From assembly GCA_025435555.1 (NCBI GenBank), contig JAIWWG010000043.1, positions 1 through 64,000 of the forward strand: a stretch of DNA of 64,000 nt. The letters are read 5' to 3'. This stretch comes from Chytriomyces cf. hyalinus JEL632 (lineage: Eukaryota > Chytridiomycota > Chytridiomycetes > Chytridiales > Chytriomycetaceae). Made by a program: the position numbers and the translations under genes. Below the pieces are notes generated by a model. It did no database searches. It was not told the origin of the DNA and worked only from the letters and a program-made list of their open reading frames with translations. This document shows positions 1 to 64,000 of the stretch, piece after piece. Numbering within the stretch: position 1 is the stretch's first letter; each line of letters begins with the position of its first letter.

Positions 1-746
1 TGGTACATTTGTCACGAAAGGAAGTGGGGGATGGGTTACCTCGCCCTCGCCAGGAACTCGAGACCCAGAATATACGCACTCCAGTTTAATGTTCCTGTTT
101 GCGGTGGCGCTAATGTGGCGCGCGAGAATCCCATCGAGAGTCATCATGAAAGTGGATCCCGGTGTGAAATTGAGAGAATTGAAGCGCGAAGCACTCGTTG
201 TTGTTCTCTTTCCGAAAACCCAACAATAAAATAAAATGATTCAGAACTGTCAGTGAATCTCTGGACGTATGGTGATGAGAAGAAAACAGGTTGCCTCACC
301 CGTTTTTTTGCTGTGGCCATTCTTCGCTCTCGTTGCATCAGCAGTTTCGACAAGGGTGGGGGCCCGTCGACAGCCACAAACAAGGAAACTACACGCATCT
401 GATTTCGCCGTGACGAAAGAGGCTGTTTGACGGTGGCATCCAGACGTTGTCGAAGTGCGTTAGCCTATATACATCAGCCGGAAGTATTAAGTCATCCAAC
501 TGCTTCCAAAGCACAACACACACACCGCCGTACCAACATCATGGGTCCCGAGGCAGTGTCCTCGGTTCTATGTGACGCTCGGTGCAGCAGTGCATTCACA
601 TCGACAAGGACGTGTACGTTGGACGAGTGGGATGTTCGAGAGGATGAAACCGCTCTTTCCGCTGCTGAAAGAATAGACTTGCAGTCTTCGGCGATTGTTT
701 GTGGGAACACGGCCCGCACAAGCGACCACAGCGACTTGACGCCCAT
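1..746 (-). CDS. XRN-type 5'-3' exonuclease, copy 1 (partial at window start)
   Basis: The gene starts with MGVKSLW at 746 and runs off the left edge, so only the N-terminal nuclease half is present. XRN signatures appear in the right order: VDVNALLHRA (first metal-binding Asp), VAVDGPPPLSKLLMQRERR (second Asp), then near 40-160 the strings NFTPGSTFMMTL and VYSGSRVPGEGE, which match the family's ITPGT and PGEGE motifs with the catalytic Glu pair. The pieces lie in different frames, with at least one intron between about 490 and 460. The family degrades 5'-monophosphate RNA processively in nucleus or cytoplasm. It forms a tandem pair with the decayed copy at 940-4116. The active-site motifs visible here are intact, so this copy may be functional; the right-hand exon borders are not exact. 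Confidence 0.7.
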
Positions 747-939
747 TTTATCACCGAGAAGTAAAATTTGGGTTTTTTTTAGGGCAAACGAAACAAGGAA
801 CCAACGTTTGACCATCCGTCGACGGCGTATACAAACAATGGTCCGAAAGTCGCGATGTATGGTTCTCCCCGTTTAATGTCCTTCAAGTTATTAAGCATAT
901 ATAATTACAAGACTTAGAGTCCGCCCAAACAACAACAGC

Positions 940-3900
940 TCACATCTCCACAAACCCAAAAGACTTTGAAACAATGCGAGAAACACCCGCAGAAACCTGC
1001 GCACCCAACGACGGCTGCAACTCAACAACCAAAGGACTCTCCTCATGCGGGACGCGCTTGAGGATAAACGCATCAATCTCAGTGCCGCGTTTCCAGCTGG
1101 ACGAATGGTCTTTGAGCGTGAATTCGAGCGTTTTTAGACGGTTGTCGTCGGGGACACGGATGTTTGGCAGTGTTACTGTGACCCATGGCCATGATGCATC
1201 TGTGACATGGTTTGCGACCAGATTCCGCATGCTTCTGCTGTGCCGTGCTAGGACGCGGCGGGGTGGCGCCTCATCAAGAGTGCCCATGTCGAAGTATTCA
1301 ACCCACTCCGCAATAAACTCGACACTCTGAAGAGTTGGAAACGCGATATGAATGCGCAGCTATGGTCTATACGTCCCTGGTGACACACATCATTCGAGGG
1401 ACCCGACAATGTCGAAAAAACACACGCTCCGAAGTGCTGCGACCAATTCTGAATACCTGCCACATCCAATGAAATTGGACAAAAAGATCCTTGTAATCCA
1501 TCCAATGAACAGATAAATACCGTTCGCCAACATCCGTGATTCCAGGCATACTATTCGTCATGGTCCAATACCTCGGATCTCCTTTCCCCGCGATGTGCAT
1601 ATGCGTTGCTGGGACAACACTGGCAAGCACTTCATACGCCTCCATCACCTCGCCCGCGCTAACATTCTTTTCCCAGGAGGAAAGCAAGAGAGACGGCTTT
1701 GATTTCGCCAGCTGTGCATGCATTCGTTCGCCAAACACGGCAATGGCAACTTTGATCCAGAGATGAGTCATGTGCCACAAAGGCCGCATGCGGTTGCATG
1801 TGGCAGTGAGGCGGACGAGTTGGTGCACGGCAAGGTACTCTGCGATGGTGATGAGGAGTTCCTATGGGAGACTGTCCATTTTATTTACTTGGCGTCTATC
1901 TTTGGTGCATATTCTCACAGCCACATCATGGACCCAAATCATATCCCCGTTTTCCGCGTCCAAAATCATTGATCTGCTGCACTTAAAATGCACCACTCTT
2001 TGCTCTCTTTATTCTCGCAGCCACATCGTCCAACCAAATCCATCTCTCCGTCCCCGCATCCAGAGTTTCAAAGCAAAGCCCCCTTCTACCACGCTGTGCA
2101 AAATATAGAGCTGCAGTGTTGCTATTCCGATTGTTTGGGAATGGCGGCAGAGGCGCAAGCATCAATTGTACTCTTTCCAGGAACAAGATCGTTCGTATTC
2201 TCGACAAAACGCAGTCGACACGGGGACGCAAATTTGAGAACAGGCTGGTACAAGCTTCTTGCGTCCATGGCTTTGAAGCGCGTTTCGAATGCGAGAACGT
2301 TGGATAACAGCGATTCGTTCTTGGTTTTTGCATCCACTGACATTGCTTCTTCTTTCCCGACTTCAAGAAGATGAGAAAATTCAGAGATCCATTTTGAATA
2401 CGATTTGTGCATGACTTGGCTTTGCTCAGCTGGGATCACCTGATTATTTAATGGTTCAAGTGTAAGCAGCAAATATTGTAAAAAAAAATGACAGACAACT
2501 CAACTGAGACTGCACACAAGGCAGGAACGAGCGCATTCGCCGTCACATTGGTCGCGTTGGGTCCATCCCAGAAAATGCCCTCTCTGCCCTCCGCCATCTG
2601 CGCGGAAAGCCAGGTTTTCAATACCGATACTGTTGGTCCATTATGATGCATGTACTTGTGCTGGTAGTCACGCATCTGACCACGCGTGTTTCCCAGCGAC
2701 GTCCACATGAGTGCATCCATGTACTGTGAAGCAGTTTCATTCTGCGTTTTTGAATTTCCGCCTTCATCTGATGAATTTTCTGATTTGGCCTCTGAATCCT
2801 CCACATCAGCGTCATCACCCTCTGAATTTTGACCCTATTCAGTTTGAATCTCGGAGCTTGTCGTCACCGGCGCAGCGTTTGCTGTTTTACTTGCAGCACT
2901 TACGTACACATGCGATGAATGCAACCCCTGAGCCCTCCAAACTGTTCAGACACGAATCCGACACCACTCCTTTATCATTCAAAATTTCCAAGCTACTGTG
3001 CCTTTTCCAAAACGCGAGCAAAAGTTTCGAAATTCAATATCGCGGCTGGAACATCCAAAAGAAACGAAACTGAATCATCGTCCGTTTGAGCCGTTGAGTT
3101 GATAACATCCTGATACGCAATCCACAATGCGTTGAACGAAGTGTCGTCAAGAGATGGTAAGAGATCGTTCCCAGAAGAAAGAATGGATAAAAGCGCCAGA
3201 TCCTGCTGAACACGATGCAGCCCGGCAGCAGTCTTTGAACCAAGATTTGGAAACAAGGGTTCCAAATGTCTCCTATATCATTTTCGGCGTCGAAAACGCA
3301 ACTTTCTGGTCTTGATTCAAAATCCCAGCACGCGTTTCCGGGCCAGTCAAGAGCAAATGAATAAAAGCATCGGAATCGCCAGTGATAGTGATAAAGATAT
3401 CATCTTGGTAGCGCGTATCCGAGGCAAGGCTATGCAGTTGTTTTACGATTTTGGTCTGGGGTGTTACTTTAGTTTTTTGGATGGAAAGCAGTGAACTGGC
3501 GATCCAGAATAAACGCATTCTCTGATTGAAGATGTTCGAGTCACAGCGCAGCACGCGTGATGCGTGAGAGCAGCATCCAGGGTCAACATGACCGTCGCTC
3601 CCGGAGTAAAATTGGTTGGGTTGAAACGGGAAGAATTTGTTGCGGGCTAAAAAGCAGATCAGCGAGGAATGTCCGAAACAAAGAAGCAAACCAATCCTCA
3701 TACTCTTCGTTTAGATTCAGCCACTCTTCGCGCACGCTGCATAGTCAGCTTCGAGAAGGGCAGGGGACCGTCGACAGCCACAAACATGGACACAACGCGG
3801 AATGGCTTCTGTTTGGCTGCGGGAGGCTCTTTGACAAAGAAATCAAGCAGCACGCCCAGCGTGTCGAGCTGTATTTGTTCAGAGAGTAATGAGCTGCACA

Positions 3901-4116
3901 CTTCTGTCTGATCTATATTGTGCGTACGTACCACTTTCTTTGGGCCAGTGGCATTATCCTCGACTCTGTATGCCGCCCCACAGCAGGACATGTACGTTGG
4001 GTGAGTTTGACGCCGGTCCATGCGAAGCAGTCGCAACGTTGCACCGTGGACACGTCCTCGCCGACAATCTGAGGAAACAAGGATCGCATGATCGTCCACA
4101 GCGACTTGACACCCAT
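940..4116 (-). pseudogene. XRN-type exonuclease, copy 2, degenerate
   Basis: A paralogue of copy 1, starting MGVKSLWTIMRSLFPQ at 4116. Still readable downstream are VAVDGPLPFSKLTMQRARR, NFTPGATVMLTLDAAL, ITGDSDAFIHLLL (the DxD pair), SSGNDLLPSL and a C-terminal region ending EWVEYFDMGTLDEAPPRR...SFGFVEM at 940. Two active-site segments are gone. A deletion of about 20 bp relative to copy 1 removes VDVNALLHR near 3975 and shifts the frame. The PGEGE segment is replaced by HCFPSKK near 3490. Several other frame changes occur; some may be introns. I infer a dead or dying tandem copy. A spliced, catalytically inactive protein remains possible. Confidence 0.6.
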
Positions 4117-4162
4117 TTTGTGGATCGAGGTGTGGTTGAATTTAACAATAATTATTTCTCAT

Positions 4163-5999
4163 ATGGGGGGAATTGGATGGGGCCTCAAAGATGACAACCA
4201 AACCACAAGCACATCTGAACTGCAAGCAGAGACAGAGGAGTCCATCTTTGCCCTACTCGCAAACCACCAAACGGAGGAGTCCAGTCGCAGGTGTGCCCCC
4301 AGTGATGTCTGATCCCCACTCACCCCCTTCACTTCAGTCTGTTCCTCACGCGCACAGCGCATGTCCGGTTCCTGAAGTCAGCATTCAAGGGACTCGGTAG
4401 AGGCTTTGTTTCACTGGATGCTTCAAAGCCATGGATCCTGTTCTGGATTATCCATGCTCTCGATCTTCTTGAGGAGCCGCTTTTGACTGAAGAACGCGAA
4501 CGGTATCCGCTACTTGTATTTTGCTGTTGATTACGCTCATCGTATGTCGAAATAACAAGGGCCATCGACACTCTGTCGCGCTGCCAAAATGACACGTCTG
4601 GAGGATTTGGTGGTGGCGCTGGCCAGTTGAGCCATCTTGCCACGACGTATGCGGCTGTACATGCTCTGGCAGCTATTGGAACTGCTGAAGCGTTTGATTC
4701 CATTGACAGGTTTATTTTTCAACTCTCCTGCGTGCCCAACTCATCTCTTGAACAGAAAGAAACTATACAATTGGATCCTATCCTTGAAGCAACCCAATGG
4801 ATCATTCATAATGCATTACGGAGGAGAAGTGGATGTCAGGTAAACCGAATCTCTTTTGTTCATTGCACACCTCCGTATCATAAGATACTCCCTTCTTCAG
4901 AGGAAGCTACTGTGTCGCATCCGTCTGCAAACTCCTCAACATGCTTACCCCGGAAATCACTGAAAACATGGGCGCGTTTATAGCATCTTGTCAATCGTAT
5001 GAAGGTGGGATGGGAAGTTTCCCAGGTGTTGAGGCGCATGGCGGGTATACATTTTGCGCAATGGCTGCGATGGAGATTTTGCAGGAAACGAATCGATTGG
5101 ATGCTCGTGCTTTGACGGTATTTATTTTTGTGCGGAAATTCTTGGCAACTCCTCGGTTTTCTCATCAGTTTTTTCCCATTTTGACACGCAGGAATGGACT
5201 GTTTCACGGCAAATGGAATTGGAGGGTGGATTCCATGGTCGAACAAATAAGTTGGTGGATGGATGCTATTCTTTTGTGAGTCATGCTTGTGTTGCGTTTT
5301 TTTGTTGAGACGTGGAAACTCTTATACATGGATCTGTTTTATTCGCAGTGGGTTGGAGGCATCTTTCCAATTCTAGATGCAATGTCGCTGCGAAAGGATG
5401 GATGTATGTCTCTTGTTTCTCCTTGCTTGTTCGAAACGCGTTGTTTAGGCTGACCATTTCATTTTCTATTCAATCAGCGCCAGCCTGGTCGAAAACTGCA
5501 GCCCCATTCAATGGAATTCTTAATAGAGGTAAATACACCCTGCGCGCCATCAAATTCAGCAACGTGTATATTAACAAAACATCCGAAGATGCATTGCAAG
5601 AATACATCCTCATTTGCTGTCAAGCTCCAAAGGGAGGTCTGAGAGACAAACCAGACAAGTATGTTCCAGTGCCTTCTTGTTTCCCATTTCACACATTTGA
5701 CTCATCCGTTTGCAGATCACCCGATTTCTACCACACGTGTTACTGCCTCAGTGGCCTTTCTATCGCTCAACATACCTACTCCTGGTCTACAGAAACCCTG
5801 GAATTCAGTGTCGTGGAAAATACGGCACGCGTAGTTGGGGTGGCAAACAACAAGCTGGTAACGTTCGTTTTTTTGATGAGCATTATCCGATTCAAAACTC
5901 AACATTTGGACTTCACAGCCTGCCACGCATCCAGTGCATAATATCAGGATGGATCGCGTGTTGTTTATGCAAGCGTATTTCCAACGTCAAGTTGAATAA
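4163..5999 (+). CDS. RAM1: Protein farnesyltransferase beta subunit
   Basis: This is the zinc-dependent subunit that, with the alpha subunit, attaches farnesyl to CaaX cysteines of Ras-type proteins in the cytosol. The start is MGGIGWGLKDDNQTTSTSE. In order, across about ten short exons: FVSLDASKPWILFWIIHALDLL, GGFGGGAGQLSHLATTYAAVHAL, LKQPNGSFIMHYGGEVDVR, MEAHGGYTF-type segment, GGFHGRTNKLVDGCYSF (Zn ligands D and C), LRDKPDKSPDFYHTCYCLSG (Zn ligand H) and the C-terminal THPVHNIRMDRV. Introns use GT-AG, for example 4291-4337 and 4710-4755, and the last ends with ..TTCACAG before CCTGCCACGCATCC. The stop TAA (5997-5999) lies inside an AATAAA. The family assignment is very secure; some exon edges are approximate. 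Confidence 0.93.
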
Positions 6000-6149
6000 A
6001 GAATACGAGAGTCCCTCCACGTTGCAGAATGCGGCGCAAAGATACGCTGTAAAGATTCCTTGAATGGGAAGAATACTGATCGGCCTTTACAACCGCAGAT
6101 GCAAATGACGCCACCGCGAATTGATTGATTGCGATTTTTGGAAAACTTG

Positions 6150-6545
6150 CCAGCACAAAGATCCCAAGTGCACCTTCTCCAACAACTCCTCGGTGACACG
6201 CTCCAGATCAGTGGTAGCGGCGGCGGCCCGGTATCTCCCGTCACTTCCCCATTTCACCTTGACCGCTCCCTGACCACCCAATAACATACAGATGTCAACA
6301 GCAGCCATCGCTGCCACAAAGAAACACATTCTCCTCTACTTTAGCGCAAGCTGGGGCCCCCCATGCCAACGATTCACTCCCAAACTCATCGACTTTTTCG
6401 ATACCTACAGCGCCGCAACCAACAACACGGACATTGAGATTATATTCATCAGCAGTGACCGAGACGAAGCGTCGTTTAATGCTTACTTTGCCAAGATGCC
6501 GTTCCTGGCGCTTCCATATGCACAGCGAGACCGGGTTGTCAGTTT
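6150..6545 (+). pseudogene. Nucleoredoxin/tryparedoxin N-terminal fragment
   Basis: The reading VHLLQQLLGDTLQISGSG, then an intron (about 6231-6291, GTATCT..ATACAG), then MSTAAIAATKKHILLYFSASW, RFTPKLIDFF, IIFISSDRDEASFNAYF and MPFLALPYAQRDR is the standard first half of a nucleoredoxin-type thioredoxin domain. The redox motif WCPPC reads WGPPC, so the nucleophilic first cysteine is missing. Homology stops at about 6545, and the following DNA belongs to other sequences (a start-region fragment of the FEELL family and an LRR exon copy). No in-frame ATG is seen in the first exon. I infer a truncated relic; an inactive redox-like protein is less likely. Confidence 0.6.
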
Positions 6546-6798
6546 GCATAGGAGGTGGTTGAGGTGGGTTGTGGATGTCTGGACATAGTCTGCGAGCATG
6601 TCTTTCGTTGCGGATGTCTGGGCATGGTAAAGTTTGGTGTCCAGTTCTGCTTGGTTGGTTTTTGTTTGAGCTCTCTTACTAAAACTGCATCGGCAATTTT
6701 ATTGCTTGCAGTAATACTTTTTACGTTTTTGAGGTTATTGAAAAAGATTTGTACCATTTCGTGGAGCGCAAATCTTTCCATCTGTTGTTCAAATAACA

Positions 6799-6893
6799 TT
6801 TTAGTCAACATGGGAAGATTTGCAACCGCCTCAGCACGTAACCCAAAATTTCGAATCGTCAAACTCGTCACGAATGATGGGAAAAAAAAAGAC
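6799..6893 (-). repeat. Copy of an LRR-gene exon also found at 51133-51220
   Basis: About 90 bp match the segment at 51133-51220 with only a few changes, in the same orientation. On the minus strand both encode VTSLTIRN.GLRAEAV.NLPMLT. At 51 kb this lies within the LRR gene cluster; here it is isolated and the flanks are unrelated. It probably arose by a small segmental duplication or a captured transposon fragment. Confidence 0.7.
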
Positions 6894-6972
6894 GCGTTCA
6901 AATAATATTCATACTGCTGCATTTGCCTCAATTCAGACACATGCACCAAAAAAAAGAAAAAAGAACGAACTA

Positions 6973-7631
6973 ATAGGCAATAATCCCGCAAGAAAGAGTA
7001 TCCAGGAGCCTCTCGACATCCACAAACACCTGCTCAAGAGAATCGAGAGTCACCCCACCACCACCACCACCAACAAAGGTATCAACAACACCCCCTGCCC
7101 CATTACCACCAGTACCACTACCCTGCACGAGAAAAAGTCCATTCAACTCCAAATGTGAGAATCCAGACGCATCAATTATCGCATCACAAAAGTCCGACGT
7201 TACACAAGCCCCGAGCCATCAACCGTCGTTGCCATCATCTGCCCGACTTCTACCGCAACTGCCGCCACTGCCACTGCTTCAATCATCAGCAGCACTTGCT
7301 GTGTTGCGGTGGTGGTGGTGGTATCCTCAGTCTCTACTGTTGTGCTCGCGAATGCAGACACAACGGGCTGCTGCTGCTCGCTATGCTGTGTGTCCAACCA
7401 AGCAACACAAGATACAGCGTCCCTGCCCAACTCATTCCTCATCTCAGCCACCATCTGAGCATGCAGAGAATCAATTTGTTGTCGGTCGGAATGTGCATTG
7501 AAAAGGGCGTCGAGTTCGAGGAAAAACACGTCCAAGTCTGAAGGGATTTCGGCGTCGCCTTTCCTTGCTGCTTGGGTGGTGGTGGGAGTGGACGTTGTGG
7601 TTGGATATCTCTTGCGTGGATGTCTGGGCAT
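6973..7631 (-). CDS. FEELL-family protein A
   Basis: Unrecognised protein of the paralogous array. It starts MPRHPRKRYPTTTSTPTTTQ, a basic, Thr-rich stretch, then KGDAEIPSDLDVFFLELDAL and LHAQMVAEMRNEL, the family's N-terminal block. The first frame stops at 7200. The C-terminal end reads on in another frame (SDFCDAIIDASGF...VFVDVERLLDTLS) down to 6973, so either an intron or a frameshift lies near 7210. Its tail (VFVDVERLLDTL) is a diverged version of the family's NFEELLDAF end. No signal peptide or membrane segment is seen. Function unknown. Confidence 0.55.
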
Positions 7632-8835
7632 GTTGGTGCGTTGCTTGGAAGGGGGTTGGATGGGGATGGGGGATGCTTGGCTCTCAGTAAATAAAAAGTA
7701 GTTTTTGTTTCCCAAACTGGTCAGATTTATTTATTTTCAGCAACAAATTTGGTTTGTCCTCACTAATACTACTGGTCGCAGCAAAGCAAAAGATGGAAGA
7801 CTGGTTCGCGAGCATTGTGAACAGTATTGAGTGGGGCGTCCCGTGTGTTGAGCGCGCGAGTTTAAATTGGAATAGATTCTGGTCTGGGTGGTATAATTCA
7901 GACGAGATGGAGAGGAGACAACAGCAGCCTATTGCATCCACACTCGCTGATTTGAATTCACAAATACGCGTTATTTGAAGGAAACGCGCTGTCAAAAAGA
8001 TCCCCCCCCCCCTCCCCCCCACTTGTTCTCGCACATCCATAGACCAATCTTGCTCTTCGACATGCATCAACGACCCCACCGCCTTGTCCCCCCTTGTCAA
8101 GTAAGATCCAAGCATGAATATTATGGCAGGCACTGTCTTTAGCCCCACGTTCCACCAGTTCAGCAGACCAAAAAACAATTTTTCTTCACAGTCTCGACCC
8201 GCCACCCGGTTGTGAAGCTGCCTCTCACCTGCACTGGCGTAACCAACAGTTGTCATCTCCATCAGGTGTCATTGTGCGTATACACAGCGCGCAAAGCATC
8301 GCCTCAAAAGGGAAGTGAGACACCACCCTGCCGCATGTCACACGTCGTCCAAATGGTTGGAATATTGGGCAGACCCAAGTAGATACATCACACCATCACT
8401 CTCGTAGGTGTTGTACAACAAGATGGAATGCTCTCGGGTGTTTTTTTTTTTTGCAGTGACACTGTTTGTTTTGGTGAGTCAGATTTAAAATTTTGATGAA
8501 AGGGGGTAATCTTATTTTGCATGCGTGGATTGGTTGACATGAAAAACAAACAGACCTGCACAAGAAAAAGAAGAAGAAAAATTGCGCATATCGGATATTT
8601 ATCGGACATGTATCGGACATGTCTCTGGCAGTGACGCTGTTGGACTCACTCGCTGAAAGTAAAAGTCCACCAAAAATTGCTTGGCTTTTGGAGACAATCG
8701 AAAAATTTGAAAACAAATTCTGGATGGAAAGTACGAAAATATTCCTCACTTTTTAAGTTTATACACTGATACAAACGCAACACTCTCTGTCTCACACGCG
8801 CCTGCCGCTTCCATCCACCCCCCCGCAACTTCAAA
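7632..8835. other. Intergenic region with no supported gene
   Basis: Open frames exist on both strands (a 192-codon minus frame at 7684-8262 and a 74-codon plus frame at 7754-7978), but neither resembles a family I know or the neighbouring paralogues. A C-rich run lies at about 8001-8022 and a T run at 8443-8453. It probably holds the promoter of gene A and the 3' region of gene B. Confidence 0.4.
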
Positions 8836-9594
8836 CTATACAATGTCATCTGCAGGCACTGCAGGCGTCTCGGCTGTTTCTGGTTCTCTCCGATTCTCTG
8901 GCACAGGTGTAACAAACGCCTCACTGCCATTGTCTAGCAACCCTGCATCCCAATGACCAAACATGTCCACCAACGCAGAGTTCGAACCACCCCCAAACAC
9001 ATCATCCCACGTCAACGGCAAACAGTCTGTACTGGACATTGTCAATGCACGTGCATGAGAATCCGTATCCACATCCGCGCCGTCCACCACTTCAGGCACA
9101 TGCAGACACACATCTCGAGCCGCATTCTGTCTCATCATTCGTTCTGAACTGCTGCTGCCGCTTCCGCTCACACTGGCCGTCACTCGCTCGTGTGAGCCAA
9201 ATCGGTGGTCTCTTTTTACCGGAGACACACTGTCTCTTGTTGTTCCCTCTGATCTTTCGCTCGTCACGCTGCCCGCTTTCCCCGCTGCTGCTGCTGCTGC
9301 ACGCCTTCTATGAGCAGGCATGCTTGTCGTCGTTGGTGTCGTTCGCAGCAGTTCCTCTCTCATGGCTTCCACAGCTCGTACATGAAGTGGTTGACTCCGC
9401 TCTCCATCCGCTCGTGCATTAAACATGGCCTCGAGTTCTAGGAAAAACAAATCTAGATCGCCTGGGATCTCGGCGTCTCCTCGGCGCAGTTGGGGTGGTG
9501 GTTGTTGTTGTTGTTGTTGTTGTTGTTGAATTTGTTGTTGTTGGGTTTGGATGGGATTGGGTCGGGTATTTCGTTGGGTTGGGTGACGTGGCAT
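8836..9594 (-). CDS. FEELL-family protein B, polyglutamine form, without the C-terminal tail
   Basis: A 252-residue single-exon member starting MPRHPTQRNTRPN. A Gln-rich stretch (positions about 18-31, a CAA-repeat tract) precedes the conserved block GDAEIPGDLDLFFLELEAMF, then RSQPLHVRAVEAMREEL. The middle has the family's CLH motif (VCLHVPEVVDGADVD). The usual FEELL ending is absent; instead the protein ends ..AETPAVPADDIV, with WDDVFGG and ALVDMFGHWD further upstream as possible acidic-hydrophobic equivalents. It is Ser/Thr/Ala-rich and probably disordered apart from the helix block. Function unknown. Confidence 0.7.
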   Translation of the reverse strand: MPRHPTQRNTRPNPIQTQQQQIQQQQQQQQQPPPQLRRGDAEIPGDLDLFFLELEAMFNARADGERSQPLHVRAVEAMREELLRTTPTTTSMPAHRRRAAAAAAGKAGSVTSERSEGTTRDSVSPVKRDHRFGSHERVTASVSGSGSSSSERMMRQNAARDVCLHVPEVVDGADVDTDSHARALTMSSTDCLPLTWDDVFGGGSNSALVDMFGHWDAGLLDNGSEAFVTPVPENRREPETAETPAVPADDIV

Positions 9595-10633
9595 GTTTGG
9601 AGATTGCGCGAACAGAGTCGGCTGTTGTGGGTGGGGGTATACTCGAGGGGGACTGTTGTTGGTCGTTTAAGAAGAAAGTTGGCTTGGGTTTTGTGCTTTT
9701 GTGGGAAAACAAAAAGCGTCTTGAACTCAAAATTTGCTGCGAATGAAACTTGACGCACGACCCCTTGGGGGGACTGCCCAAAATAAAATAATAAAAAATA
9801 AACATTTTGCTTGGCAATGAAATCAACATTAGGTAAGAAATAAACAATAATTACAAATATTTGCTGCGTCAGATCTGATGACTGATCATTACTTTCTTGC
9901 GCTTCTCTCACACAAATGATTTGGCACCCCCCAAGCTACGCTACCCTACCAGCGATACATTCAGTCCAGGTCCAGGTCTGACAAAACACGCCCATCACTA
10001 CCGATTGATTCTACTGTGCAAGGACGAGTCAAGTCAAGCACGCGCGCTGCTCCAACCTTTCTTTTTTTTTTATTTTTTTATTTATTGGGATCAAGTGTGC
10101 TGTGCTGGCGGATTGGGGAAGATAATGAAAGATTGGAACATTCAGCATGGATGCGCAAAAAAATCCCTGAAATGGTGTGCAGGCACCAGGTTGCGAGATT
10201 TTTTTTTTGCTTATAAGAGAGAGAGATCATTATGAAAAAAACACACGCACACACCTGTGGGCGAAGAGAAAGTCGGTGAAGATAGTTCATTGAGCAAGTC
10301 AAGGCAAAAGGGGGGTTTCAACTTGGTAAAAAGGGGTGATGCGATGCGCACTGCAGCGGGATCTGTTCGAAATGTGTAACCAAACAGTAAAAAAATTAAC
10401 ATGAAAATTTATATCCCCCCCTCCAGCATGCCGGACCCAAACAAACAAAGTGACCGTTCTTGCGCATCTCAGTCATCTCACCAATGCAAACACAGATACG
10501 CCAATTATAAAAAGAGAGTTTATTCCGAAATGTCACTGACAAAAACAGGTATATGGGAGGAAAGAAAAATAGAAAAAAAACACACAACGCGCGCTTCTGA
10601 AAAGATGTAAAAGATGAAAAAAAAACGCCTTCA
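9595..10633. other. AT-rich intergenic region, no gene recognised
   Basis: About 1 kb between paralogues B and C. It holds T and A homopolymers (for example 10060-10080 and 10200-10209) and several TATA-like stretches, but no open frame resembling a known protein or the array's conserved blocks. Confidence 0.5.
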
Positions 10634-11215
10634 TCAAGCAGTGCAACCGGGAATAAACGGCAGTCCCTCAAGAAGCTCTTCAAAATTCGAAAACGACACC
10701 CACAACGGCTCCGATACCTGCACCCATTCAAGAAGCACGGCGGGACAATTCTCGGCGGCTCCTCGGTCTAGAGTCATTGTGTCTATTTTGTCCGATCGGT
10801 TCAAAACCGGCGGACTCCGGCGTTTTGGATCGGCAGCAGAAGCAGCAGCAGTATTTAGACACACGATGGAGGTATCCAACTTGTCGCGGCGGCCGCCGCC
10901 GCCGCCGCCAACGATAAACGAGGCAGCATCTATTGAAGAAGTGCTGCTCGAGAAGCGTCGCTTTTCCCGTCGCAGTTGTTTACGCAGGTCAGCCATGGCG
11001 CGCTCGTGGAGAGGTTGCAGCCGAGCCCGGTCAATGAGTGTTTTAGCCATGGCTTCCATCTCGAGAAACAAGAGTTCCGTGTCGGATGGGATCTCTGCGG
11101 TGCCTGGTCGCTGTGAAGCTGAAGTGGAGTAGGGCTGCTTGCGGTGGTGGTGGAGGTGGTGGGTACGAGTGGGATAGATGGATGTCGTTGTTGTTGATGG
11201 GATATGATTGGGCAT
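10634..11215 (-). CDS. FEELL-family protein C
   Basis: A 193-residue single-exon member starting MPNHIPSTTTTSIYPTRTH (His/Thr-rich, basic). The family block reads GTAEIPSDTELLFLEMEAMA, then DRARLQPLHERAMADLRKQL. A Gly run (VGGGGGGRR) lies in the middle. The end, FSNFEELLEGLPFIPGCTA, is the family tail in a slightly diverged form. The CLH motif is reduced to VCLN. Next to genes B and D on the same strand. Function unknown. Confidence 0.72.
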   Translation of the reverse strand: MPNHIPSTTTTSIYPTRTHHLHHHRKQPYSTSASQRPGTAEIPSDTELLFLEMEAMAKTLIDRARLQPLHERAMADLRKQLRREKRRFSSSTSSIDAASFIVGGGGGGRRDKLDTSIVCLNTAAASAADPKRRSPPVLNRSDKIDTMTLDRGAAENCPAVLLEWVQVSEPLWVSFSNFEELLEGLPFIPGCTA

Positions 11216-11929
11216 GGTGGGACAGGGGGTTGAGTTGGACATGCAAGCAAGGTCAGAATACAAAACAGTTCTCTCTCAAGACCGTGTTCTTTATTTATAC
11301 GCAATAAAAAAGAGTGAGTAAGCACCAAGTAGGGTTGAGTTTGTCACCGCGTCTTACTGAGCACAAATGTTCGGAAATTTTTGTGAAATGCTTAGTCATC
11401 CATCCATCCGTATGCTGCGAGATCTGGCGTGCAGTAACCATACGATGCATTCAACGGAGCAGTAGAGACGATGAACGGTTACCGAGCGATGGCGCTGCTG
11501 CTTGCTGTGTCCCGTTGGTCAAGTGCTGCTTCAAACGCATACATCAGTGTGACTCATCCTGTGTCTGCATGATTCGAAATTTCACTTTGAAAAAATTTAT
11601 AAAGATAAACAATGTTCATAAATACATGCCAAAAAAGATAAAATAAATACATAACTTGGATAAACTCTTTAACGCGCGTTCTTTGCAGTTAATGCTCAAT
11701 TTTGATTGGTCAAATTCGGGTTTTGGAAACTTTGAGAGATATCCGCGAGACTCATTGGACTCTGTGAAACTGCGACTGTTCACGTGACCTCATATCTGCT
11801 TTGTTCCGAAGACACTTGCTGATTTCTATAAAAAATTTAATAATTGCACATCCACAAATAATACTAAAAAGGATCATCATAAAAAGAGAAGAGATCATTC
11901 AAAACAGGATCTATAAAGTTTGGATCTCA
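11216..11929. other. Intergenic region, no gene recognised
   Basis: About 700 bp upstream of paralogue C. AT-rich, with no conserved block of the array and no recognisable protein. Confidence 0.5.
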
Positions 11930-12504
11930 TCAGAAAAGGGTGGAAACGCGTCCAACAGAGTCTCAAAATTTTGAAAATGCAGAAAAAAGCTCACTTGAGT
12001 TTGTGGAACCACTCGTCATCAACTGAGGTTGATTAAAATGAAAAGAAATGCGTAGAATCGGGCCGTAAAAAGTTGACAGCCCAAAGAGTGGTTGCTGCGT
12101 TCATCTCGTGAACCACATTTGGCTCATCCAAATTCTTCAACCACGGCGAGCACATGAAGGCAAATCGACATGAGCGGGGTCCAGTCCAAGCCCTTGCTGC
12201 CTGCCAATCAGCGCTTCACGAAACGCGGGCATCGCGTGTATACTGATGCTGCCTCTCATTCATCAACACTCGTTTTCATGTCTGCCCTCGACCCACGAAT
12301 GCAAACGCTGCAACCCGTCGCCGTCATTGTGTGCCATACAAAGCGCGAAGCGCGCATCGACTTGAAGAAAAAAAAAGACAGTTCAGTGTCTGACGGGTCG
12401 CCCTTCTTTGTAAGTGTGAGATGATGTTGTGGCTGTGTGGGCGTGGTAACCACCGTGGATTTGCGGGATTTGGCGCGCGCATTTTTATTTTGTCCTTTCA
12501 ACAA
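11930..12504 (-). pseudogene. FEELL-family copy D, decayed
   Basis: Remnant most like gene F. The N-terminal block is broken (KKGD..PSDTELSFFFFK), with a deletion removing the LELEA part and a shift of frame. The C-terminal tail still reads LHFQNFETLLDAFPPF near 11935-11985, in another frame. The intervening DNA aligns with gene F over several hundred bp (for example the segments around 12005-12055 and 14025-14075). No continuous frame joins the pieces. Confidence 0.7.
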
Positions 12505-12698
12505 TATCTGGGGATGAAATCAACAAAATTGATGTAACCCAATCATGCATAAAACTTTAGCAACTGATGCGAATGGTCACCCGCATTCCAAGAACATGCT
12601 TGCTAAGAGCGTCAACACACACTCTATACTTTTACGATAGAGTGGAGTAAATTAGATGCAACGCGATTTACGTATTGAAAAACAAAAGAAAAAAGAAT

Positions 12699-13232
12699 TC
12701 AAGTCGCCGGCGGAAAAGGAAACGCGTTCAACAGTTCCTCAAAGTTGGAAATGCTCACATCATCTGTTTCAGGGAACTCCACTGGGTCCATGCCATGTCT
12801 TGTGGCATCGCCATCATTATCCATGGTATCACGACTGCTCAGGGTTTGTGGAATAATGGTTGCACCGACTGAATGAATGGGTAAAAAAATATTGTTTCCA
12901 ATTCGTCTTCCTCGGCGGCCACCATGAAAGAAAATATGTGAGAACAAGTCCTGCGTTTGAATTCCCACGACTCTCCATCAGCACACCCGCAGCAAACATT
13001 AGACACATTCGCAGAGAAAGTTTTTGTCCGATATCACGTGGCAACCGCTGCTGAATCAGCAACTCATGCTGCACTTGCGCCACTATCCGCGAGTGCAAAA
13101 GCTGTAGTCCAGCCGCATCAGCTCAATGTCGGTGGGGACCTCAGCGTCTCCCTTCCTGCAGGGGGATGGTGTTTGCAAAGAGTGCGTGACAGTTTGGCGT
13201 TGGTGTTCACGCTCGGGTACATGGCGCGTCAT
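12699..13232 (-). pseudogene. FEELL-family copy E, decayed
   Basis: A decayed duplicate of gene G. It starts MTRHVPEREHQRQ, then KGDAEVPTDIELMRLD; the rest of the helix block is deleted and the frame closes near 13085. Further homology continues in other frames (LHSRIVAQVQHELLIQQR, then PQTLSSRDTMDNDGD, ending SISNFEELLNAFPFPPAT at 12699). Gene G ends NISNFEELLNAFPLFPAT, so the relation is direct. Confidence 0.75.
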
Positions 13233-13964
13233 GGCTGAATCCAATGTTCATGTCTCGTTTCTTCGCATTTTTACTTGTCACACAGAATATTCAATCGAAA
13301 TATACACTGCAAAGCATTGTTGGCGTGCCGTGGAAATGTGCTCGAATTTAAATTGCATGATCAACAGCAGCAAAAACAGGTTTGCCGTCTGTTCGTTTTG
13401 CACCATTGAAAAAAACACCGACTATCATGTTGGTTGGGGAATCTGACGCTTCATTGCGCGCAATTATTTTTTTTTTGAGAAGATTTGAGCGCGTTTTTCC
13501 AGAGTGTTTTTTTTATTCCAGATCCGCGATTTGCGGGGTGATGAGATTCTGTAATGTCATCAATTTTCGTTTTCCGTCGGTGACTCACAGCCGCAAACAA
13601 GTCAGGGTTTATTTTTTTTTATTTGTGATCTCGTCTTTTTTTTCTTGTTTTGTCCGCACCGGCTCTGCTCAGATAGATACCCGCTTCTCCTTGATCCTGA
13701 ATGGGTCCTAAAATTTGGGAAAAAGGGCTCAACTGTGATAAACAATCCATGAATTTGTCTTTACACCCTTTCGATGGGAGCATTTCATGACGATATCCAA
13801 TCACGTGGCGTTTAATAATGTTCGAAGACGCTTGCAAAAATTCATAGTGCACGTTTCACAGACGCGTTAATAACGATGTCGACAATCATAACATGGATTG
13901 CAGAAAAAGGAGAGAATAAAGAGGGAATGTCAAAAGTATAAAAAACGGATGATGGGTATGTAAC
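13233..13964. other. Intergenic region between copies E and F
   Basis: No gene recognised. T-rich runs (13466-13476, 13609-13620) and short open frames without similarity to known proteins. Probably the 3' flank of F and the upstream region of E. Confidence 0.45.
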
Positions 13965-14507
13965 TCAGAAATGAGACGGAAGCGGAAACGCGTCCAACAG
14001 ATCCTCAAAGTTTAAACAATGCATAAATTCAATTGAGTTTGTGAAACCACTTGTCACCAACTGTGGTTGATTAAAATCAACTGCGGGTATCAAAGAGTTA
14101 ACAGCACAAAGAGTGGTTGTTGCGTCTACTGGCAGCAACGCTTGAAGCACAGTTGGTTCATCCAATTCCTCAACCTCTGCTGGCACATGTAAACAAACAG
14201 ACAAGAACGGGTCCGGCCCAAGCTCAACCGGGTCCATCGAATCTTTGCTCGCCAAAACTCGCGTGTCGCTTCTCTGCTGCCGCTGCCGCTGTTCAATCAT
14301 AAGCTCGTGCTGCTCTTGTGCCACGACGCACGAATGCAAATGCTTTAGCCTGTCGCCGTCCATGCGCGCCTTGCATAGTGCCTCGACTTCAAGCAAATGT
14401 AGCTCAACATCGGAGGGTATTTCTGCGCCTCCCTTCTTGCGGATACCGGCTCTTGCAGGTGTGCGGACATGGCCGTTGGTTTGTAGGAAATGGAATTGTC
14501 GTGGCAT
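13965..14507 (-). CDS. FEELL-family protein F
   Basis: An intact 180-residue member. The start at 14507 (MPRQFHFLQTNGHVRTP) was chosen because the family begins with M-(P/T/R)-R-x. The block KKGGAEIPSDVELHLLEVEA is followed by DGDRLKHLHSCVVAQEQHEL, then a Gln/Arg-rich linker, the CLH motif (VCLHVPAEVEELDE) and the tail CLNFEDLLDAFPLPSHF. No introns, signal peptide or membrane segment. It is the probable parent or sister of pseudogene D. Function unknown. Confidence 0.78.
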   Translation of the reverse strand: MPRQFHFLQTNGHVRTPARAGIRKKGGAEIPSDVELHLLEVEALCKARMDGDRLKHLHSCVVAQEQHELMIEQRQRQQRSDTRVLASKDSMDPVELGPDPFLSVCLHVPAEVEELDEPTVLQALLPVDATTTLCAVNSLIPAVDFNQPQLVTSGFTNSIEFMHCLNFEDLLDAFPLPSHF

Positions 14508-14825
14508 TTTTATAGTTTTTACAAGATGTAACTGCATTTTCTTTGCATGCCTGGTATTAAAAAAAATTGACGGGATGATCCAATCATTGCAAATAACTTT
14601 CCCGTTTGATGGCGCGGTCCGTGGTCCGGGAGTCAATGAGTTGAGAGCTTCAAGAGTTGACAGCTTCAAACGCACTGTGTTTACAATAAAGTAAAATGGA
14701 TGGAGAGCGCTGGATTGATGGCCATATTCGAAAATAAAAACACGAAGGAGACAATGCAGATATATATATCTTATAGAAGGGATAGTATAAACATAAACAT
14801 GTACGGAAATAAAAGTAAAGTGAAT

Positions 14826-15392
14826 TCAGGTCGCCGGGAAGAGAGGAAACGCGTTCAACAGTTCCTCAAAGTTGGAAATATTTAAATAATCTCTTTCAGT
14901 GAACCCTATTGGGTCATAGCTATCATTATCCGTGGTGGTATCAAGGCTGCTCGGTGTTTGTGGTATCGGCGTGGATGTGGTTTCGCCGGCTGAATGATCG
15001 GATAAAAAGATTGCTTCCAGCTCGTCTTCCTCGGCCGCCACGTGAAGACAAATATGTGAGAGCAGGTCGTCCTGGGTTTGAGATGCAGTGCTTTGTTGCT
15101 GATAGCTAACATCCACATCCGCAGCAGCATTAGATACATCCTCAATGGAAGGTTGGCCGATATCGCGCACTCGCTGCTCAGCCACAAGCTGATGCCGCAC
15201 TCGCGCCACTATCCACGCATGCAAAGCTCGCTGTCTGTCGCCGTCAATGCGTGCCTTGAACCGTGCCTCAATCTCCAGCCGTATCAGCTCAACATCAGAG
15301 GGGATCTCAGCGTCTCCCTTCTTGAGGAACCCAGCTCTTGCACGGATACGTGATGGCCGCCGGTGGTTACGCGCGGGTACATGGCGCGTCAT
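14826..15392 (-). CDS. FEELL-family protein G
   Basis: An intact 188-residue member starting MTRHVPARNHRRPSRIRARA (strongly basic). The block KKGDAEIPSDVELIRLEIEA is followed by KARIDGDRQRALHAWIVAR, the CLH motif (ICLHVAAEEDELEAIF) and the tail LNISNFEELLNAFPLFPAT. The ATG at 15392 is preferred over a longer in-frame ATG at 15476 because the MTRHVP start is shared with copy E. Function unknown. Confidence 0.78.
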   Translation of the reverse strand: MTRHVPARNHRRPSRIRARAGFLKKGDAEIPSDVELIRLEIEARFKARIDGDRQRALHAWIVARVRHQLVAEQRVRDIGQPSIEDVSNAAADVDVSYQQQSTASQTQDDLLSHICLHVAAEEDELEAIFLSDHSAGETTSTPIPQTPSSLDTTTDNDSYDPIGFTERDYLNISNFEELLNAFPLFPAT

Positions 15393-15883
15393 TGGGGAGT
15401 GAAATTTATTTTGCAACCAGTGTTTGTTGAGAACTCGCCGCGAGATGGTCCAATTTTCGAAACTGAATTTTTGCACTTTTTTTTCTTTTTTGGAGAAAGG
15501 GTTCTCTGTGTCTCAATTAAGAGGAGAAATTAAGGGATATGCGCGTATTCCGCAGAAGAACAAATACTAGAACATTCCACAGCGCATATGCCTTTTTTTT
15601 AATTTTTTGTATTCATCTCTTAAATAATATGAAATGAAAAAAAAAAGAAACGCGTGATGAGTGATCCGTGTCACGGCAAAGCAATTGTTGTGCATGCCTG
15701 TGGAGATGTTCTTTAATTGCGATTTGGTCGCGTGATCAACAGCGACCGTCCATGCATCACCCCATTGACAACACTGAAACCCGGCCATTACAAAGTATGG
15801 ATGAGAAGACAAAGGATATCATAAAAAGTAAAGGAAATAGGGATATCGAAATAAAAAGGAAATGAGTAGTGCATAAACGAGTC
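15393..15883. other. Intergenic region between G and H
   Basis: No gene recognised; T and A runs near 15478 and 15590-15650. It should hold the promoter of G and the 3' end of H. Confidence 0.45.
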
Positions 15884-16477
15884 TCAAGTCAGAGAAGCGT
15901 GAGGAAAATGGTTCAACAGTTCCTCGAAACTGGAAAACGATATTACGTCAATTGAGCTTGCAGCACTGGTGCTTGTCAAGTCTGGTTCAAAAGCGTTATT
16001 TTGAAAGGCATTGCTGCCATGAACGGCGCTGGTGCTATGCTCAAAGAGTCGGTTATGGCTCACGTCATTGGTCGCCGGAAGTTCGGAAGAAAAGACCGCG
16101 TCCAAATCTTCAACATTTGGCTTGTGCAGGCAAACACGCCACCGCGCATCCTGTCCATCTTGTTGATCTTGTTCGTTTTGCTCTTCTTGCTTGTCTTGCT
16201 CCGCATTCGACTTGCCAGAATTGACACGTACAGAACCAACGTATCCCAAGTCTTGCGCAACCGTGACGTCCAATCCTCTCTCCTTCACTAGTTGCTGTCG
16301 CATTTCCGCTACAATGCGCGAGTGCCACGTCTGCCGTTTTTCACGGTCTTGTCGCGTCTTGAACACTGCTTCGAGTTCAAGAAACGAGAGTTCAACCTCC
16401 GTGGGTATCTCAGCGTCTCCCTTGTGCATGGATTGGCGGACATGGTGGCTTCGGTGTGTCGGAACAGGGCGCCTCAT
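15884..16477 (-). CDS. FEELL-family protein H
   Basis: An intact 197-residue member starting MRRPVPTHRSHHVRQSMHKG. The block KGDAEIPTEVELSFLELEAV is followed by DREKRQTWHSRIVAEMRQQL. A Glu/Gln/Asp-rich stretch (QDKQEEQNEQDQQDGQD) precedes the CLH motif (VCLHKPNVEDLDAVF). The tail is SFSSFEELLNHFPHASLT. The transposon island begins 39 bp upstream of the ATG, so its original promoter has been displaced about 16 kb away. Function unknown. Confidence 0.78.
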   Translation of the reverse strand: MRRPVPTHRSHHVRQSMHKGDAEIPTEVELSFLELEAVFKTRQDREKRQTWHSRIVAEMRQQLVKERGLDVTVAQDLGYVGSVRVNSGKSNAEQDKQEEQNEQDQQDGQDARWRVCLHKPNVEDLDAVFSSELPATNDVSHNRLFEHSTSAVHGSNAFQNNAFEPDLTSTSAASSIDVISFSSFEELLNHFPHASLT

Positions 16478-16515
16478 TTGAACAATTTTTTTTTTTGCTT
16501 TGTTTGTGGAGGATA

Positions 16516-16550
16516 TTGTGCGTTCAGCGCCAAATTGGAGAAATGGCAAA
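16516..16550 (+). repeat. Left terminal inverted repeat of IS630-2
   Basis: Starts TTGTGCGTTCAGCGCC, bordered on the left by TA. Inverted match to 32581-32615, with two mismatches. Confidence 0.78.
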
Positions 16551-16571
16551 ACAAAAAATCCCACAATATAA

Positions 16572-16619
16572 GGGGCGGTTTATAAAGCCAATTGACACAA
16601 AATATCGAAAAGGAACTGA
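16572..16619 (+). repeat. Left inverted end of Harbinger-1
   Basis: GGGGCGGTTTATAAAGCC at the border, preceded by TAA. Confidence 0.72.
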
Positions 16620-17049
16620 ACTCCTTTTTACTAAAAAATGAAGCTGTTCTGAAGCTCAATACTTTTTCGATTCTGGTTCAATCAGAAAAAGCGTTTATGA
16701 GCGCATGACACTTTCGCGCATTTCAAATACGTATGAGATCCTTTAAAAAAATAAAAGATGACTGGAAGCGACATCACATGGATGATGTGGCTTTATTATT
16801 GTGCGCGCAACACAAAACTGGAATTTTGTCGATATTCGATCCGCGCAAAACTTATTTCCGCACACCACCAAACTGTACGCGCAAACACAGACCCAGCACC
16901 ATCCCACCCCCCAAAAAATCCGAAAAAATAGGCATTCGACTCGAAATGCTAATGGCAACACCTCAGAGCCAAAGAACGCTCAATTCGGGTGAGATCGAGT
17001 CAACTGAACGTTCAAGTAATTCTGTTAATAATCATTCTGGCCCCAAGGC

Positions 17050-18081
17050 ATGCCAACACCTTCACAGGACACCAATGAGCGCATTGCTGAAGAGCAGGAT
17101 GAAAACAGGCTGCCGGATTTGCCTGCCCAAATTGGACTTTACCAAAATGCTGTCTGCCTCTGTCCCCGCGAGTTTATTGGACAGCAAATCCCACCGCAAG
17201 CAGCTATAGCTATCGAATCCCACTCAATGGACGAATTTCGAACCAAACTCTATGACGTTGTTCATCCATTCATGTTTCGAGAAATTCTGATGCAAGCAAA
17301 TGGAGAACCAGCATGGGCTTCGGATTCAATTGGCCACCTTTCGATTGATACCATGGATACGTTTGTCCTTGTCAGCGAATCTTCAAGTAAACGGAAACCC
17401 ATCCCTTTGGCTGATTTAACAGTTCCACTGCTGGTTGCTTGGAAGTCACCAAAATCTATCACAGTGTTTGTCCAGAAGTACTCAAATGCAATGATCAACA
17501 GCGCGACATTTAAAAAGGCGCATAAAAGCTGCTGAAGCCTCTGGAAGTTGATCGAGCGCAAGCAGCAAGTGAAAGCGCTTTTAGTGACACAGTGACCACA
17601 CTCAAGGAGATCCATGGAACCCGATATGTTGCTGCAGATGTCCATTGGGGCATGTGGGCAAACGAAATTGTAGCGGGAGATGCGCATCTTATTGATTGTG
17701 CTGTCAATAACCCTCCTCCGATGCACCTGATGCAGTTCTTTCGATCTGCATTAACGGAACCAGCAATTCACATTCAGATGAGCAGACAAGCAAATCTTGT
17801 TGCTATAAATGAGAATGCCCGTATCCTTGCAGAGCTGGAAGAAATTCTTGAAAGTCAACTTTCAACAAAACGTGCACTTGAAGATTCAATTACTCGCACG
17901 AAATATTCAATTGCGAACAACAAAGTACGCAGTGCCATTCTGGAGGACTTCAGTTTGTCTTTGGACCCTCAAGAAAATGAAGGATCTCGAAGAATCCGAT
18001 CACGCATTGGAAACAGAGATGATGTTGACCATGCTGAGTAAATTTCAAGAACATGCTGAGATAATGAAGCTTTACTCTTGA
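17050..18081 (+). pseudogene. IS630-1 accessory gene, unknown protein, one or two frameshifts
   Basis: Starts MPTPSQDTNERIAEEQDE. Readable segments are FRTKLYDVVHPFMFREIL, LADLTVPLLVAWKSPKSI, VFVQKYSNAMINSATFKKAH, then (after a shift near 17530) LLKPLEVDRAQAASESAFSD, TTLKEIHGTRYVAADVHWGM and a helical end (LEESDHALETEMMLTMLSKF..MKLYS, after a second shift near 17970). No known family comes to mind. A homologous gene lies in the same relative place in IS630-2 (24427-24905), which shows it belongs to the transposon. It overlaps the transposase 3' end. Function unknown; a DNA-binding or helper role is a guess. Confidence 0.6.
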
Positions 18082-19157
18082 TTGTCTTCAAATCCATTAA
18101 AAGAAGACAGTGGAACATTGAAACCAGTTGCTGCGTTAAATCCCCTCTCTGAGTACCCGCACTTTGAAAATAAATGTTTTAAGGAATAATCACGGAATTT
18201 CTCTAACACTGTCGATACAATAAAGAGAATATCCTTGTGCTTATTCGCATCACGACTTTTTTCCATTTGCCGCTTGACCATTCCGAACAAAAGTTCAATT
18301 GGATTGAAGAACGGGCAATAAGCAGGGAGGAAGATGACCTTGACACCCAAGGAACGGAGGTAGTAAACAATGTTTTTGTCTGTGTGAATTTTCGCACCGT
18401 CCATGATCCAAAGTGAATGTGGTCCAGGAAAGCATTTGACTGCACCATTCAAAGCACATGTTCGACATGCGTTAACAAACTTAGTACGATCGAAAGTTCC
18501 TTCTGTGCTGCAAACTTCAACAATGCCTTGAAGTCCAATGAAGCACAGGAGAGACACACGGGGTTTTCGAACAAATTCCCCAACGTAGACAAGAGATTCG
18601 CCCCTTTTCCCCCATCCTTTTGAAGCGAGCATATCCCGATTATCAAATGAAACTTCGTCCAAGAAGAGAAGAGACTGGAGAAGCCAGGGGAATGACATGA
18701 GTTCAGTGCTGAAGCGAATGACGTCAGCATTGCAGATTTGTATTGCCCGCCGTTCAAGCACTTTCCAGGATAGTCCAGCCTCTTTAAGGATAATGCTTAT
18801 AGATGCAGCACTGATTGTGCTGCCTGGATAGCGCAGTGCATATTTCGATTTCGCTTCGGAGAGGTGCATAACTGGCCTTTTCTGAAATTGGCCCACAACC
18901 CAGGCACGGCGCTCTGGTCCATGACGCACGTATGCCGTTACCCTTGCTTTCCGTACAGCTCCTCTGCCTTCTTCATATTGCAGTATCCAATCAGAGATTG
19001 TGGAGGGCGCCTTTCCAAAGAGGACCGACAGTTTCACTTTCGAGACGTTCTGGTAGTAGTACATGTAGAGGCAGTGAAAGCGGACCTCTTCAGTCGCATG
19101 CTGACCTTTAACGGTCTGGAGGATATCCATGCTTTCGATTCTGTCTTCCCACTGCAC
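18072..19157 (-). CDS. IS630/Tc1-like DDE transposase, intact
   Basis: A 361-residue open frame with no stop. The N-terminal part is a helix-turn-helix (VSKVKLSVLFGKAPSTISDW, then PGSTISAASISIILKEAGLSW). The catalytic core has LFLDEVSFDNRDM (first Asp), HSLWIMDGAKIHTDKNI (second Asp) and LPAYCPFFNPIELLFGMVKR (Glu), the DDE_3-type pattern. It would cut and rejoin the element's TTGTGCG ends at TA. Of the transposase genes in this region, this is one of three whose catalytic frame is unbroken. Confidence 0.9.
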   Translation of the reverse strand: MQWEDRIESMDILQTVKGQHATEEVRFHCLYMYYYQNVSKVKLSVLFGKAPSTISDWILQYEEGRGAVRKARVTAYVRHGPERRAWVVGQFQKRPVMHLSEAKSKYALRYPGSTISAASISIILKEAGLSWKVLERRAIQICNADVIRFSTELMSFPWLLQSLLFLDEVSFDNRDMLASKGWGKRGESLVYVGEFVRKPRVSLLCFIGLQGIVEVCSTEGTFDRTKFVNACRTCALNGAVKCFPGPHSLWIMDGAKIHTDKNIVYYLRSLGVKVIFLPAYCPFFNPIELLFGMVKRQMEKSRDANKHKDILFIVSTVLEKFRDYSLKHLFSKCGYSERGFNAATGFNVPLSSFNGFEDNQE

Positions 19158-19243
19158 TTTTGCTGTTTATTATGCGTGCGCGGATATAGAAATCCCTTTT
19201 TCTGTACCCGCAAAATTCCAGTTTTTCATTAAACGCACAATAT

Positions 19244-20458
19244 ATGCTGTATGCTCGTAGATGTCGTCAGCGGCAAGAGGCGGAGGCGCGACTAGGTGCA
19301 GCCAAGCCGCGCAAAACAAGAGTCGCCAAGACACGCATGCAGCAAATGGACCTGTGGAACCAATCCCCCATTGATGAGGCATACTTCAAATCCAAGTTTC
19401 GGGTCCACAGCCAGGACTTCTTCTGGTTGCGTGATCGGTTGTATCCGTTCTTACACAAGGACGGCTCTGGCATCGGAAATCCACTCTCTGTGGAAGTCCA
19501 GCTCGGAATCACTCTCTACCGCCTCGGGTCAGGCTGTGGTTATGGTACATTAGGGGATGTGTTCGGATATGGCAAAGCAACCATGCATCAGACTTTTCAT
19601 CGAGTCATTGATGCGATCAATAACCATCTCACAACCAAAGTGATTGCGTAAGGCTCTCTTTATTGGCATGTTCTTCTCCTCCTGATTCTAACAACAACAT
19701 CATATTTTCAGGTTTCCCAACAATGATGATGCAGACGGGTGGAATGCAATTAAGACATCATTTGCCATGAAACACGGATTGCCTGGCATAATTGGTGCAA
19801 TTGATGGAACCCACATACCAATCAAGAAACCTGTCGGAGACCACTGGAATGCATATATCAACCGCAAGAACTTTAATTCCATTTGATGCAAGCAGTTGTT
19901 GATGGCGCTGGAAACTTTTGAGATGTCTACGGAGGTGGACCAGGCTCTGTACATGACAACAGGCTATTTCGCCGATCCACACTGTACAAGGAACTATGTT
20001 CAGATTCTCTATGTCCACCGTGTTTGAATGGCCAAATGCAATACTTGATTGGAGATTCTGGCTATCCAGTGTCTGAGTTCATGCTCACCCCATTTCCTGC
20101 TGCGGGAGACAATGAACGGAAGAGTCAATTTAATTTCATTCATTCATCTACACGCATCATAGTGGAGCAAAGCTTTGGAATGTTAAAAGGGCGCTTCAGG
20201 ATTCTGCTGCACGAGCAAATTGCAAAACCAGAGTTTGCACGGGATGTTGCTTTTGCATGTATGTGCTTACACAACATTTTGAATCGGAGAAACCCAGACT
20301 TGCACCTGCAGTCATGGGAACAACAGTGGGGAGCATTGCAACCTGGTGAAAGGGGTGAGATACGTGACAATGGAAGGGTGACTCTGGAAAGAATTGTTGA
20401 AGGAGCACGAGAACTGCTGCGTTGGAGGAACACATTGGCAGGCATTTCTAATGAATAG
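19244..20458 (+). pseudogene. HARBI1-type (PIF/Harbinger) transposase, inactivated
   Basis: Exon 1 starts MLYARRCRQRQEAEARLGAA and contains FRVHSQDFFWLRDRL. An intron (GTAAGG..TTTCAG, about 19651-19712) follows. The DDE core reads GAIDGTHIPIKKP, LIGDSGYPVSEFMLTPF and EQSFGMLKGRFRIL, so all three acidic residues survive. A single-base shift after NRKNFNSI (about 19885) and a TGA in NF*DVYGGGPGSVHDNRLF break the gene. It converges on the Myb/SANT gene to its right. The original N-terminus may extend left, across the IS630-1 insertion. Confidence 0.85.
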
Positions 20459-20626
20459 CTCTGTAAAGTGATCATGGTGATTACTGAACAAAATAGAGGA
20501 ATAATAAAACATGTGTGCAGATACTGTATTGAAAAAGATCATCATTTCATCTCTGGCAAGCTCCCTTTGGTTATTCGGTGAAGTGCTTCCATAAAAGCAA
20601 GTTGCATTGTATTCCGCCTTTCTTCA

Positions 20627-22590
20627 TCAAGCTTCCCGTGCCTCCTTTTTTTCCTCCCTTTCCTGGCTCTGAGCATCTCGGATTAGCCGTCGCTCCTCTT
20701 CCTGTTCTTCCTGCTTTTGCCTCCTCTCCTCTGCCCTCAACTCAGCAAGCTCTCTTCTCTGCTCATCAGACCATCGCATTTCGAACATCATCTGCAGCAA
20801 CATTGTCTCTTGGTAGCTGCTATTTGCGGTTGAGCTGGTGGAGTCTGCGTCATTCGCCTTTGCTTTCGACTTTTGTGATGCTCCTGCTGTAAGCGCTCTT
20901 GGACGCACTGGCACAAGTGTCAAGGGAGTGGTTGACGAAGTGTCAAGGGTGAGGTTTGAAGCGGTGTCAAGGACATGGCTTGATGAGAAGTCGAGGAAAC
21001 TGAAGTGCGAATGGAGGAAACACGCGAGTTTGTTTGGGAAAAAACTGTAGATGAGGAAATGCATTGATAATTTGTACCAGAGGAAGAGCATTAAGAAATA
21101 AAATTACCCAGAGCATCAGGTCTCTGAGCCACAAGATTTCCTACTCCTGACACTTCCGTGCTTGTACCATCAATTCTTTGAATGCCAGAAGCAGAAGATA
21201 AATTTGTATCAAACAATTTGCCACTGGACATATCACTGTCATCATTAAATGGCAGATCGCTCTCATGCAGCTCAATGCTATTGACCAGGTTTTCACAGGG
21301 CTGTTGCATATTGGACACCGCAGAGTGATCTGAGGCATATCCAGATGTATCGTCTGCTTCATCATCTAATGGTGGCTGCGAAATTTGGCTGGTGATTCAT
21401 TGATGCGGCGTTGTTCGACTGCATGCTTCTCCATCTCCTTGGAATGCTGGGTGATCACCATATGAGTCATCAAAAGCTGTGAAGAGCTGGTGACTGATCC
21501 CATGCTTGTCAAGTGAGTCTGCAAACCCCCCTCCACCAGTTTGCTTGCATTTATCTTTAATTGTCTGTACATTGCAATTGTATCAGCATAAACAGGGTAT
21601 TGTGTCAGGCAGTGCCAATTAAAATGTGACTTTACCTTCACTGTTGAGCACAATGCACGATGTCAATTCATGATTGTGGTGTCATCGATGCTTGCAAGCG
21701 TTTCATATGAAAGCTAGGTTTTCATTAGATATCTTGATGGAAGTTCCAATCAATGCAATACTACACCTTGCGTTGACTGAGGTTTGTTTCAACGTGTTTC
21801 ACGAAGGAAGTGAAACCAATTTTGTTCTGCTCCAATGTCAACTGCTCATCTTTTAGCTGCACATATACTGCTGCTACCTCCAAACTGGCTTCCTCCGTCC
21901 ATTTGAATCGCTTGACTTTCCGCGCAGCCTCTTCTGCAGCTTCCTGCCTCTTTCGCGCTGTTCTCTCATCCCTGAGCCTCTTCTCATGGTCCCGCTCACG
22001 TCGCTTTAACTCCCTTCTCTTTCTTGCTTCCTCCTTCTTTGAAATGCCTTCAGCTTTTTCGATCTCTGACTTCCTCTTCTGCTTTTACCTCACTCCTGTG
22101 TTGTCGGCAGAGGTCAAGACATGGCTGCTTTCAGCTGATGCGGTTGAAGCTCCAGGATTGAGTGGATTAAAGCTACCTGGTAAAGGAGTATTGGCTGCAT
22201 GAGTATTGGCTGCATGAGTATTGGCTGCATGAGTATTGGCTGCATGAGTATTGGCTGCATGAGTATTGGCTGCATGAGTATTGGCTGCATGAGTATTGGC
22301 TGCATGAGTATTGGCTGCATGAGTATTGGCTGCATGAGTATTGACAGTGAGAGCATTGATGTTGAGAGTGTTGGAGAGGGGATCATTGGCTGATTTTGTT
22401 GCGTTAGCAGGGCAAGGGTTGGCTGCTAAGGAGGTGCTGGCATGGGAATTTACTGCTGAAGGGTTCCACCCAAGCTGTTGCTGGTGGACGGTGTTGTGGC
22501 GTTGCAGATACATTGATTGGGATGGTGGCGGGAGGTAAGTGGACTGAAGGCCGGCGAGGAATTCGTCTACATTGGTGATTGATTGCTGAA
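20627..22590 (-). pseudogene. Harbinger-1 accessory Myb/SANT-like gene, probably broken
   Basis: Reading on the minus strand: NVDEFLAGLQSTYLPPPSQS, an Ala/Asn-rich region with the NTHAA repeat, then past a stop (near 22085) a basic helix (KRRELKRRERDHEKRLRDER) and KRFKWTEEASLEVAAVYVQL, a Myb/SANT-like start. It ends in a charged coiled coil (RRELAELRAEERRQKQEEQE) at 20627. Harbinger transposons normally carry such a DNA-binding helper beside the transposase. Several frame changes occur between 21100 and 22085; introns could explain some, so the pseudogene status is moderately sure. Confidence 0.6.
22188..22337. repeat. Ten perfect tandem copies of a 15-bp unit
   Basis: Unit GTATTGGCTGCATGA, repeated without change for about 150 bp. 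On the minus strand it encodes (NTHAA)n inside the SANT-like gene. There are no spacers, so it is a minisatellite and not a CRISPR array. Confidence 0.95.
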
Positions 22591-22600
22591 ATGATCAGTG

Positions 22601-23191
22601 TTAAGATTGGTGGTTGGAGCGCATGTGGTAAGTTGTTACTCGTTGGTCTTGCATTCGTGCGTGAGGTGGCAGAGCTGTTTAGGCGGTTTTTTTTACGTGA
22701 AAAAAGAGAAGAGAACAACCTCCCTTGCAGCAGAACACCCATCACCTTGCGGCTGCAGCTTTATCCTAAAGTCAGAGCTTACCCTTCTGCCGCTAATATC
22801 CCTTTGGGATTCCTCCCTCCTTCCGCTACCTTCTGTCCCTCATGCAACCAACTGCTTTGAATCTGCTTCCCAACATGCCTTCTCCTTTTACTGCCAGTCA
22901 CTCTCACACGCAGCTGGACTGAATGTCTGGCATACGATGCGGACGGATGCCTGCTTTGTCAAGCAGGCAGCATGGCGGTGGATTGGTGGTTGGTGGGTTG
23001 CTGGTGGTGGATTGGCAGCTGTTCAATTGGGCTTGTGGCCTCCACGTGACGGTGATTAAATAAATCGAATAAGAAAAAAACGCTGCATTTTTGAAGTCAA
23101 TCCTGAAGTCAATCCCTGGTCGCGAGCAGGGATTGAGATATTTTTGAGAAAAAACCGTTCAATACTTTCTCGATTTGTTTTCAAAAGTTTC
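22601..23191. other. Right flank of Harbinger-1, no gene recognised
   Basis: Open frames here (for example 22598-23059 plus) resemble nothing known. A short inverted pair around 23100-23135 (TGAAGTCAATC and AATCCCTG/CAGGGATT) lies close to the element's right end. Confidence 0.4.
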
Positions 23192-23239
23192 TCAATCCTT
23201 TTTCGATTTTCTTGCCGATCAGCCTTTATAAACTACCCC
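23192..23239 (-). repeat. Right inverted end of Harbinger-1
   Basis: Reverse complement GGGGTAGTTTATAAAGGC at the border, followed by TAA. Confidence 0.72.
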
Positions 23240-23259
23240 TAATTTCCCCCCACCACTCA

Positions 23260-24306
23260 ATGGACATTCTGCGCACAGTGCTTCAAGAACAGGCCACCCC
23301 AGAAGTCAGTTCCCATTGCCTGTACATGTAATACTACCAGGGCTTCACAAACAGGGCCAAACTTGCCCTTATGTTTGGGAAGGGTGGTTTGACAATTACC
23401 AGCTGGATTGATCAGTACAAAAGGGGGGATGGAACTGAATGGGCACAAAGAGCAAAGGTGTATAAAAAGAATGGTCCAGAGCGGCGTCAGTGGCTTGTCA
23501 AACTGTATCGCAAGAGACCTGTTCTCCTTCACAAACAAGCAAAGGAACTTTTTGCATTGCAGTATCCTGGTTCCGCCATAGCAACATCATCAATCTCGTA
23601 TACACTCAAAGAGGCTGGCCTCATGTGGAAAGTCCTTGAACAACGAGCACTCCAAATTAGCCAAGAGGGCATTGTTCAATTCACTGAAGAAATGATTACC
23701 CTCCCTTGGATTCTCGAAAATTTGGTCTTCCTGGATGAAGTCTCATTTGACAATCGGGACATGCTTGTGAAACGCGGATATGGACTGCGTGGAGAGAGGC
23801 TGATCTATCGCGGTGAATTTACTTGCAAGCTGTGTCTCACTCCTCTGTTTCATTGGAATCAGTGGCTTGCTCAATACATTTGCAACTGAAGGCACTTTTG
23901 ATTGCACAAAGCTTACTGCATCCTGCCGTGAATTCGCATTGAGTCAGAATGTTCAGCAATACCCTGGGCAGCATTCAGTTTGGATTTTGGACAGGGCCCG
24001 GATTCATTGTGACAAAAACATTGTGTACGTTTTGCGTTCACTTGGGATTTTTCCTATTTTTTGCCAGCTTACTGTCCATTTTTCAATCTGATTGAGCTTG
24101 TTTTTGGCTTGATCAAAGGAGAGCTTCAGAAGGAGTACAAGGAGAATGACCGATGGGATTTGCTGTCAGTTGTTGCTCTGGTGTTGTTGAAATTTGCCAA
24201 CTGTGACTTCACAAAGATCTTTGGGAAGTGTGGTTATGGTAATCATGGATTCTTTCCCAGTGTTGCATTCAAAATGGACCTTGCTGAAATGCCTGGTTTG
24301 GATTAG
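23260..24306 (+). pseudogene. IS630-2 DDE transposase, inactivated
   Basis: Homologous along its length to the intact transposase at 18072-19157. It starts MDILRTVLQEQATPEVSSHC, meets a TAA in CLYM*YYQG at about 23330, then reads well: GPERRQWLVKLYRKRPVLLH, LVFLDEVSFDNRDML (first Asp). A shift follows near 23830 (VSLLCFIGISGLLNTFATEG, SVWILDRARIHCDKNIVYVL, second Asp) and another near 24055 (MPAYCPFFNLIELVFGLIKG, Glu). Ends AEMPGLD. Confidence 0.88.
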
Positions 24307-24426
24307 CTTGTACTCAGGTTTATTTGTAAGATCAACAATATAGTCCAGCCCAAGTTACATGTGGTCAACATCTTCTTGCAATCCCACTCTGGCCAGCAAG
24401 TCCAAACTGTTCCCAACCTCCCAAGG

Positions 24427-24905
24427 CTACAGGGACATGCTGAAATCCATCAAAACACTGAGACGAATTTTTAACTCATGAAGCACATGTTTGGCTTGAG
24501 CTTCCGCGTCATCCAAAGCATGCAAGAGTGCACTCATAGCCTTCAATTGCAGTTTCGTTCTGTCGAATTGCAACCTCATTGGACTGCATTATCATTTAGT
24601 TGTGGAGAGCTTCATCAGTATTTGCTAATTGGAAATGCATGATCAGTTCTGATGGGGGACACTCTCTGACAAGTTGCTCTTGCATGTCTTCCTCCTGTGA
24701 CTGGATGCAGTTTGCCCAAAGCCAGTAACTGACGTTTGATGCTGTGTATTGTGCTGAATGAAGAGCCTGGAGTGTTGCCATCAGATTGAGTACAGCTGCA
24801 GATCTTACCTCCTTGGATTGGTCTGTTTTGTCCTGCGGGAACAGTGTTTTTTTTCGCTTTGCGAAACAAATCAAGTTTGTCCATCGCATTGCCAAATTTT
24901 TGGAC
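24427..24905 (-). pseudogene. IS630-2 accessory gene, C-terminal remnant
   Basis: Homologous to the IS630-1 accessory gene. VQKFGNAMDKLDLFRKAKKN aligns with VQKYSNAMINSATFKKAHKS; ATLQALHSAQYTASNVSYWL with TTLKEIHGTRYVAADVHWGM; and ALDDAEAQAKHVLHELKIRL, then MDFSMSL, with the matching part of copy 1. Homology ends at about 24905, where Harbinger-2 begins; the N-terminal half was not found on the far side. It converges on the transposase, as in IS630-1. Confidence 0.72.
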
Positions 24906-25914
24906 TTACAATGTGATCCCAAAATCCCGGTTTTCATTGAACAGTGTGGACAATGAGACAAGTATCTTTCACCTCAGATTTACAAAGAGTCAGATTTATG
25001 ATCTTGCAGGGCTTCTCGAAATTCCTTCTGCAATCATCACTCAAAACCGCTATAATGTATCTGCTATTGAGGCAACTTGCATTTTACTGAAATGGCTTTC
25101 GTATCCAAATCGACTGGGAGAGCTGACCGGGTTTTTTGGACGCAGCCATGAAGCCTTATCAGAAATCATCAATGAAATGCTGTTTCTTGTTTATAACCGT
25201 TTTAAGCACATTCTCTGCTGGGATACAACTTGTTTGAATGGGAGGACTCTTCAAAAATTTGCTGCTGCAGTTCATGATGCTGGTGGCGCATTGGACACAT
25301 GTGTTGGTTTTATTGATGGTACTGTCTGTGCAATATCCAGACCAGGAAAAGGTGTGCAAAAAGCTGTGTTCAATGGACACAAGCGAAAACATGCAATTAA
25401 ATTTCGAGCAATTACTTGTCCCGACAGAATCATCGCATATTTATATGGCCCTGAAACAGGTTCTCGGCATGATTTGCATCTATTGCGACAAAGTGGCTTG
25501 AAGGAAAACATGCCAATTTGGTTGCATCATAATGGAATAACATATGTTATTTATGGGGATCCAGCATACATCCTGCTTTCTTGGATGACTTCCCCTTTCA
25601 TGTGCACATATTCAGACCCTCAAAAAGAAATTTTCAATGCCTCTATGAGCTCAGTGCGCGTATCTGTCAAATGGGGATTCGGATTGATTGAAAAGTACTG
25701 GGCTTTCTGTGATTACAGCAAAAATTTAAAGCTTTGGATACAGCCCATTGCTGTTTACTACTCTGTAGCATGCATCCTGACAAATGTACATATGTGCATG
25801 AACAGAGGAAATCAGATTTCTGACTTTTTTAAAATCCCACCCCTACTGCACAAGAATATTTACACTCTGCACCTCTTCCAATTTAAATTAATAAAACAAC
25901 GTTATTTTTATTAA
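24844..25914 (+). CDS. PIF/Harbinger-like transposase 2 (open frame intact)
   Basis: A 356-codon frame. Sequence belonging to the transposase starts at about residue 33 (NSVDNETSIFHLRFTKSQIY); the first 20-30 residues read through the broken IS630 accessory gene, so the true start or first exon is uncertain. The core: LHDAGG-type helix, GFIDGTVCAISRPGKG (first Asp), GHKRKHAIKF, GSRHDLHLLRQSGL, YGDPAYILLSWMTSPF (second Asp) and VKWGFGLIEKYWAFCDY (Glu). Ends at 25914, overlapping the convergent SANT-like gene by 4 bp. It differs clearly from the HARBI1-type gene at 19244. Confidence 0.8.
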   Translation: MFFFALRNKSSLSIALPNFWTYNVIPKSRFSLNSVDNETSIFHLRFTKSQIYDLAGLLEIPSAIITQNRYNVSAIEATCILLKWLSYPNRLGELTGFFGRSHEALSEIINEMLFLVYNRFKHILCWDTTCLNGRTLQKFAAAVHDAGGALDTCVGFIDGTVCAISRPGKGVQKAVFNGHKRKHAIKFRAITCPDRIIAYLYGPETGSRHDLHLLRQSGLKENMPIWLHHNGITYVIYGDPAYILLSWMTSPFMCTYSDPQKEIFNASMSSVRVSVKWGFGLIEKYWAFCDYSKNLKLWIQPIAVYYSVACILTNVHMCMNRGNQISDFFKIPPLLHKNIYTLHLFQFKLIKQRYFY

Positions 25915-26804
25915 ATGTGCTTTGCCAACAGTTGAAATATTTCCATCATTTGCTTGCTATGAGCATCCCGTTCATCTCTTTCTTTGCGTCTTTCCTCCCG
26001 TTCAAACAGTTTTTCCTTTCTTTGATCTTCCAGCTCAGCCATAAATTTTTCTCGTTCAAACGCAAGCTTTGACTCCTCCAGCTCCAGCTTCCTCTTTTTG
26101 ACTTCTGCATCTCCAGTTGCAGGTGCAATTGCAGCAGCAATTCCTACTATGGCTTCAACCAAGTCACTGCTGTTTCCTGACTCCCTACAAGAATACCTTC
26201 ACTTTTTTTTGGGCTCCTGATCACTGCTTGCTTCAGATGCTGCATCTGACACTTTGTCAGATAAACATGCAACAGCAGCTTCATGAACAATATTTCCATT
26301 GCTTTCGCGTTTTTTGATATCTTCCAGCTTCTTGTCATGTCAATCTCTTCTCTCGTCTTCAGCTTCTTCTCTTTGTCCATATTTTTTGTCTGTTCCAGAT
26401 GCCTTCAGTGCATCCAATTCCTCCTTGCAAAAGACATCCATGAGCGCTTTGAATCGCTTCTGATACATGGGTCCTGTGACACCTGCAGCAGAGTGGTCCA
26501 GATCCCAGACAGTGTTTAAGTTGGATGCCACTGTGGCCCATGCTCCAGTGACAGCCCCATGCGAAGCTGCAAATGGCTCCTCATTGACAACCTCCTTCAG
26601 CAGATCAATGTCCATCCCTGCACTAAAGTGAATCTTCTTTTTTCTGCCTACATCTCCTCTTGCACCACTTTCCTCCAATGCACCTTCCCCCAGCCCCTCT
26701 CCTTGCACATTCCCAGGCTCTCCTATGGCTGCCGCATTGACTCCTGCTGATTTGCAGGGCTTTTGCTGTGTTTTGGAGCCACTTTGTTTTGGTGGCATTG
26801 TCAA
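25911..26804 (-). pseudogene. Harbinger-2 accessory Myb/SANT-like gene, one or two stops
   Basis: Starts MTMPPKQSGSKTQQKPCKSA. The SANT-like domain reads FSAGMDIDLLKEVVNEEPFA, WATVASNLNTVWDLD, YQKRFKALMDVFCKEELDAL, then KASGTDKKYGQREEAEDE, a pattern common in fungal transposon helper proteins. A TGA follows RRD at about 26340; the same frame goes on (HDKKLEDIKKRESNGNIVHE). A second stop near 26210 precedes a coiled coil (RKLELEESKLAFEREKFMAE) ending at 25911. The pairing with the transposase mirrors Harbinger-1. A small intron could bypass one stop. Confidence 0.65.
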
Positions 26805-26859
26805 TTGTCAGATGTTGTTGACTATTCGCTGCTCAAATAGTAAAACATAAAATCCATTT

Positions 26860-26894
26860 TTGACATTTGACCTGGAAGGCACATGAATTTCAAA
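26860..26894 (+). repeat. Left arm of the outer GGAAGGCACA element
   Basis: TTGACATTTG..GGAAGGCACATGAATTTCAAA; inverted match at 32501-32533. Confidence 0.7.
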
Positions 26895-26938
26895 CTTTAT
26901 TCTTTTCTTTAATAATAAATAAATGATTCTCTTTTCTG

Positions 26939-27880
26939 TCATTGTTGTAGTTTTGCATGTAGGTCATAAAGCAGTTGGCAGCGTAATTTGACTTGAGTAA
27001 TTTGAGAAACAGCTTTAAAAACCCAATGATGGCTGTTTCTATCAGATTGGAACAGTGAGGTGAGAATCCTGAAGTCTTTGAATCGTTTGTTCACAGTCTC
27101 ATGTTGTGCACCCATCTGCTTCAGGTTATGATTGTGAGCAATCTTGGCTGCAGAGGTAACAAGCAGTTTTGTCATCAGCCGGGGATCTCCTCTGTAACCT
27201 TGATCAGCTGCAACCTTCTCACCAGGTCCAATGTGGTGCAGGAGAGTCTCATGGGCCATTTGTAAGTCTGGCCACTTCCCGCAAGGCACCCCACCACCCA
27301 CATACACAATCTGACTGGTACCCAATGCAACAGCCACCTGATGCCTGAACCCAGCATGCTTGAATTTGTGACTGTACAAGTCTCAATCAAGAGGACAGGT
27401 CTCAGTGACAAGCATATCGACACCATTGACATAGCACGATGGTCTCTTTATTGGCCATTGTTCGAATCGCTGCTCAAAATGGATCTGTTTTTAGAGTGGG
27501 TTGTTAAAAATAAATTGTTTTGAACATTTGTTGAAATGAGAAAATTTTCACCTTGTCCATCATTCCAAAACAAGTGATACACCTTGTCCCTCCAGTTGCT
27601 TTCAGATGTGTTGAACTTTGCTGCAGCGACTGCCTCTGTGGGATACACCTTGAGGTAGAACAGGCTCTACAGAAAGTGGATCTTCTGGAGTCAACTCGAG
27701 TGAAAGTGACGTTATATGATCTTCCACAGATCAACAGCAGACTCCACCAGAAGATTAAAGTGAGCTATGAAGCATTGATTCCAGAGGTTTTGGTGTCAGA
27801 GGTAGGACAAGCTTGACTTGCCAATGTGTGAGGAAGCCAGTTGGATCAGAAGAGATAGCTGTTGATCCCACTCAAACTGG
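26939..27880 (-). pseudogene. IS5/Harbinger-like transposase, outer copy, inactivated
   Basis: The same gene as 28263-29234, decayed. Exon 1 is scrambled beyond the segment VYPTEAVAAAKFNTSESNWR. Exon 2 reads ETCPLD, then TGA where the intact copy has Lys, then DLYSHKFKHAGFRHQVAVAL, VAADQGYRGDPRLM (second Asp) and HETVNKRFKDFRIL (Glu). Confidence 0.82.
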
Positions 27881-28188
27881 GACATGGACAGGTAATTGAA
27901 ACAGAATAACCCTCGTTGTCAGTTCTTCATTCTCTTTATTGTTCCAACCATCACCATCACCAAACTGTGTCAAAAGAGTTCATGTGATGAACGTGGCTAG
28001 ATCACAAGCTCATGTGATGTACATGTGACGTAAAACGAGCAGTACTGTAACTAATCAATCACCACATGAACTAATCAATCACCACATGAATATGAAAATT
28101 TTCAAAGGTACATTGAGCTGAATTCCACTGAAGTTCATGAATCCACTTTTTGAGGTTTGCACATTTTTTAGGCAACATGGCATATTCT

Positions 28189-28203
28189 GGAAGGCACACG
28201 AAT
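28189..28203 (+). repeat. Left inverted end of the inner element
   Basis: GGAAGGCACACGAAT. Confidence 0.75.
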
Positions 28204-28262
28204 AAAAAAAATAAAAAATAAACACGCTTAAAAAATAAAACCTGCTATTTATTTCCCAATCA

Positions 28263-29234
28263 CTAAAGAAGCCTCTTGCTTAAATCATAAAGTGGCTGCC
28301 GTCTCAGTTTCACTTGCGTGATTTGAGCGACAGCTTTAAAAATTCTAGCATGGCTGTTACGATCGGATCGAAAAAGGGAGGTGAGAATGTGAAAATCTTT
28401 GAACCTTCTGTTCACAGTTTCATGGCGCGCCCCCATCTCTTTCAAATTGTGATTATGATTGGCATTTGCCATACTTGTCACAGGAACTCTCATCATCAGA
28501 CGAGGATCTCCAATGTACCCCTGGTCAGCTGCTACCTTTTCGTGTGGCTCAATGTGCTTCAGCAGTGTCTGCCTCACTAATGTGAGGTCTGGATACTTCC
28601 CACAGGGCACACCACCACCCACATAGACAATTTTGCTGGTTCCCAAAGCCACTGCCACTTGGTACCTGTAACCAGCTCTCTTGAACTTGTGGCTAAACAG
28701 ATCCTTATCCAAAGGCCGTGCTTCCGAGACCATCATGTCCACCCCATCAACGTAGCAGGATGGCTGTGTGCAGCTCCAGTGCTCAAACCGATCCTCAAAA
28801 TGGATCTGAATTTAAATAAAGCAAATTTTAAAGTTTTGTAACAAAATTTTTGTGCAACAGAAAAATTTTACCTCATCCATGAAACCAAAACAGCTGATGC
28901 TGTAAAACACCTTGTCCCTCCAGTTGCTTTCAGATGTGTTGAACTTGGCAGCAGCGACTGCCTCGGTGGGATACACCTTGAGGTAATGGAGAGCCCAAAG
29001 GTAGTGGATCTTGAGCAACCGGTAGTTCTTGAAAAATTTTTCGACAATCAGCCACACATCGACTGCAGAGAGGATAGTCAGGCCAAAGTGGGCAACAAAG
29101 CGGCGGTCCCAAAGGTCTCGGTGGCGGTGGTAGGACAGAGCAGACTTGCCAATGTGGGGAGAAGCAAGTTTGATGAAAGAGCCAAGGAGCTCATTCCAAA
29201 TGTGTGAAGGTGTGTACTGAAGAGACATGATCAA
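28263..29234 (-). CDS. IS5/Harbinger-like DDE transposase, intact, two exons
   Basis: Exon 1 29234-28872 starts MIMSLQYTPSHIWNELLGSF; intron 28871-28806 (GTAAAA..TTCAG); exon 2 28805-28263. The join is in frame and gives 301 residues. Core motifs: PSCYVDGVDMMVSE (first Asp), HKFKRAGYRYQVAVALG, VAADQGYIGDPRLM (second Asp) and HETVNRRFKDFHIL (Glu). The layout is of the DDE_Tnp_4/IS5 type. It is divergent from the accessory gene at 29901. Confidence 0.85.
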
Positions 29235-29900
29235 GAAAGTCGAAAAAAGGCTGTCTTTGTATACTGGTAAAGATCAATGCTGTAACAACCATCAACGTGA
29301 TTTGCGCGTGACTTTGTGAGGGAGAATGCACTGAAACATGGGCTTGTTCAAAAAAATTGTGCAAAATTATGTAAGAATTTTGGTCATGCCAAAAAACTGT
29401 AACGCAGATCAGCCAATGTCAGCTGATGTGCAAAAAAATTTTGCAGTGAATCGGTGAAATCAGTTCATCTGAATTCATTCATGTTTTGCCACTCTCTACA
29501 TCCATAAACTGTTTCTCAGTGAATTGGATGAACGTGTGAATGAATTGGTGAACAAATATGAACCCAACTGCACAGAGTCACATATTGTAACGGTTCACAA
29601 GTTTGAACCATGAAAAAAAATTGGTGCACCAGTTCAGTTGAAAAAACACTGGCGCAGTTCCAGTGTTGTCTGAATAAATTCACTAAAATCACTAAAATCG
29701 GGTTCACAAGTATTCACTGTTTGATTTCCCAAAGTTGATGTGTTCATTCAGTGGCACCAACTGCATCTGAACAAGTCCGCTAATCTTTAAAAATTTTTTA
29801 TTAAAAAAAGCCGAACACACAATTTTTTGTTCCCATGCACTATAAAACCACTGCCTTTCAGTACCAACTATTCCATTCATTCCAACAAACAATCCTGATA
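29235..29900. promoter_or_regulatory. Shared upstream region of the two divergent transposon genes
   Basis: About 670 bp, AT-rich, with no gene; it must hold both promoters. A TATA-like CACTATAAAACC lies at about 29837-29848, 50-60 bp before the accessory ATG. Short repeats around GTTCA/TGAAC and GAATTCATT are frequent between 29460 and 29740. Confidence 0.45.
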
Positions 29901-30948
29901 ATGAGACGCAGCAGAGCTGAGCTACTTGGCAACCCTGACTGGAGACCCGAGCATGACATTGCCCTGTTCAAGTACCTCAAGGCCCAAGATGACGGCACCA
30001 AAACTGGCTCCCATGTCAAGCAAGCCATTCCTGCCCTCGCTGCTTTTCAAGCGCCAGTCCTTAACTCAAAAATCAGGACCATTCGCAAGAAGATCCATGA
30101 TTATGGTGATTGTAAGTAGAAATTTTTATTCAAAAATCTTAAAATTTTTCGATCCAAATGTTCTAAAATGCGGTTACATTCAAACAGTGTATGATCCACA
30201 GGCAGACAGCAAGCCCATGGATCTTTCTAGTCACCATTCACTGCTCTCTAGCAGTGGTGAGGATGGGCCTGGTGATTTAACTGGATCTCCAATCACCCCC
30301 CGGTTGACCCCACAAGGCCTACACTCCACTCCTGGTGCTCCACCGAGCCTCCAAACTAGTCCCCCAGGCATGCAAGACATTCGTCGACTGTCTGGATTGG
30401 TACCTGGATCAATCAAAAGGGTCAAAGTTGAAAGTCCATCAAAGTCTGGTGTAGTGGACTCCATGGTCTATACCAAGCCAGTCATCAAGGCCTCCCCAGT
30501 CCTGTCCACACTCCGACTCCATGAGCTGATGCGATTCAAAGATGACAAAACTGGTCTGCATCATGTGCAGATCATCTTCAAGATTCTCACTGACCATGAA
30601 ATGGATTTTGATGTGTCATCAGACGGGAAGCAACTGGTGTACACTCTGACTCCAAAAACAGTTGCTGCCATTGACTTTATTGATCCCAGACACTCCGACA
30701 TAAGCCACCCTCCCACCACTGCCATTGTGCAGTATTTTCACAATGATCCTGGCACAGAAGAATTCACTTACACCATCACACTTCCTGAAGCTGTGGACTC
30801 AAACTGCATCAGCAAGAGATCTGTTTACAGAGCCATTCACACTACTGACCTTGCTGGGCGCCCAGTTACCATAATGCAAGCTGTTGCCAAAGTTCTGGTG
30901 TACATGGTTTCTGGTCAGCGCAGTGGCAATCGCGAGAGCGACTGGTGA
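29901..30948 (+). CDS. Accessory protein of the inner IS5/Harbinger-like element
   Basis: Exon 1 29901-30111 (MRRSRAELLGNPDWRPEHDI), intron 30112-30187 (GTAAGT..AACAG), exon 2 30188-30948; the join is in frame and gives 323 residues. The N-terminal part (YLKAQDDGTKTGSHVKQAIP, KIRTIRKKIHDYGD) looks like a small helical, possibly DNA-binding, module. A Pro/Ser-rich linker follows. The C-terminal domain (LRLHELMRFKDDKTGLHHVQ, YTLTPKTVAAIDFIDP, FTYTITLPEAVDSNC, VAKVLVYMVSGQRSG) is unknown to me. A second copy is at 31432. Confidence 0.72.
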
Positions 30949-31032
30949 AAAAGGGTTCAACAATTTTTTTTTTTTTTTGTGAATGTGAATGAGTCATGAA
31001 ATATATGCAGTGCCTATCTTTATTTATCTCAT

Positions 31033-31047
31033 TCGTGTGCCTTCCTG
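31033..31047 (-). repeat. Right inverted end of the inner element
   Basis: ATTCGTGTGCCTTCC, the exact complement of the left end. Confidence 0.75.
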
Positions 31048-31431
31048 CAAGAATGCCTGCATGCATCCATGAATAAACTGTGAACACGAGCTTAGAGATC
31101 ACAGATTCATCCAAGTTCACAATGTCTCAATTTAAAATTTTTATTTTAAATAAGTTACAATGACAAAACAGCAGTGTGGTTACAAAGTCATCCATTAAAA
31201 AGCATTCACGCCATACTGCTGGCGTTCATGAGTATTCACCCTTTGTATTTTTTGAATTTGAAAAAGGTGCAAACTGAATTCATGAATTCACTGACTGTGT
31301 GATCAAATAAAGAGACAAATGATCAAATGAAAAAACAAAAAAAACAAACAGATTAAAAACAAGCCCCCATCACCGGTTTCAGACTTGCTTGCTATATAAA
31401 CTGCTCTTTGCGCTGTTCTTTTGTGCACACA

Positions 31432-32405
31432 ATGAACAGACCAAAGGCAGAACTTGGTGCCTGAGACTGGAACAAACAGCATGAATCTCTTGTCTACACC
31501 TACTTGAAAGAGCATGATGACGGGAAAAAGACAGGCACCAATATCAAAGAAGCAGTTCCAACTCTCAAAGCCTTTCAGGCCCCATGCTGAATGCAAAAAT
31601 TCGAAGCGTTTGCCAAAAAATTCAAGATTATGGAGATGGCAAGTACAATTTTCATTACACAAAAATGTTATTACACAAAAAATTGTTAGATTTTTTGTTC
31701 AATTTATTTCAGCATACAAGCATGCCAATGGACTTGTCCAGCTATCACTCCAAACCTGAAGATGAAGATTCCGACGCCGAGCCTGTCCTTCCTCCACCAC
31801 ATGTTGCATTCCCTGTTATGTGTCATGACCCCAGCCAAGCCTCAGTTTCCACTCTAGCTAAGCCAAACAAGCGCCAGAAGCCTGAGAGTCCCAAGAAAAC
31901 AACTTTTGTGGATGCCAACATGTATACCAAAGCTGTTGTGAGAGCCACACCTTTTGTGTTGACCTTACGCCTCCATGATCTCATGAGGTTCATGGATGAA
32001 AACACAGGGTTGCACCATGTGCAGATCATTTTGCATATTGTGACTGATCACGAGATCACGTACAATGTCACGGCTGATGGCAAGCAACTCATGTACACAG
32101 TCAAGCCCAAGACTGTTGCAGCAAGAAGCTTTGTGGATCCAAGTCACATGAACTTCAACTATGCCCCAAACCAAGCCATTGTCCAAAACTTCCACAATAA
32201 CCCTGGGACAGAGGAGTTCACATACACAATCACCTTACCTGAGGCTGTTGGCTCCAACTGTATCAGCAACAGATCAGTCTATTGGAAGGTTCAAATCACT
32301 GATACCAGTGGAGATCAAGTTCAAATTCTCCAGCCTGTTGCCAAAGTGTTAGTCTACATGGTCTCGGGTCAAAGAAATGGAGATCGTGAAAGTGACTGGA
32401 CATAG
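31432..32405 (+). pseudogene. Accessory gene of the outer IS5/Harbinger-like element, broken exon 1
   Basis: Homologous to 29901-30948. Exon 1 starts MNRPKAELGA and then has a TGA at codon 11 and a one-base loss in FQAP.LNAKI (about 31587). Exon 2 is fully open: TLRLHDLMRFMDENTGLHHV, FTYTITLPEAVGSNCISNRS, VAKVLVYMVSGQRNGDRESD. Clean exon 2 and damaged exon 1 suggest recent decay. Confidence 0.75.
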
Positions 32406-32500
32406 TGGACTTTATCGCTTTGACAGCTGTTTGTTCCCAGCTGTTTTTTTTTTTTTTGGGGTATACCAATCATCAAAAGTAAATATGAGTTTCTGTTTTA

Positions 32501-32533
32501 TTTGAAATTTGTGTGCCTTCCTGCAAATGTCAA
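32501..32533 (-). repeat. Right arm of the outer GGAAGGCACA element
   Basis: Reverse complement reads TTGACATTTG, then GGAAGGCACACAAATTTCAA. Confidence 0.7.
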
Positions 32534-32580
32534 TTTTGAATAGTCAAATTTATAAATTTGACAACTGCAAAATCACTCTA

Positions 32581-32615
32581 TTTGCCATTTCTCCAATTTG
32601 GTGCTGGACGCACAA
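32581..32615 (-). repeat. Right terminal inverted repeat of IS630-2
   Basis: Reverse complement starts TTGTGCGTCCAGCACC; followed by TA at 32616-32617. Confidence 0.78.
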
Positions 32616-32617
32616 TA

Positions 32618-33077
32618 TGTTTTTCAATGCTGTTTTCAATGATCCGTGAAACGAACCTGTTTGAAAAATACCTTGTTGTTTCATTTGCACTGACAAACAA
32701 GACATAAACGCAGGCGCAAGAAATCCAGAGCACCCCGAGTTAAGAAAAACAATGGCTGCACTCCCTTGAAGCATCATGCACTTTTATAATCCTTCCACTG
32801 ATTAATTGCTTACCATGCCAAGTTTGACACGTGATCTTGTTAGCCTGAACCAAAGTTTACACTCCAGCCTAACGACATTAAAACGTGTGGACAACATTTG
32901 CGCATCATGGAAAGGTTCATTGATTTTGAAATTCTCGTCAAATGTCGGAACAACTTTTTTTGATTCAATACTGTTCGGAGCAAATAGGATTTGACTTCCT
33001 CTGTGCACGCGCATTTTATATTTTTTTAATACTTTTTTGCGGGTGGACACGCCCCGTCGGAATAATGTATCCAATGC
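32618..33077. other. Unique DNA right of the transposon island
   Basis: No gene recognised. If the island is removed, this stretch joins the upstream region of gene H, so it probably contains H's original promoter. A TATA-like TTTTATATTTTTTTAATAC lies near 33012-33030. Confidence 0.45.
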
Positions 33078-33870
33078 AGAAGGGGCGGAAACGCGTCAAA
33101 CAACTTTTCAAGTACCTTGATCTTTCAGTCGCCCGTTGATATAAATCGGTCTGGGGCTGTTGATGCTGCTGACCATAATCACAACGCGGGAGCCAGTCCA
33201 ATACTCGGTTTCTTGGACTTGCAGCAACGCGTGCAAGTCGACTCGGTCGGTACCGCCTGAGGATGGATCATTGGCCAATTCCACAGTTCTAGGATCGAGC
33301 TCTGCCCCGTGCAGATAGATAGACAGACAGACATCCGTCAGCGCAGTCTGGCCTTGCGCCAGTTGCTCGGCACCATGCCCCGGAGATATGTTGCTAGCTA
33401 TGCAGGAACTTGTGAGATGGCTAGAATTAATTGAGTGTTACATAATTGTGGCAGTGAGAAAGCCAACAGCCCGACTGACTTACCTAAACTGGTCGGGTAG
33501 AGTGCAACGTAACTGGGGACCAAACCATGTGCTAACCGAAGCGCGCATCGGACGTAAAACGGGGTCATCTATTTCTAATTGTTCCCTCATTTCAGCCACG
33601 GACAGTGTATGTAGCGGTTGGTGTCCCGGTGAGCGTGAACATTGCAGCGTGCCTCCATTTCAAGAAACAGCAGCTCCGAATCTCGGCATCCACTTTTCGA
33701 GACTACGGTTTTGCCAACACACCAACACACTGGCATTTCGAGCTCGTTATCGGCGCATAGGCAAGAGACACGTGATAGAGACCGTATGCGTTTTGAAGGC
33801 ACTTCAAGAGGTTGGTTATTGGACAGAGGGATGAAGAGTCTTTGAGATGCGTCGAGATTCACCATGTTTT
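33078..33870 (-). pseudogene. FEELL-family copy I, decayed
   Basis: The left end encodes EKLFDAFPPLLHW (minus, about 33070-33110), matching the family tail EELFDAFP, but the segment before it has lost several bases. The helix block survives as SELLFLEMEARCNVHAHRD near 33640-33690; KGDAEIP is lost. Upstream DNA (33760-33830) still aligns with the start regions of genes J and K. No open frame joins the parts. Confidence 0.68.
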
Positions 33871-34319
33871 TTGGGGGGTCACAGCCATCCCCATGTGACT
33901 GCCGACACATCCGAAATCGGGATACCTTCCCGACGCACGGATAGCGCCGAGTGTGACACCAACCTCGTGATGCTGATGAAATTGTTGTAAAATGCAATTT
34001 TTGCTTTGCATTCTTTTGCCCATTTTTGTTTTGTTTTTTGGTTTGGACCAAACAGGATCGGCACTTTATTTTTTATACTCTCCGCACGTCGGAATAAAAT
34101 AATAGTGATAACAACAATAATAATGTTCATTAATTGATGATAAAAAGATATATGGGAGTATATGCAGAAGGATATGTGTGCATCATTTAAGCAAGGATAT
34201 AATATAATAGCATGGCAAGGATTTCAAGGATGGGAATGTAAAGCATGACAGAAGAGATTTTCAAGGATTTCAAGGAGATACGGAGGGCGGGATAGGTGTC
34301 AAGGAGGAGTGCGCATGTG

Positions 34320-34952
34320 TCAGTGGAAAGACGGGTGCGGAAACGCGTCAAACAACTCTTCAAAATTCGAAAAAGAAACCGTTTCAATCCCATGTGTAAC
34401 ACCGACGACACTAATCACTCCATTGCGGTTAATATTGTTGAACTCATGGTTGGTGTAGTCTGGAATTTGATTTACTGCTGGGGCTTGCAGCAGCAGCGGG
34501 TGAGTCTCAACAAGGTCGACAGCACCTACAAGCGCATTCATCGGCCAATTCCACTGCTGAGGAAACCAGATTGGTCCCAAATCGTTGATCGCCGCTGCCT
34601 CGTGGAGGATAGCATCCGTCAGCACAGACTGGCCTTGCGCTTCTTGCTCGGAAGAATCCCTGGCTGGGAGCATAGCGGCATCGAACGGGAAAGGGTCAAT
34701 GGAGCCCAGCATCAACCACTCCTTATCCAGTTGCTCCCTCATTTCAGCCACGAGTTGGTTGTGAAGAGGTTGGAGTCTTTGGCGGTCGGCGTGAACCTTG
34801 CGACGTGCCTCGATTTCAAGAAGAACCAACTCCTTATCAGTTGGAACCTCGGCATTTCCCTTTAACGTGTAAGGTTTTGCCAGGACACGGGGTTGGCGGA
34901 CTCGTTGGCGGTGCAGCGGCAAGAGACGCGTGAAGGAGGCAGTAGTATGCAT
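34320..34952 (-). CDS. FEELL-family protein J
   Basis: A 210-residue single-exon member starting MHTTASFTRLLPLHRQRVRQ. The block LKGNAEVPTDKELVLLEIEA is followed by HADRQRLQPLHNQLVAEMRE. The CLH motif reads AILHEAAAINDLGPIWFP. The tail is VSFSNFEELFDAFPHPSFH. It is the closest relative of gene K: both have VLAKPY before the block and LGPIW.P..WNWPM in the middle. Function unknown. Confidence 0.78.
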   Translation of the reverse strand: MHTTASFTRLLPLHRQRVRQPRVLAKPYTLKGNAEVPTDKELVLLEIEARRKVHADRQRLQPLHNQLVAEMREQLDKEWLMLGSIDPFPFDAAMLPARDSSEQEAQGQSVLTDAILHEAAAINDLGPIWFPQQWNWPMNALVGAVDLVETHPLLLQAPAVNQIPDYTNHEFNNINRNGVISVVGVTHGIETVSFSNFEELFDAFPHPSFH

Positions 34953-35924
34953 CTTTGAAGGATTATAGTGTTTTTGGGGAAAGTCTCCGAGTCGGGTAGA
35001 GATTTTTTATGTTTCTGAGTTCGGGATATGACGAATTTTTACGCAACGAGAATGGGCTTTGGTTCTGCGTGGCTTTCGGTGGCCCTTATTGCTACATTTT
35101 TGTTGTGTCACTTTTGGCATTTATGGAGATGTCAACTTGAAAACGGAAATTTTTATGTTTGGGCATGGCAAACCTAAACCTTCTCATCCTCGATGGCTGC
35201 TTTTTGTGGGCATGGCTCAGCTGTTTCATAAAAGTATCTCTGTGTGGAAACGACTACTTTTCCTTCTCCGAAATCTTTGACTCGATACCCAATACTTGCC
35301 CGACAAAAAAATTTCTCTGTGCATGGTGTCAAACAATGGAAGAAGGGATACGGCATGGCAACCACTGCGTTTCTTACCAAGACTGAGCGTAGAACAGATG
35401 CGGATACCGCAAGAAGTGGATAAGACCTCCCATTCCGCAATTGCCAGCGTGATTCTGACATGGTAGCCCAACCAAAGTTTGGTGTCACATTTAGTTGGTT
35501 ACTTTTTCATTTTCAATTGCTTGTTTCAGATATTGGACACGCAAAATTCACAGGACTTGCGGATTGGCGCGTCGCTATTCCCGACAGTGACACCGCTCAT
35601 TCAATGCAGCGACTGCTCAGTTGGAAAGGAACAAGTCGAGTCGGTTCAATCAAGACACCCGACAGTCTTTGGCTCCCGCAAATTCTCTTGCGACAACTCA
35701 GGCGGGAATGAAAAGATGTGACAATCCATGGAGGCGCAAGTTTGGTTGGGAAACCTGAGGGTGCTTCAGAGCTGACACATGGGCAACACCGGATTCCAAA
35801 AGACTCTCAAACTGTCTCAATTGCATCGGTGCAACCACAAGTGTCGGGAAATGCGCCTGGGTTTTCTTTCGGAGTCAGGTCTGGACCAGAATAAACTTTT
35901 CTCTCACGACTCTCGGTGTGGCAA

Positions 35925-36112
35925 CAGCGCGTTCGAGCACATCAGCAGGAAACCATTCCGAATTCAACCCGAACCCTCATTCCAACGCTGGCTATAAGCA
36001 TCTGTTCTGAACTTGGAACAGGTCGCGTGACGCTCCAAATGACCAAGGAAGGGAAACTAAAATTTTAGCAAGAACTTCTGAGCCGGTTTTAGCAGAAATA
36101 AAATATTGTTCG
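35925..36112 (+). repeat. Decayed direct repeat, copy 1
   Basis: Matches 37183-37380 in the same orientation. Shared runs include TCTGTTCTGAACT, GGTCGCGTGACG, CAAATGACCA and GAGCCGGT, separated by small gaps. Probably part of a tandem duplication about 1.26 kb long. Confidence 0.7.
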
Positions 36113-36469
36113 ACGGTGCAGTGGAAAGAGGTGCATACAATGGGCAGTACCAGAAACTATAATGGGTCCCTGCTGGCAGTACCAGATTCTGGTGGGTCAA
36201 TGGTTGTAAGAAGCCTATCCACATGTGAATTCCATGGCGCTTTCAGGATTCCAACCAACCTTACGCCTTCATGGATCGTGGGATGTGTGCTCATGTTTTC
36301 CATGTCTGGGTCGTCCAAGACATATCTCAAGAGAATTTTGAAGGACGTCGAGGTGTCGGGCTTGGCGGTTGAGTGTCTTTGTTACACGTTCCCAACTCTG
36401 TTCATAACGCAGTTCCTTTGTGAAATGAGTGTCGCTGCAGTCCCTGCGCAGGAGGAACGGAGTCGCTGT

Positions 36470-36499
<30 letters not shown>
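36470..36499 (+). repeat. 30-base poly-G run
   Basis: An uninterrupted G run. On either strand it opens long poly-Gly or poly-Pro frames that are artefacts. Confidence 0.97.
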
Positions 36500-36500
<1 letters not shown>

Positions 36501-37182
36501 GAGCGCAGAAGCTGAGAGGAATCCGCAAGTCGGATGATTTTTTGCCTGTTCCAAGTGTGAGCAAGCAAGTTGAACATGAACATGAACAACAAATCTCCAA
36601 AAAAGCAATCTGTAACACCAACTTTTGGGGTTCCCTGTGTCAGAATCACGCTGGAAACTGCGGAATGGGAGTTTTCCTTATCCAAAAGGACGCGACATCC
36701 CCGTTTTGTTCTGAGCTAGGCGCTTGCTGTGGTGACATGCGTTTTGCCGGCCAATGGCGCGACCATATTTTTCATTCATTGACTCGCACTTGAGCAGAGA
36801 AAACTTTTTTGTCGCACAAGAGTGTCCTTTTGTTCGTGCCCAAAAACGTGTCCGTCATCCAATTGACATCTCCCTCCGAAACGGCCAAACAGTGACACAA
36901 CAAAATGACACAAATAAGGGAAGCGATGCAGAAAATGATGTCCCAATTTCCTGATGAGCATCACTCTCTCACAAGGTTTTATCGCCGGATTTTTTAAAAG
37001 GCCTTACTTTTGAAAAATTGTCCACTGCCAAACATTCTGACAGGATGCGTTTGGATAACCAAGAAGCACGTTAAAACAAGGTTGACTCCGCTCTCATGGC
37101 CATCAAAGAATAAAAAAAAAAGGATGACGTCGGTGTAACCGCGGCTCCCAGGAGATGCGGTTCTTTCACGACTGTCGGCCTG

Positions 37183-37380
37183 GTACCAGCGCATTCGAGC
37201 ACAGAAACGGACATATTTCCGATTCAAACCCGCACCCCCCATCCCACCGCTAACGACAAAGAATCTGTTCTGAACTCGAACAGGGGTCGCGTGACGGTCA
37301 AATGACCAGGGGTGCGGGAAAAATTAAAATTTGCGAGAAAAAAAGTTTTAGTTCGGAGCCGGTCCTGGCAGGAACAAAAA
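37183..37380 (+). repeat. Decayed direct repeat, copy 2
   Basis: Partner of 35925-36112. Confidence 0.7.
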
Positions 37381-37633
37381 TAGCAGTCGTGCATGGGAAT
37401 TGGGAAGTACGCGATAAAAAATTGAAGAGATAAATCGGGTCTTTATTCATATTCAAGTGCGAGGGTTGTTCAGGTTGTTATGTGCCTTGAAACACCGTCG
37501 ACACGATTAAAAAAAAAAGGCGTAAAATTACAAAGTGCTAATTGCAGATAAATAGAAGCAAATAATATGTAAGCAATAACGTCAAAATAGATACAGTGTC
37601 AATGCAGACAGGTCTCAAGCGAGCATGTTATGA

Positions 37634-38227
37634 TCAAGGAAGAGCCGGAAGCGGAAACGCGTCAAACAACTCTTCAAAATTCGTAAAAGACACCAAGTCA
37701 ATCTCACTCGTGACACTGATACTCATTGATCCGCTGTTGCTGATACTGTGGGCCATGTTGCTACCGCAGTCCGAATCTTGTTGGCTCTCGGCTTGCAGGA
37801 AAGTGTGAAGGTCGGTAGCACTTGAGGTTAAATCCATCGGCCAGTTCCACAGTTCAGGGATCCAGATGGGCCCCAAGATGTCAATCGCAACAGCCTCGTG
37901 GAGGCACAAGTCCAACAGTGCTGCCTGGTTCTGCACTACTTGCTCGGAAGAACCACTGGCTCCGAGCATACCAATGTCAGTCGCACCAAAGACACGCATT
38001 AAGCGCTCCTTTTCAAGTTGTTCCCTCATTTCAGCCACATATCGCGTGTGTAGAGGCTGGAGTCTTTCACGGTCAGCGCGAACCTTGCGACGTGCCTCGA
38101 TTTCAAGAAGCAGCAGTTCCTCGTCAGCAGGAATCTCTGCATCTCCCTTCAGGGAGTAAGGTTTTGCCAAAACACGTGTTTGTCGGACCCGTTGGTCTTG
38201 CTGCGGAATGACACGGCGAGTTTGCAT
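37634..38227 (-). CDS. FEELL-family protein K
   Basis: An intact 197-residue member starting MQTRRVIPQQDQRVRQTRVL. The block LKGDAEIPADEELLLLEIEA is followed by ADRERLQPLHTRYVAEMREQ. The CLH motif reads LCLHEAVAIDILGPIWIP. The tail is VSFTNFEELFDAFPLPALP. Acidic/hydrophobic C-terminus, basic N-terminus. Function unknown. Confidence 0.78.
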   Translation of the reverse strand: MQTRRVIPQQDQRVRQTRVLAKPYSLKGDAEIPADEELLLLEIEARRKVRADRERLQPLHTRYVAEMREQLEKERLMRVFGATDIGMLGASGSSEQVVQNQAALLDLCLHEAVAIDILGPIWIPELWNWPMDLTSSATDLHTFLQAESQQDSDCGSNMAHSISNSGSMSISVTSEIDLVSFTNFEELFDAFPLPALP

Positions 38228-39487
38228 CTTGAAAGGACTTGGGATGGGGAGGGGGAAGGGAAAAAGTCGCCGGGATGAGTCTCGCTTTTTTGGTGTGTTT
38301 GAGTTGGGAAATGAGCAATTTTTCCTGGATGTCGTGAATATTTATGCTGCTCTCTTTGCGCATGGCTCTCGAGGCCTTATTGCGAAAGTATTTGTACCAC
38401 CCTTGCCCTATAAGGAGATGCGGTACTTTCAACTGCCAACCACATTTTGACGTCACGTGAGTATAAGCTTTAGCTTTAGACACGGACAAGGGTGGGAACA
38501 ATGATATTGTTTGAGGGGAGTAAAGCAAGTCTTGCAAAAGTGGTGCAACCAGAGATCCTTTTTTCTGGCGTTCTTCCTTCTTCAACGACCTGTCGCTCAA
38601 GTAAAAAAAAACCTGTCCAACAACGGTTTACAAGATATCCACATGATACATCAACGCGATACGGTGTCCCCACTTCGCTGGATGGATATCAACCCTGCCT
38701 CCGGTTGGACATGCGCGAGATGGACCCCAATGGAAAAAACAAGAAAATAAGTTCCTGTCAAGGATGGATCACATCCGGAAATCCTTCCGAAGCATTCCGA
38801 GAGCATCTCCCTTCGTTGTATTATGTAAAAAAAAGGTTGAACACGTCGTGCATTTGAAGTGCTTGGGTCCAACAGACGCAGATAGCGGTGAGGCAAAATA
38901 AAGCGACATTGTCGGCTGGCGCACTCTAGACATGCAGCACATGAACGATGGTGTTGCAGGTCATACTGCCGCTGCATGCGATGGATGTGGCCCGATGGGG
39001 ACCGATGGGGAGCACCTTTTCAAGATGTCGGCGATCCCTGCCAAACACGCTCAGCCAAAAAAAGGGAACATCCGCATCGCGTACAAATCGTTTTGCTGCT
39101 TGGATATAAAGACACGCGGGGATGGGTGCTTGTCACTTTGAGGAACAAGCCCATAATTAAAAATTATTTCTACTGATTCATCACAGCTGACAGGTGCTTC
39201 ACGCATTCATGTTGTAGTAACCCAGAGTGACGCAGAACATTTTGATAGAGCCACAAACTGGGAATGCGCACGTCAATCTTGAAAGCATCGGCTAAATACA
39301 GTCCGTCCAATGAAAATACGCGACGCGAAACCGACAGCCTGTGTTTGCACTGCAGCCCTGATCCCGGTAGTCACTTGAGAGCTCACAGATTTCTATTTCT
39401 ATTTCTATTTCTATTTTATTTTATTTTGTTTTATTTTTATTTTTCTTATAAATATATTTATTCAGTTCTTCAAGAGAGAAAGAGAAG

Positions 39488-39518
<31 letters not shown>

Positions 39519-39641
39519 TACCCAGTCAATAAATGTCCCCAGATTGAGCAAAGGTCCATAATATACAAAACACAGCTTTTTGACGGTGTGTGACTCATCT
39601 TGAGTGCACAGAAAACCTTGAGATCCAAGAACGTGGAAACG
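38228..39641. other. Intergenic region with microsatellites
   Basis: No gene recognised. A plus frame at 38492-38857 (121 codons) and a minus frame at 38651-38977 are open but unlike anything I know. Simple repeats lie at 39389-39520. Confidence 0.45.
39389..39520. repeat. TTTCTA/TTTTA microsatellite and GA-repeat tract
   Basis: TCTATT units followed by TTTTATT units at 39389-39445, then a purine tract ending in (GA)n at 39478-39519. Confidence 0.9.
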
Positions 39642-40091
39642 TCATACAGGCTGCTGAATCGGCCGTCCAACGCCATCTGGCGCCCTCTGACTGCTCACGC
39701 CAGTCCCACCAACCTCCGCATCCATGCCCACAACTCCAACTTGACTCTGTCCCGGCACAGGTACAATCTCGGGCGAAGTTGACCCATCTGAACTCGTCGT
39801 TACATCTGTGTCGGTATAGATTCGTTCTCTTCGCAAGACAGCCTCCTTCTCCCGATCCAGTTGGTTGCGCATATCCAGCAGCGCCTGTGCAAGTAGGGGT
39901 TCTTCGCGCGCTCTGTCGCTCATTGCGTTAAACTCAGCATCCAGTTCGAGAAAGAAGAGTTGCATTTCGTCGGGCAGCTCGGCGTCTCCTTTACGGGCTT
40001 TGTGTCTGAGCATGCGGTTACGGTGCTGCTGTTGATTCTGTTGCTGTTGATGGCTGTGGGTCTGTCGTAGGTGGCGCTCTTGTGGTTGCAT
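39642..40091 (-). CDS. FEELL-family protein L, short form without the tail
   Basis: A 149-residue member starting MQPQERHLRQTHSHQQQQNQ (Gln/His/Arg-rich). The block RKGDAELPDEMQLFFLELDA is followed by SDRAREEPLLAQALLDMRNQ, a clear match to the family. The protein then ends ..VGRPIQQPV without the FEELL tail or the CLH motif. Either the C-terminal part lies in an unseen exon, or this member, like B, lacks it. It is the last array member on the right. Confidence 0.68.
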   Translation of the reverse strand: MQPQERHLRQTHSHQQQQNQQQHRNRMLRHKARKGDAELPDEMQLFFLELDAEFNAMSDRAREEPLLAQALLDMRNQLDREKEAVLRRERIYTDTDVTTSSDGSTSPEIVPVPGQSQVGVVGMDAEVGGTGVSSQRAPDGVGRPIQQPV

Positions 40092-40507
40092 TATGGATCT
40101 CGATTTTGTTGGATTTTTTTAAGGTTTTTCCACTTCGGCGAAGTGCGAGAAATTGGAGTGGCCTCGTTGTGTGGACTGGGAGGGACGACAGAGCTTGCGC
40201 ACACCATCTCAGACATGCATAACACCACTAGAATGGTATGGTCACCAGCTGGACTCCAGATTACTCCATGCGAGAACACGTTTCCGTTGACTGGGCGCTG
40301 GACGCGGTACAACTTCCCGCAGCGCCGTAAACGCTCAGGTGCACACTACCAAGTTCAGAATGCTCCAGCACAAACTGTAAATCCCTACCTCACCTCCTCC
40401 CCTCTCTCTCGTCCCTCTGGGTCGCAGCCTCTCTCTCGCCTGGGTATAAATAAATCGCGACAATAAACCCACCAATAATCAGTCCGTAAAATTTAACAAA
40501 AAAACAG
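40092..40507. promoter_or_regulatory. Upstream region between gene L and the nucleoredoxin-like gene
   Basis: About 415 bp between divergent genes. GGGTATAAATAAATCG at 40442-40457, some 60 bp before the ATG at 40508, is a good TATA-box candidate. A pyrimidine-rich stretch (CCTCCTCCCCTCTCTCTCG) precedes it. Confidence 0.45.
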
Positions 40508-41754
40508 ATGAGCATCCATTCTATCCTGTCCAAGGCCCACCTCGTCGACAGCACCGGCTCCCACATCCCTGGCTCTAGTCTCAACCTGTCCGGCAAGGCG
40601 CTCGCCATCTTCTTTGACGGCGTAGCCTTTGACGACAGCACTGACGCATTCAACTGCGAAAGCGTTGCCCCACATGTCGCAAACGGACCGAGTTACATCG
40701 TATCCTCTGACCACGAACTCAAAAGCGACAGGACGCTTGATGGCAGCCACACTCGCCGTGCATGCCAAGAGTGCGTGGATGCCGGGCTTGCGGACTGGGC
40801 GAAACCATCATCCAATAACCATGGCGGCCGAATCGAACCCATTGACAGAGTCGCCGAATCTCATCTGGTATGCGACTCGCTTATCCGAGCGTGTGAGGCA
40901 TCTGCGGATTTGGTTGTTGTGATGGTCTCGTTTGCAGACACGGTCGACGAATTCGAACAGCATGCTGCAAGAGCGCCATGGTATACTGTTGATTTTGAGG
41001 ACCATGATACTGCGTTTGCGCTGCTCGATGTGTGTGGTGCGTTTGAAGGCGAGACTGAGGTGTATGTGTGGTCGGACTCGCAAGTATTAGTCAACAAGCA
41101 CGGCAATGCCACGTTTAAAAAGGTAATTCCTTTTGTTATTATCATTTCAGACATGTCTCAATATTCCAATTGAGTCCTTTGCTCACTCACTCTCACTCGC
41201 AGAACTCCCCACCTCCTTATCTCCCCCTTAAAGTCTCTGAGCTCAGCGAATCCAACATGTCCAACAATCATCATGTGAACGAGAAACCGGCCCTGATTCT
41301 CTTTTGCGAATCCGCAACACCGGAAGAAGCATCGAAATTTGAAGCCATGTTGAACCTAGTCGCAGAAACCGTGTTGGGCGCATATTCATCAGACCCGCCC
41401 ATCATCTTTTTCACCAGCAAACTCTTTTCCGAATCAAGCTTCAACCTACGAACTTGGGCCAATGTATCCATGAACCCCACTGCGCCTGATTTCCTGATCC
41501 TAGACTCAACACGCGGCAACAAGACATTCACTTCAAACGGGCTCGCTGTGACTATTGACAACTTGACTCAGTTTGTGAATGCGTTCCTGTCTGGAGCTTT
41601 GAATCGCGTGATTTGCGAGAGTCCCGTTCCTGGCGTTTTTGCGAACGTGAATTCAGATAAAATGTGGCGAAAGACTGTCACGATCACTACGATTAGGAAC
41701 GCGGATGGAAGTACGCAGAAATCTTCCAAAACTGTTTATAAACGTGTTTCTTGA
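40508..41754 (+). CDS. Nucleoredoxin-like protein without a CxxC site
   Basis: Exon 1 40508-41122, intron 41123-41202 (GTAATT..TCGCAG), exon 2 41203-41754; 388 residues. The N-terminus (MSIHSILSKAHLVDSTGSHI, then LSGKALAIFF) follows the nucleoredoxin pattern (..L.D..G..V....L.GK.V.LYF). VVVMVSFADTVDEFEQHAAR, APWYTVDFEDHDTAFALLDV match the family's SSD....F..YF...PW..LPF.D. The WCPPC loop is absent, replaced by FDGVAFDDSTDAFNC. The C-terminal half (PALILFCESATPEEASKFEA) matches the second thioredoxin-like domain. Likely redox-inactive; function unknown. Confidence 0.65.
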
Positions 41755-41901
41755 AAGTGAGACGCTTTTATTGTTTTTTATCTTTGCTTACCACCATATA
41801 TCCAATATATCCACATTCTTCACACGCGGAAGGTGTTTAGAAACAAATAAAGTCGAATGATACGCGTTTTACAGCGTAAAAATAATACACAACAGGAAAG
41901 T

Positions 41902-43252
41902 TTAAACCGGCTGATACCTCGGACTCGTTAAAAGATCTGCAGAAGTCTCCTGCAGCACCTCTTTCCGCATAAACACTCCCCCATTCCCAGCCTTCACCGG
42001 AAACATTCTCCTCAAACTTACACCCCACCCAAAATACCGCACCACAGCAGCATACCCAAACACATACAAAAACAACGCAACAAGATGTAACCCATGCGTC
42101 ACAACAAACACTCCCACAGGAATCGAAGCACTAAAGTCACCCCACTTTGTCACTAAATGCGTGCTCACAAGCCCTGCACCGACAAACAATGCAAGTATCG
42201 CTGATGTGCGGGGATAGTATCGTTCCAGCGTTTTCCATTTACTCCGCTCAGGCGACGATGGAAACACAAACACAGCCAACACACCCACACCCGCTGTAAC
42301 CGCAGCCGTCACTCCTAGCACCAATCCCACATCCACAGTACGAGTTTGAGCTTGCGTCACTCGCAACATGGTGAGCACAACAGCCCACCCCAACACAGCG
42401 CCCCACGTGAAATAACTCGCAATATTTATGTTGATGATCTCGTAGATTGGGAATGGAATGTGTAGAGTTGTGACAACCTCAACACTGACTGTGTCGAGCG
42501 TTTTTCGTAGCTCGGGGTTTTGCTGGACGGTTTCGGGTGTTGAAAAGACAATTAGGTGGGCATCGGGGTCCTGGGAGCGTTTGAATATCGGATCGAGTTC
42601 GTAGAATTGTGGGAAGTTAGGCCACACCTTTTTGTTTTGGTGTGTTGAGCAAATTGTTGAATTTGATGGGACACACACTCACAAACATCTTGATGCCCAC
42701 AAAGAAGCCGAGCCGCGCAGCCACAACCAGCGCCACGATCCATCCCGCAGGAAGTCTTACGTACAATGCCATGGGCACGAACCCGCATGCATAGTATATG
42801 AAATGAACGGCATGCGATGTGGCCATATGGATCCCATTGTTGCAAAAAGCGCACATGAACAACAACGATGCAAACGACAAATAAACAGCGATAATCCAGT
42901 CCCATCCAGCAAACCCGGGAAAGTTAGAAGTCCCGATACTGGGCAACAGGGTATTGCATGTAAGCACAGCAACAAGTCCGTAGGCAGCAGCAAATGCCCA
43001 ACTGTTGAGAAGCACAGTGATGAGCGGGATCGTTCCAAAATCATAGAGACTGTTGCCGACTGCGACGACGGCGGAGGGTCGCTGCGAGGATTCCAGACGC
43101 TCTGCCTCGGCTTCTTCCACGGAGATGGTGCCGTTGCGGTCCGTGTCGACAGCTGAGCGCACGACGATGGCAAAGATTGTGCTGATGACAGCGTCGAGAA
43201 AGACGACAACGAAGGCGACGCCCCAATCGGTTTGTATGAGCTTCATTTTCAA
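41902..43252 (-). CDS. Multipass membrane protein with an EF-hand loop
   Basis: Exon 1 43252-42683, intron 42682-42628 (GTGAGT..AAAAAG), exon 2 42627-41902; 431 residues, joined in frame at GIKMF|VWPNF. A first membrane helix (WGVAFVVVFLDAVISTIFAI) is followed by DTDRNGTISVEE, a canonical calcium-binding EF-hand loop, then about eight more hydrophobic segments (for example FAAAYGLVAVLTCN, WIVALVVAARLGFFVGI, VDVGLVLGVTAAVTAGVGVL, HLVALFLYVFGYAAVV). I do not recognise the family. It may sense calcium on one face of an internal membrane; that is inference. Confidence 0.75.
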
Positions 43253-43316
43253 ATTTAAAATTTGTGAGTTTTGGGGTTTGTCAAATCATCAAAACAAAAC
43301 GTGTTAACTTTTTGGA

Positions 43317-46300
43317 ATGCATGAAATTACTGCCTACGCCATTGGGAAGTGCATCGGTGCGGGCCAGTTTGGGAAGGTAGAATACAGATGTTACGCATCA
43401 CCCAAAGAGACAACGCGTTAACAACACACACATATAGGTCTTCCAATCCACCCACATCCCCACAAACACCCAAGTCGCCCTAAAACTCATCAACCTAGCC
43501 GGCCGCTCCAAACAAGACCTCAAAGCCTTGCGCGATGAAATCAAATGCCACCGACGTTTAATCCATCCAAACATTGTACGCTGCTTGGACAGCTTCATTA
43601 CTCGCGAACCGAACGAGGAAGTTGCGGTGATTACTGAATTATGTTCACATGGGGATTTGATGGATGCGCTTAAGCTTGTTGGGAAGTTTGAAGAAGATCG
43701 CGTGCGTGTTTTTGCGCGCGATTTGGCTGCCGGGTTGGAGTTTTTGCATGTTAAACAGAACATGATTCATAGGGATTTGAAACTGCAGGTTTTTTGATGA
43801 TGTGTAGATGTCGCTGTCTATGCTATTTTATTTATTCATCTCTTTTTTAATTCGTGGAACAGAATATCTTGATTTCGTCAACGGGAGTTCTCAAGATTTG
43901 CGATTTCGGATTCTCGCATCTGTTTGAACAGTCCTGCAACCTGGCACTCACCTCCGTAAAAGGTACACCCATCTACATGGCACCCGAACTGATTCAGGAG
44001 ACGCCGTATTCGCGGCTAGTCGACATCTGGGCTCTCGGCGTGATTATATATGAGGTATTGTCTCCTCAACAAAGCACCCAAAACAAATTCTTGAAACCTC
44101 TAAACGATTTCTTGTTGTAGTTGGCTACCGGACTGCCTCCCTTTTACACGACAAACATTTTCAAACTCATTGAAATGATTTTACACGCGCAAGTCTCATA
44201 TCCAGAAACCATGTCCGAGTTGCTTCGATCGCTGTTACATGGACTGTTGCAGAAAATACCTGATTCTCGGTTAAACTGGCCAAAGTTGGCTCATCATCCG
44301 TTTCTGATCGAAGAAATTGTGCAACCGGGTGAAATGGATCCACAAGATGTTGTTAAGGGGTTGAAAAAGGATCGACCGACTACAACAGATTCAGGTGTTG
44401 ACATGTCGAGCGCCAAAACCCGAAACCCATCAAAAAATCAGGAATGGAGTGAAATTGATGGATTGGAAGTTGTTGATTCAAATGCCTTGAATGCAGTGAA
44501 GGAAAACAACAAAGTGATTGATTATGAACTTGGAAGCGTACAATGGAAGGAACTTCTGCTTGAAACAGCCACGCATGCGGGGTTATCCAGCATTTTGACA
44601 AGCACTTTCAAGAGCTCGAACGTGTTCAAATCACTCATTAGTTTTCCGACCGTGTTTGACGCTGATTCTTTTCAACAAACGTTCCCCGACTTGAAAGACG
44701 CGTTAATTGTCGTTCAGCGACTGTTTGTCATGATTGGCACGCGAAACCCTCCTGCGCCCGACCTTAACATCGCTGATCAGATTCGAATCACGTCCCGCTG
44801 GCTGTGCAGTCTCACACACGGGCTTCTACAATTGGACAGTGCTGCACCGCAAGATATGAATGTCTCGTATGCCCTCGAACTCACGCTACAACTGCTTTGC
44901 GACGTTATTCAAACCCACGTGAACCTATCCTCAAAATCATCAGAAATTCAAAGCGCAGCAACAAATCTCGCACAACTCTTGATTCAAATGTATCTCCCCA
45001 TCCTACCACGTATCCTATACACGTCCATCAACACATCACAAGTGTCAGATTCACTACAATCTTCCGCGACAGAGCAACAGGATGAAAAATGGATACCCGT
45101 GCTTATCCCAGCAATCAACGCTGCGCGACATTTATTCCACCTGTTTCACGTGATTCCGAAATTGGACGCAACGTTGGCAAATTTATACAGCGATGTGGTG
45201 GAGCTTGGCGTTTTGTACAGTTTGGCGGATTTTGTGCATGAATTTTTTGTGGATGGGTCCAAAACGCGGTTGAATGCTGTTGCGGCAGTGTTGTGGGCTT
45301 TGGGGGTACTTGTTTCTCCAAATGTTGCGTCTGTGGTTCAAATTTGTTTGATGGATGGTGGACGGTTAGTTTTGGGGTCATGGGGCAGGGTGTTGCGGGA
45401 GACGGAAAAAGCGTTGCTTTTGAATTCTGAATGTATGCTGAATGTGGCGGTTGAATTGCTGGGTTCGTCGATGAAAAAGAGGAATGATTCTGGAATCATT
45501 TCGACGGCCGTTTTGAACTTGCTCGCCACCATTGAAAAATCGTCTCAAGTGTTCGCGAATCGCCTGTGTCAGACTGGCGGCCTTGTTTCGGCCGCGTATA
45601 CTATTGTTTCACGCAACTCTGACAAAGCGCGGCTTGTGCTTGCCAGTCTTGAGTGTTTGAATTTTCTGCCGCTTTCGAAACTGAATCTCGCGGAGCATGT
45701 ACCAATGGTTTTACAAGTCCTTCAATGTTGTGTGCAGGAAGACGTTCAAGGAGCTGAGCAAGTTGCTGTGATTTCTGCTCTTATGCACTTGCTGGTGTCT
45801 GCGACGCCTGCAAACAAGCTGGGAGTGTTGGAAGAATACTTTGTGCGGATATTGAACCTGGGTCTTTTTGAAGCCATCCAGCAAAATTTAGACGAAAGCA
45901 ATGGTTCGAATCCAACCAACCTTCTTCAAGTTGAACATCATTTGATGGCAGCTGTGATTGCTTTTCTGGCCGCGGGTCTGACGCGTTTCGCAACTGTGGT
46001 TCTTCAAGCCTGTATCGTCAACACAGATGCGATGCTTGCATTGCTTCAGCGTCCTTCACTTTTACAGTCATTACCCTGTGCGAGGGCGAAGGCACGTGTT
46101 ATTGGACTCCTTTGTGACGCAAAGCTGCACCACTTTATCCGCACAGCACCGACAACTGCTCTGTCATCGCAGATCAAACTCACAATTACTGCAAAAGATC
46201 CAGACGCACTCGATGTGCGAAGATCTATCATTGAAACCATCGTCACGGTCGCGATTCATGAAATCCATCTATGCAGTGACGAATACAGCAACCTACAAAT

Positions 46301-46709
46301 GACGCCAATCCTGCACACAGTCTCAGATTCCATCTCCATCGTCTCTTCAGAAACAGTTTCTTTGATCCTCCCGTTTCTATCAGGATTTGTTCTGCAAGGG
46401 TACGCTACGGGGAATGTGGATGTAAGCAACGGGATTTTGTGTCGGCTCTTTCAACAAACGCGGCAGTTGGGTCCGTACTTTTGGATTCATTTGATGCGCA
46501 CTGCAAATTGCAATGAAGCAAAAGAGAGTGCTTTGGTGCTGATGGGTGCGTTGGTTGACGGTGTTGGGCGTCGGAAAGATACTGTGCTTGTGTTGGAGTC
46601 AGTGGACGGTGGGGTGCAAGAGTGTTTAAAAAACGCGACTGGCTCTGTGCGGGAAAAAGTGGGGAAACTTGTACAGAAACTCGCACTATGTCGTAAGCAG
46701 TTTACGTGA
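43317..46709 (+). CDS. Fused/STK36-like serine/threonine kinase with long helical tail
   Basis: Exons 43317-43376, 43438-43788, 43863-44054 and 44121-46709; all joins are in frame, giving 1063 residues. The kinase domain (about 1-260) has IGAGQFGKV, VALKLINL (Lys), IHRDLKLQN (catalytic Asp), ICDFGFSH (DFG) and GTPIYMAPEL; FYTTNIFKLIEMIL matches the Fused-specific FYATSIFQL pattern. About 800 residues of Leu/Ala-rich helical sequence follow, as in STK36's armadillo-like tail. The family acts in cilia and, in animals, in Hedgehog signalling. Presence here suggests flagellated zoospores (inference). Confidence 0.85.
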
Positions 46710-46810
46710 AACTGCGACCCTGAAAGCATGCATATAAGTAACGTGGAAATAAATACTCAGACTTTATTTAAATGAATATTTACGTAAAAAAAAGCACTCA
46801 AATTTATTGC

Positions 46811-47499
46811 ATGTCATCCAACAATCGCAACCGATACAACAATGGGGGCGCAGGGAGCAGCAGCAGTAACAGCAACAACAACAACATGATGGATGACCAG
46901 GCAGCCTCACTTCTCGAGTCGCAGAATGACGAGTCTGTGAATGCGTTACATGCAAAGATTCGGGCCATCAAAGGGGTTCGTCCATGTCGGCATCCCCTCT
47001 CTTTTCGATTCTACTTCCTTTGGGTGCGTGTAGAGCTTTGGAAGCATTTCGAATTCACTGCGGAGAGGAATCTGGACGAACTTCGAATCGGTGCATCGCC
47101 ACCCACTTTCGAAATTCTCATTCAATATTATGCGGACGAAAGCGACTCGCTCCAACTATACCGCTACTATATTAAATTGCGTGCGGCACAAAGCTGACGC
47201 CCTAACACGGTCTTTGTTTTGCACAGATATCCATCGATCTACACGACAACGTGAACGATCAAAACAGGTCTATTCCACACACTCCCAATACATCAATAGT
47301 CTAACTCGCAGCAAAAACCAGATTCCTTGAAGACATGTCGCACTCATTTAACCAGGTCGGGGATGGCCTCAAAACTTCAGCGAAACGAATGCAAACGATG
47401 CTCAAGACACCACATGGCCAGCAGACTTGTACAATGGCAGTGTTAGTTGTAGTATTGTTGTTGAGTGTGTGGGCGCTGTGGGCAAAGTGGTCGAAATAA
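46811..47499 (+). CDS. BET1: BET1-like SNARE
   Basis: Exons 46811-46975, 47227-47267 and 47322-47499; in frame, 127 residues. MSSNNRNRYNNGGAGSSSSN is followed by LHAKIRAIKGISIDLHDNV, NDQNRFLEDMSHSFNQVGDG (SNARE heptads with the central Gln) and a C-terminal anchor (MAVLVVVLLLSVWALWAKW). BET1 acts with SED5, BOS1 and SEC22 in ER-to-Golgi vesicle fusion. The stop TAA sits inside an AATAAA (47495-47500). An in-frame ATG at 46772 would add 13 residues; the later one fits the family. Confidence 0.88.
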
Positions 47500-47654
47500 A
47501 AAACTTTTATTTATAAATATGCATCGATGGCACACACTACTGTTCGCTCTTGCAGTCTTTTTTGGCATTCGCAATTCAGGTAAATTCAGGTAAATTCAAG
47601 ATAATAATGGGGTCATCATTGGAGTGTACAGACCGTCCAAAGTGATGGAGTATT

Positions 47655-48564
47655 TCATACGAGAAGAAGGCTGGTGTGAACTTGGGCAAGAACAGAAACG
47701 CCAGCATGCATTCCCGTCAAAGACGTGTATGAGGGTAAACTGGCAGAGACATGCTGCGGCTGAATCGTCCGGTATGATTCCAAAATTGAAGAGAGCACAG
47801 AAACGGTGCACAAGAGATCTGGAACGCTTGCACTGGCATTGAATTCGATGGCAGACAGAAACTTGAAAAAATATTGCCGCAAAATGTTAAAAAAAAACGC
47901 AAGGGGAAGATGACACGCGAATGTTGCAAACCCAAGGAAAGTAAAAACAAACCTCAAGCTCCATACGTGCCAATTGCCCGGACGTGATGTGGACTGCGCC
48001 ACATACCTTGGCCCACTCATGGGTCCTCACAAGGGACACGTCCTCAAGCACTTTATGCGCCAGAAGCAGGGACACTGTAAAAACTCGAAACTCGAACCCC
48101 TCGCACGACACTTGCAAGTCCGATGAAACAAAACGCGACGCCCATCGCCGGGAAAATAAAACTGCAGCAGCCAGCGACAAGGCCGTTCGTTCGTTGGAAT
48201 GGTTTGTGGCGGTAAAAGTGGCGTTGAGAAGGCGTTTTGCAAAGAGACTGAAGGTGCGCACGTGAGGATCTGGGAAACATAGGATTTCTTGGAATGCAAC
48301 TGTTGCAGCGAGTGCGAGGCCGTCGATTGCTGTGGGGTTGAGTGGGTGGTGGCGGAGTGGGTGGACAGTCCGTGGCTTGGTCTCGATGGGTGACGCCGTG
48401 CCCTGCCTGGACTGCTGCTGCTGCTGCTGCTGCTGCTGCTTCTCTGAATGAATGGGGTATGCTGAGGGGTATGGCGAGGCAACGGCGACGGACATTGGCT
48501 GCTGAGACTGAGCCGGATTTTGTTGTTTTTTTTCAATTACTTTTTGTAAATCTGTGACACGCAA
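47655..48564 (-). CDS. PCL/PHO80-like cyclin with a polyglutamine tract
   Basis: Exon 1 48564-47953, intron 47952-47862 (GTTTGT..TCAAG), exon 2 47861-47655; 272 residues. A Gln run encoded by CAG codons (48411-48440) lies near residue 45. The cyclin box reads FEFRVFTVSLLLAHKVLEDV, HEWAKVCGAV, LARMELE and, across the splice, FLSAIEFN, the usual order for PHO80/PCL-type cyclins (..AHKFL.D....W..I.G....R.E..FL..L.F). Such cyclins activate a Pho85-class CDK. The partner is not in the window. Confidence 0.75.
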
Positions 48565-48698
48565 AATTTTAATTTCGGGTGATTTTCGGATATTCTCACG
48601 CGTTTATCTTTTGTCTCTATTTATCTTTGTCTCCATTTACCCTTCGTCCCTATTTACCTTCATTACTTTTTATCGAATTGCGAGACTTTCTGCTCGCA

Positions 48699-51600
48699 TC
48701 AAACACGCCAGTAGAGCGAGTTAGAGTCGCTCAGCTCCTTGTCGAAAGGATCCACAAACTCGAGCGTGTCTGCCGAGCGTTGTGCGTCCTTTGACGATTG
48801 GTACACACGGCGAAACCACCACGCCAGCGCAATAAGGACAACAACCGCCGCAGTCGCTCCCACCGCCACTCTGGCGTCCACCCCACCTTGTTCCAAACAG
48901 TCCTGCTGGTTCACCAGGTTTGAACCGGACAGGCAGTTGTGGTCGAACCTTTGATTTTCAAAATATTCAGAATCAGAGTTCGAATCAACCCAGGTAACAA
49001 AAATACAAAACCCGAATCCGCTCAGTCCTTGTGGGATCGAACCCGTGAAATGGTTGTGCTCGAAATTGAATTCACTGAGTTGCGTCATATTTACAAAGGC
49101 CGTTGGAATGTTGCCGCTGAGCTGATTATTCTGGCTTTGAAGAAAAGAATTGAGCTTTTCTGGTAAAGAATTACATCAATAAAACCATACAAAAAAGCGC
49201 GTTCCAGCCGCTCCAAGTATTTTACACTCTCAGGAAGAGGGCCGACCAGTTTGTTGAAACTCAAGTCAATCTGCTTCAAGTTGACGGCAGCCCCCAACTT
49301 GCTTGATATAGTTGACTCCAGCAGGTTATGGTTCAGGTTTCTAAATCGAGAGACAGGTGTAAGATATTCGACATGCACGTACAGTTATAAGAATTTCAAT
49401 TCCTTACATGCTTTGAAGCTGGCTCAGCGTAAATATGTTGTCGGGGAGGGCACCCATAAGTCCGCTGGACCCAAAGTTTATCCTAGTTACGAATCCGAAG
49501 TCATCACACCCCAACAGCACCGAGTTCCACTGACAGCATTGTATGGGCGGAATGCGAAGGAAATATCCCATCTGCTGCATTGCGCTGCTGACAATTTCGC
49601 AATCGTTGTTGAAGCTGGGCCGAGAAATGGAGTTTTTCGCCAGCGTGCATGATAAATCTTGGTTTGATTCGGATGAGAAGCAATTGAGTTCAAAGTTGCT
49701 ATTTTTAAAATGTTGGTTGATATCGAGCAATGTTGAAAGAACAAGATGGAAGAAATTCACCGCTTTGGAATAGTTTTCAGACCCTCGGGAACACTTCCAG
49801 TCAGCTGATTACTTTGAAGAAATCTTTGCACAAAGTTCCAAATCTGTGAATATTTTTCGCAAACATTTTTGACGGACATTCTTACAGTGTCGTCAGATTT
49901 CGAAGATTCTCCAATTCATTCGGCAGAGTATTTGTCAACCGGTTGTTGGACAGGTCACTGCCCGACAAAAGCGCGTTTTTAGCCAATTTGATGACACCAC
50001 AATACCGATGATCTTACAGCTTCGTCAGTGCCTTCAGATTCCCGTACGACGCTGGAATACTTCCAGAAAAGTGATTCCTGCTTAAATCAAGGCTAATCAA
50101 GTGAGTCAAATTTCCCAGAGAAGCAGGCAATTCCCCCGTGAGACTCGTTCGAACAGTTCTAACAAATTTCAACTTAATTTGACTTTTGCAGCATGGTAAT
50201 AAACTAAAGATATGCTCACATGGCCACGACATTTCCATCCGCGTCACACTGAAGGAACACTGGGTTTCCGATGGATGATGGGCCAGAGCAGCAGATTGCA
50301 AGATTTGGAGTAAACGCCGCCTTCAAAATCGCGCAGTCGCGTGTATCTGGCTGCACGGGCATCGAAACTGCTTGTGGCCTGCCGCTTCTTCCCATACTTT
50401 CGTTATCGAGTAAAATTAGCTTTTATTCTAAAGATTTACGTTGTTTGAAAGACAGGTTTAGTTTTCAATAATCGCGTGGCTCGGAATTCAACAACAAATC
50501 ATGCAGCGATCCTTGATTCTTGTAATAATACTCGCTTCGCCTCACTTCACAAGAATTCAATCGAATTGATCAGGTTGATTTGTTCCCGTCATGCAGTTGT
50601 GATTGAAGCTGGGAGAGAGAGTGTGTTTGAAATGAGAAACAGTAAGAGAAAGATCAAAGGAAGAAAAGTCGAACCCTTTTTCGAAATACTTGAGTGACGG
50701 AGGCAACGCGCCTCCCAAGTAATTGCATGTGCAGTCACTGTGGCAGAAAGATAAAACGCGGTCAAATTCGTGAATTTCGAAAATTGGCCGTTTAAAACAG
50801 TTACATGTCAACCAACTGGTTCAAGGACGCAAGTTCCACAGGGATCGATCCCGTGAGCAAGTTTTTGTCCCTTTGATTTCAAAAAGTGCGTCAATAGGAT
50901 TCAGAAACACGCGGACGAAAAAACACTCACAAATACAATTCCGTCAGTCGCGACAACTGGCCCAGCCCAGACGGAATGCATCCTTCCAGTTGATTGCCAC
51001 TCTAATCGAGAGAAAGAAGGTTGCTCAAAAACTTGAAAGATTCTGGAATTGGCCCCGAAATCTCATTTCCATTCAACGCGCTAAATCATCAACACGCTCA
51101 AAGAAAACAAAACAGAGGCCGCGCACATACATTCTAGTCAACATGGGAAGATTTTCAACCGCCTCTGCACGTAACCCAGAATTTCGAATCGTCAAACTCG
51201 TCACGAATGATGGACAAGCAGAGATGAATTTACCGAAAAACGAATTGTTTGCAAAGAGTCAGGGATGCTGCCAGAGAGTTTTTCAAATGCGCGTTCAGCG
51301 AGTTTCGCAGCTTTCGACACTTTCGAATACTCACACAAAAAATTCGACAATTCCGATTTAACTGTGCCAGTCAGATTATTCGAACTCAAAACTCTTGTGT
51401 GCGAACGATTAATCATACAAACCGAAATTGCAGAATGCGTTAACCAACTACTCACAATCGCTGAAGAGTTCTGTTGGTATGGCTCCTTGAAACGCGTTTC
51501 GGCTCATATCTCTGATTGCTCATGGTTAATACGAAAGAAATCTGAGTCTGTCATAAAGGGTTTTGATAGTTACAAGTTTGCCAGGTGGTTCAATCCTTGC

Positions 51601-51850
51601 AGGCTCTCCAGCAGACTTGCGGCGTATCCTGTGTTTAAGGTTCTTTTGGTTCCCACTTCAGACTTCGAAACGGAGCGGCAGAAATAGCAAGCTTGTTTTA
51701 CAAAGACGTGACTCGGCTGTCGTTGTCGCAGAGGACATTGACAAACTGCAGCTTGGAAGTGCAGCAGTCTCTTTGAACGTAGTGGTTGGGGAACACGGTT
51801 TGTTTTTTGGCGCATATTCAAGCAATAACACAATCTGCTTTTTGCACCCA
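48699..51850 (-). CDS. Leucine-rich-repeat receptor-like gene cluster (exon structure unresolved)
   Basis: Many small exons, roughly one LRR each, of the plant-type consensus: SLTGELPASLGNLTHLISLD, LSRNHFSGSIPASYGNLKAL, LSSNNLTGTV, LPESVKYLERLE, FEHNHFTGSIPQGL. The gene at the left end (48699 to about 49720) has an LRR cap (DCEIVSSAMQQ..CCQWNSVLLGCDD), repeats, one membrane helix (VGATAAVVVLIALAWWF) and a tail of about 40 residues without kinase. A second cap (DCAILKAAFT..CCSGPSS..CDADG) near 50230-50340, and further repeats to 51850, suggest two or three tandem genes. Likely cell-surface proteins; ligands unknown. Confidence 0.65.
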
Positions 51851-52187
51851 TGATATTCAGACTGTGGTGGTCGTTTCAGAGTTTTGAGGTTTAACCTTGC
51901 CTTTTTACGCTTTTGGTGAAACGAGATTTTTCCCACTTGGAATCCAGTGTCTCTTCAAGCGGCATCCTTCCCCCAGAGCATCTCAAACAGCGCCCAGCAA
52001 GTTGACGAGCGCTGTTAGACCTTCCCTGAATACAAGCAGCCAGAGAAGCATTGGATCGCACTGAATTCACCTTGGGAGAGGCGAAAACGAATAGTCACAT
52101 CACAACTCCGACCCCCTTCCTCAGCAACCACCAAACCGCCCTTCGAACTCAACCCCGCTGATTTCAATCACCCAGACATCTCTTGCA
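51851..52187. other. Region between the LRR cluster and the casein kinase
   Basis: No gene recognised. Divergent promoters probably lie here. C-rich stretches near 52110-52160 precede the kinase ATG at 52188. Confidence 0.4.
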
Positions 52188-54383
52188 ATGCAGCAGACCC
52201 GGCCCACCCCCAACAACGCTAACTCCGCCACCAACAACACTGCAAAGAGTCAATCGCAGTACAATGCAATGGTTGCCAGTGGCATCGTGCCTCCCTCTGC
52301 CGTGCCCCACGCTTACAATTCAAACAGTGCAAGTGCCGTCCAATCGTCATCATCGTCTTCCGCCGCAAAGAAAAGTGGAATGTCTCACAATGTCGTCGGT
52401 ATGCACTTCAAAGTTGGAAAGAAGATTGGCGAGGGGTCGTTTGGAATGGTTTACGAAGGTATGTCTCTTGCAGCCGCTCAATTGTGGCTGGGCTTTTTTA
52501 TGTGAAATAGTATTTAAATTGATCGTATGGTTGTCTCCTCTATATCAGGTGTGAACGTGAGTGCCCCACATACAACAAATGAATGTCATACATGATCTCA
52601 ACCGTAATCTCAACCGTAATCTCAACCGGACCGCAGGTCGTAAACGCTCAACCCATCGCGATCAAATTCGAACCGAGAAAGACGGATGTTCCCCAGCTGC
52701 GTGATGAATACAGGACGTTCAAAATTCTAGCGAACTCAGGTGCGTGACTTTTTTGATTTCCAGGTGTGCAGTCTCGCCAACTAACAGCCCTCGTCCTCTG
52801 CAGTGGGTGTCCCAAACGTGTACTACTACGGACAAGAAGGCCTTTACAATGTCCTATGCAGTGATCTTTTGGGACCCAGTCTGGAAGACATGTTCGACCT
52901 TTGCAAACGGAAATTCTCAATCAAAACGGTCTGCATGACTGCGAAACAAATGGTGAGGCATATGTCTGATTTCGACGGATAATTTTTGGGTTGCTGAAAA
53001 CGCTGAATCATTGCCCATCACAGATCACCCGCGTCCAAACTGTGCATGAGCGAAATCTCATTTACAGAGATATCAAGCCCGAAAACTTTCTGATTGGCCG
53101 CTTACCTCGCCGCAGTGAACTTGCCGCTAAAGCCGGAAACAATCCAGGTATTTCGCACACGCTTGCTTTTCCAGGGTTTTGAAAGTTTTCTTTGCCATAG
53201 ACCCCTATGGAGTTGTATCAAGTCACAGCCCTCAAAACCCACACGCCGCTGCTCAAGTGTACATTATCGATTTTGGTATGGCCAAACTGTACCGTGACCC
53301 AAAGACGAAACAACACATTCCTTACCGTGAAAAGAAAAGTTTGAGTGGAACGGCACGTTACATGTCCATCAACACCCACTTGGGAAGAGGTAAAAAAAAG
53401 AATTCATGATGAGGACCGTGGACATGCAGAAAACTGAACCATCACTATCATCCCAGAGCAATCACGTCGCGATGACTTAGAATCTCTTGGACATGTATTC
53501 ATGTACTTTTTACGCGGATCCCTTCCATGGCAAGGTCTCAAAGCAGCCACCAACAAGGAAAAGTATGAAAAGATTGGTCAAAAGAAGCAAAGTACAGCAA
53601 TCAAGGACCTGTGTGATGGATTCCCTGAGGAATTTTCATCGTACATGCGTTACTGCCGGGAGCTCAAGTTTGAGGAAACACCCGACTATGATTACTTGCG
53701 TGGACTAATGAACAAAGGTACACCCCTTCTTTGAAGTTTGCTTCCTTTGAACACAAACTAATTTTGTGGGGTTCAAAAAAAAAGTGCTCGCCAGAATTGG
53801 CGAAAGCGATGACGGTCTTTTTGACTGGATGTACGCAATTGACGCACAGCGGCGAGAGAAAGAACGCCTTCGTGATATTGAACGCGAGAAGCGCGAGCGC
53901 GAACGCGCGTATCGACACCAACAACTTGCTCAAGCCAGTGCCACAAATAACTCTGCGCAAAACTCTGTGCAACTCATGCTCCAACAGCAACAACAGCAGC
54001 AGCTGCAACAACAACTGCAACAACAACAGCAACTGCAGCAGGGCTATCCCATGTCTCCATCTCCCTCACCCGCCCCAGGTGCTACTGCTCATCAAAGCTT
54101 CCTCAGTGCCAACGGTACCTCTAATCTGCAGCAAACTACCAGAACCCCTTCCATGCCCAATGCCTCGCGCATTGTCTTGGACTCACGGGCTGCCTCACCG
54201 TACCAACCGCAGCACTATGCGTCACCAGCTCAGCAGGCGGCTGAATTTTACCAGCAGCAACAGCAGTTGCAGCAACAAACGCGGGACATTCCACAGTCAG
54301 CTGTGGGATACAACAGTGCGGTAGGTACACAAGGAGACAAGAAAAAGAAATGGTGGAAGAGAATGTTTGGGGGTCCGAAATGA
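52188..54383 (+). CDS. YCK-type casein kinase I
   Basis: Eight exons (52188-52458, 52549-52556, 52637-52739, 52804-52952, 53024-53147, 53201-53389, 53457-53717, 53785-54383), in frame, 567 residues. A Ser/Asn-rich head precedes [36 protein letters not shown] (Lys), [14 protein letters not shown] (catalytic Asp), [19 protein letters not shown] (DFG), [20 protein letters not shown] and [15 protein letters not shown]. Exon 2 is only 8 nt. About 34 extra residues lie between NFLIG and IDFG. The tail is Gln-rich and ends [14 protein letters not shown], without the CysCys that anchors yeast Yck1/2. Likely at the plasma membrane by charge (inference). Confidence 0.92.
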
Positions 54384-54799
54384 GATTTTATTAGCTTGAT
54401 TGACTTTAGAAGGCCTCTGTACTTTCCTCTTTGCATCTTTCTTTTATCTCTCAAATATGTTTCTTTCTTATTTTATTTGTTGTTTTTTGTTGACCTGCTC
54501 TTATTGATGGTTGAGTTGGGAACTCTAGAAGCGCGTTGTTGTTCATTTGGCTGCGTCGATTTTTTCTTATTTTTGTTGGGGTTTTTCATGTTTGAGAGTG
54601 GGTCTGAATAAACTGTATCTTGAAGTGTCCGATCCACTCGCGCGTTTGTTATAGCGGTTTCCCTCTGTTTCACTGAGAATTCAGAAGTTATTGCATAGAC
54701 TCAATCTTTGCTGACCATGGATCCAGAACCCACAAGGAAATTGGCATCATAAAGCGTTTCGTCATGTTTATTTATGCGACAAGTGCAACGAAGAACAAC
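54384..54799. other. 3' intergenic region between convergent genes
   Basis: T-rich DNA with an AATAAA near 54606 and no gene. It separates the convergent casein kinase and SH3 genes. Confidence 0.5.
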
Positions 54800-56113
54800 T
54801 CAGGAATTGCTGGTAGCTCGCTGTTGAGATGGTTGCCATCCAGACCCGCCTTGGGCTGCAGGCCCGGAGCGATTCATTCGGTTTCCCGCCATTGGGGAGA
54901 AATTGTCACTCTCTGATCCTGTCCTTGTCACCATTGGTCTCGGTCCGCCAATAGTTGCGGATCTTGCTGCAAAACCACTCGTACCGCTCGAAATTGCACG
55001 ATTATCAACACTGCTACTTGTCTCTTGAACACTGCCGGCACCAACAACTCGCTTTGACCGCATGATGTCAAGCACTCCAACGGGAACTAGTCCTTCCATA
55101 CCAGCACGTGAACTGACTCCTGCCCGATGCGCCCCAGCTCTTTCAGATGCTGCGTTTGTTCCTTGCTTAACTAGTTTTACAAGAGCCCAGCCGCCAGCAT
55201 CCACCCGTAAAATACGCACTGTATCGTCTTGGGAGCAGGACATATCATTCGGCGAGGATGCAGTGAAATTGTGAATTACTTGAACTGTGGCACCTGGACC
55301 ATAGAAGTGAGTGCATAGATGGAAAGAACACACTTTTTAAACTTACCAACACCACACCGATCGACGAGTTTGGGTACAAACCCAAATTGTGGCCCCTTTG
55401 CTGCTGCTGCTTCAGTATTATTCGCTTTGATTAATGCGACTTCATCGAAATCGCCGAATCCCAGTTTAGGAGGGCCCGGCCGACCATTTGAATTCGAATT
55501 GGGCCCACGTTTCAGGGATATGTTTCGTGGGAGGGAGCCGCTGGTATTGTTTCGAGACAATGAATTAAATTGCTCTGACGAACTTCCTTGTTGTGGTTCT
55601 GCTGCTGCTGCAATGGATGCCGCCGTTTCTGAAACGGATGTTTGAGTTTTGGAATGTGTGGAAATTGGATCAAAGTGGTAAACCTTTTGTCACGCCAGGT
55701 GCCTGCCACCACTTAAGGGTAGTGGTCTGAGCAGCTTTTGACTGGTTGAAAGCAGACTGCTTAGGTTGGGCTTCTTTCAAAGGGGCTACATTTGAGGAGC
55801 CTTCACGATCGAGCGAGTTTGCGTTAACGTGCAAGTTCGAACTCAAGCGCAGTGTGTAATCGATAGGTAGAGGAGTAACAACGGATGTAGGAGCTGACAG
55901 AGGTTTGCCCGTCGCACTGAGTTCAAAGACTGGGAGCTCCTCTGCAGAGGGCCTTCGTCCAATCAGATTTGACTTCAAGCCCAGATTCGATGTCATTGTG
56001 GCCATTCTGGCTAGAGTAGATGGCCCCGTGTTCGCCGGGATGTTAGACTCCTGCGCAGTTGGCGCTCGTTTGGTGCTCAAACCGCGGAGGAGTTGCATAT
56101 GTGATTTTGACAA
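54800..56113 (-). CDS. SH3-domain protein
   Basis: Exons 56113-55685, 55629-55347 and 55293-54800; the sum is in frame, 401 residues. The first part is Ser/Pro-rich and disordered (STLARMATMTSNLGLKSNL). The SH3 domain follows in exon 3: VQVIHNFTASSPNDMSCSQD, DTVRILRVDAGGWALVKLV, then an inserted loop and GLVPVGVLDI, matching the ALYDF...D.LS...GD.I.V......W......GLVP.NYL pattern. SH3 domains bind Pro-rich peptides, often in actin or polarity complexes. Specific orthologue not identified. Confidence 0.72.
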
Positions 56114-56541
56114 AGTTTCACATGTAAAGTGGGAAACAACTTTTTGTGCAAGTTCACGATCATTTCAGCGACAGCAGATCACGAAGGGACTGTGTTTGAA
56201 ACAGCACCAGCGGGCGCCGTTGTGAAGAAGAAAATAGTGCTGGAGGTCAATGCGCGCAGAGATAAGCTCAGAAATTGTTCTCAACCCGCCAAAGAGTTGC
56301 TTGACTTCAGCCGCTTGAAATGACGACACGGGACTGCTGTCCCTTAAACGCCGGTGTCATCACAGGCAACGTGTTGTTGCTGTGGCGCACCCGTGAGACT
56401 GGGACCACCAACGTTGCTTGTTGCCTTCATGTCAAGGCGTTGTTGCCGGAAAAGCACTTGTTTGATCTCATTGAATTTTATCAAAGGAAACGCACCAAAT
56501 TTTGCACGTTTTCGAAACTGGCGCAGCCGAAGCCAAGTGCA
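56114..56541. other. Shared upstream region of the SH3 and RhoGAP genes
   Basis: Divergent genes start on either side. The plus frame is open from 56320, so the RhoGAP protein could begin earlier than the ATG chosen at 56542; the extra residues (MTTRDCCPLNAGVITGNVLL..) look unlike the following low-complexity region. Confidence 0.4.
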
Positions 56542-59500
56542 ATGACCCGTGCCGACGAAGAGACAGAAACTGGGCCGGACACAGGAACGGAGACGGCTGC
56601 AACGGCGGGCAAGCACTCCGTGGGCCTGGTGGGGCCTGGCTCGACCCCAGCGGCGGACTCAGCCGCCCAATCAAACGACGCTACACCAGCCATCCAATCA
56701 GAAGCCATGGTCCATGCCGGCTTGCATTCTCTTGCGTATTCAGAGACCCAGCCATCGAATTCACCAGCGAAGCGACTGTCGAATCAACCTGTGAAGGATC
56801 AAACCCCTTTGGGACCATCGTCGAATTCGCTCGAGTCCCTCTTAACCGCCTCAATTGCCTCCAATCATCTGCAGAACTCCAGCAGTGAAAGTCTTGCTGG
56901 GTCTCCCCTTGTTGAGTCAGATGGACCGACCCCTGTTTCAGTGTTGCCGAACCCTATTTTGTCCACTCTGAAATCATCCCATGAACTCAGTTCGCCAACC
57001 GTTGCTTCTCCAAATCTGCCAAGCGCGCTAACACAAGCCAGTAACAATCCAGCTTCGGCATTAGAGTCTCTGCTGGCTCCATCACAGGCTCTGGCCTCTG
57101 CACCCTTGCCGCCGAACCAAAAACCCATCATGCCGAAACCATCGTTGCCAGATCTCATTGTATCTTTATCTCAAGTTCCAATTCATCCGTCTTCAGTCTT
57201 AACTCCACTTACTGAGCTCCATGTGCTTTCTCCTGGTGCCACGTTCCCCTCACCCACGGCTCAAACCACAACAGCTCCATCTACTGCGCCTCAAAGTGCT
57301 AGTGCCCTTGAGTCTCTACTGGCTCCTTCTGTGGCGGCGAATGAAGCCTTAGCTAGCGCGAGAATCGATGGCTCCGCCCCACCCCCGGCCACGAAAAATG
57401 TGTCTGTGAAACCTTCCCTTTCAAATTTGGTTGCTGTGGCACTCTCTCAAGTGACAGGTCCTTCCACTGTAACTATGTCTGCTGAATATCTTCAAGGTAA
57501 GTCTTGAACTGCACAAAGTGACAAAAACGCATAATTGACTCCCAACGTCCAGTCACGGGCGCAAGTGCACTTGAATCTCTTCTCGCACCATCTCTGACTG
57601 CAACAGATGCATCCGCTAGCGTTAAAAGTAAAGCTATATCGACCGCTGTGCCTGCAATCCATTCGGCCACCCTTTCAGATATTGCTGTAACAAAATCGCA
57701 CGTTTCAGTTGCTGCAGGATCTGCAACTGTGTCTCCTCTGCATGATGGAAGTATTTCTCGTGAAACTACAGTTTCCGCGGCAATCTCAGCATCCTCATCA
57801 ACAATTTCTGCAACCACTCCTATCACATTGCCGAACTCTTCTGCAGTACCATCTGTGTCAACAGCTCCAGCAATTCGACCTCCGTCAGTCCGCCTTCAAC
57901 CATCGTTATCGAGATTAACCGTACAACACCAACTGCAACAGCAAAATCAATCTGCACAATCCCCTGCATTGGAGTCTCCACGGCTGGTCAAAGAACTGCC
58001 GCAGGTTCCTCCAACATATTCTGATCTTTCAAGTGCGCCAAGCATGTTGTCAAGTGGAATTGGCAGCAGCAACGCGTCAGCGCCAGGCCCTGTCGAAGAA
58101 GCCGCACTTTCGACCCCTTCATCAAACTCGTTCATAATTCATAGCGTCTCTGAGAGCGATGAGCCTGTCTTTCTTCCAGAAGCCAAGTCAGTGATGCAGC
58201 CACAGGTTATACAGCATCATGTGGCAAAGGGAGTGTCTGAGTCAACTCACTCGCCTCAGCAATCTCCACCGCAGCTTCCGCCGCAGCCACCGTCAACTCC
58301 ACAGCCACAACCACAGCCAACTGTAGTTCCACCACAAAACGCCAATACTCCAGTCACTGCAGCAACAGCAACGGTGACATTTCCTGAATATCAGAGTGGG
58401 ATTGTCCCTGCAGGTAGTCTGGGTGTGTCAAGTCTGAAGCCGGATTTTGAGCTGCCTGTCCGTGGGGTGCGTACATTGCTTAAACTATATCTCCAAGCTA
58501 AATCTGAGAAATCTCAATTTCAGATCCACGACTTTTTGTACCCAAAAGATCCTCTCCATGCCAGTCTTACTTCTCAAATATCCTCATGGCCTGTCACCAA
58601 GTCAGGCTTTCTTTTCCGTAGAGATCTTAACACTGTTCTTAGAAGCAACAGCCATGCCGCCGCAGCCGGAAACGCGAGTAATTACAGTAGTTTGTTTCCC
58701 AGCGTTCGTCCCACTACATCGACACTTTCGAACCTCAGCACAAATAGCGCAAACAGCGCGAATGGGGGCGGCAGTGGGAGTGGGAAATTTGGACGAGGGT
58801 TCATGAACATGCTCGCTGGTGGCAGTGCCTCTGGGGCCGGGGGAGGGAGTTCGTCAGGAAGGAGAGGCACTGTCGGATCCGTTGGCGTAGATTTATCGCA
58901 GCAAGGTGTTTACATGGATGCGCGTAGCCCAAGTATTGCGAGCACTTTAAGTTACAATGGCTTGAGTGGAGGTGGTACCTTAGTGGAAGACGAAGAAGAC
59001 TGGGCGTTGTATTATGTGGAAGTTAGAGGCCGGTACATGGTGTTTTATTTAGTTTTACTCGGAATTGCTGGTCCATCGGGGAACAGTACAAACGGAAGTA
59101 GTGGGGGTCAACCAGAGACTGTGCTTGAGAAGGAAGAGGATGAACTAGAAGCCAAGAATGGAAAAAGAAGTAGTGGCATTTTTGGGCAGCAGCAACAGCA
59201 ACAGCAGCAACCACAGCAAAATCAGCAGCATGGTTCAAATGGAAGAAGAGGCAGTCAGTTTAGTTTTTCCACTGTCAAAGAGAAGCCACAAATGGGACTG
59301 AATAAGGTAAATTTCTTTGGTGTTTGAGTGTTGCGCCTGAGCAACTGCCTCAACAATTGTATAATTCGCAGATATTTTCCGAGTTTACGAATATCAGTCG
59401 TCGCACCAAAGCTGCGGCCCAAATTTTGTACAACCAGAATTTAAAGCGACCATCAAGCAGTGCCGACTTCAGACTGCGTGTAACCAATCACAGCCCCATT

Positions 59501-62500
59501 CCGCCGGCAACGTCACTCTCTGGTGGATCTAGTGGACCTGGCGTGGGAGGATTTGGTGGAAATGGAGATCGAGCCATGTCTGGAGGCGGGGTGGATCACC
59601 GGCGACTGAGCACGGATAGCGGTAGATCTCTATGGAGCACATTGTCCCCCAATGACATCAAAAATGCCCCCGTAAGTTTCATTTATTTCGTCGATAATGT
59701 GGCCTAACAATTCTGATTCACAGCGGATGCTCATTCACTACATTCCTCTTCACATGTCCTCATTTGAATACGTTTTTACCCGCGGAAGTGTTGGCACTCC
59801 AAACTTGTCCACGCAAAGCCAGATGTTCTCTACTTTCACAGACTTACCCTCGCCACCCCCAGCAACCAACCTTCCCACTCACCTCAGTCTCTGTGTGCGT
59901 GTTGGTATTCCATCCCCACTTGACACAAATCCAAGCGGAAAAGAGGAGCGGCTGATGCTTGACATCGTTGATGAACTCACCTGGGACTGGAACCCAAATA
60001 CCCCAACCGGAGCTGTCGCAACCTCAACCGATACCATCTCCAGTGGACACAGTATTGGATTATTTGGATCACCAAAGCCTTCAGCCACAGTTAAGAAGGC
60101 TGAGCTGGACGAATGGGTTTCTGCTGTGAAGGCCGTGAGCTTACTCTCATTTGATCCAATGGTCAGCACGTATGGCGTCTGGGAGCAGCAACAACTGCAG
60201 GCTATGAGCCGGGTTGCGACTTCTGGGAGCGGGATGGGAGTGTCAAACCGTTCCTCGAGCGCGAGTATTGGAAGTCTTGCGGGTGGGAGCGGAAATGGTA
60301 TTTCTGGTGGCGGTGCAGGTTTCATTCAGAGAAGCTTGACCAGACTGTCCTTTGGTATGGGAGCTTCGGAAAAGAGGGCGAATACGGGGAGCCCGACCTT
60401 AGTTGCAGGCACTTTGCAAAGCCCAGCCGAAGTGGCATCTGTCGGCTGGTGGCATACCAGTGGAGGAGGTATGGGAGCCAATGCGGCTGCCGGTGGAGCG
60501 TCTTCAAGTAATACCAGTCTCCGGTTAGGACGAAGAGGCAGTTTCTCTGCTCAAGAGTTTCCGGGAATCATGAACCCGGACATGTCAATTTACAGCACGT
60601 CTCCAAGTGCACACGCCGGTGGCGAGATGCTGCAGCATAAGGGATCGTTTCCGAAGATTTTTACCCGGGGTGGCGGCGCAGTATCTACGGGCGTATCTGG
60701 AGGACCGAAAGCGGACATATCTGAAGCTGAATCTCTTAAAACCGAACTTAAAATAGGGCTGTCAAGTCCGAAGCGACTGATAAGCGATGAGCAAGCGGGA
60801 TTAGCCGCGGCGACTGGTCAGAATGCTCGATTACGTGGTCCACACGCCTTTAAACCGTGGGAACCAAGTCCATTGAGCCCTCCCCTTGCGCCTGGCATGA
60901 TCAAAACGGCATCTGGATTCAGTTGGAGAGATCGCGGCAAAAGTGATCCGCCTATCTATGACCCAAAAGCGACTTTCTCTACTGACGATGTGGCGGCAGG
61001 GGAGCAACCTGCAATGCCGCTCCCAAACGGCGAAGATCTTCAAATTGGACGAAAGAGAGCAATGAGTCACGGCGTGGCCGTTCCTGGAGATTTTGGTGCT
61101 CCTGCTTCATCAGCAGCAGATGGACGCAAGTTCTTCCACCTCTTCAATAAGAAAGACAAGGAAGGGTCAGATGGGGTTTCGGGTTCACATGGCGCTTCTG
61201 TAGCACTGCCAGCTGCAGGAAAACCTCCTTTGGATGAAAACGCGTATGTTGCGCCATCGAAACCTGTGCCCACGCGCCCATCGTTGCTTCCTTTTGGATT
61301 TGGAAGCAAATCAGGAATGAAGAGGGCTGAAAAGAACGCGGGAATGAATCTTGGCATCAAGCGGAACGCAACTATTCGAAGCAACGCCAGCAGTTTACGT
61401 AAAGTGGTCGCGAAAGGGAACAAAGATGTGAAACGAGAAAGTGTGGGTACATTTGCCAGTGCGAACGGAACTTACAGGAGTGGTCTGGAGTGGACAGGGG
61501 ATGTTCCCCTGATTGTAAGAAAATGTGTGCGTCTGATTGAAGAAATTGGTAAGCCTGATGGTCTAATATTTCTCATCAGTCTCTATACTCACCACGTATT
61601 GTGTACCTCAATGACAGGACTGGAGACGGAGGGAATCTACCGCATATCAGGAAGCATGCTCACAATTCAAAAACTCGAGCGACTGTTTGAGAACGACCCA
61701 ACTCGCGTTCACCTGCATGCGCCTTCATATAGCCGAAACTTGGCCTCGTTGAATATCCCATTCATTGCTGACAGCCCTCGAAGGCGTGCTGGATCGCGTC
61801 TTTCACTCACAGATACCATCTCTTCTTCGAGATCCAGTCTGGATGCCGAAGCTCTTTCAGCTCTCGCGGCAACTGGACCCATGTCAAAAATAATCGAAAT
61901 GGGAGGCTCCAGCCGTGTTGGCGTTGTTCGCAGTGGCCCTGCCACATCTTCCGGAACGGCTTTGTTGCTTGGTAGTGGAAGTCCTTCATTGGAGCAGAGC
62001 CGGGGCAGAAAACCAAGGAAAGCGGGCGAATTGCCAAATTCAGCAGACTTGGGAAGTGGGGCCATCTACGACAATGACGTACACGTTGTGACAGGCGTTT
62101 TGAAATCTTATCTGAGGAAAGGGATGGCACCAAGGAAAGAGCCTGTGACCACTTTCGAGCAGTATGAAGCGTTCGTTGCTGCAGCTGGTGAGGGTTTTTT
62201 TGCTCTATATATTAGCAACGGTCGCTAACTTCCTAATTTCCAGTCATTACGGATTGGACGGAACGCATGACAGCGATTCAAGATATTGTGCATCAACTAC
62301 CCACCGAAAATTTCGAAACCCTTCGTTTTATCTGTCAGCACTTAAAACGCGTGGCAAGTTTTGAAAGTGCTAACAAAATGACAGTCAAGAATCTGAGTAT
62401 CATTTTCGGTCCAACAATGCTGCGCCCTCCGCCGCATTTAGATTCTCTTCAGCGGTCGATGTCAGATATGCCAAATCAAGTTTCCATCATGGATACCTTG

Positions 62501-63379
62501 ATTGATTACGCAGACTGGGTGTTTGGTCCTATCGAGTTTGAATCTCAAGACCCCGAAATGGAAATCGACGAATCAGTCGGGGCGCGTTCGCAATTGAGCC
62601 CGCGCACAAGCATGATTAGCGAAGATGAAAGCTTCGCACCGCTCAACTTCAACAAGCGGTCTTCTCGTAACCCTTTCTGGCACAGGCAAAGGCTTAGTGA
62701 CGGGGAGAAGGACTCGATCGCAGACGTATTGGACTTGATTCCTTTGGAAGATAGCAGCAGTCGGATACCAGATGATAGTATTCGCGGATCAATTGATGGG
62801 AGTCAGCATGGAGGGATGGACTTTGGGGAGTACGGTATAGACGATAGCGATTATCCGGATGATGATGACTATTTTAATGAAACGCTCGGGGATGGAATCG
62901 CTGCGGCGAGTTTTGTTCTTCCACCCATGAGCACCGCAAAGGCTTCGTCACTGAAGCCATCGCTAGAGGACATAAGTGTTAAAGATGATGCGGCGTCAAT
63001 TTCCGCAGCGTCAGCCGCCGAGGGGGTCAATGCAGTCGCAGGAATGAGTCGTCAAATAGATGACAAGAAGGCACGGCGACGCGGTCATATAGTTTCAGCC
63101 GTGCTACTGGATTCTGTCAACAAAATCGTGATTTCAAACCAAACTGGGCTGATGAACGAATTGCGGGATCTTGTTGACGACCAAACGACAGGCGGTCCGT
63201 CTTCGCAAGGATCAATTCCAGTGTCCCCTTCCAGCTCTGTATGCGGGACAGGGAGCGTCAAGTCTTCAGTAAGCCGCAGGAAGAAGCTAAGCGCCGCTTC
63301 ATCGTCATTTTCGAATGCACCTGCTGCCAGTGCATCTCAGCAGCAGGCTGCAGGCGATAGTGTCCATCATGTTATTTAG
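56542..63379 (+). CDS. PH-RhoGAP protein, very large
   Basis: Exons 56542-57496, 57553-59306, 59372-59671, 59724-61548, 61618-62187 and 62244-63379; every join is in frame, 2179 residues. A possible extra intron of 57 nt (58467-58523) would shorten it by 19. The order: a Ser/Pro/Ala-rich N-terminal half with repeated SALESLLAPS; a split PH domain (VTKSGFLFRRDL..EEDWALYYVEVRGRYMVFY..LDEWVSAVKAVSLL); a RhoGAP domain (VPLIVRKCVRLIEEIG, GLETEGIYRISGS with the Arg finger, NKMTVKNLSIIFGPTMLRPP) with a long insertion; and an acidic tail. It should switch off a Rho/Cdc42-type GTPase. Confidence 0.85.
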
Positions 63380-63762
63380 TCGTTCCTTTCTTTTGTTTTG
63401 AACATCATTTCCATTCTTTCATCTGCTTTTTTTTTCACTATTTGAAGTTTCCGTCATAAAGAGTATCGTGAGTCTTTGTAATATTAATGGACCTCCGTGT
63501 CAAGATGTATATTCGAACAGCTTTTTGCTGGATTGGTGTACGATCAATATGTGTGCTTTGCCCAAGTCACAACGAAGGTTTGATGCAGTCGCACTCCATC
63601 TGAGAACTTGAAGTTGTGACGGTAGTTAACAGCCTTGCACATTCTTATCAGCTGTTGAGTAATCAGAAGTGAATCATTCCAAAATGAAGAAAATGCCAGT
63701 TCCAAGAAAAAAAAGGAAACCTGTCAAGAACAAAAAAAAAACACCGGAAATCTCGAAAAACA
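63380..63762. other. Region between RhoGAP and argininosuccinate synthase
   Basis: No gene recognised. A T run at 63428-63435 and the promoter of the next gene; A-rich DNA (63690-63760) lies directly before the ATG. Confidence 0.45.
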
Positions 63763-64000
63763 ATGGTTGGAAAGGGAAAAGTGTGTCTTGCTTACAGCGG
63801 CGGTCTCGACACGTCATGCATTCTTGCATGGCTGCTGGAGGAGGGCTACGAGGTTGTTGCGTACATGGCGAACGTGAGTCCCGTTTGTCCAAAACAGCAA
63901 CGCGCTCAAACTAAACCCCCCCTCTCTCTCTTTCACAACACCAGATTGGACAAGAGGAAGATTTCGAAGCTGCGCGCGATAAGGCGCTCAAGATTGGTGC
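63763..64000 (+). CDS. ARG1: Argininosuccinate synthase, N-terminus (cut by window end)
   Basis: Exon 1 63763-63873 encodes [20 protein letters not shown] and [17 protein letters not shown]; intron 63874-63944 (GTGAGT..ACCAG); exon 2 begins [25 protein letters not shown] is the ATP-pyrophosphatase P-loop of this enzyme. It joins citrulline and aspartate using ATP, the penultimate step of arginine synthesis, in the cytosol. Only about the first 10 percent is present. Confidence 0.95.

Follow-up and report, generated by a model that had tools for sequence, protein, structure and literature searches.

A minus-strand tandem array of Chytriomyces genes sharing a conserved helix block, most with an amphipathic C-terminal tail: putative regulators of transcription

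RESULTS

Organization of the locus

The stretch of DNA analyzed here (the window) comprises positions 1 to 64,000 of contig JAIWWG010000043.1 from the chytrid Chytriomyces cf. hyalinus JEL632 (assembly GCA_025435555.1). A tblastn search of the window with nine members as queries recovered all 12 copies of the same-strand tandem family claimed in a preliminary description of this DNA; they form one family, lie without exception on the minus strand, and comprise nine open (A, B, C, F, G, H, J, K, and L) and three decayed (D, E, and I) copies. Likeness among them is beyond chance: K matched J with an E value of 6e-63 and H with 5e-23, G matched F with 1e-24, and the weakest copy, D, matched F with 3e-4.

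Copy A (6973 to 7631) has two exons, at approximately 7631 to 7209 and 7104 to 6973, and corresponds to database protein P0011 (BJ741DRAFT_650784; 186 aa). It is followed by B (8836 to 9594; 252 aa), in which a Q-rich leader precedes the block and an LVDMFGHW stretch takes the place of the FEELL tail, and by C (10634 to 11242; 202 aa), whose ATG lies 27 bases upstream of the start first assigned to it. The F-like D (11935 to 12414; best E, 3e-4) is broken by stops and spread over several frames; the G-like E (12702 to 13232; E, 7e-19) likewise contains stops and frame changes, with a tail, FEELLNAFPFP, that can be read. Copies F (13965 to 14507; 180 aa), G (14826 to 15392; 188 aa), and H (15884 to 16477; 197 aa) complete the first part of the array, which is divided by a 15.7-kb stretch (16797 to 32521, no strand assigned) made up mostly of nested transposons rather than family copies (DDE_3, DDE_Tnp_4, and unclassified repeats); matches to this stretch in the rest of the genome numbered 102, several of them at 100% over 2.4 to 2.9 kb. 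Beyond it lie the decayed, J/K-like I (33086 to 33785; E, 2e-9), J (34320 to 34952; 210 aa), K (37634 to 38227; 197 aa), and L (39642 to 40091; 149 aa), which has the block, lacks the tail, and is closest to dispersed short members on contigs C221 and C226. An Rfam search of the window gave no match.

The helix block

The proteins are built from a basic leader, one long helix, a fast-changing acidic linker, and a conserved tail of the form Phi-x-x-Phi-Phi-x-x-Phi-P. The leader carries a net charge of +4 to +9 and the part after the block one of -3 to -20 in all nine open members, and the N-termini are basic and polar, with no signal peptide or membrane stretch discernible by eye. The helix block is present in 9/9 open copies. 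In an alignment of 37 members (A4), K residues 35 to 73 are free of gaps in every row; one row, P0018, has a gap at 74 to 76, and another, P0017, has a one-residue insertion. Conservation over K residues 35 to 76 has a period of 3.66 residues, a result matched by none of 2,000 shuffles; hydropathy shows no helical period and thus gives no sign of a classical coiled coil of the leucine-zipper type. Structure prediction, as the preliminary description had advised, gives a single long helix: AlphaFold2 (AF2) places one in K at residues 35 to 81 (37985 to 38125, minus strand), with mean pLDDT values per 10 residues of 91 to 95 over residues 31 to 70 and 86 over 71 to 80, and the AF2 database model of P0003 has a long helix in each of its two blocks (pTM of the two-block model, 0.32). 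A helix-loop-helix hairpin is not supported, given a helix that runs unbroken in each of the two models and a nearly gap-free block.

The tail and activation-domain tests

The FEELL tail attributed to the family holds, as FEELL, FEDLL, or FEELF, for six of the nine open copies (C, F, G, H, J, and K) and for decayed copy E, but A has VERLL, B has another aromatic and acidic stretch located further inside the protein, and L has none. The motif of K, FEELFDAFP (residues 184 to 192; 37652 to 37678, minus strand), is predicted to form a short helix at residues 185 to 189 with moderate AF2 confidence in a region after the block that is otherwise disordered in the model. Phi-x-x-Phi-Phi-x-x-Phi occurs after the block in 15/16 proteins and within the last 25 residues in 13 of these 16, compared with 10.7% of shuffles and 5/27 control frames; here and below, the 16 proteins are related, so their counts are not independent, and the controls are stop-to-stop frames, not all of them genes. 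Among 14 comparable pairs, conservation of the tail exceeds that of the linker in 12, including all 11 with FEELL-type tails (H versus H': tail, 18/20; linker, 65/109), whereas in the remaining two, both L pairs, the end of the protein is not extra conserved; K versus P0008 was left out, P0008 being a partial database protein.

A strict rule for acidic activation domains, as given in eq. 1 of PMC10550315 (a 39-residue tile with a charge of <= -9, W+F+Y+L of >= 7, and a balance term), was satisfied by 0/16 proteins. A relaxed rule of our own combines p53-like composition (net charge of <= -6 and W+F+Y+L of >= 8) with Phi-x-x-Phi-Phi-x-x-Phi. Such composition was found somewhere after the block in 12/16 proteins versus 3/27 control frames; within the last 39 residues, the rule held for only 3/16 (C, G, and P0015), and it was often satisfied in the linker instead. 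Searches for KIX domains returned three pieces of the Med15 type, all below the cutoff, and none of the CBP type.

Family identity

The earlier remark that no named family is known with this pattern was supported in every collection searched. None of nine window members exceeded a curated Pfam-A cutoff; with A4, no Pfam-A family matched more than 4 of the 37 members (best E, 0.006; bit scores were compared with cutoffs for the first member and some others, all of which fell below), and no NCBIfam family, from models built for prokaryotes, matched more than 3 (best E, 0.003; cutoffs compared for the first member alone). PDB sequence and profile searches gave best E values of 0.065, 3.4, and 0.74 and no convincing relative; thus, profile searching placed the copies in no well-described family of Pfam, NCBIfam, or PDB, and no known DNA-binding domain was recognized in members by Pfam. 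All matches in three protein searches were C. hyalinus or cf. hyalinus proteins, in keeping with the earlier label "lineage-specific," and at the sensitivity of these searches the family appears confined to Chytriomyces. In open-licence literature, we found nothing on JEL632, nothing joining C. hyalinus with both genome and transcription factor, and, among the matches listed for chytrid lineage-specific tandem families, no title on the JEL632 family.

Other loci, turnover, and constraint

With K alone as the query, 20 places in its own genome matched at an E value of <= 0.001, 3 of them an identical copy of F-G-H on C238. A diverged version of the locus, colinear with this one and holding a different set of copies, lies on contig C49; members that are more distant occupy further loci outside the array. 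The dispersed members on C221 and C226 include long proteins of 304 to 330 aa and short ones in which a leader and the block are not followed by a FEELL-type tail; the block is common to all types seen, long members and type II included. The two contigs were rejected as alleles: each type clusters with proteins from other assemblies, and the matches between the two are only short. Weak genome matches on C200, C191, and C218 were rejected as members, the block not being seen there, and one on C173 (E, 0.66) was left out. The RNA polymerase second-largest-subunit family occupies four places in the genome, of which two are 93% alike across 3.2 kb, and the genome is therefore partly present twice; the C49 version may be either the other haplotype or a homeolog.

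Each of the copies A, B, H, K, and L clusters with proteins from other C. hyalinus assemblies, so these subtypes are not young; C and G/F have partners on C49 only, and the J/K group forms an open fork. Most subtypes are, from these groupings, old and shared between C. hyalinus assemblies. Birth-and-death within a same-strand array, as suggested earlier, is upheld by tandem copies, pseudogenes, and copy numbers that differ between locus versions. The family is lineage-specific and evolves by birth-and-death; it includes old subtypes, and its block is constrained. Three clean C181/C49 pairs gave dN/dS values below 1 (0.20, 0.50, and 0.60), and dN for block and remainder was 0.017 and 0.150 in L, 0.122 and 0.211 in H, and 0.132 and 0.283 in G; constraint is greatest on the block. 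Comparisons with C49 were left out for C, whose C49 copy shifts frame ahead of its tail, and A, which is saturated, as were the paralogous or unresolved pairs J/K, F/G, C221/C226, and C197/C28.

DISCUSSION

We think it possible, at somewhat less than an even chance, that the family consists of small, mostly disordered regulators in which the helix pairs or docks and the tail recruits coactivators; among the roles previously put forward, "transcription regulator" fits the anatomy best, as a putative assignment. A Chytriomyces-specific, probably nuclear family would have expanded in tandem and been kept changing by birth-and-death. The basic leader would direct the protein to nucleic acid or into the nucleus; the helix of 40 to 50 residues would pair, along its conserved stripe, with itself, with another member of the family, or with some partner; the acidic linker would hold the ends apart; and the short C-terminal helix, Phi-x-x-Phi-Phi-x-x-Phi-P, would bind a coactivator in the manner of an acidic activation domain. 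We infer each of these elements, that is, nuclear site, pairing, coactivator binding, and effect on transcription.

A less probable alternative, although one to be taken seriously, is that the proteins are dimerization modules or dominant-negative partners that make no contact with DNA, the block pairing with a larger protein, perhaps the 304- to 330-aa members on C221 and C226, and the tails being secondary. The presence of the block in every type, together with L and the short C221/C226 members that lack a FEELL-type tail, is consistent with this idea, but it leaves the excess of tail over linker conservation in 12/14 pairs to be accounted for, and the two-block model does not show pairing. 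The tail might instead be an Atg8-interacting motif (AIM/LIR) of cytoplasmic adaptors whose helix docks cargo in selective autophagy or trafficking. AIMs have a core of [WFY]xx[LIV] with acidic neighbors and bind in extended form; FEEL or FEDL matches this core in C, F, G, H, J, and K (6/9 open copies), and the remainder after the block is acidic and, in the K model, disordered. Conservation, however, is not confined to the four residues of the core but also covers i+4, i+7, and P (FEELL-x-x-F-P), the AF2 tail is, with moderate confidence, a helix, and the basic leader is left without explanation, so that we regard adaptors as unlikely.

The three decayed copies among 12, the transposons within the array, and the differing content of C49 would suit selfish or passenger genes of little host function, spread by tandem duplication and transposon-driven rearrangement; dN/dS values below 1 in all three clean pairs, the slow block, and the relatives of subtypes across assemblies make this decidedly improbable. 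Secreted effectors or allorecognition proteins, both proposed in the preliminary description, would explain fast linkers and a copy number that differs between the two locus versions, but the basic, polar N-termini show by eye no hydrophobic signal or membrane stretch, most subtypes are common to different assemblies, and C. hyalinus is saprotrophic; we consider these roles very unlikely.

Returning to regulators of transcription, a bolder form of that reading, which we offer as speculation with little likelihood of being correct, is that the block is a new regulatory dimerization or nucleic-acid-docking helix that originated in the Chytriomyces lineage. The array would then be a fast-changing collection of transcription regulators that pair, the lineage's own equivalent of the expansions of bZIP or KRAB-zinc-finger proteins, and the two locus versions would hold different sets. 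Transcription regulators without a recognized DNA-binding domain are easily overlooked. If these proteins are true activators, new regulator families in early-diverging fungi could arise from a single helix and a convergent activation tail, and a small, testable set would be at hand in a saprotroph; two diverged locus versions in one genome allow turnover to be measured directly.

Like bZIP and bHLH regulators, the members of the family are small proteins in which a conserved helical segment is preceded by a basic stretch. In contrast to these regulators, the basic part is separated from the helix by G-D-A-E-I-P, the block is one continuous helix without a loop, the period of conservation is 3.66 where that of a leucine zipper is 3.5, and Pfam gave no match; the bZIP arrangement, in which the basic region runs on into a heptad leucine zipper, was revealed neither by Pfam nor by the periodicity of conservation and hydropathy. 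The tail has the spacing of p53 TAD1, F19-L22-W23-L26-P27. With the 9aaTAD class of acidic activation domains, which includes those of p53 (TAD1), Gal4, and Gcn4 (PMC5019370 and PMC10550315), the family has in common a short amphipathic F-x-x-L-L-x-x-F-P element in an acidic disordered region, and the composition given for p53 TAD1 (net charge, -6; WFYL, 8) is reached somewhere after the block in 12/16 proteins. The family tails differ from these domains in failing the strict rule (0/16) and in passing the relaxed rule within the last 39 residues in 3/16 proteins only, and the family has no recognizable DNA-binding domain; the likeness is of kind, not descent, and the tails are putative activation domains. 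Lineage-specific tandem orphan families under birth-and-death form a general kind, and the same-strand array, pseudogenes, and presence or absence of copies between locus versions agree with it, whereas here most subtypes are old, the block is constrained, and the family extends more widely to dispersed members.

Array and interposed transposons

Chytriomyces cf. hyalinus JEL632 is a saprotrophic chytrid whose assembly comprises 37.8 Mb in 242 contigs; the window is C181:1-64000. The twelve minus-strand copies of the preliminary description, nine open and three decayed, were all recovered by tblastn with nine members. A FEELL tail had also been put forward as a family trait, but the title of that description overstates the case, since a tail of this type (FEELL, FEDLL, or FEELF) is present in only six of the nine open copies and in decayed copy E, and the other three open copies lack it. 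A prenyltransferase-type gene lies to the left of the array (4.5 kb), and ordinary genes, including those for a RhoGAP-like and a kinase-like protein, were recognized by eye to its right. The window also holds an uninterrupted run of 30 G at 36470-36499.

The approximately 15.7 kb between copies H and I is mostly nested transposons. With 38 of 82 candidates scored, the interval from 16.5 to 34.0 kb matched other parts of the genome at least 102 times, several of the matches being 100% alike over 2.4 to 2.9 kb, and DDE_3 or DDE_Tnp_4 domains exceeded the curated cutoff in four of the seven frames scanned (18072-19130, 20036-20458, 25177-25914, and 28263-28736). Two related plus-strand open reading frames (ORFs) of 331 and 273 amino acids (29953-30948 and 31584-32405) lie in repeated DNA, share the C-terminal end VAKVLVYMVSGQRxGxRESDW, and gave no Pfam match above the cutoff; the stretch holding the longer one is 100% identical on contigs C46 and C210. 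A perfect 15-bp repeat of 10.5 copies (22186-22343) encodes an (NTHAA)n run within a minus-strand ORF of this transposon-rich interval.

Conserved block and C-terminal tail

The proteins begin with a leader of 19 to 46 residues carrying a net charge of +4 to +9, followed by the conserved block, in which a G-D-A-E-I-P-S-D cap precedes a helix. In the numbering of copy K, L41, E42, and A45 are invariant in all 37 aligned rows and D52 in 36 of them, and residues 35 to 73 are free of gaps throughout; the exceptions within the block are a gap at 74-76 in the database protein P0018 and a one-residue insertion in P0017. Conservation in the block has a period of 3.66 residues, equalled in strength by none of 2,000 shuffles, but its hydropathy has no helical period, and the conserved stripe thus mixes polar and apolar residues. 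Structure prediction (AF2) for K gave a single helix at residues 35 to 81, with 40 residues at a pLDDT of at least 90; most of the remaining chain was modeled with low confidence (mean pLDDT, 63.6; pTM, 0.37). The model of P0003, with two blocks in one chain, has long helices at 30-82 and 141-189 and, at a pTM of 0.32, is no evidence that they pack against each other.

Beyond the block, identity in the acidic linker ranges from 19 to 73% between the pairs compared. Tail identity is 45 to 90% in the 11 pairs with a FEELL-type tail and exceeds that of the linker in every one; once copy B is included, this holds for 12 of 14 pairs, the exceptions being both pairs with L. Of 16 proteins, 15 have the pattern Phi-x-x-Phi-Phi-x-x-Phi C-terminal to the block and 13 have it within their last 25 residues, versus 10.7% of shuffles and 5 of 27 control frames, and the tail motif is predicted by AF2, with moderate confidence, to form a short helix.

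Possible mode of action

We tentatively prefer to read the family as small regulators, in which the helix block would pair or dock and the C-terminal tail may act as an activation-type segment. The acidic activation-domain rule, as given in PMC10550315, requires that a 39-residue tile have a charge of -9 or lower and at least seven W, F, Y, or L, and it adds a balance term; in this strict form, none of 16 proteins passes. According to the same paper, p53 TAD1 (-6 and 8) itself falls outside the predictor until phosphorylated. That level is reached by some tile C-terminal to the block in 12 of 16 proteins versus 3 of 27 control frames, but in the last 39 residues by only three (C, G, and the database protein P0015), so the acidity sits largely in the linker.

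PMC5019370 reports activation in yeast by nine-residue p53 peptides and binding of KIX by the first of them. An exon-by-exon search of the genome for KIX found only three subcutoff Med15-type pieces and nothing of the CBP type. Against the preferred reading of a helix that pairs or docks joined to an activation-type tail stand two serious rivals, namely, that the proteins are purely a dimerization module, for which the block helix would be the working part, or that they are AIM/autophagy adaptors.

Alternative versions of the locus

When reversed, contig C49 is colinear with the window, its flanks being 80 to 90% identical (for example, 86.8% over 4,336 bases and 88% over 2,501), and it may be the other haplotype or a homeolog. 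Seven match clusters in C49:1-20000 correspond to L, J, H, a broken G-like copy accompanied by another fragment, G, C, and A; none of the seven has B, K, or F as its best match. Its J matches window J over the first 113 residues only, its C copy changes frame ahead of the tail, and the transposon nest is absent between its J and H. The database gene model P0003 (C49, approximately 11.7 to 13.4 kb) merges the C-like copy with the A-like copy in a single 242-amino-acid protein, probably as an annotation artifact.

The end of C238 carries a 100% identical copy of F-G-H and matches the window at 100% over 13.5 to 16.5 kb and at 99.9% over 16.5 to 18.0 kb. Since window positions 40.5 to 42.5 kb have no match on C238, the two contigs part somewhere between 18 and 40 kb. 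Thirty-seven bases 5' of the ATG of H, C238 bears a 5.36-kb insertion (C238:101498-106857; positions 1498-6857 of locus L058), absent from the window's copy, that shows a TA duplication and has CACCCCC and GGCGGTG as its short inverted ends. A 494-amino-acid frame in it had no Pfam match and is putatively Plavaka/CACTA-like.

Distribution and evolution

A single protein query found 20 places in the genome at an E value of ≤0.001, and two further queries found 23 and 25 at ≤10, part of them judged chance. Convincing loci comprise the array in the window, another array at C49:4.5-13.4 kb, the C238 end, and the single short members on C221 and C226, which are adjoined by proteins of 304 and 330 amino acids with the block at their start. 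Another block-like stretch (DDAELAILERIAAERTERDR; L066/P0022, C221:149.97-150.46 kb) lies immediately upstream of the long member on C221, and the HDU81 gene model fuses the two. A second type of block protein, ending in a different conserved Y/F-L-G-F (then D/E), occurs in tandem on C28 (L030, C28:21701-24925), on C197 (L027), and, weakly, on C175 (L075).

Three queries against 5.8 billion proteins returned 18 proteins (E ≤ 0.01) and 4 and 18 proteins (E ≤ 1); as only the 8,000 or so candidates that share the most words with the query are scored, highly divergent homologs in other chytrids might escape detection. All matches with a source name belong to C. hyalinus or C. cf. hyalinus, and the remainder are listed as the window's own. 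Judged by sequence, the family so far appears confined to one species complex, without a match in the libraries tried.

In a tree of 39 block sequences (36 inner branches, 14 starred and 12 open), A, B, H, and L fall under starred forks together with proteins from other assemblies of C. hyalinus, K groups with one such protein at 96/72, and L groups with the dispersed short C221/C226 members (95/89). The wider J/K group is an open fork joined by long-branched rows, and C and G/F have C49 partners only. By these groupings, most subtypes predate the separation of these C. hyalinus assemblies, while copies come and go. Between C181 and C49, the dN/dS values (NG86) of L, H, and G are 0.20, 0.50, and 0.60, the block being slower than the rest of the protein in each. 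Amino acid identity to C49 is 84, 67, and 64%, respectively, versus 82 to 91% in the parts of six flanking ORFs that aligned (eight were offered and two had no match; one also matched elsewhere at 37%, which was left aside). A lineage-specific tandem family with birth and death is of a known kind; the particular build of this family is new.
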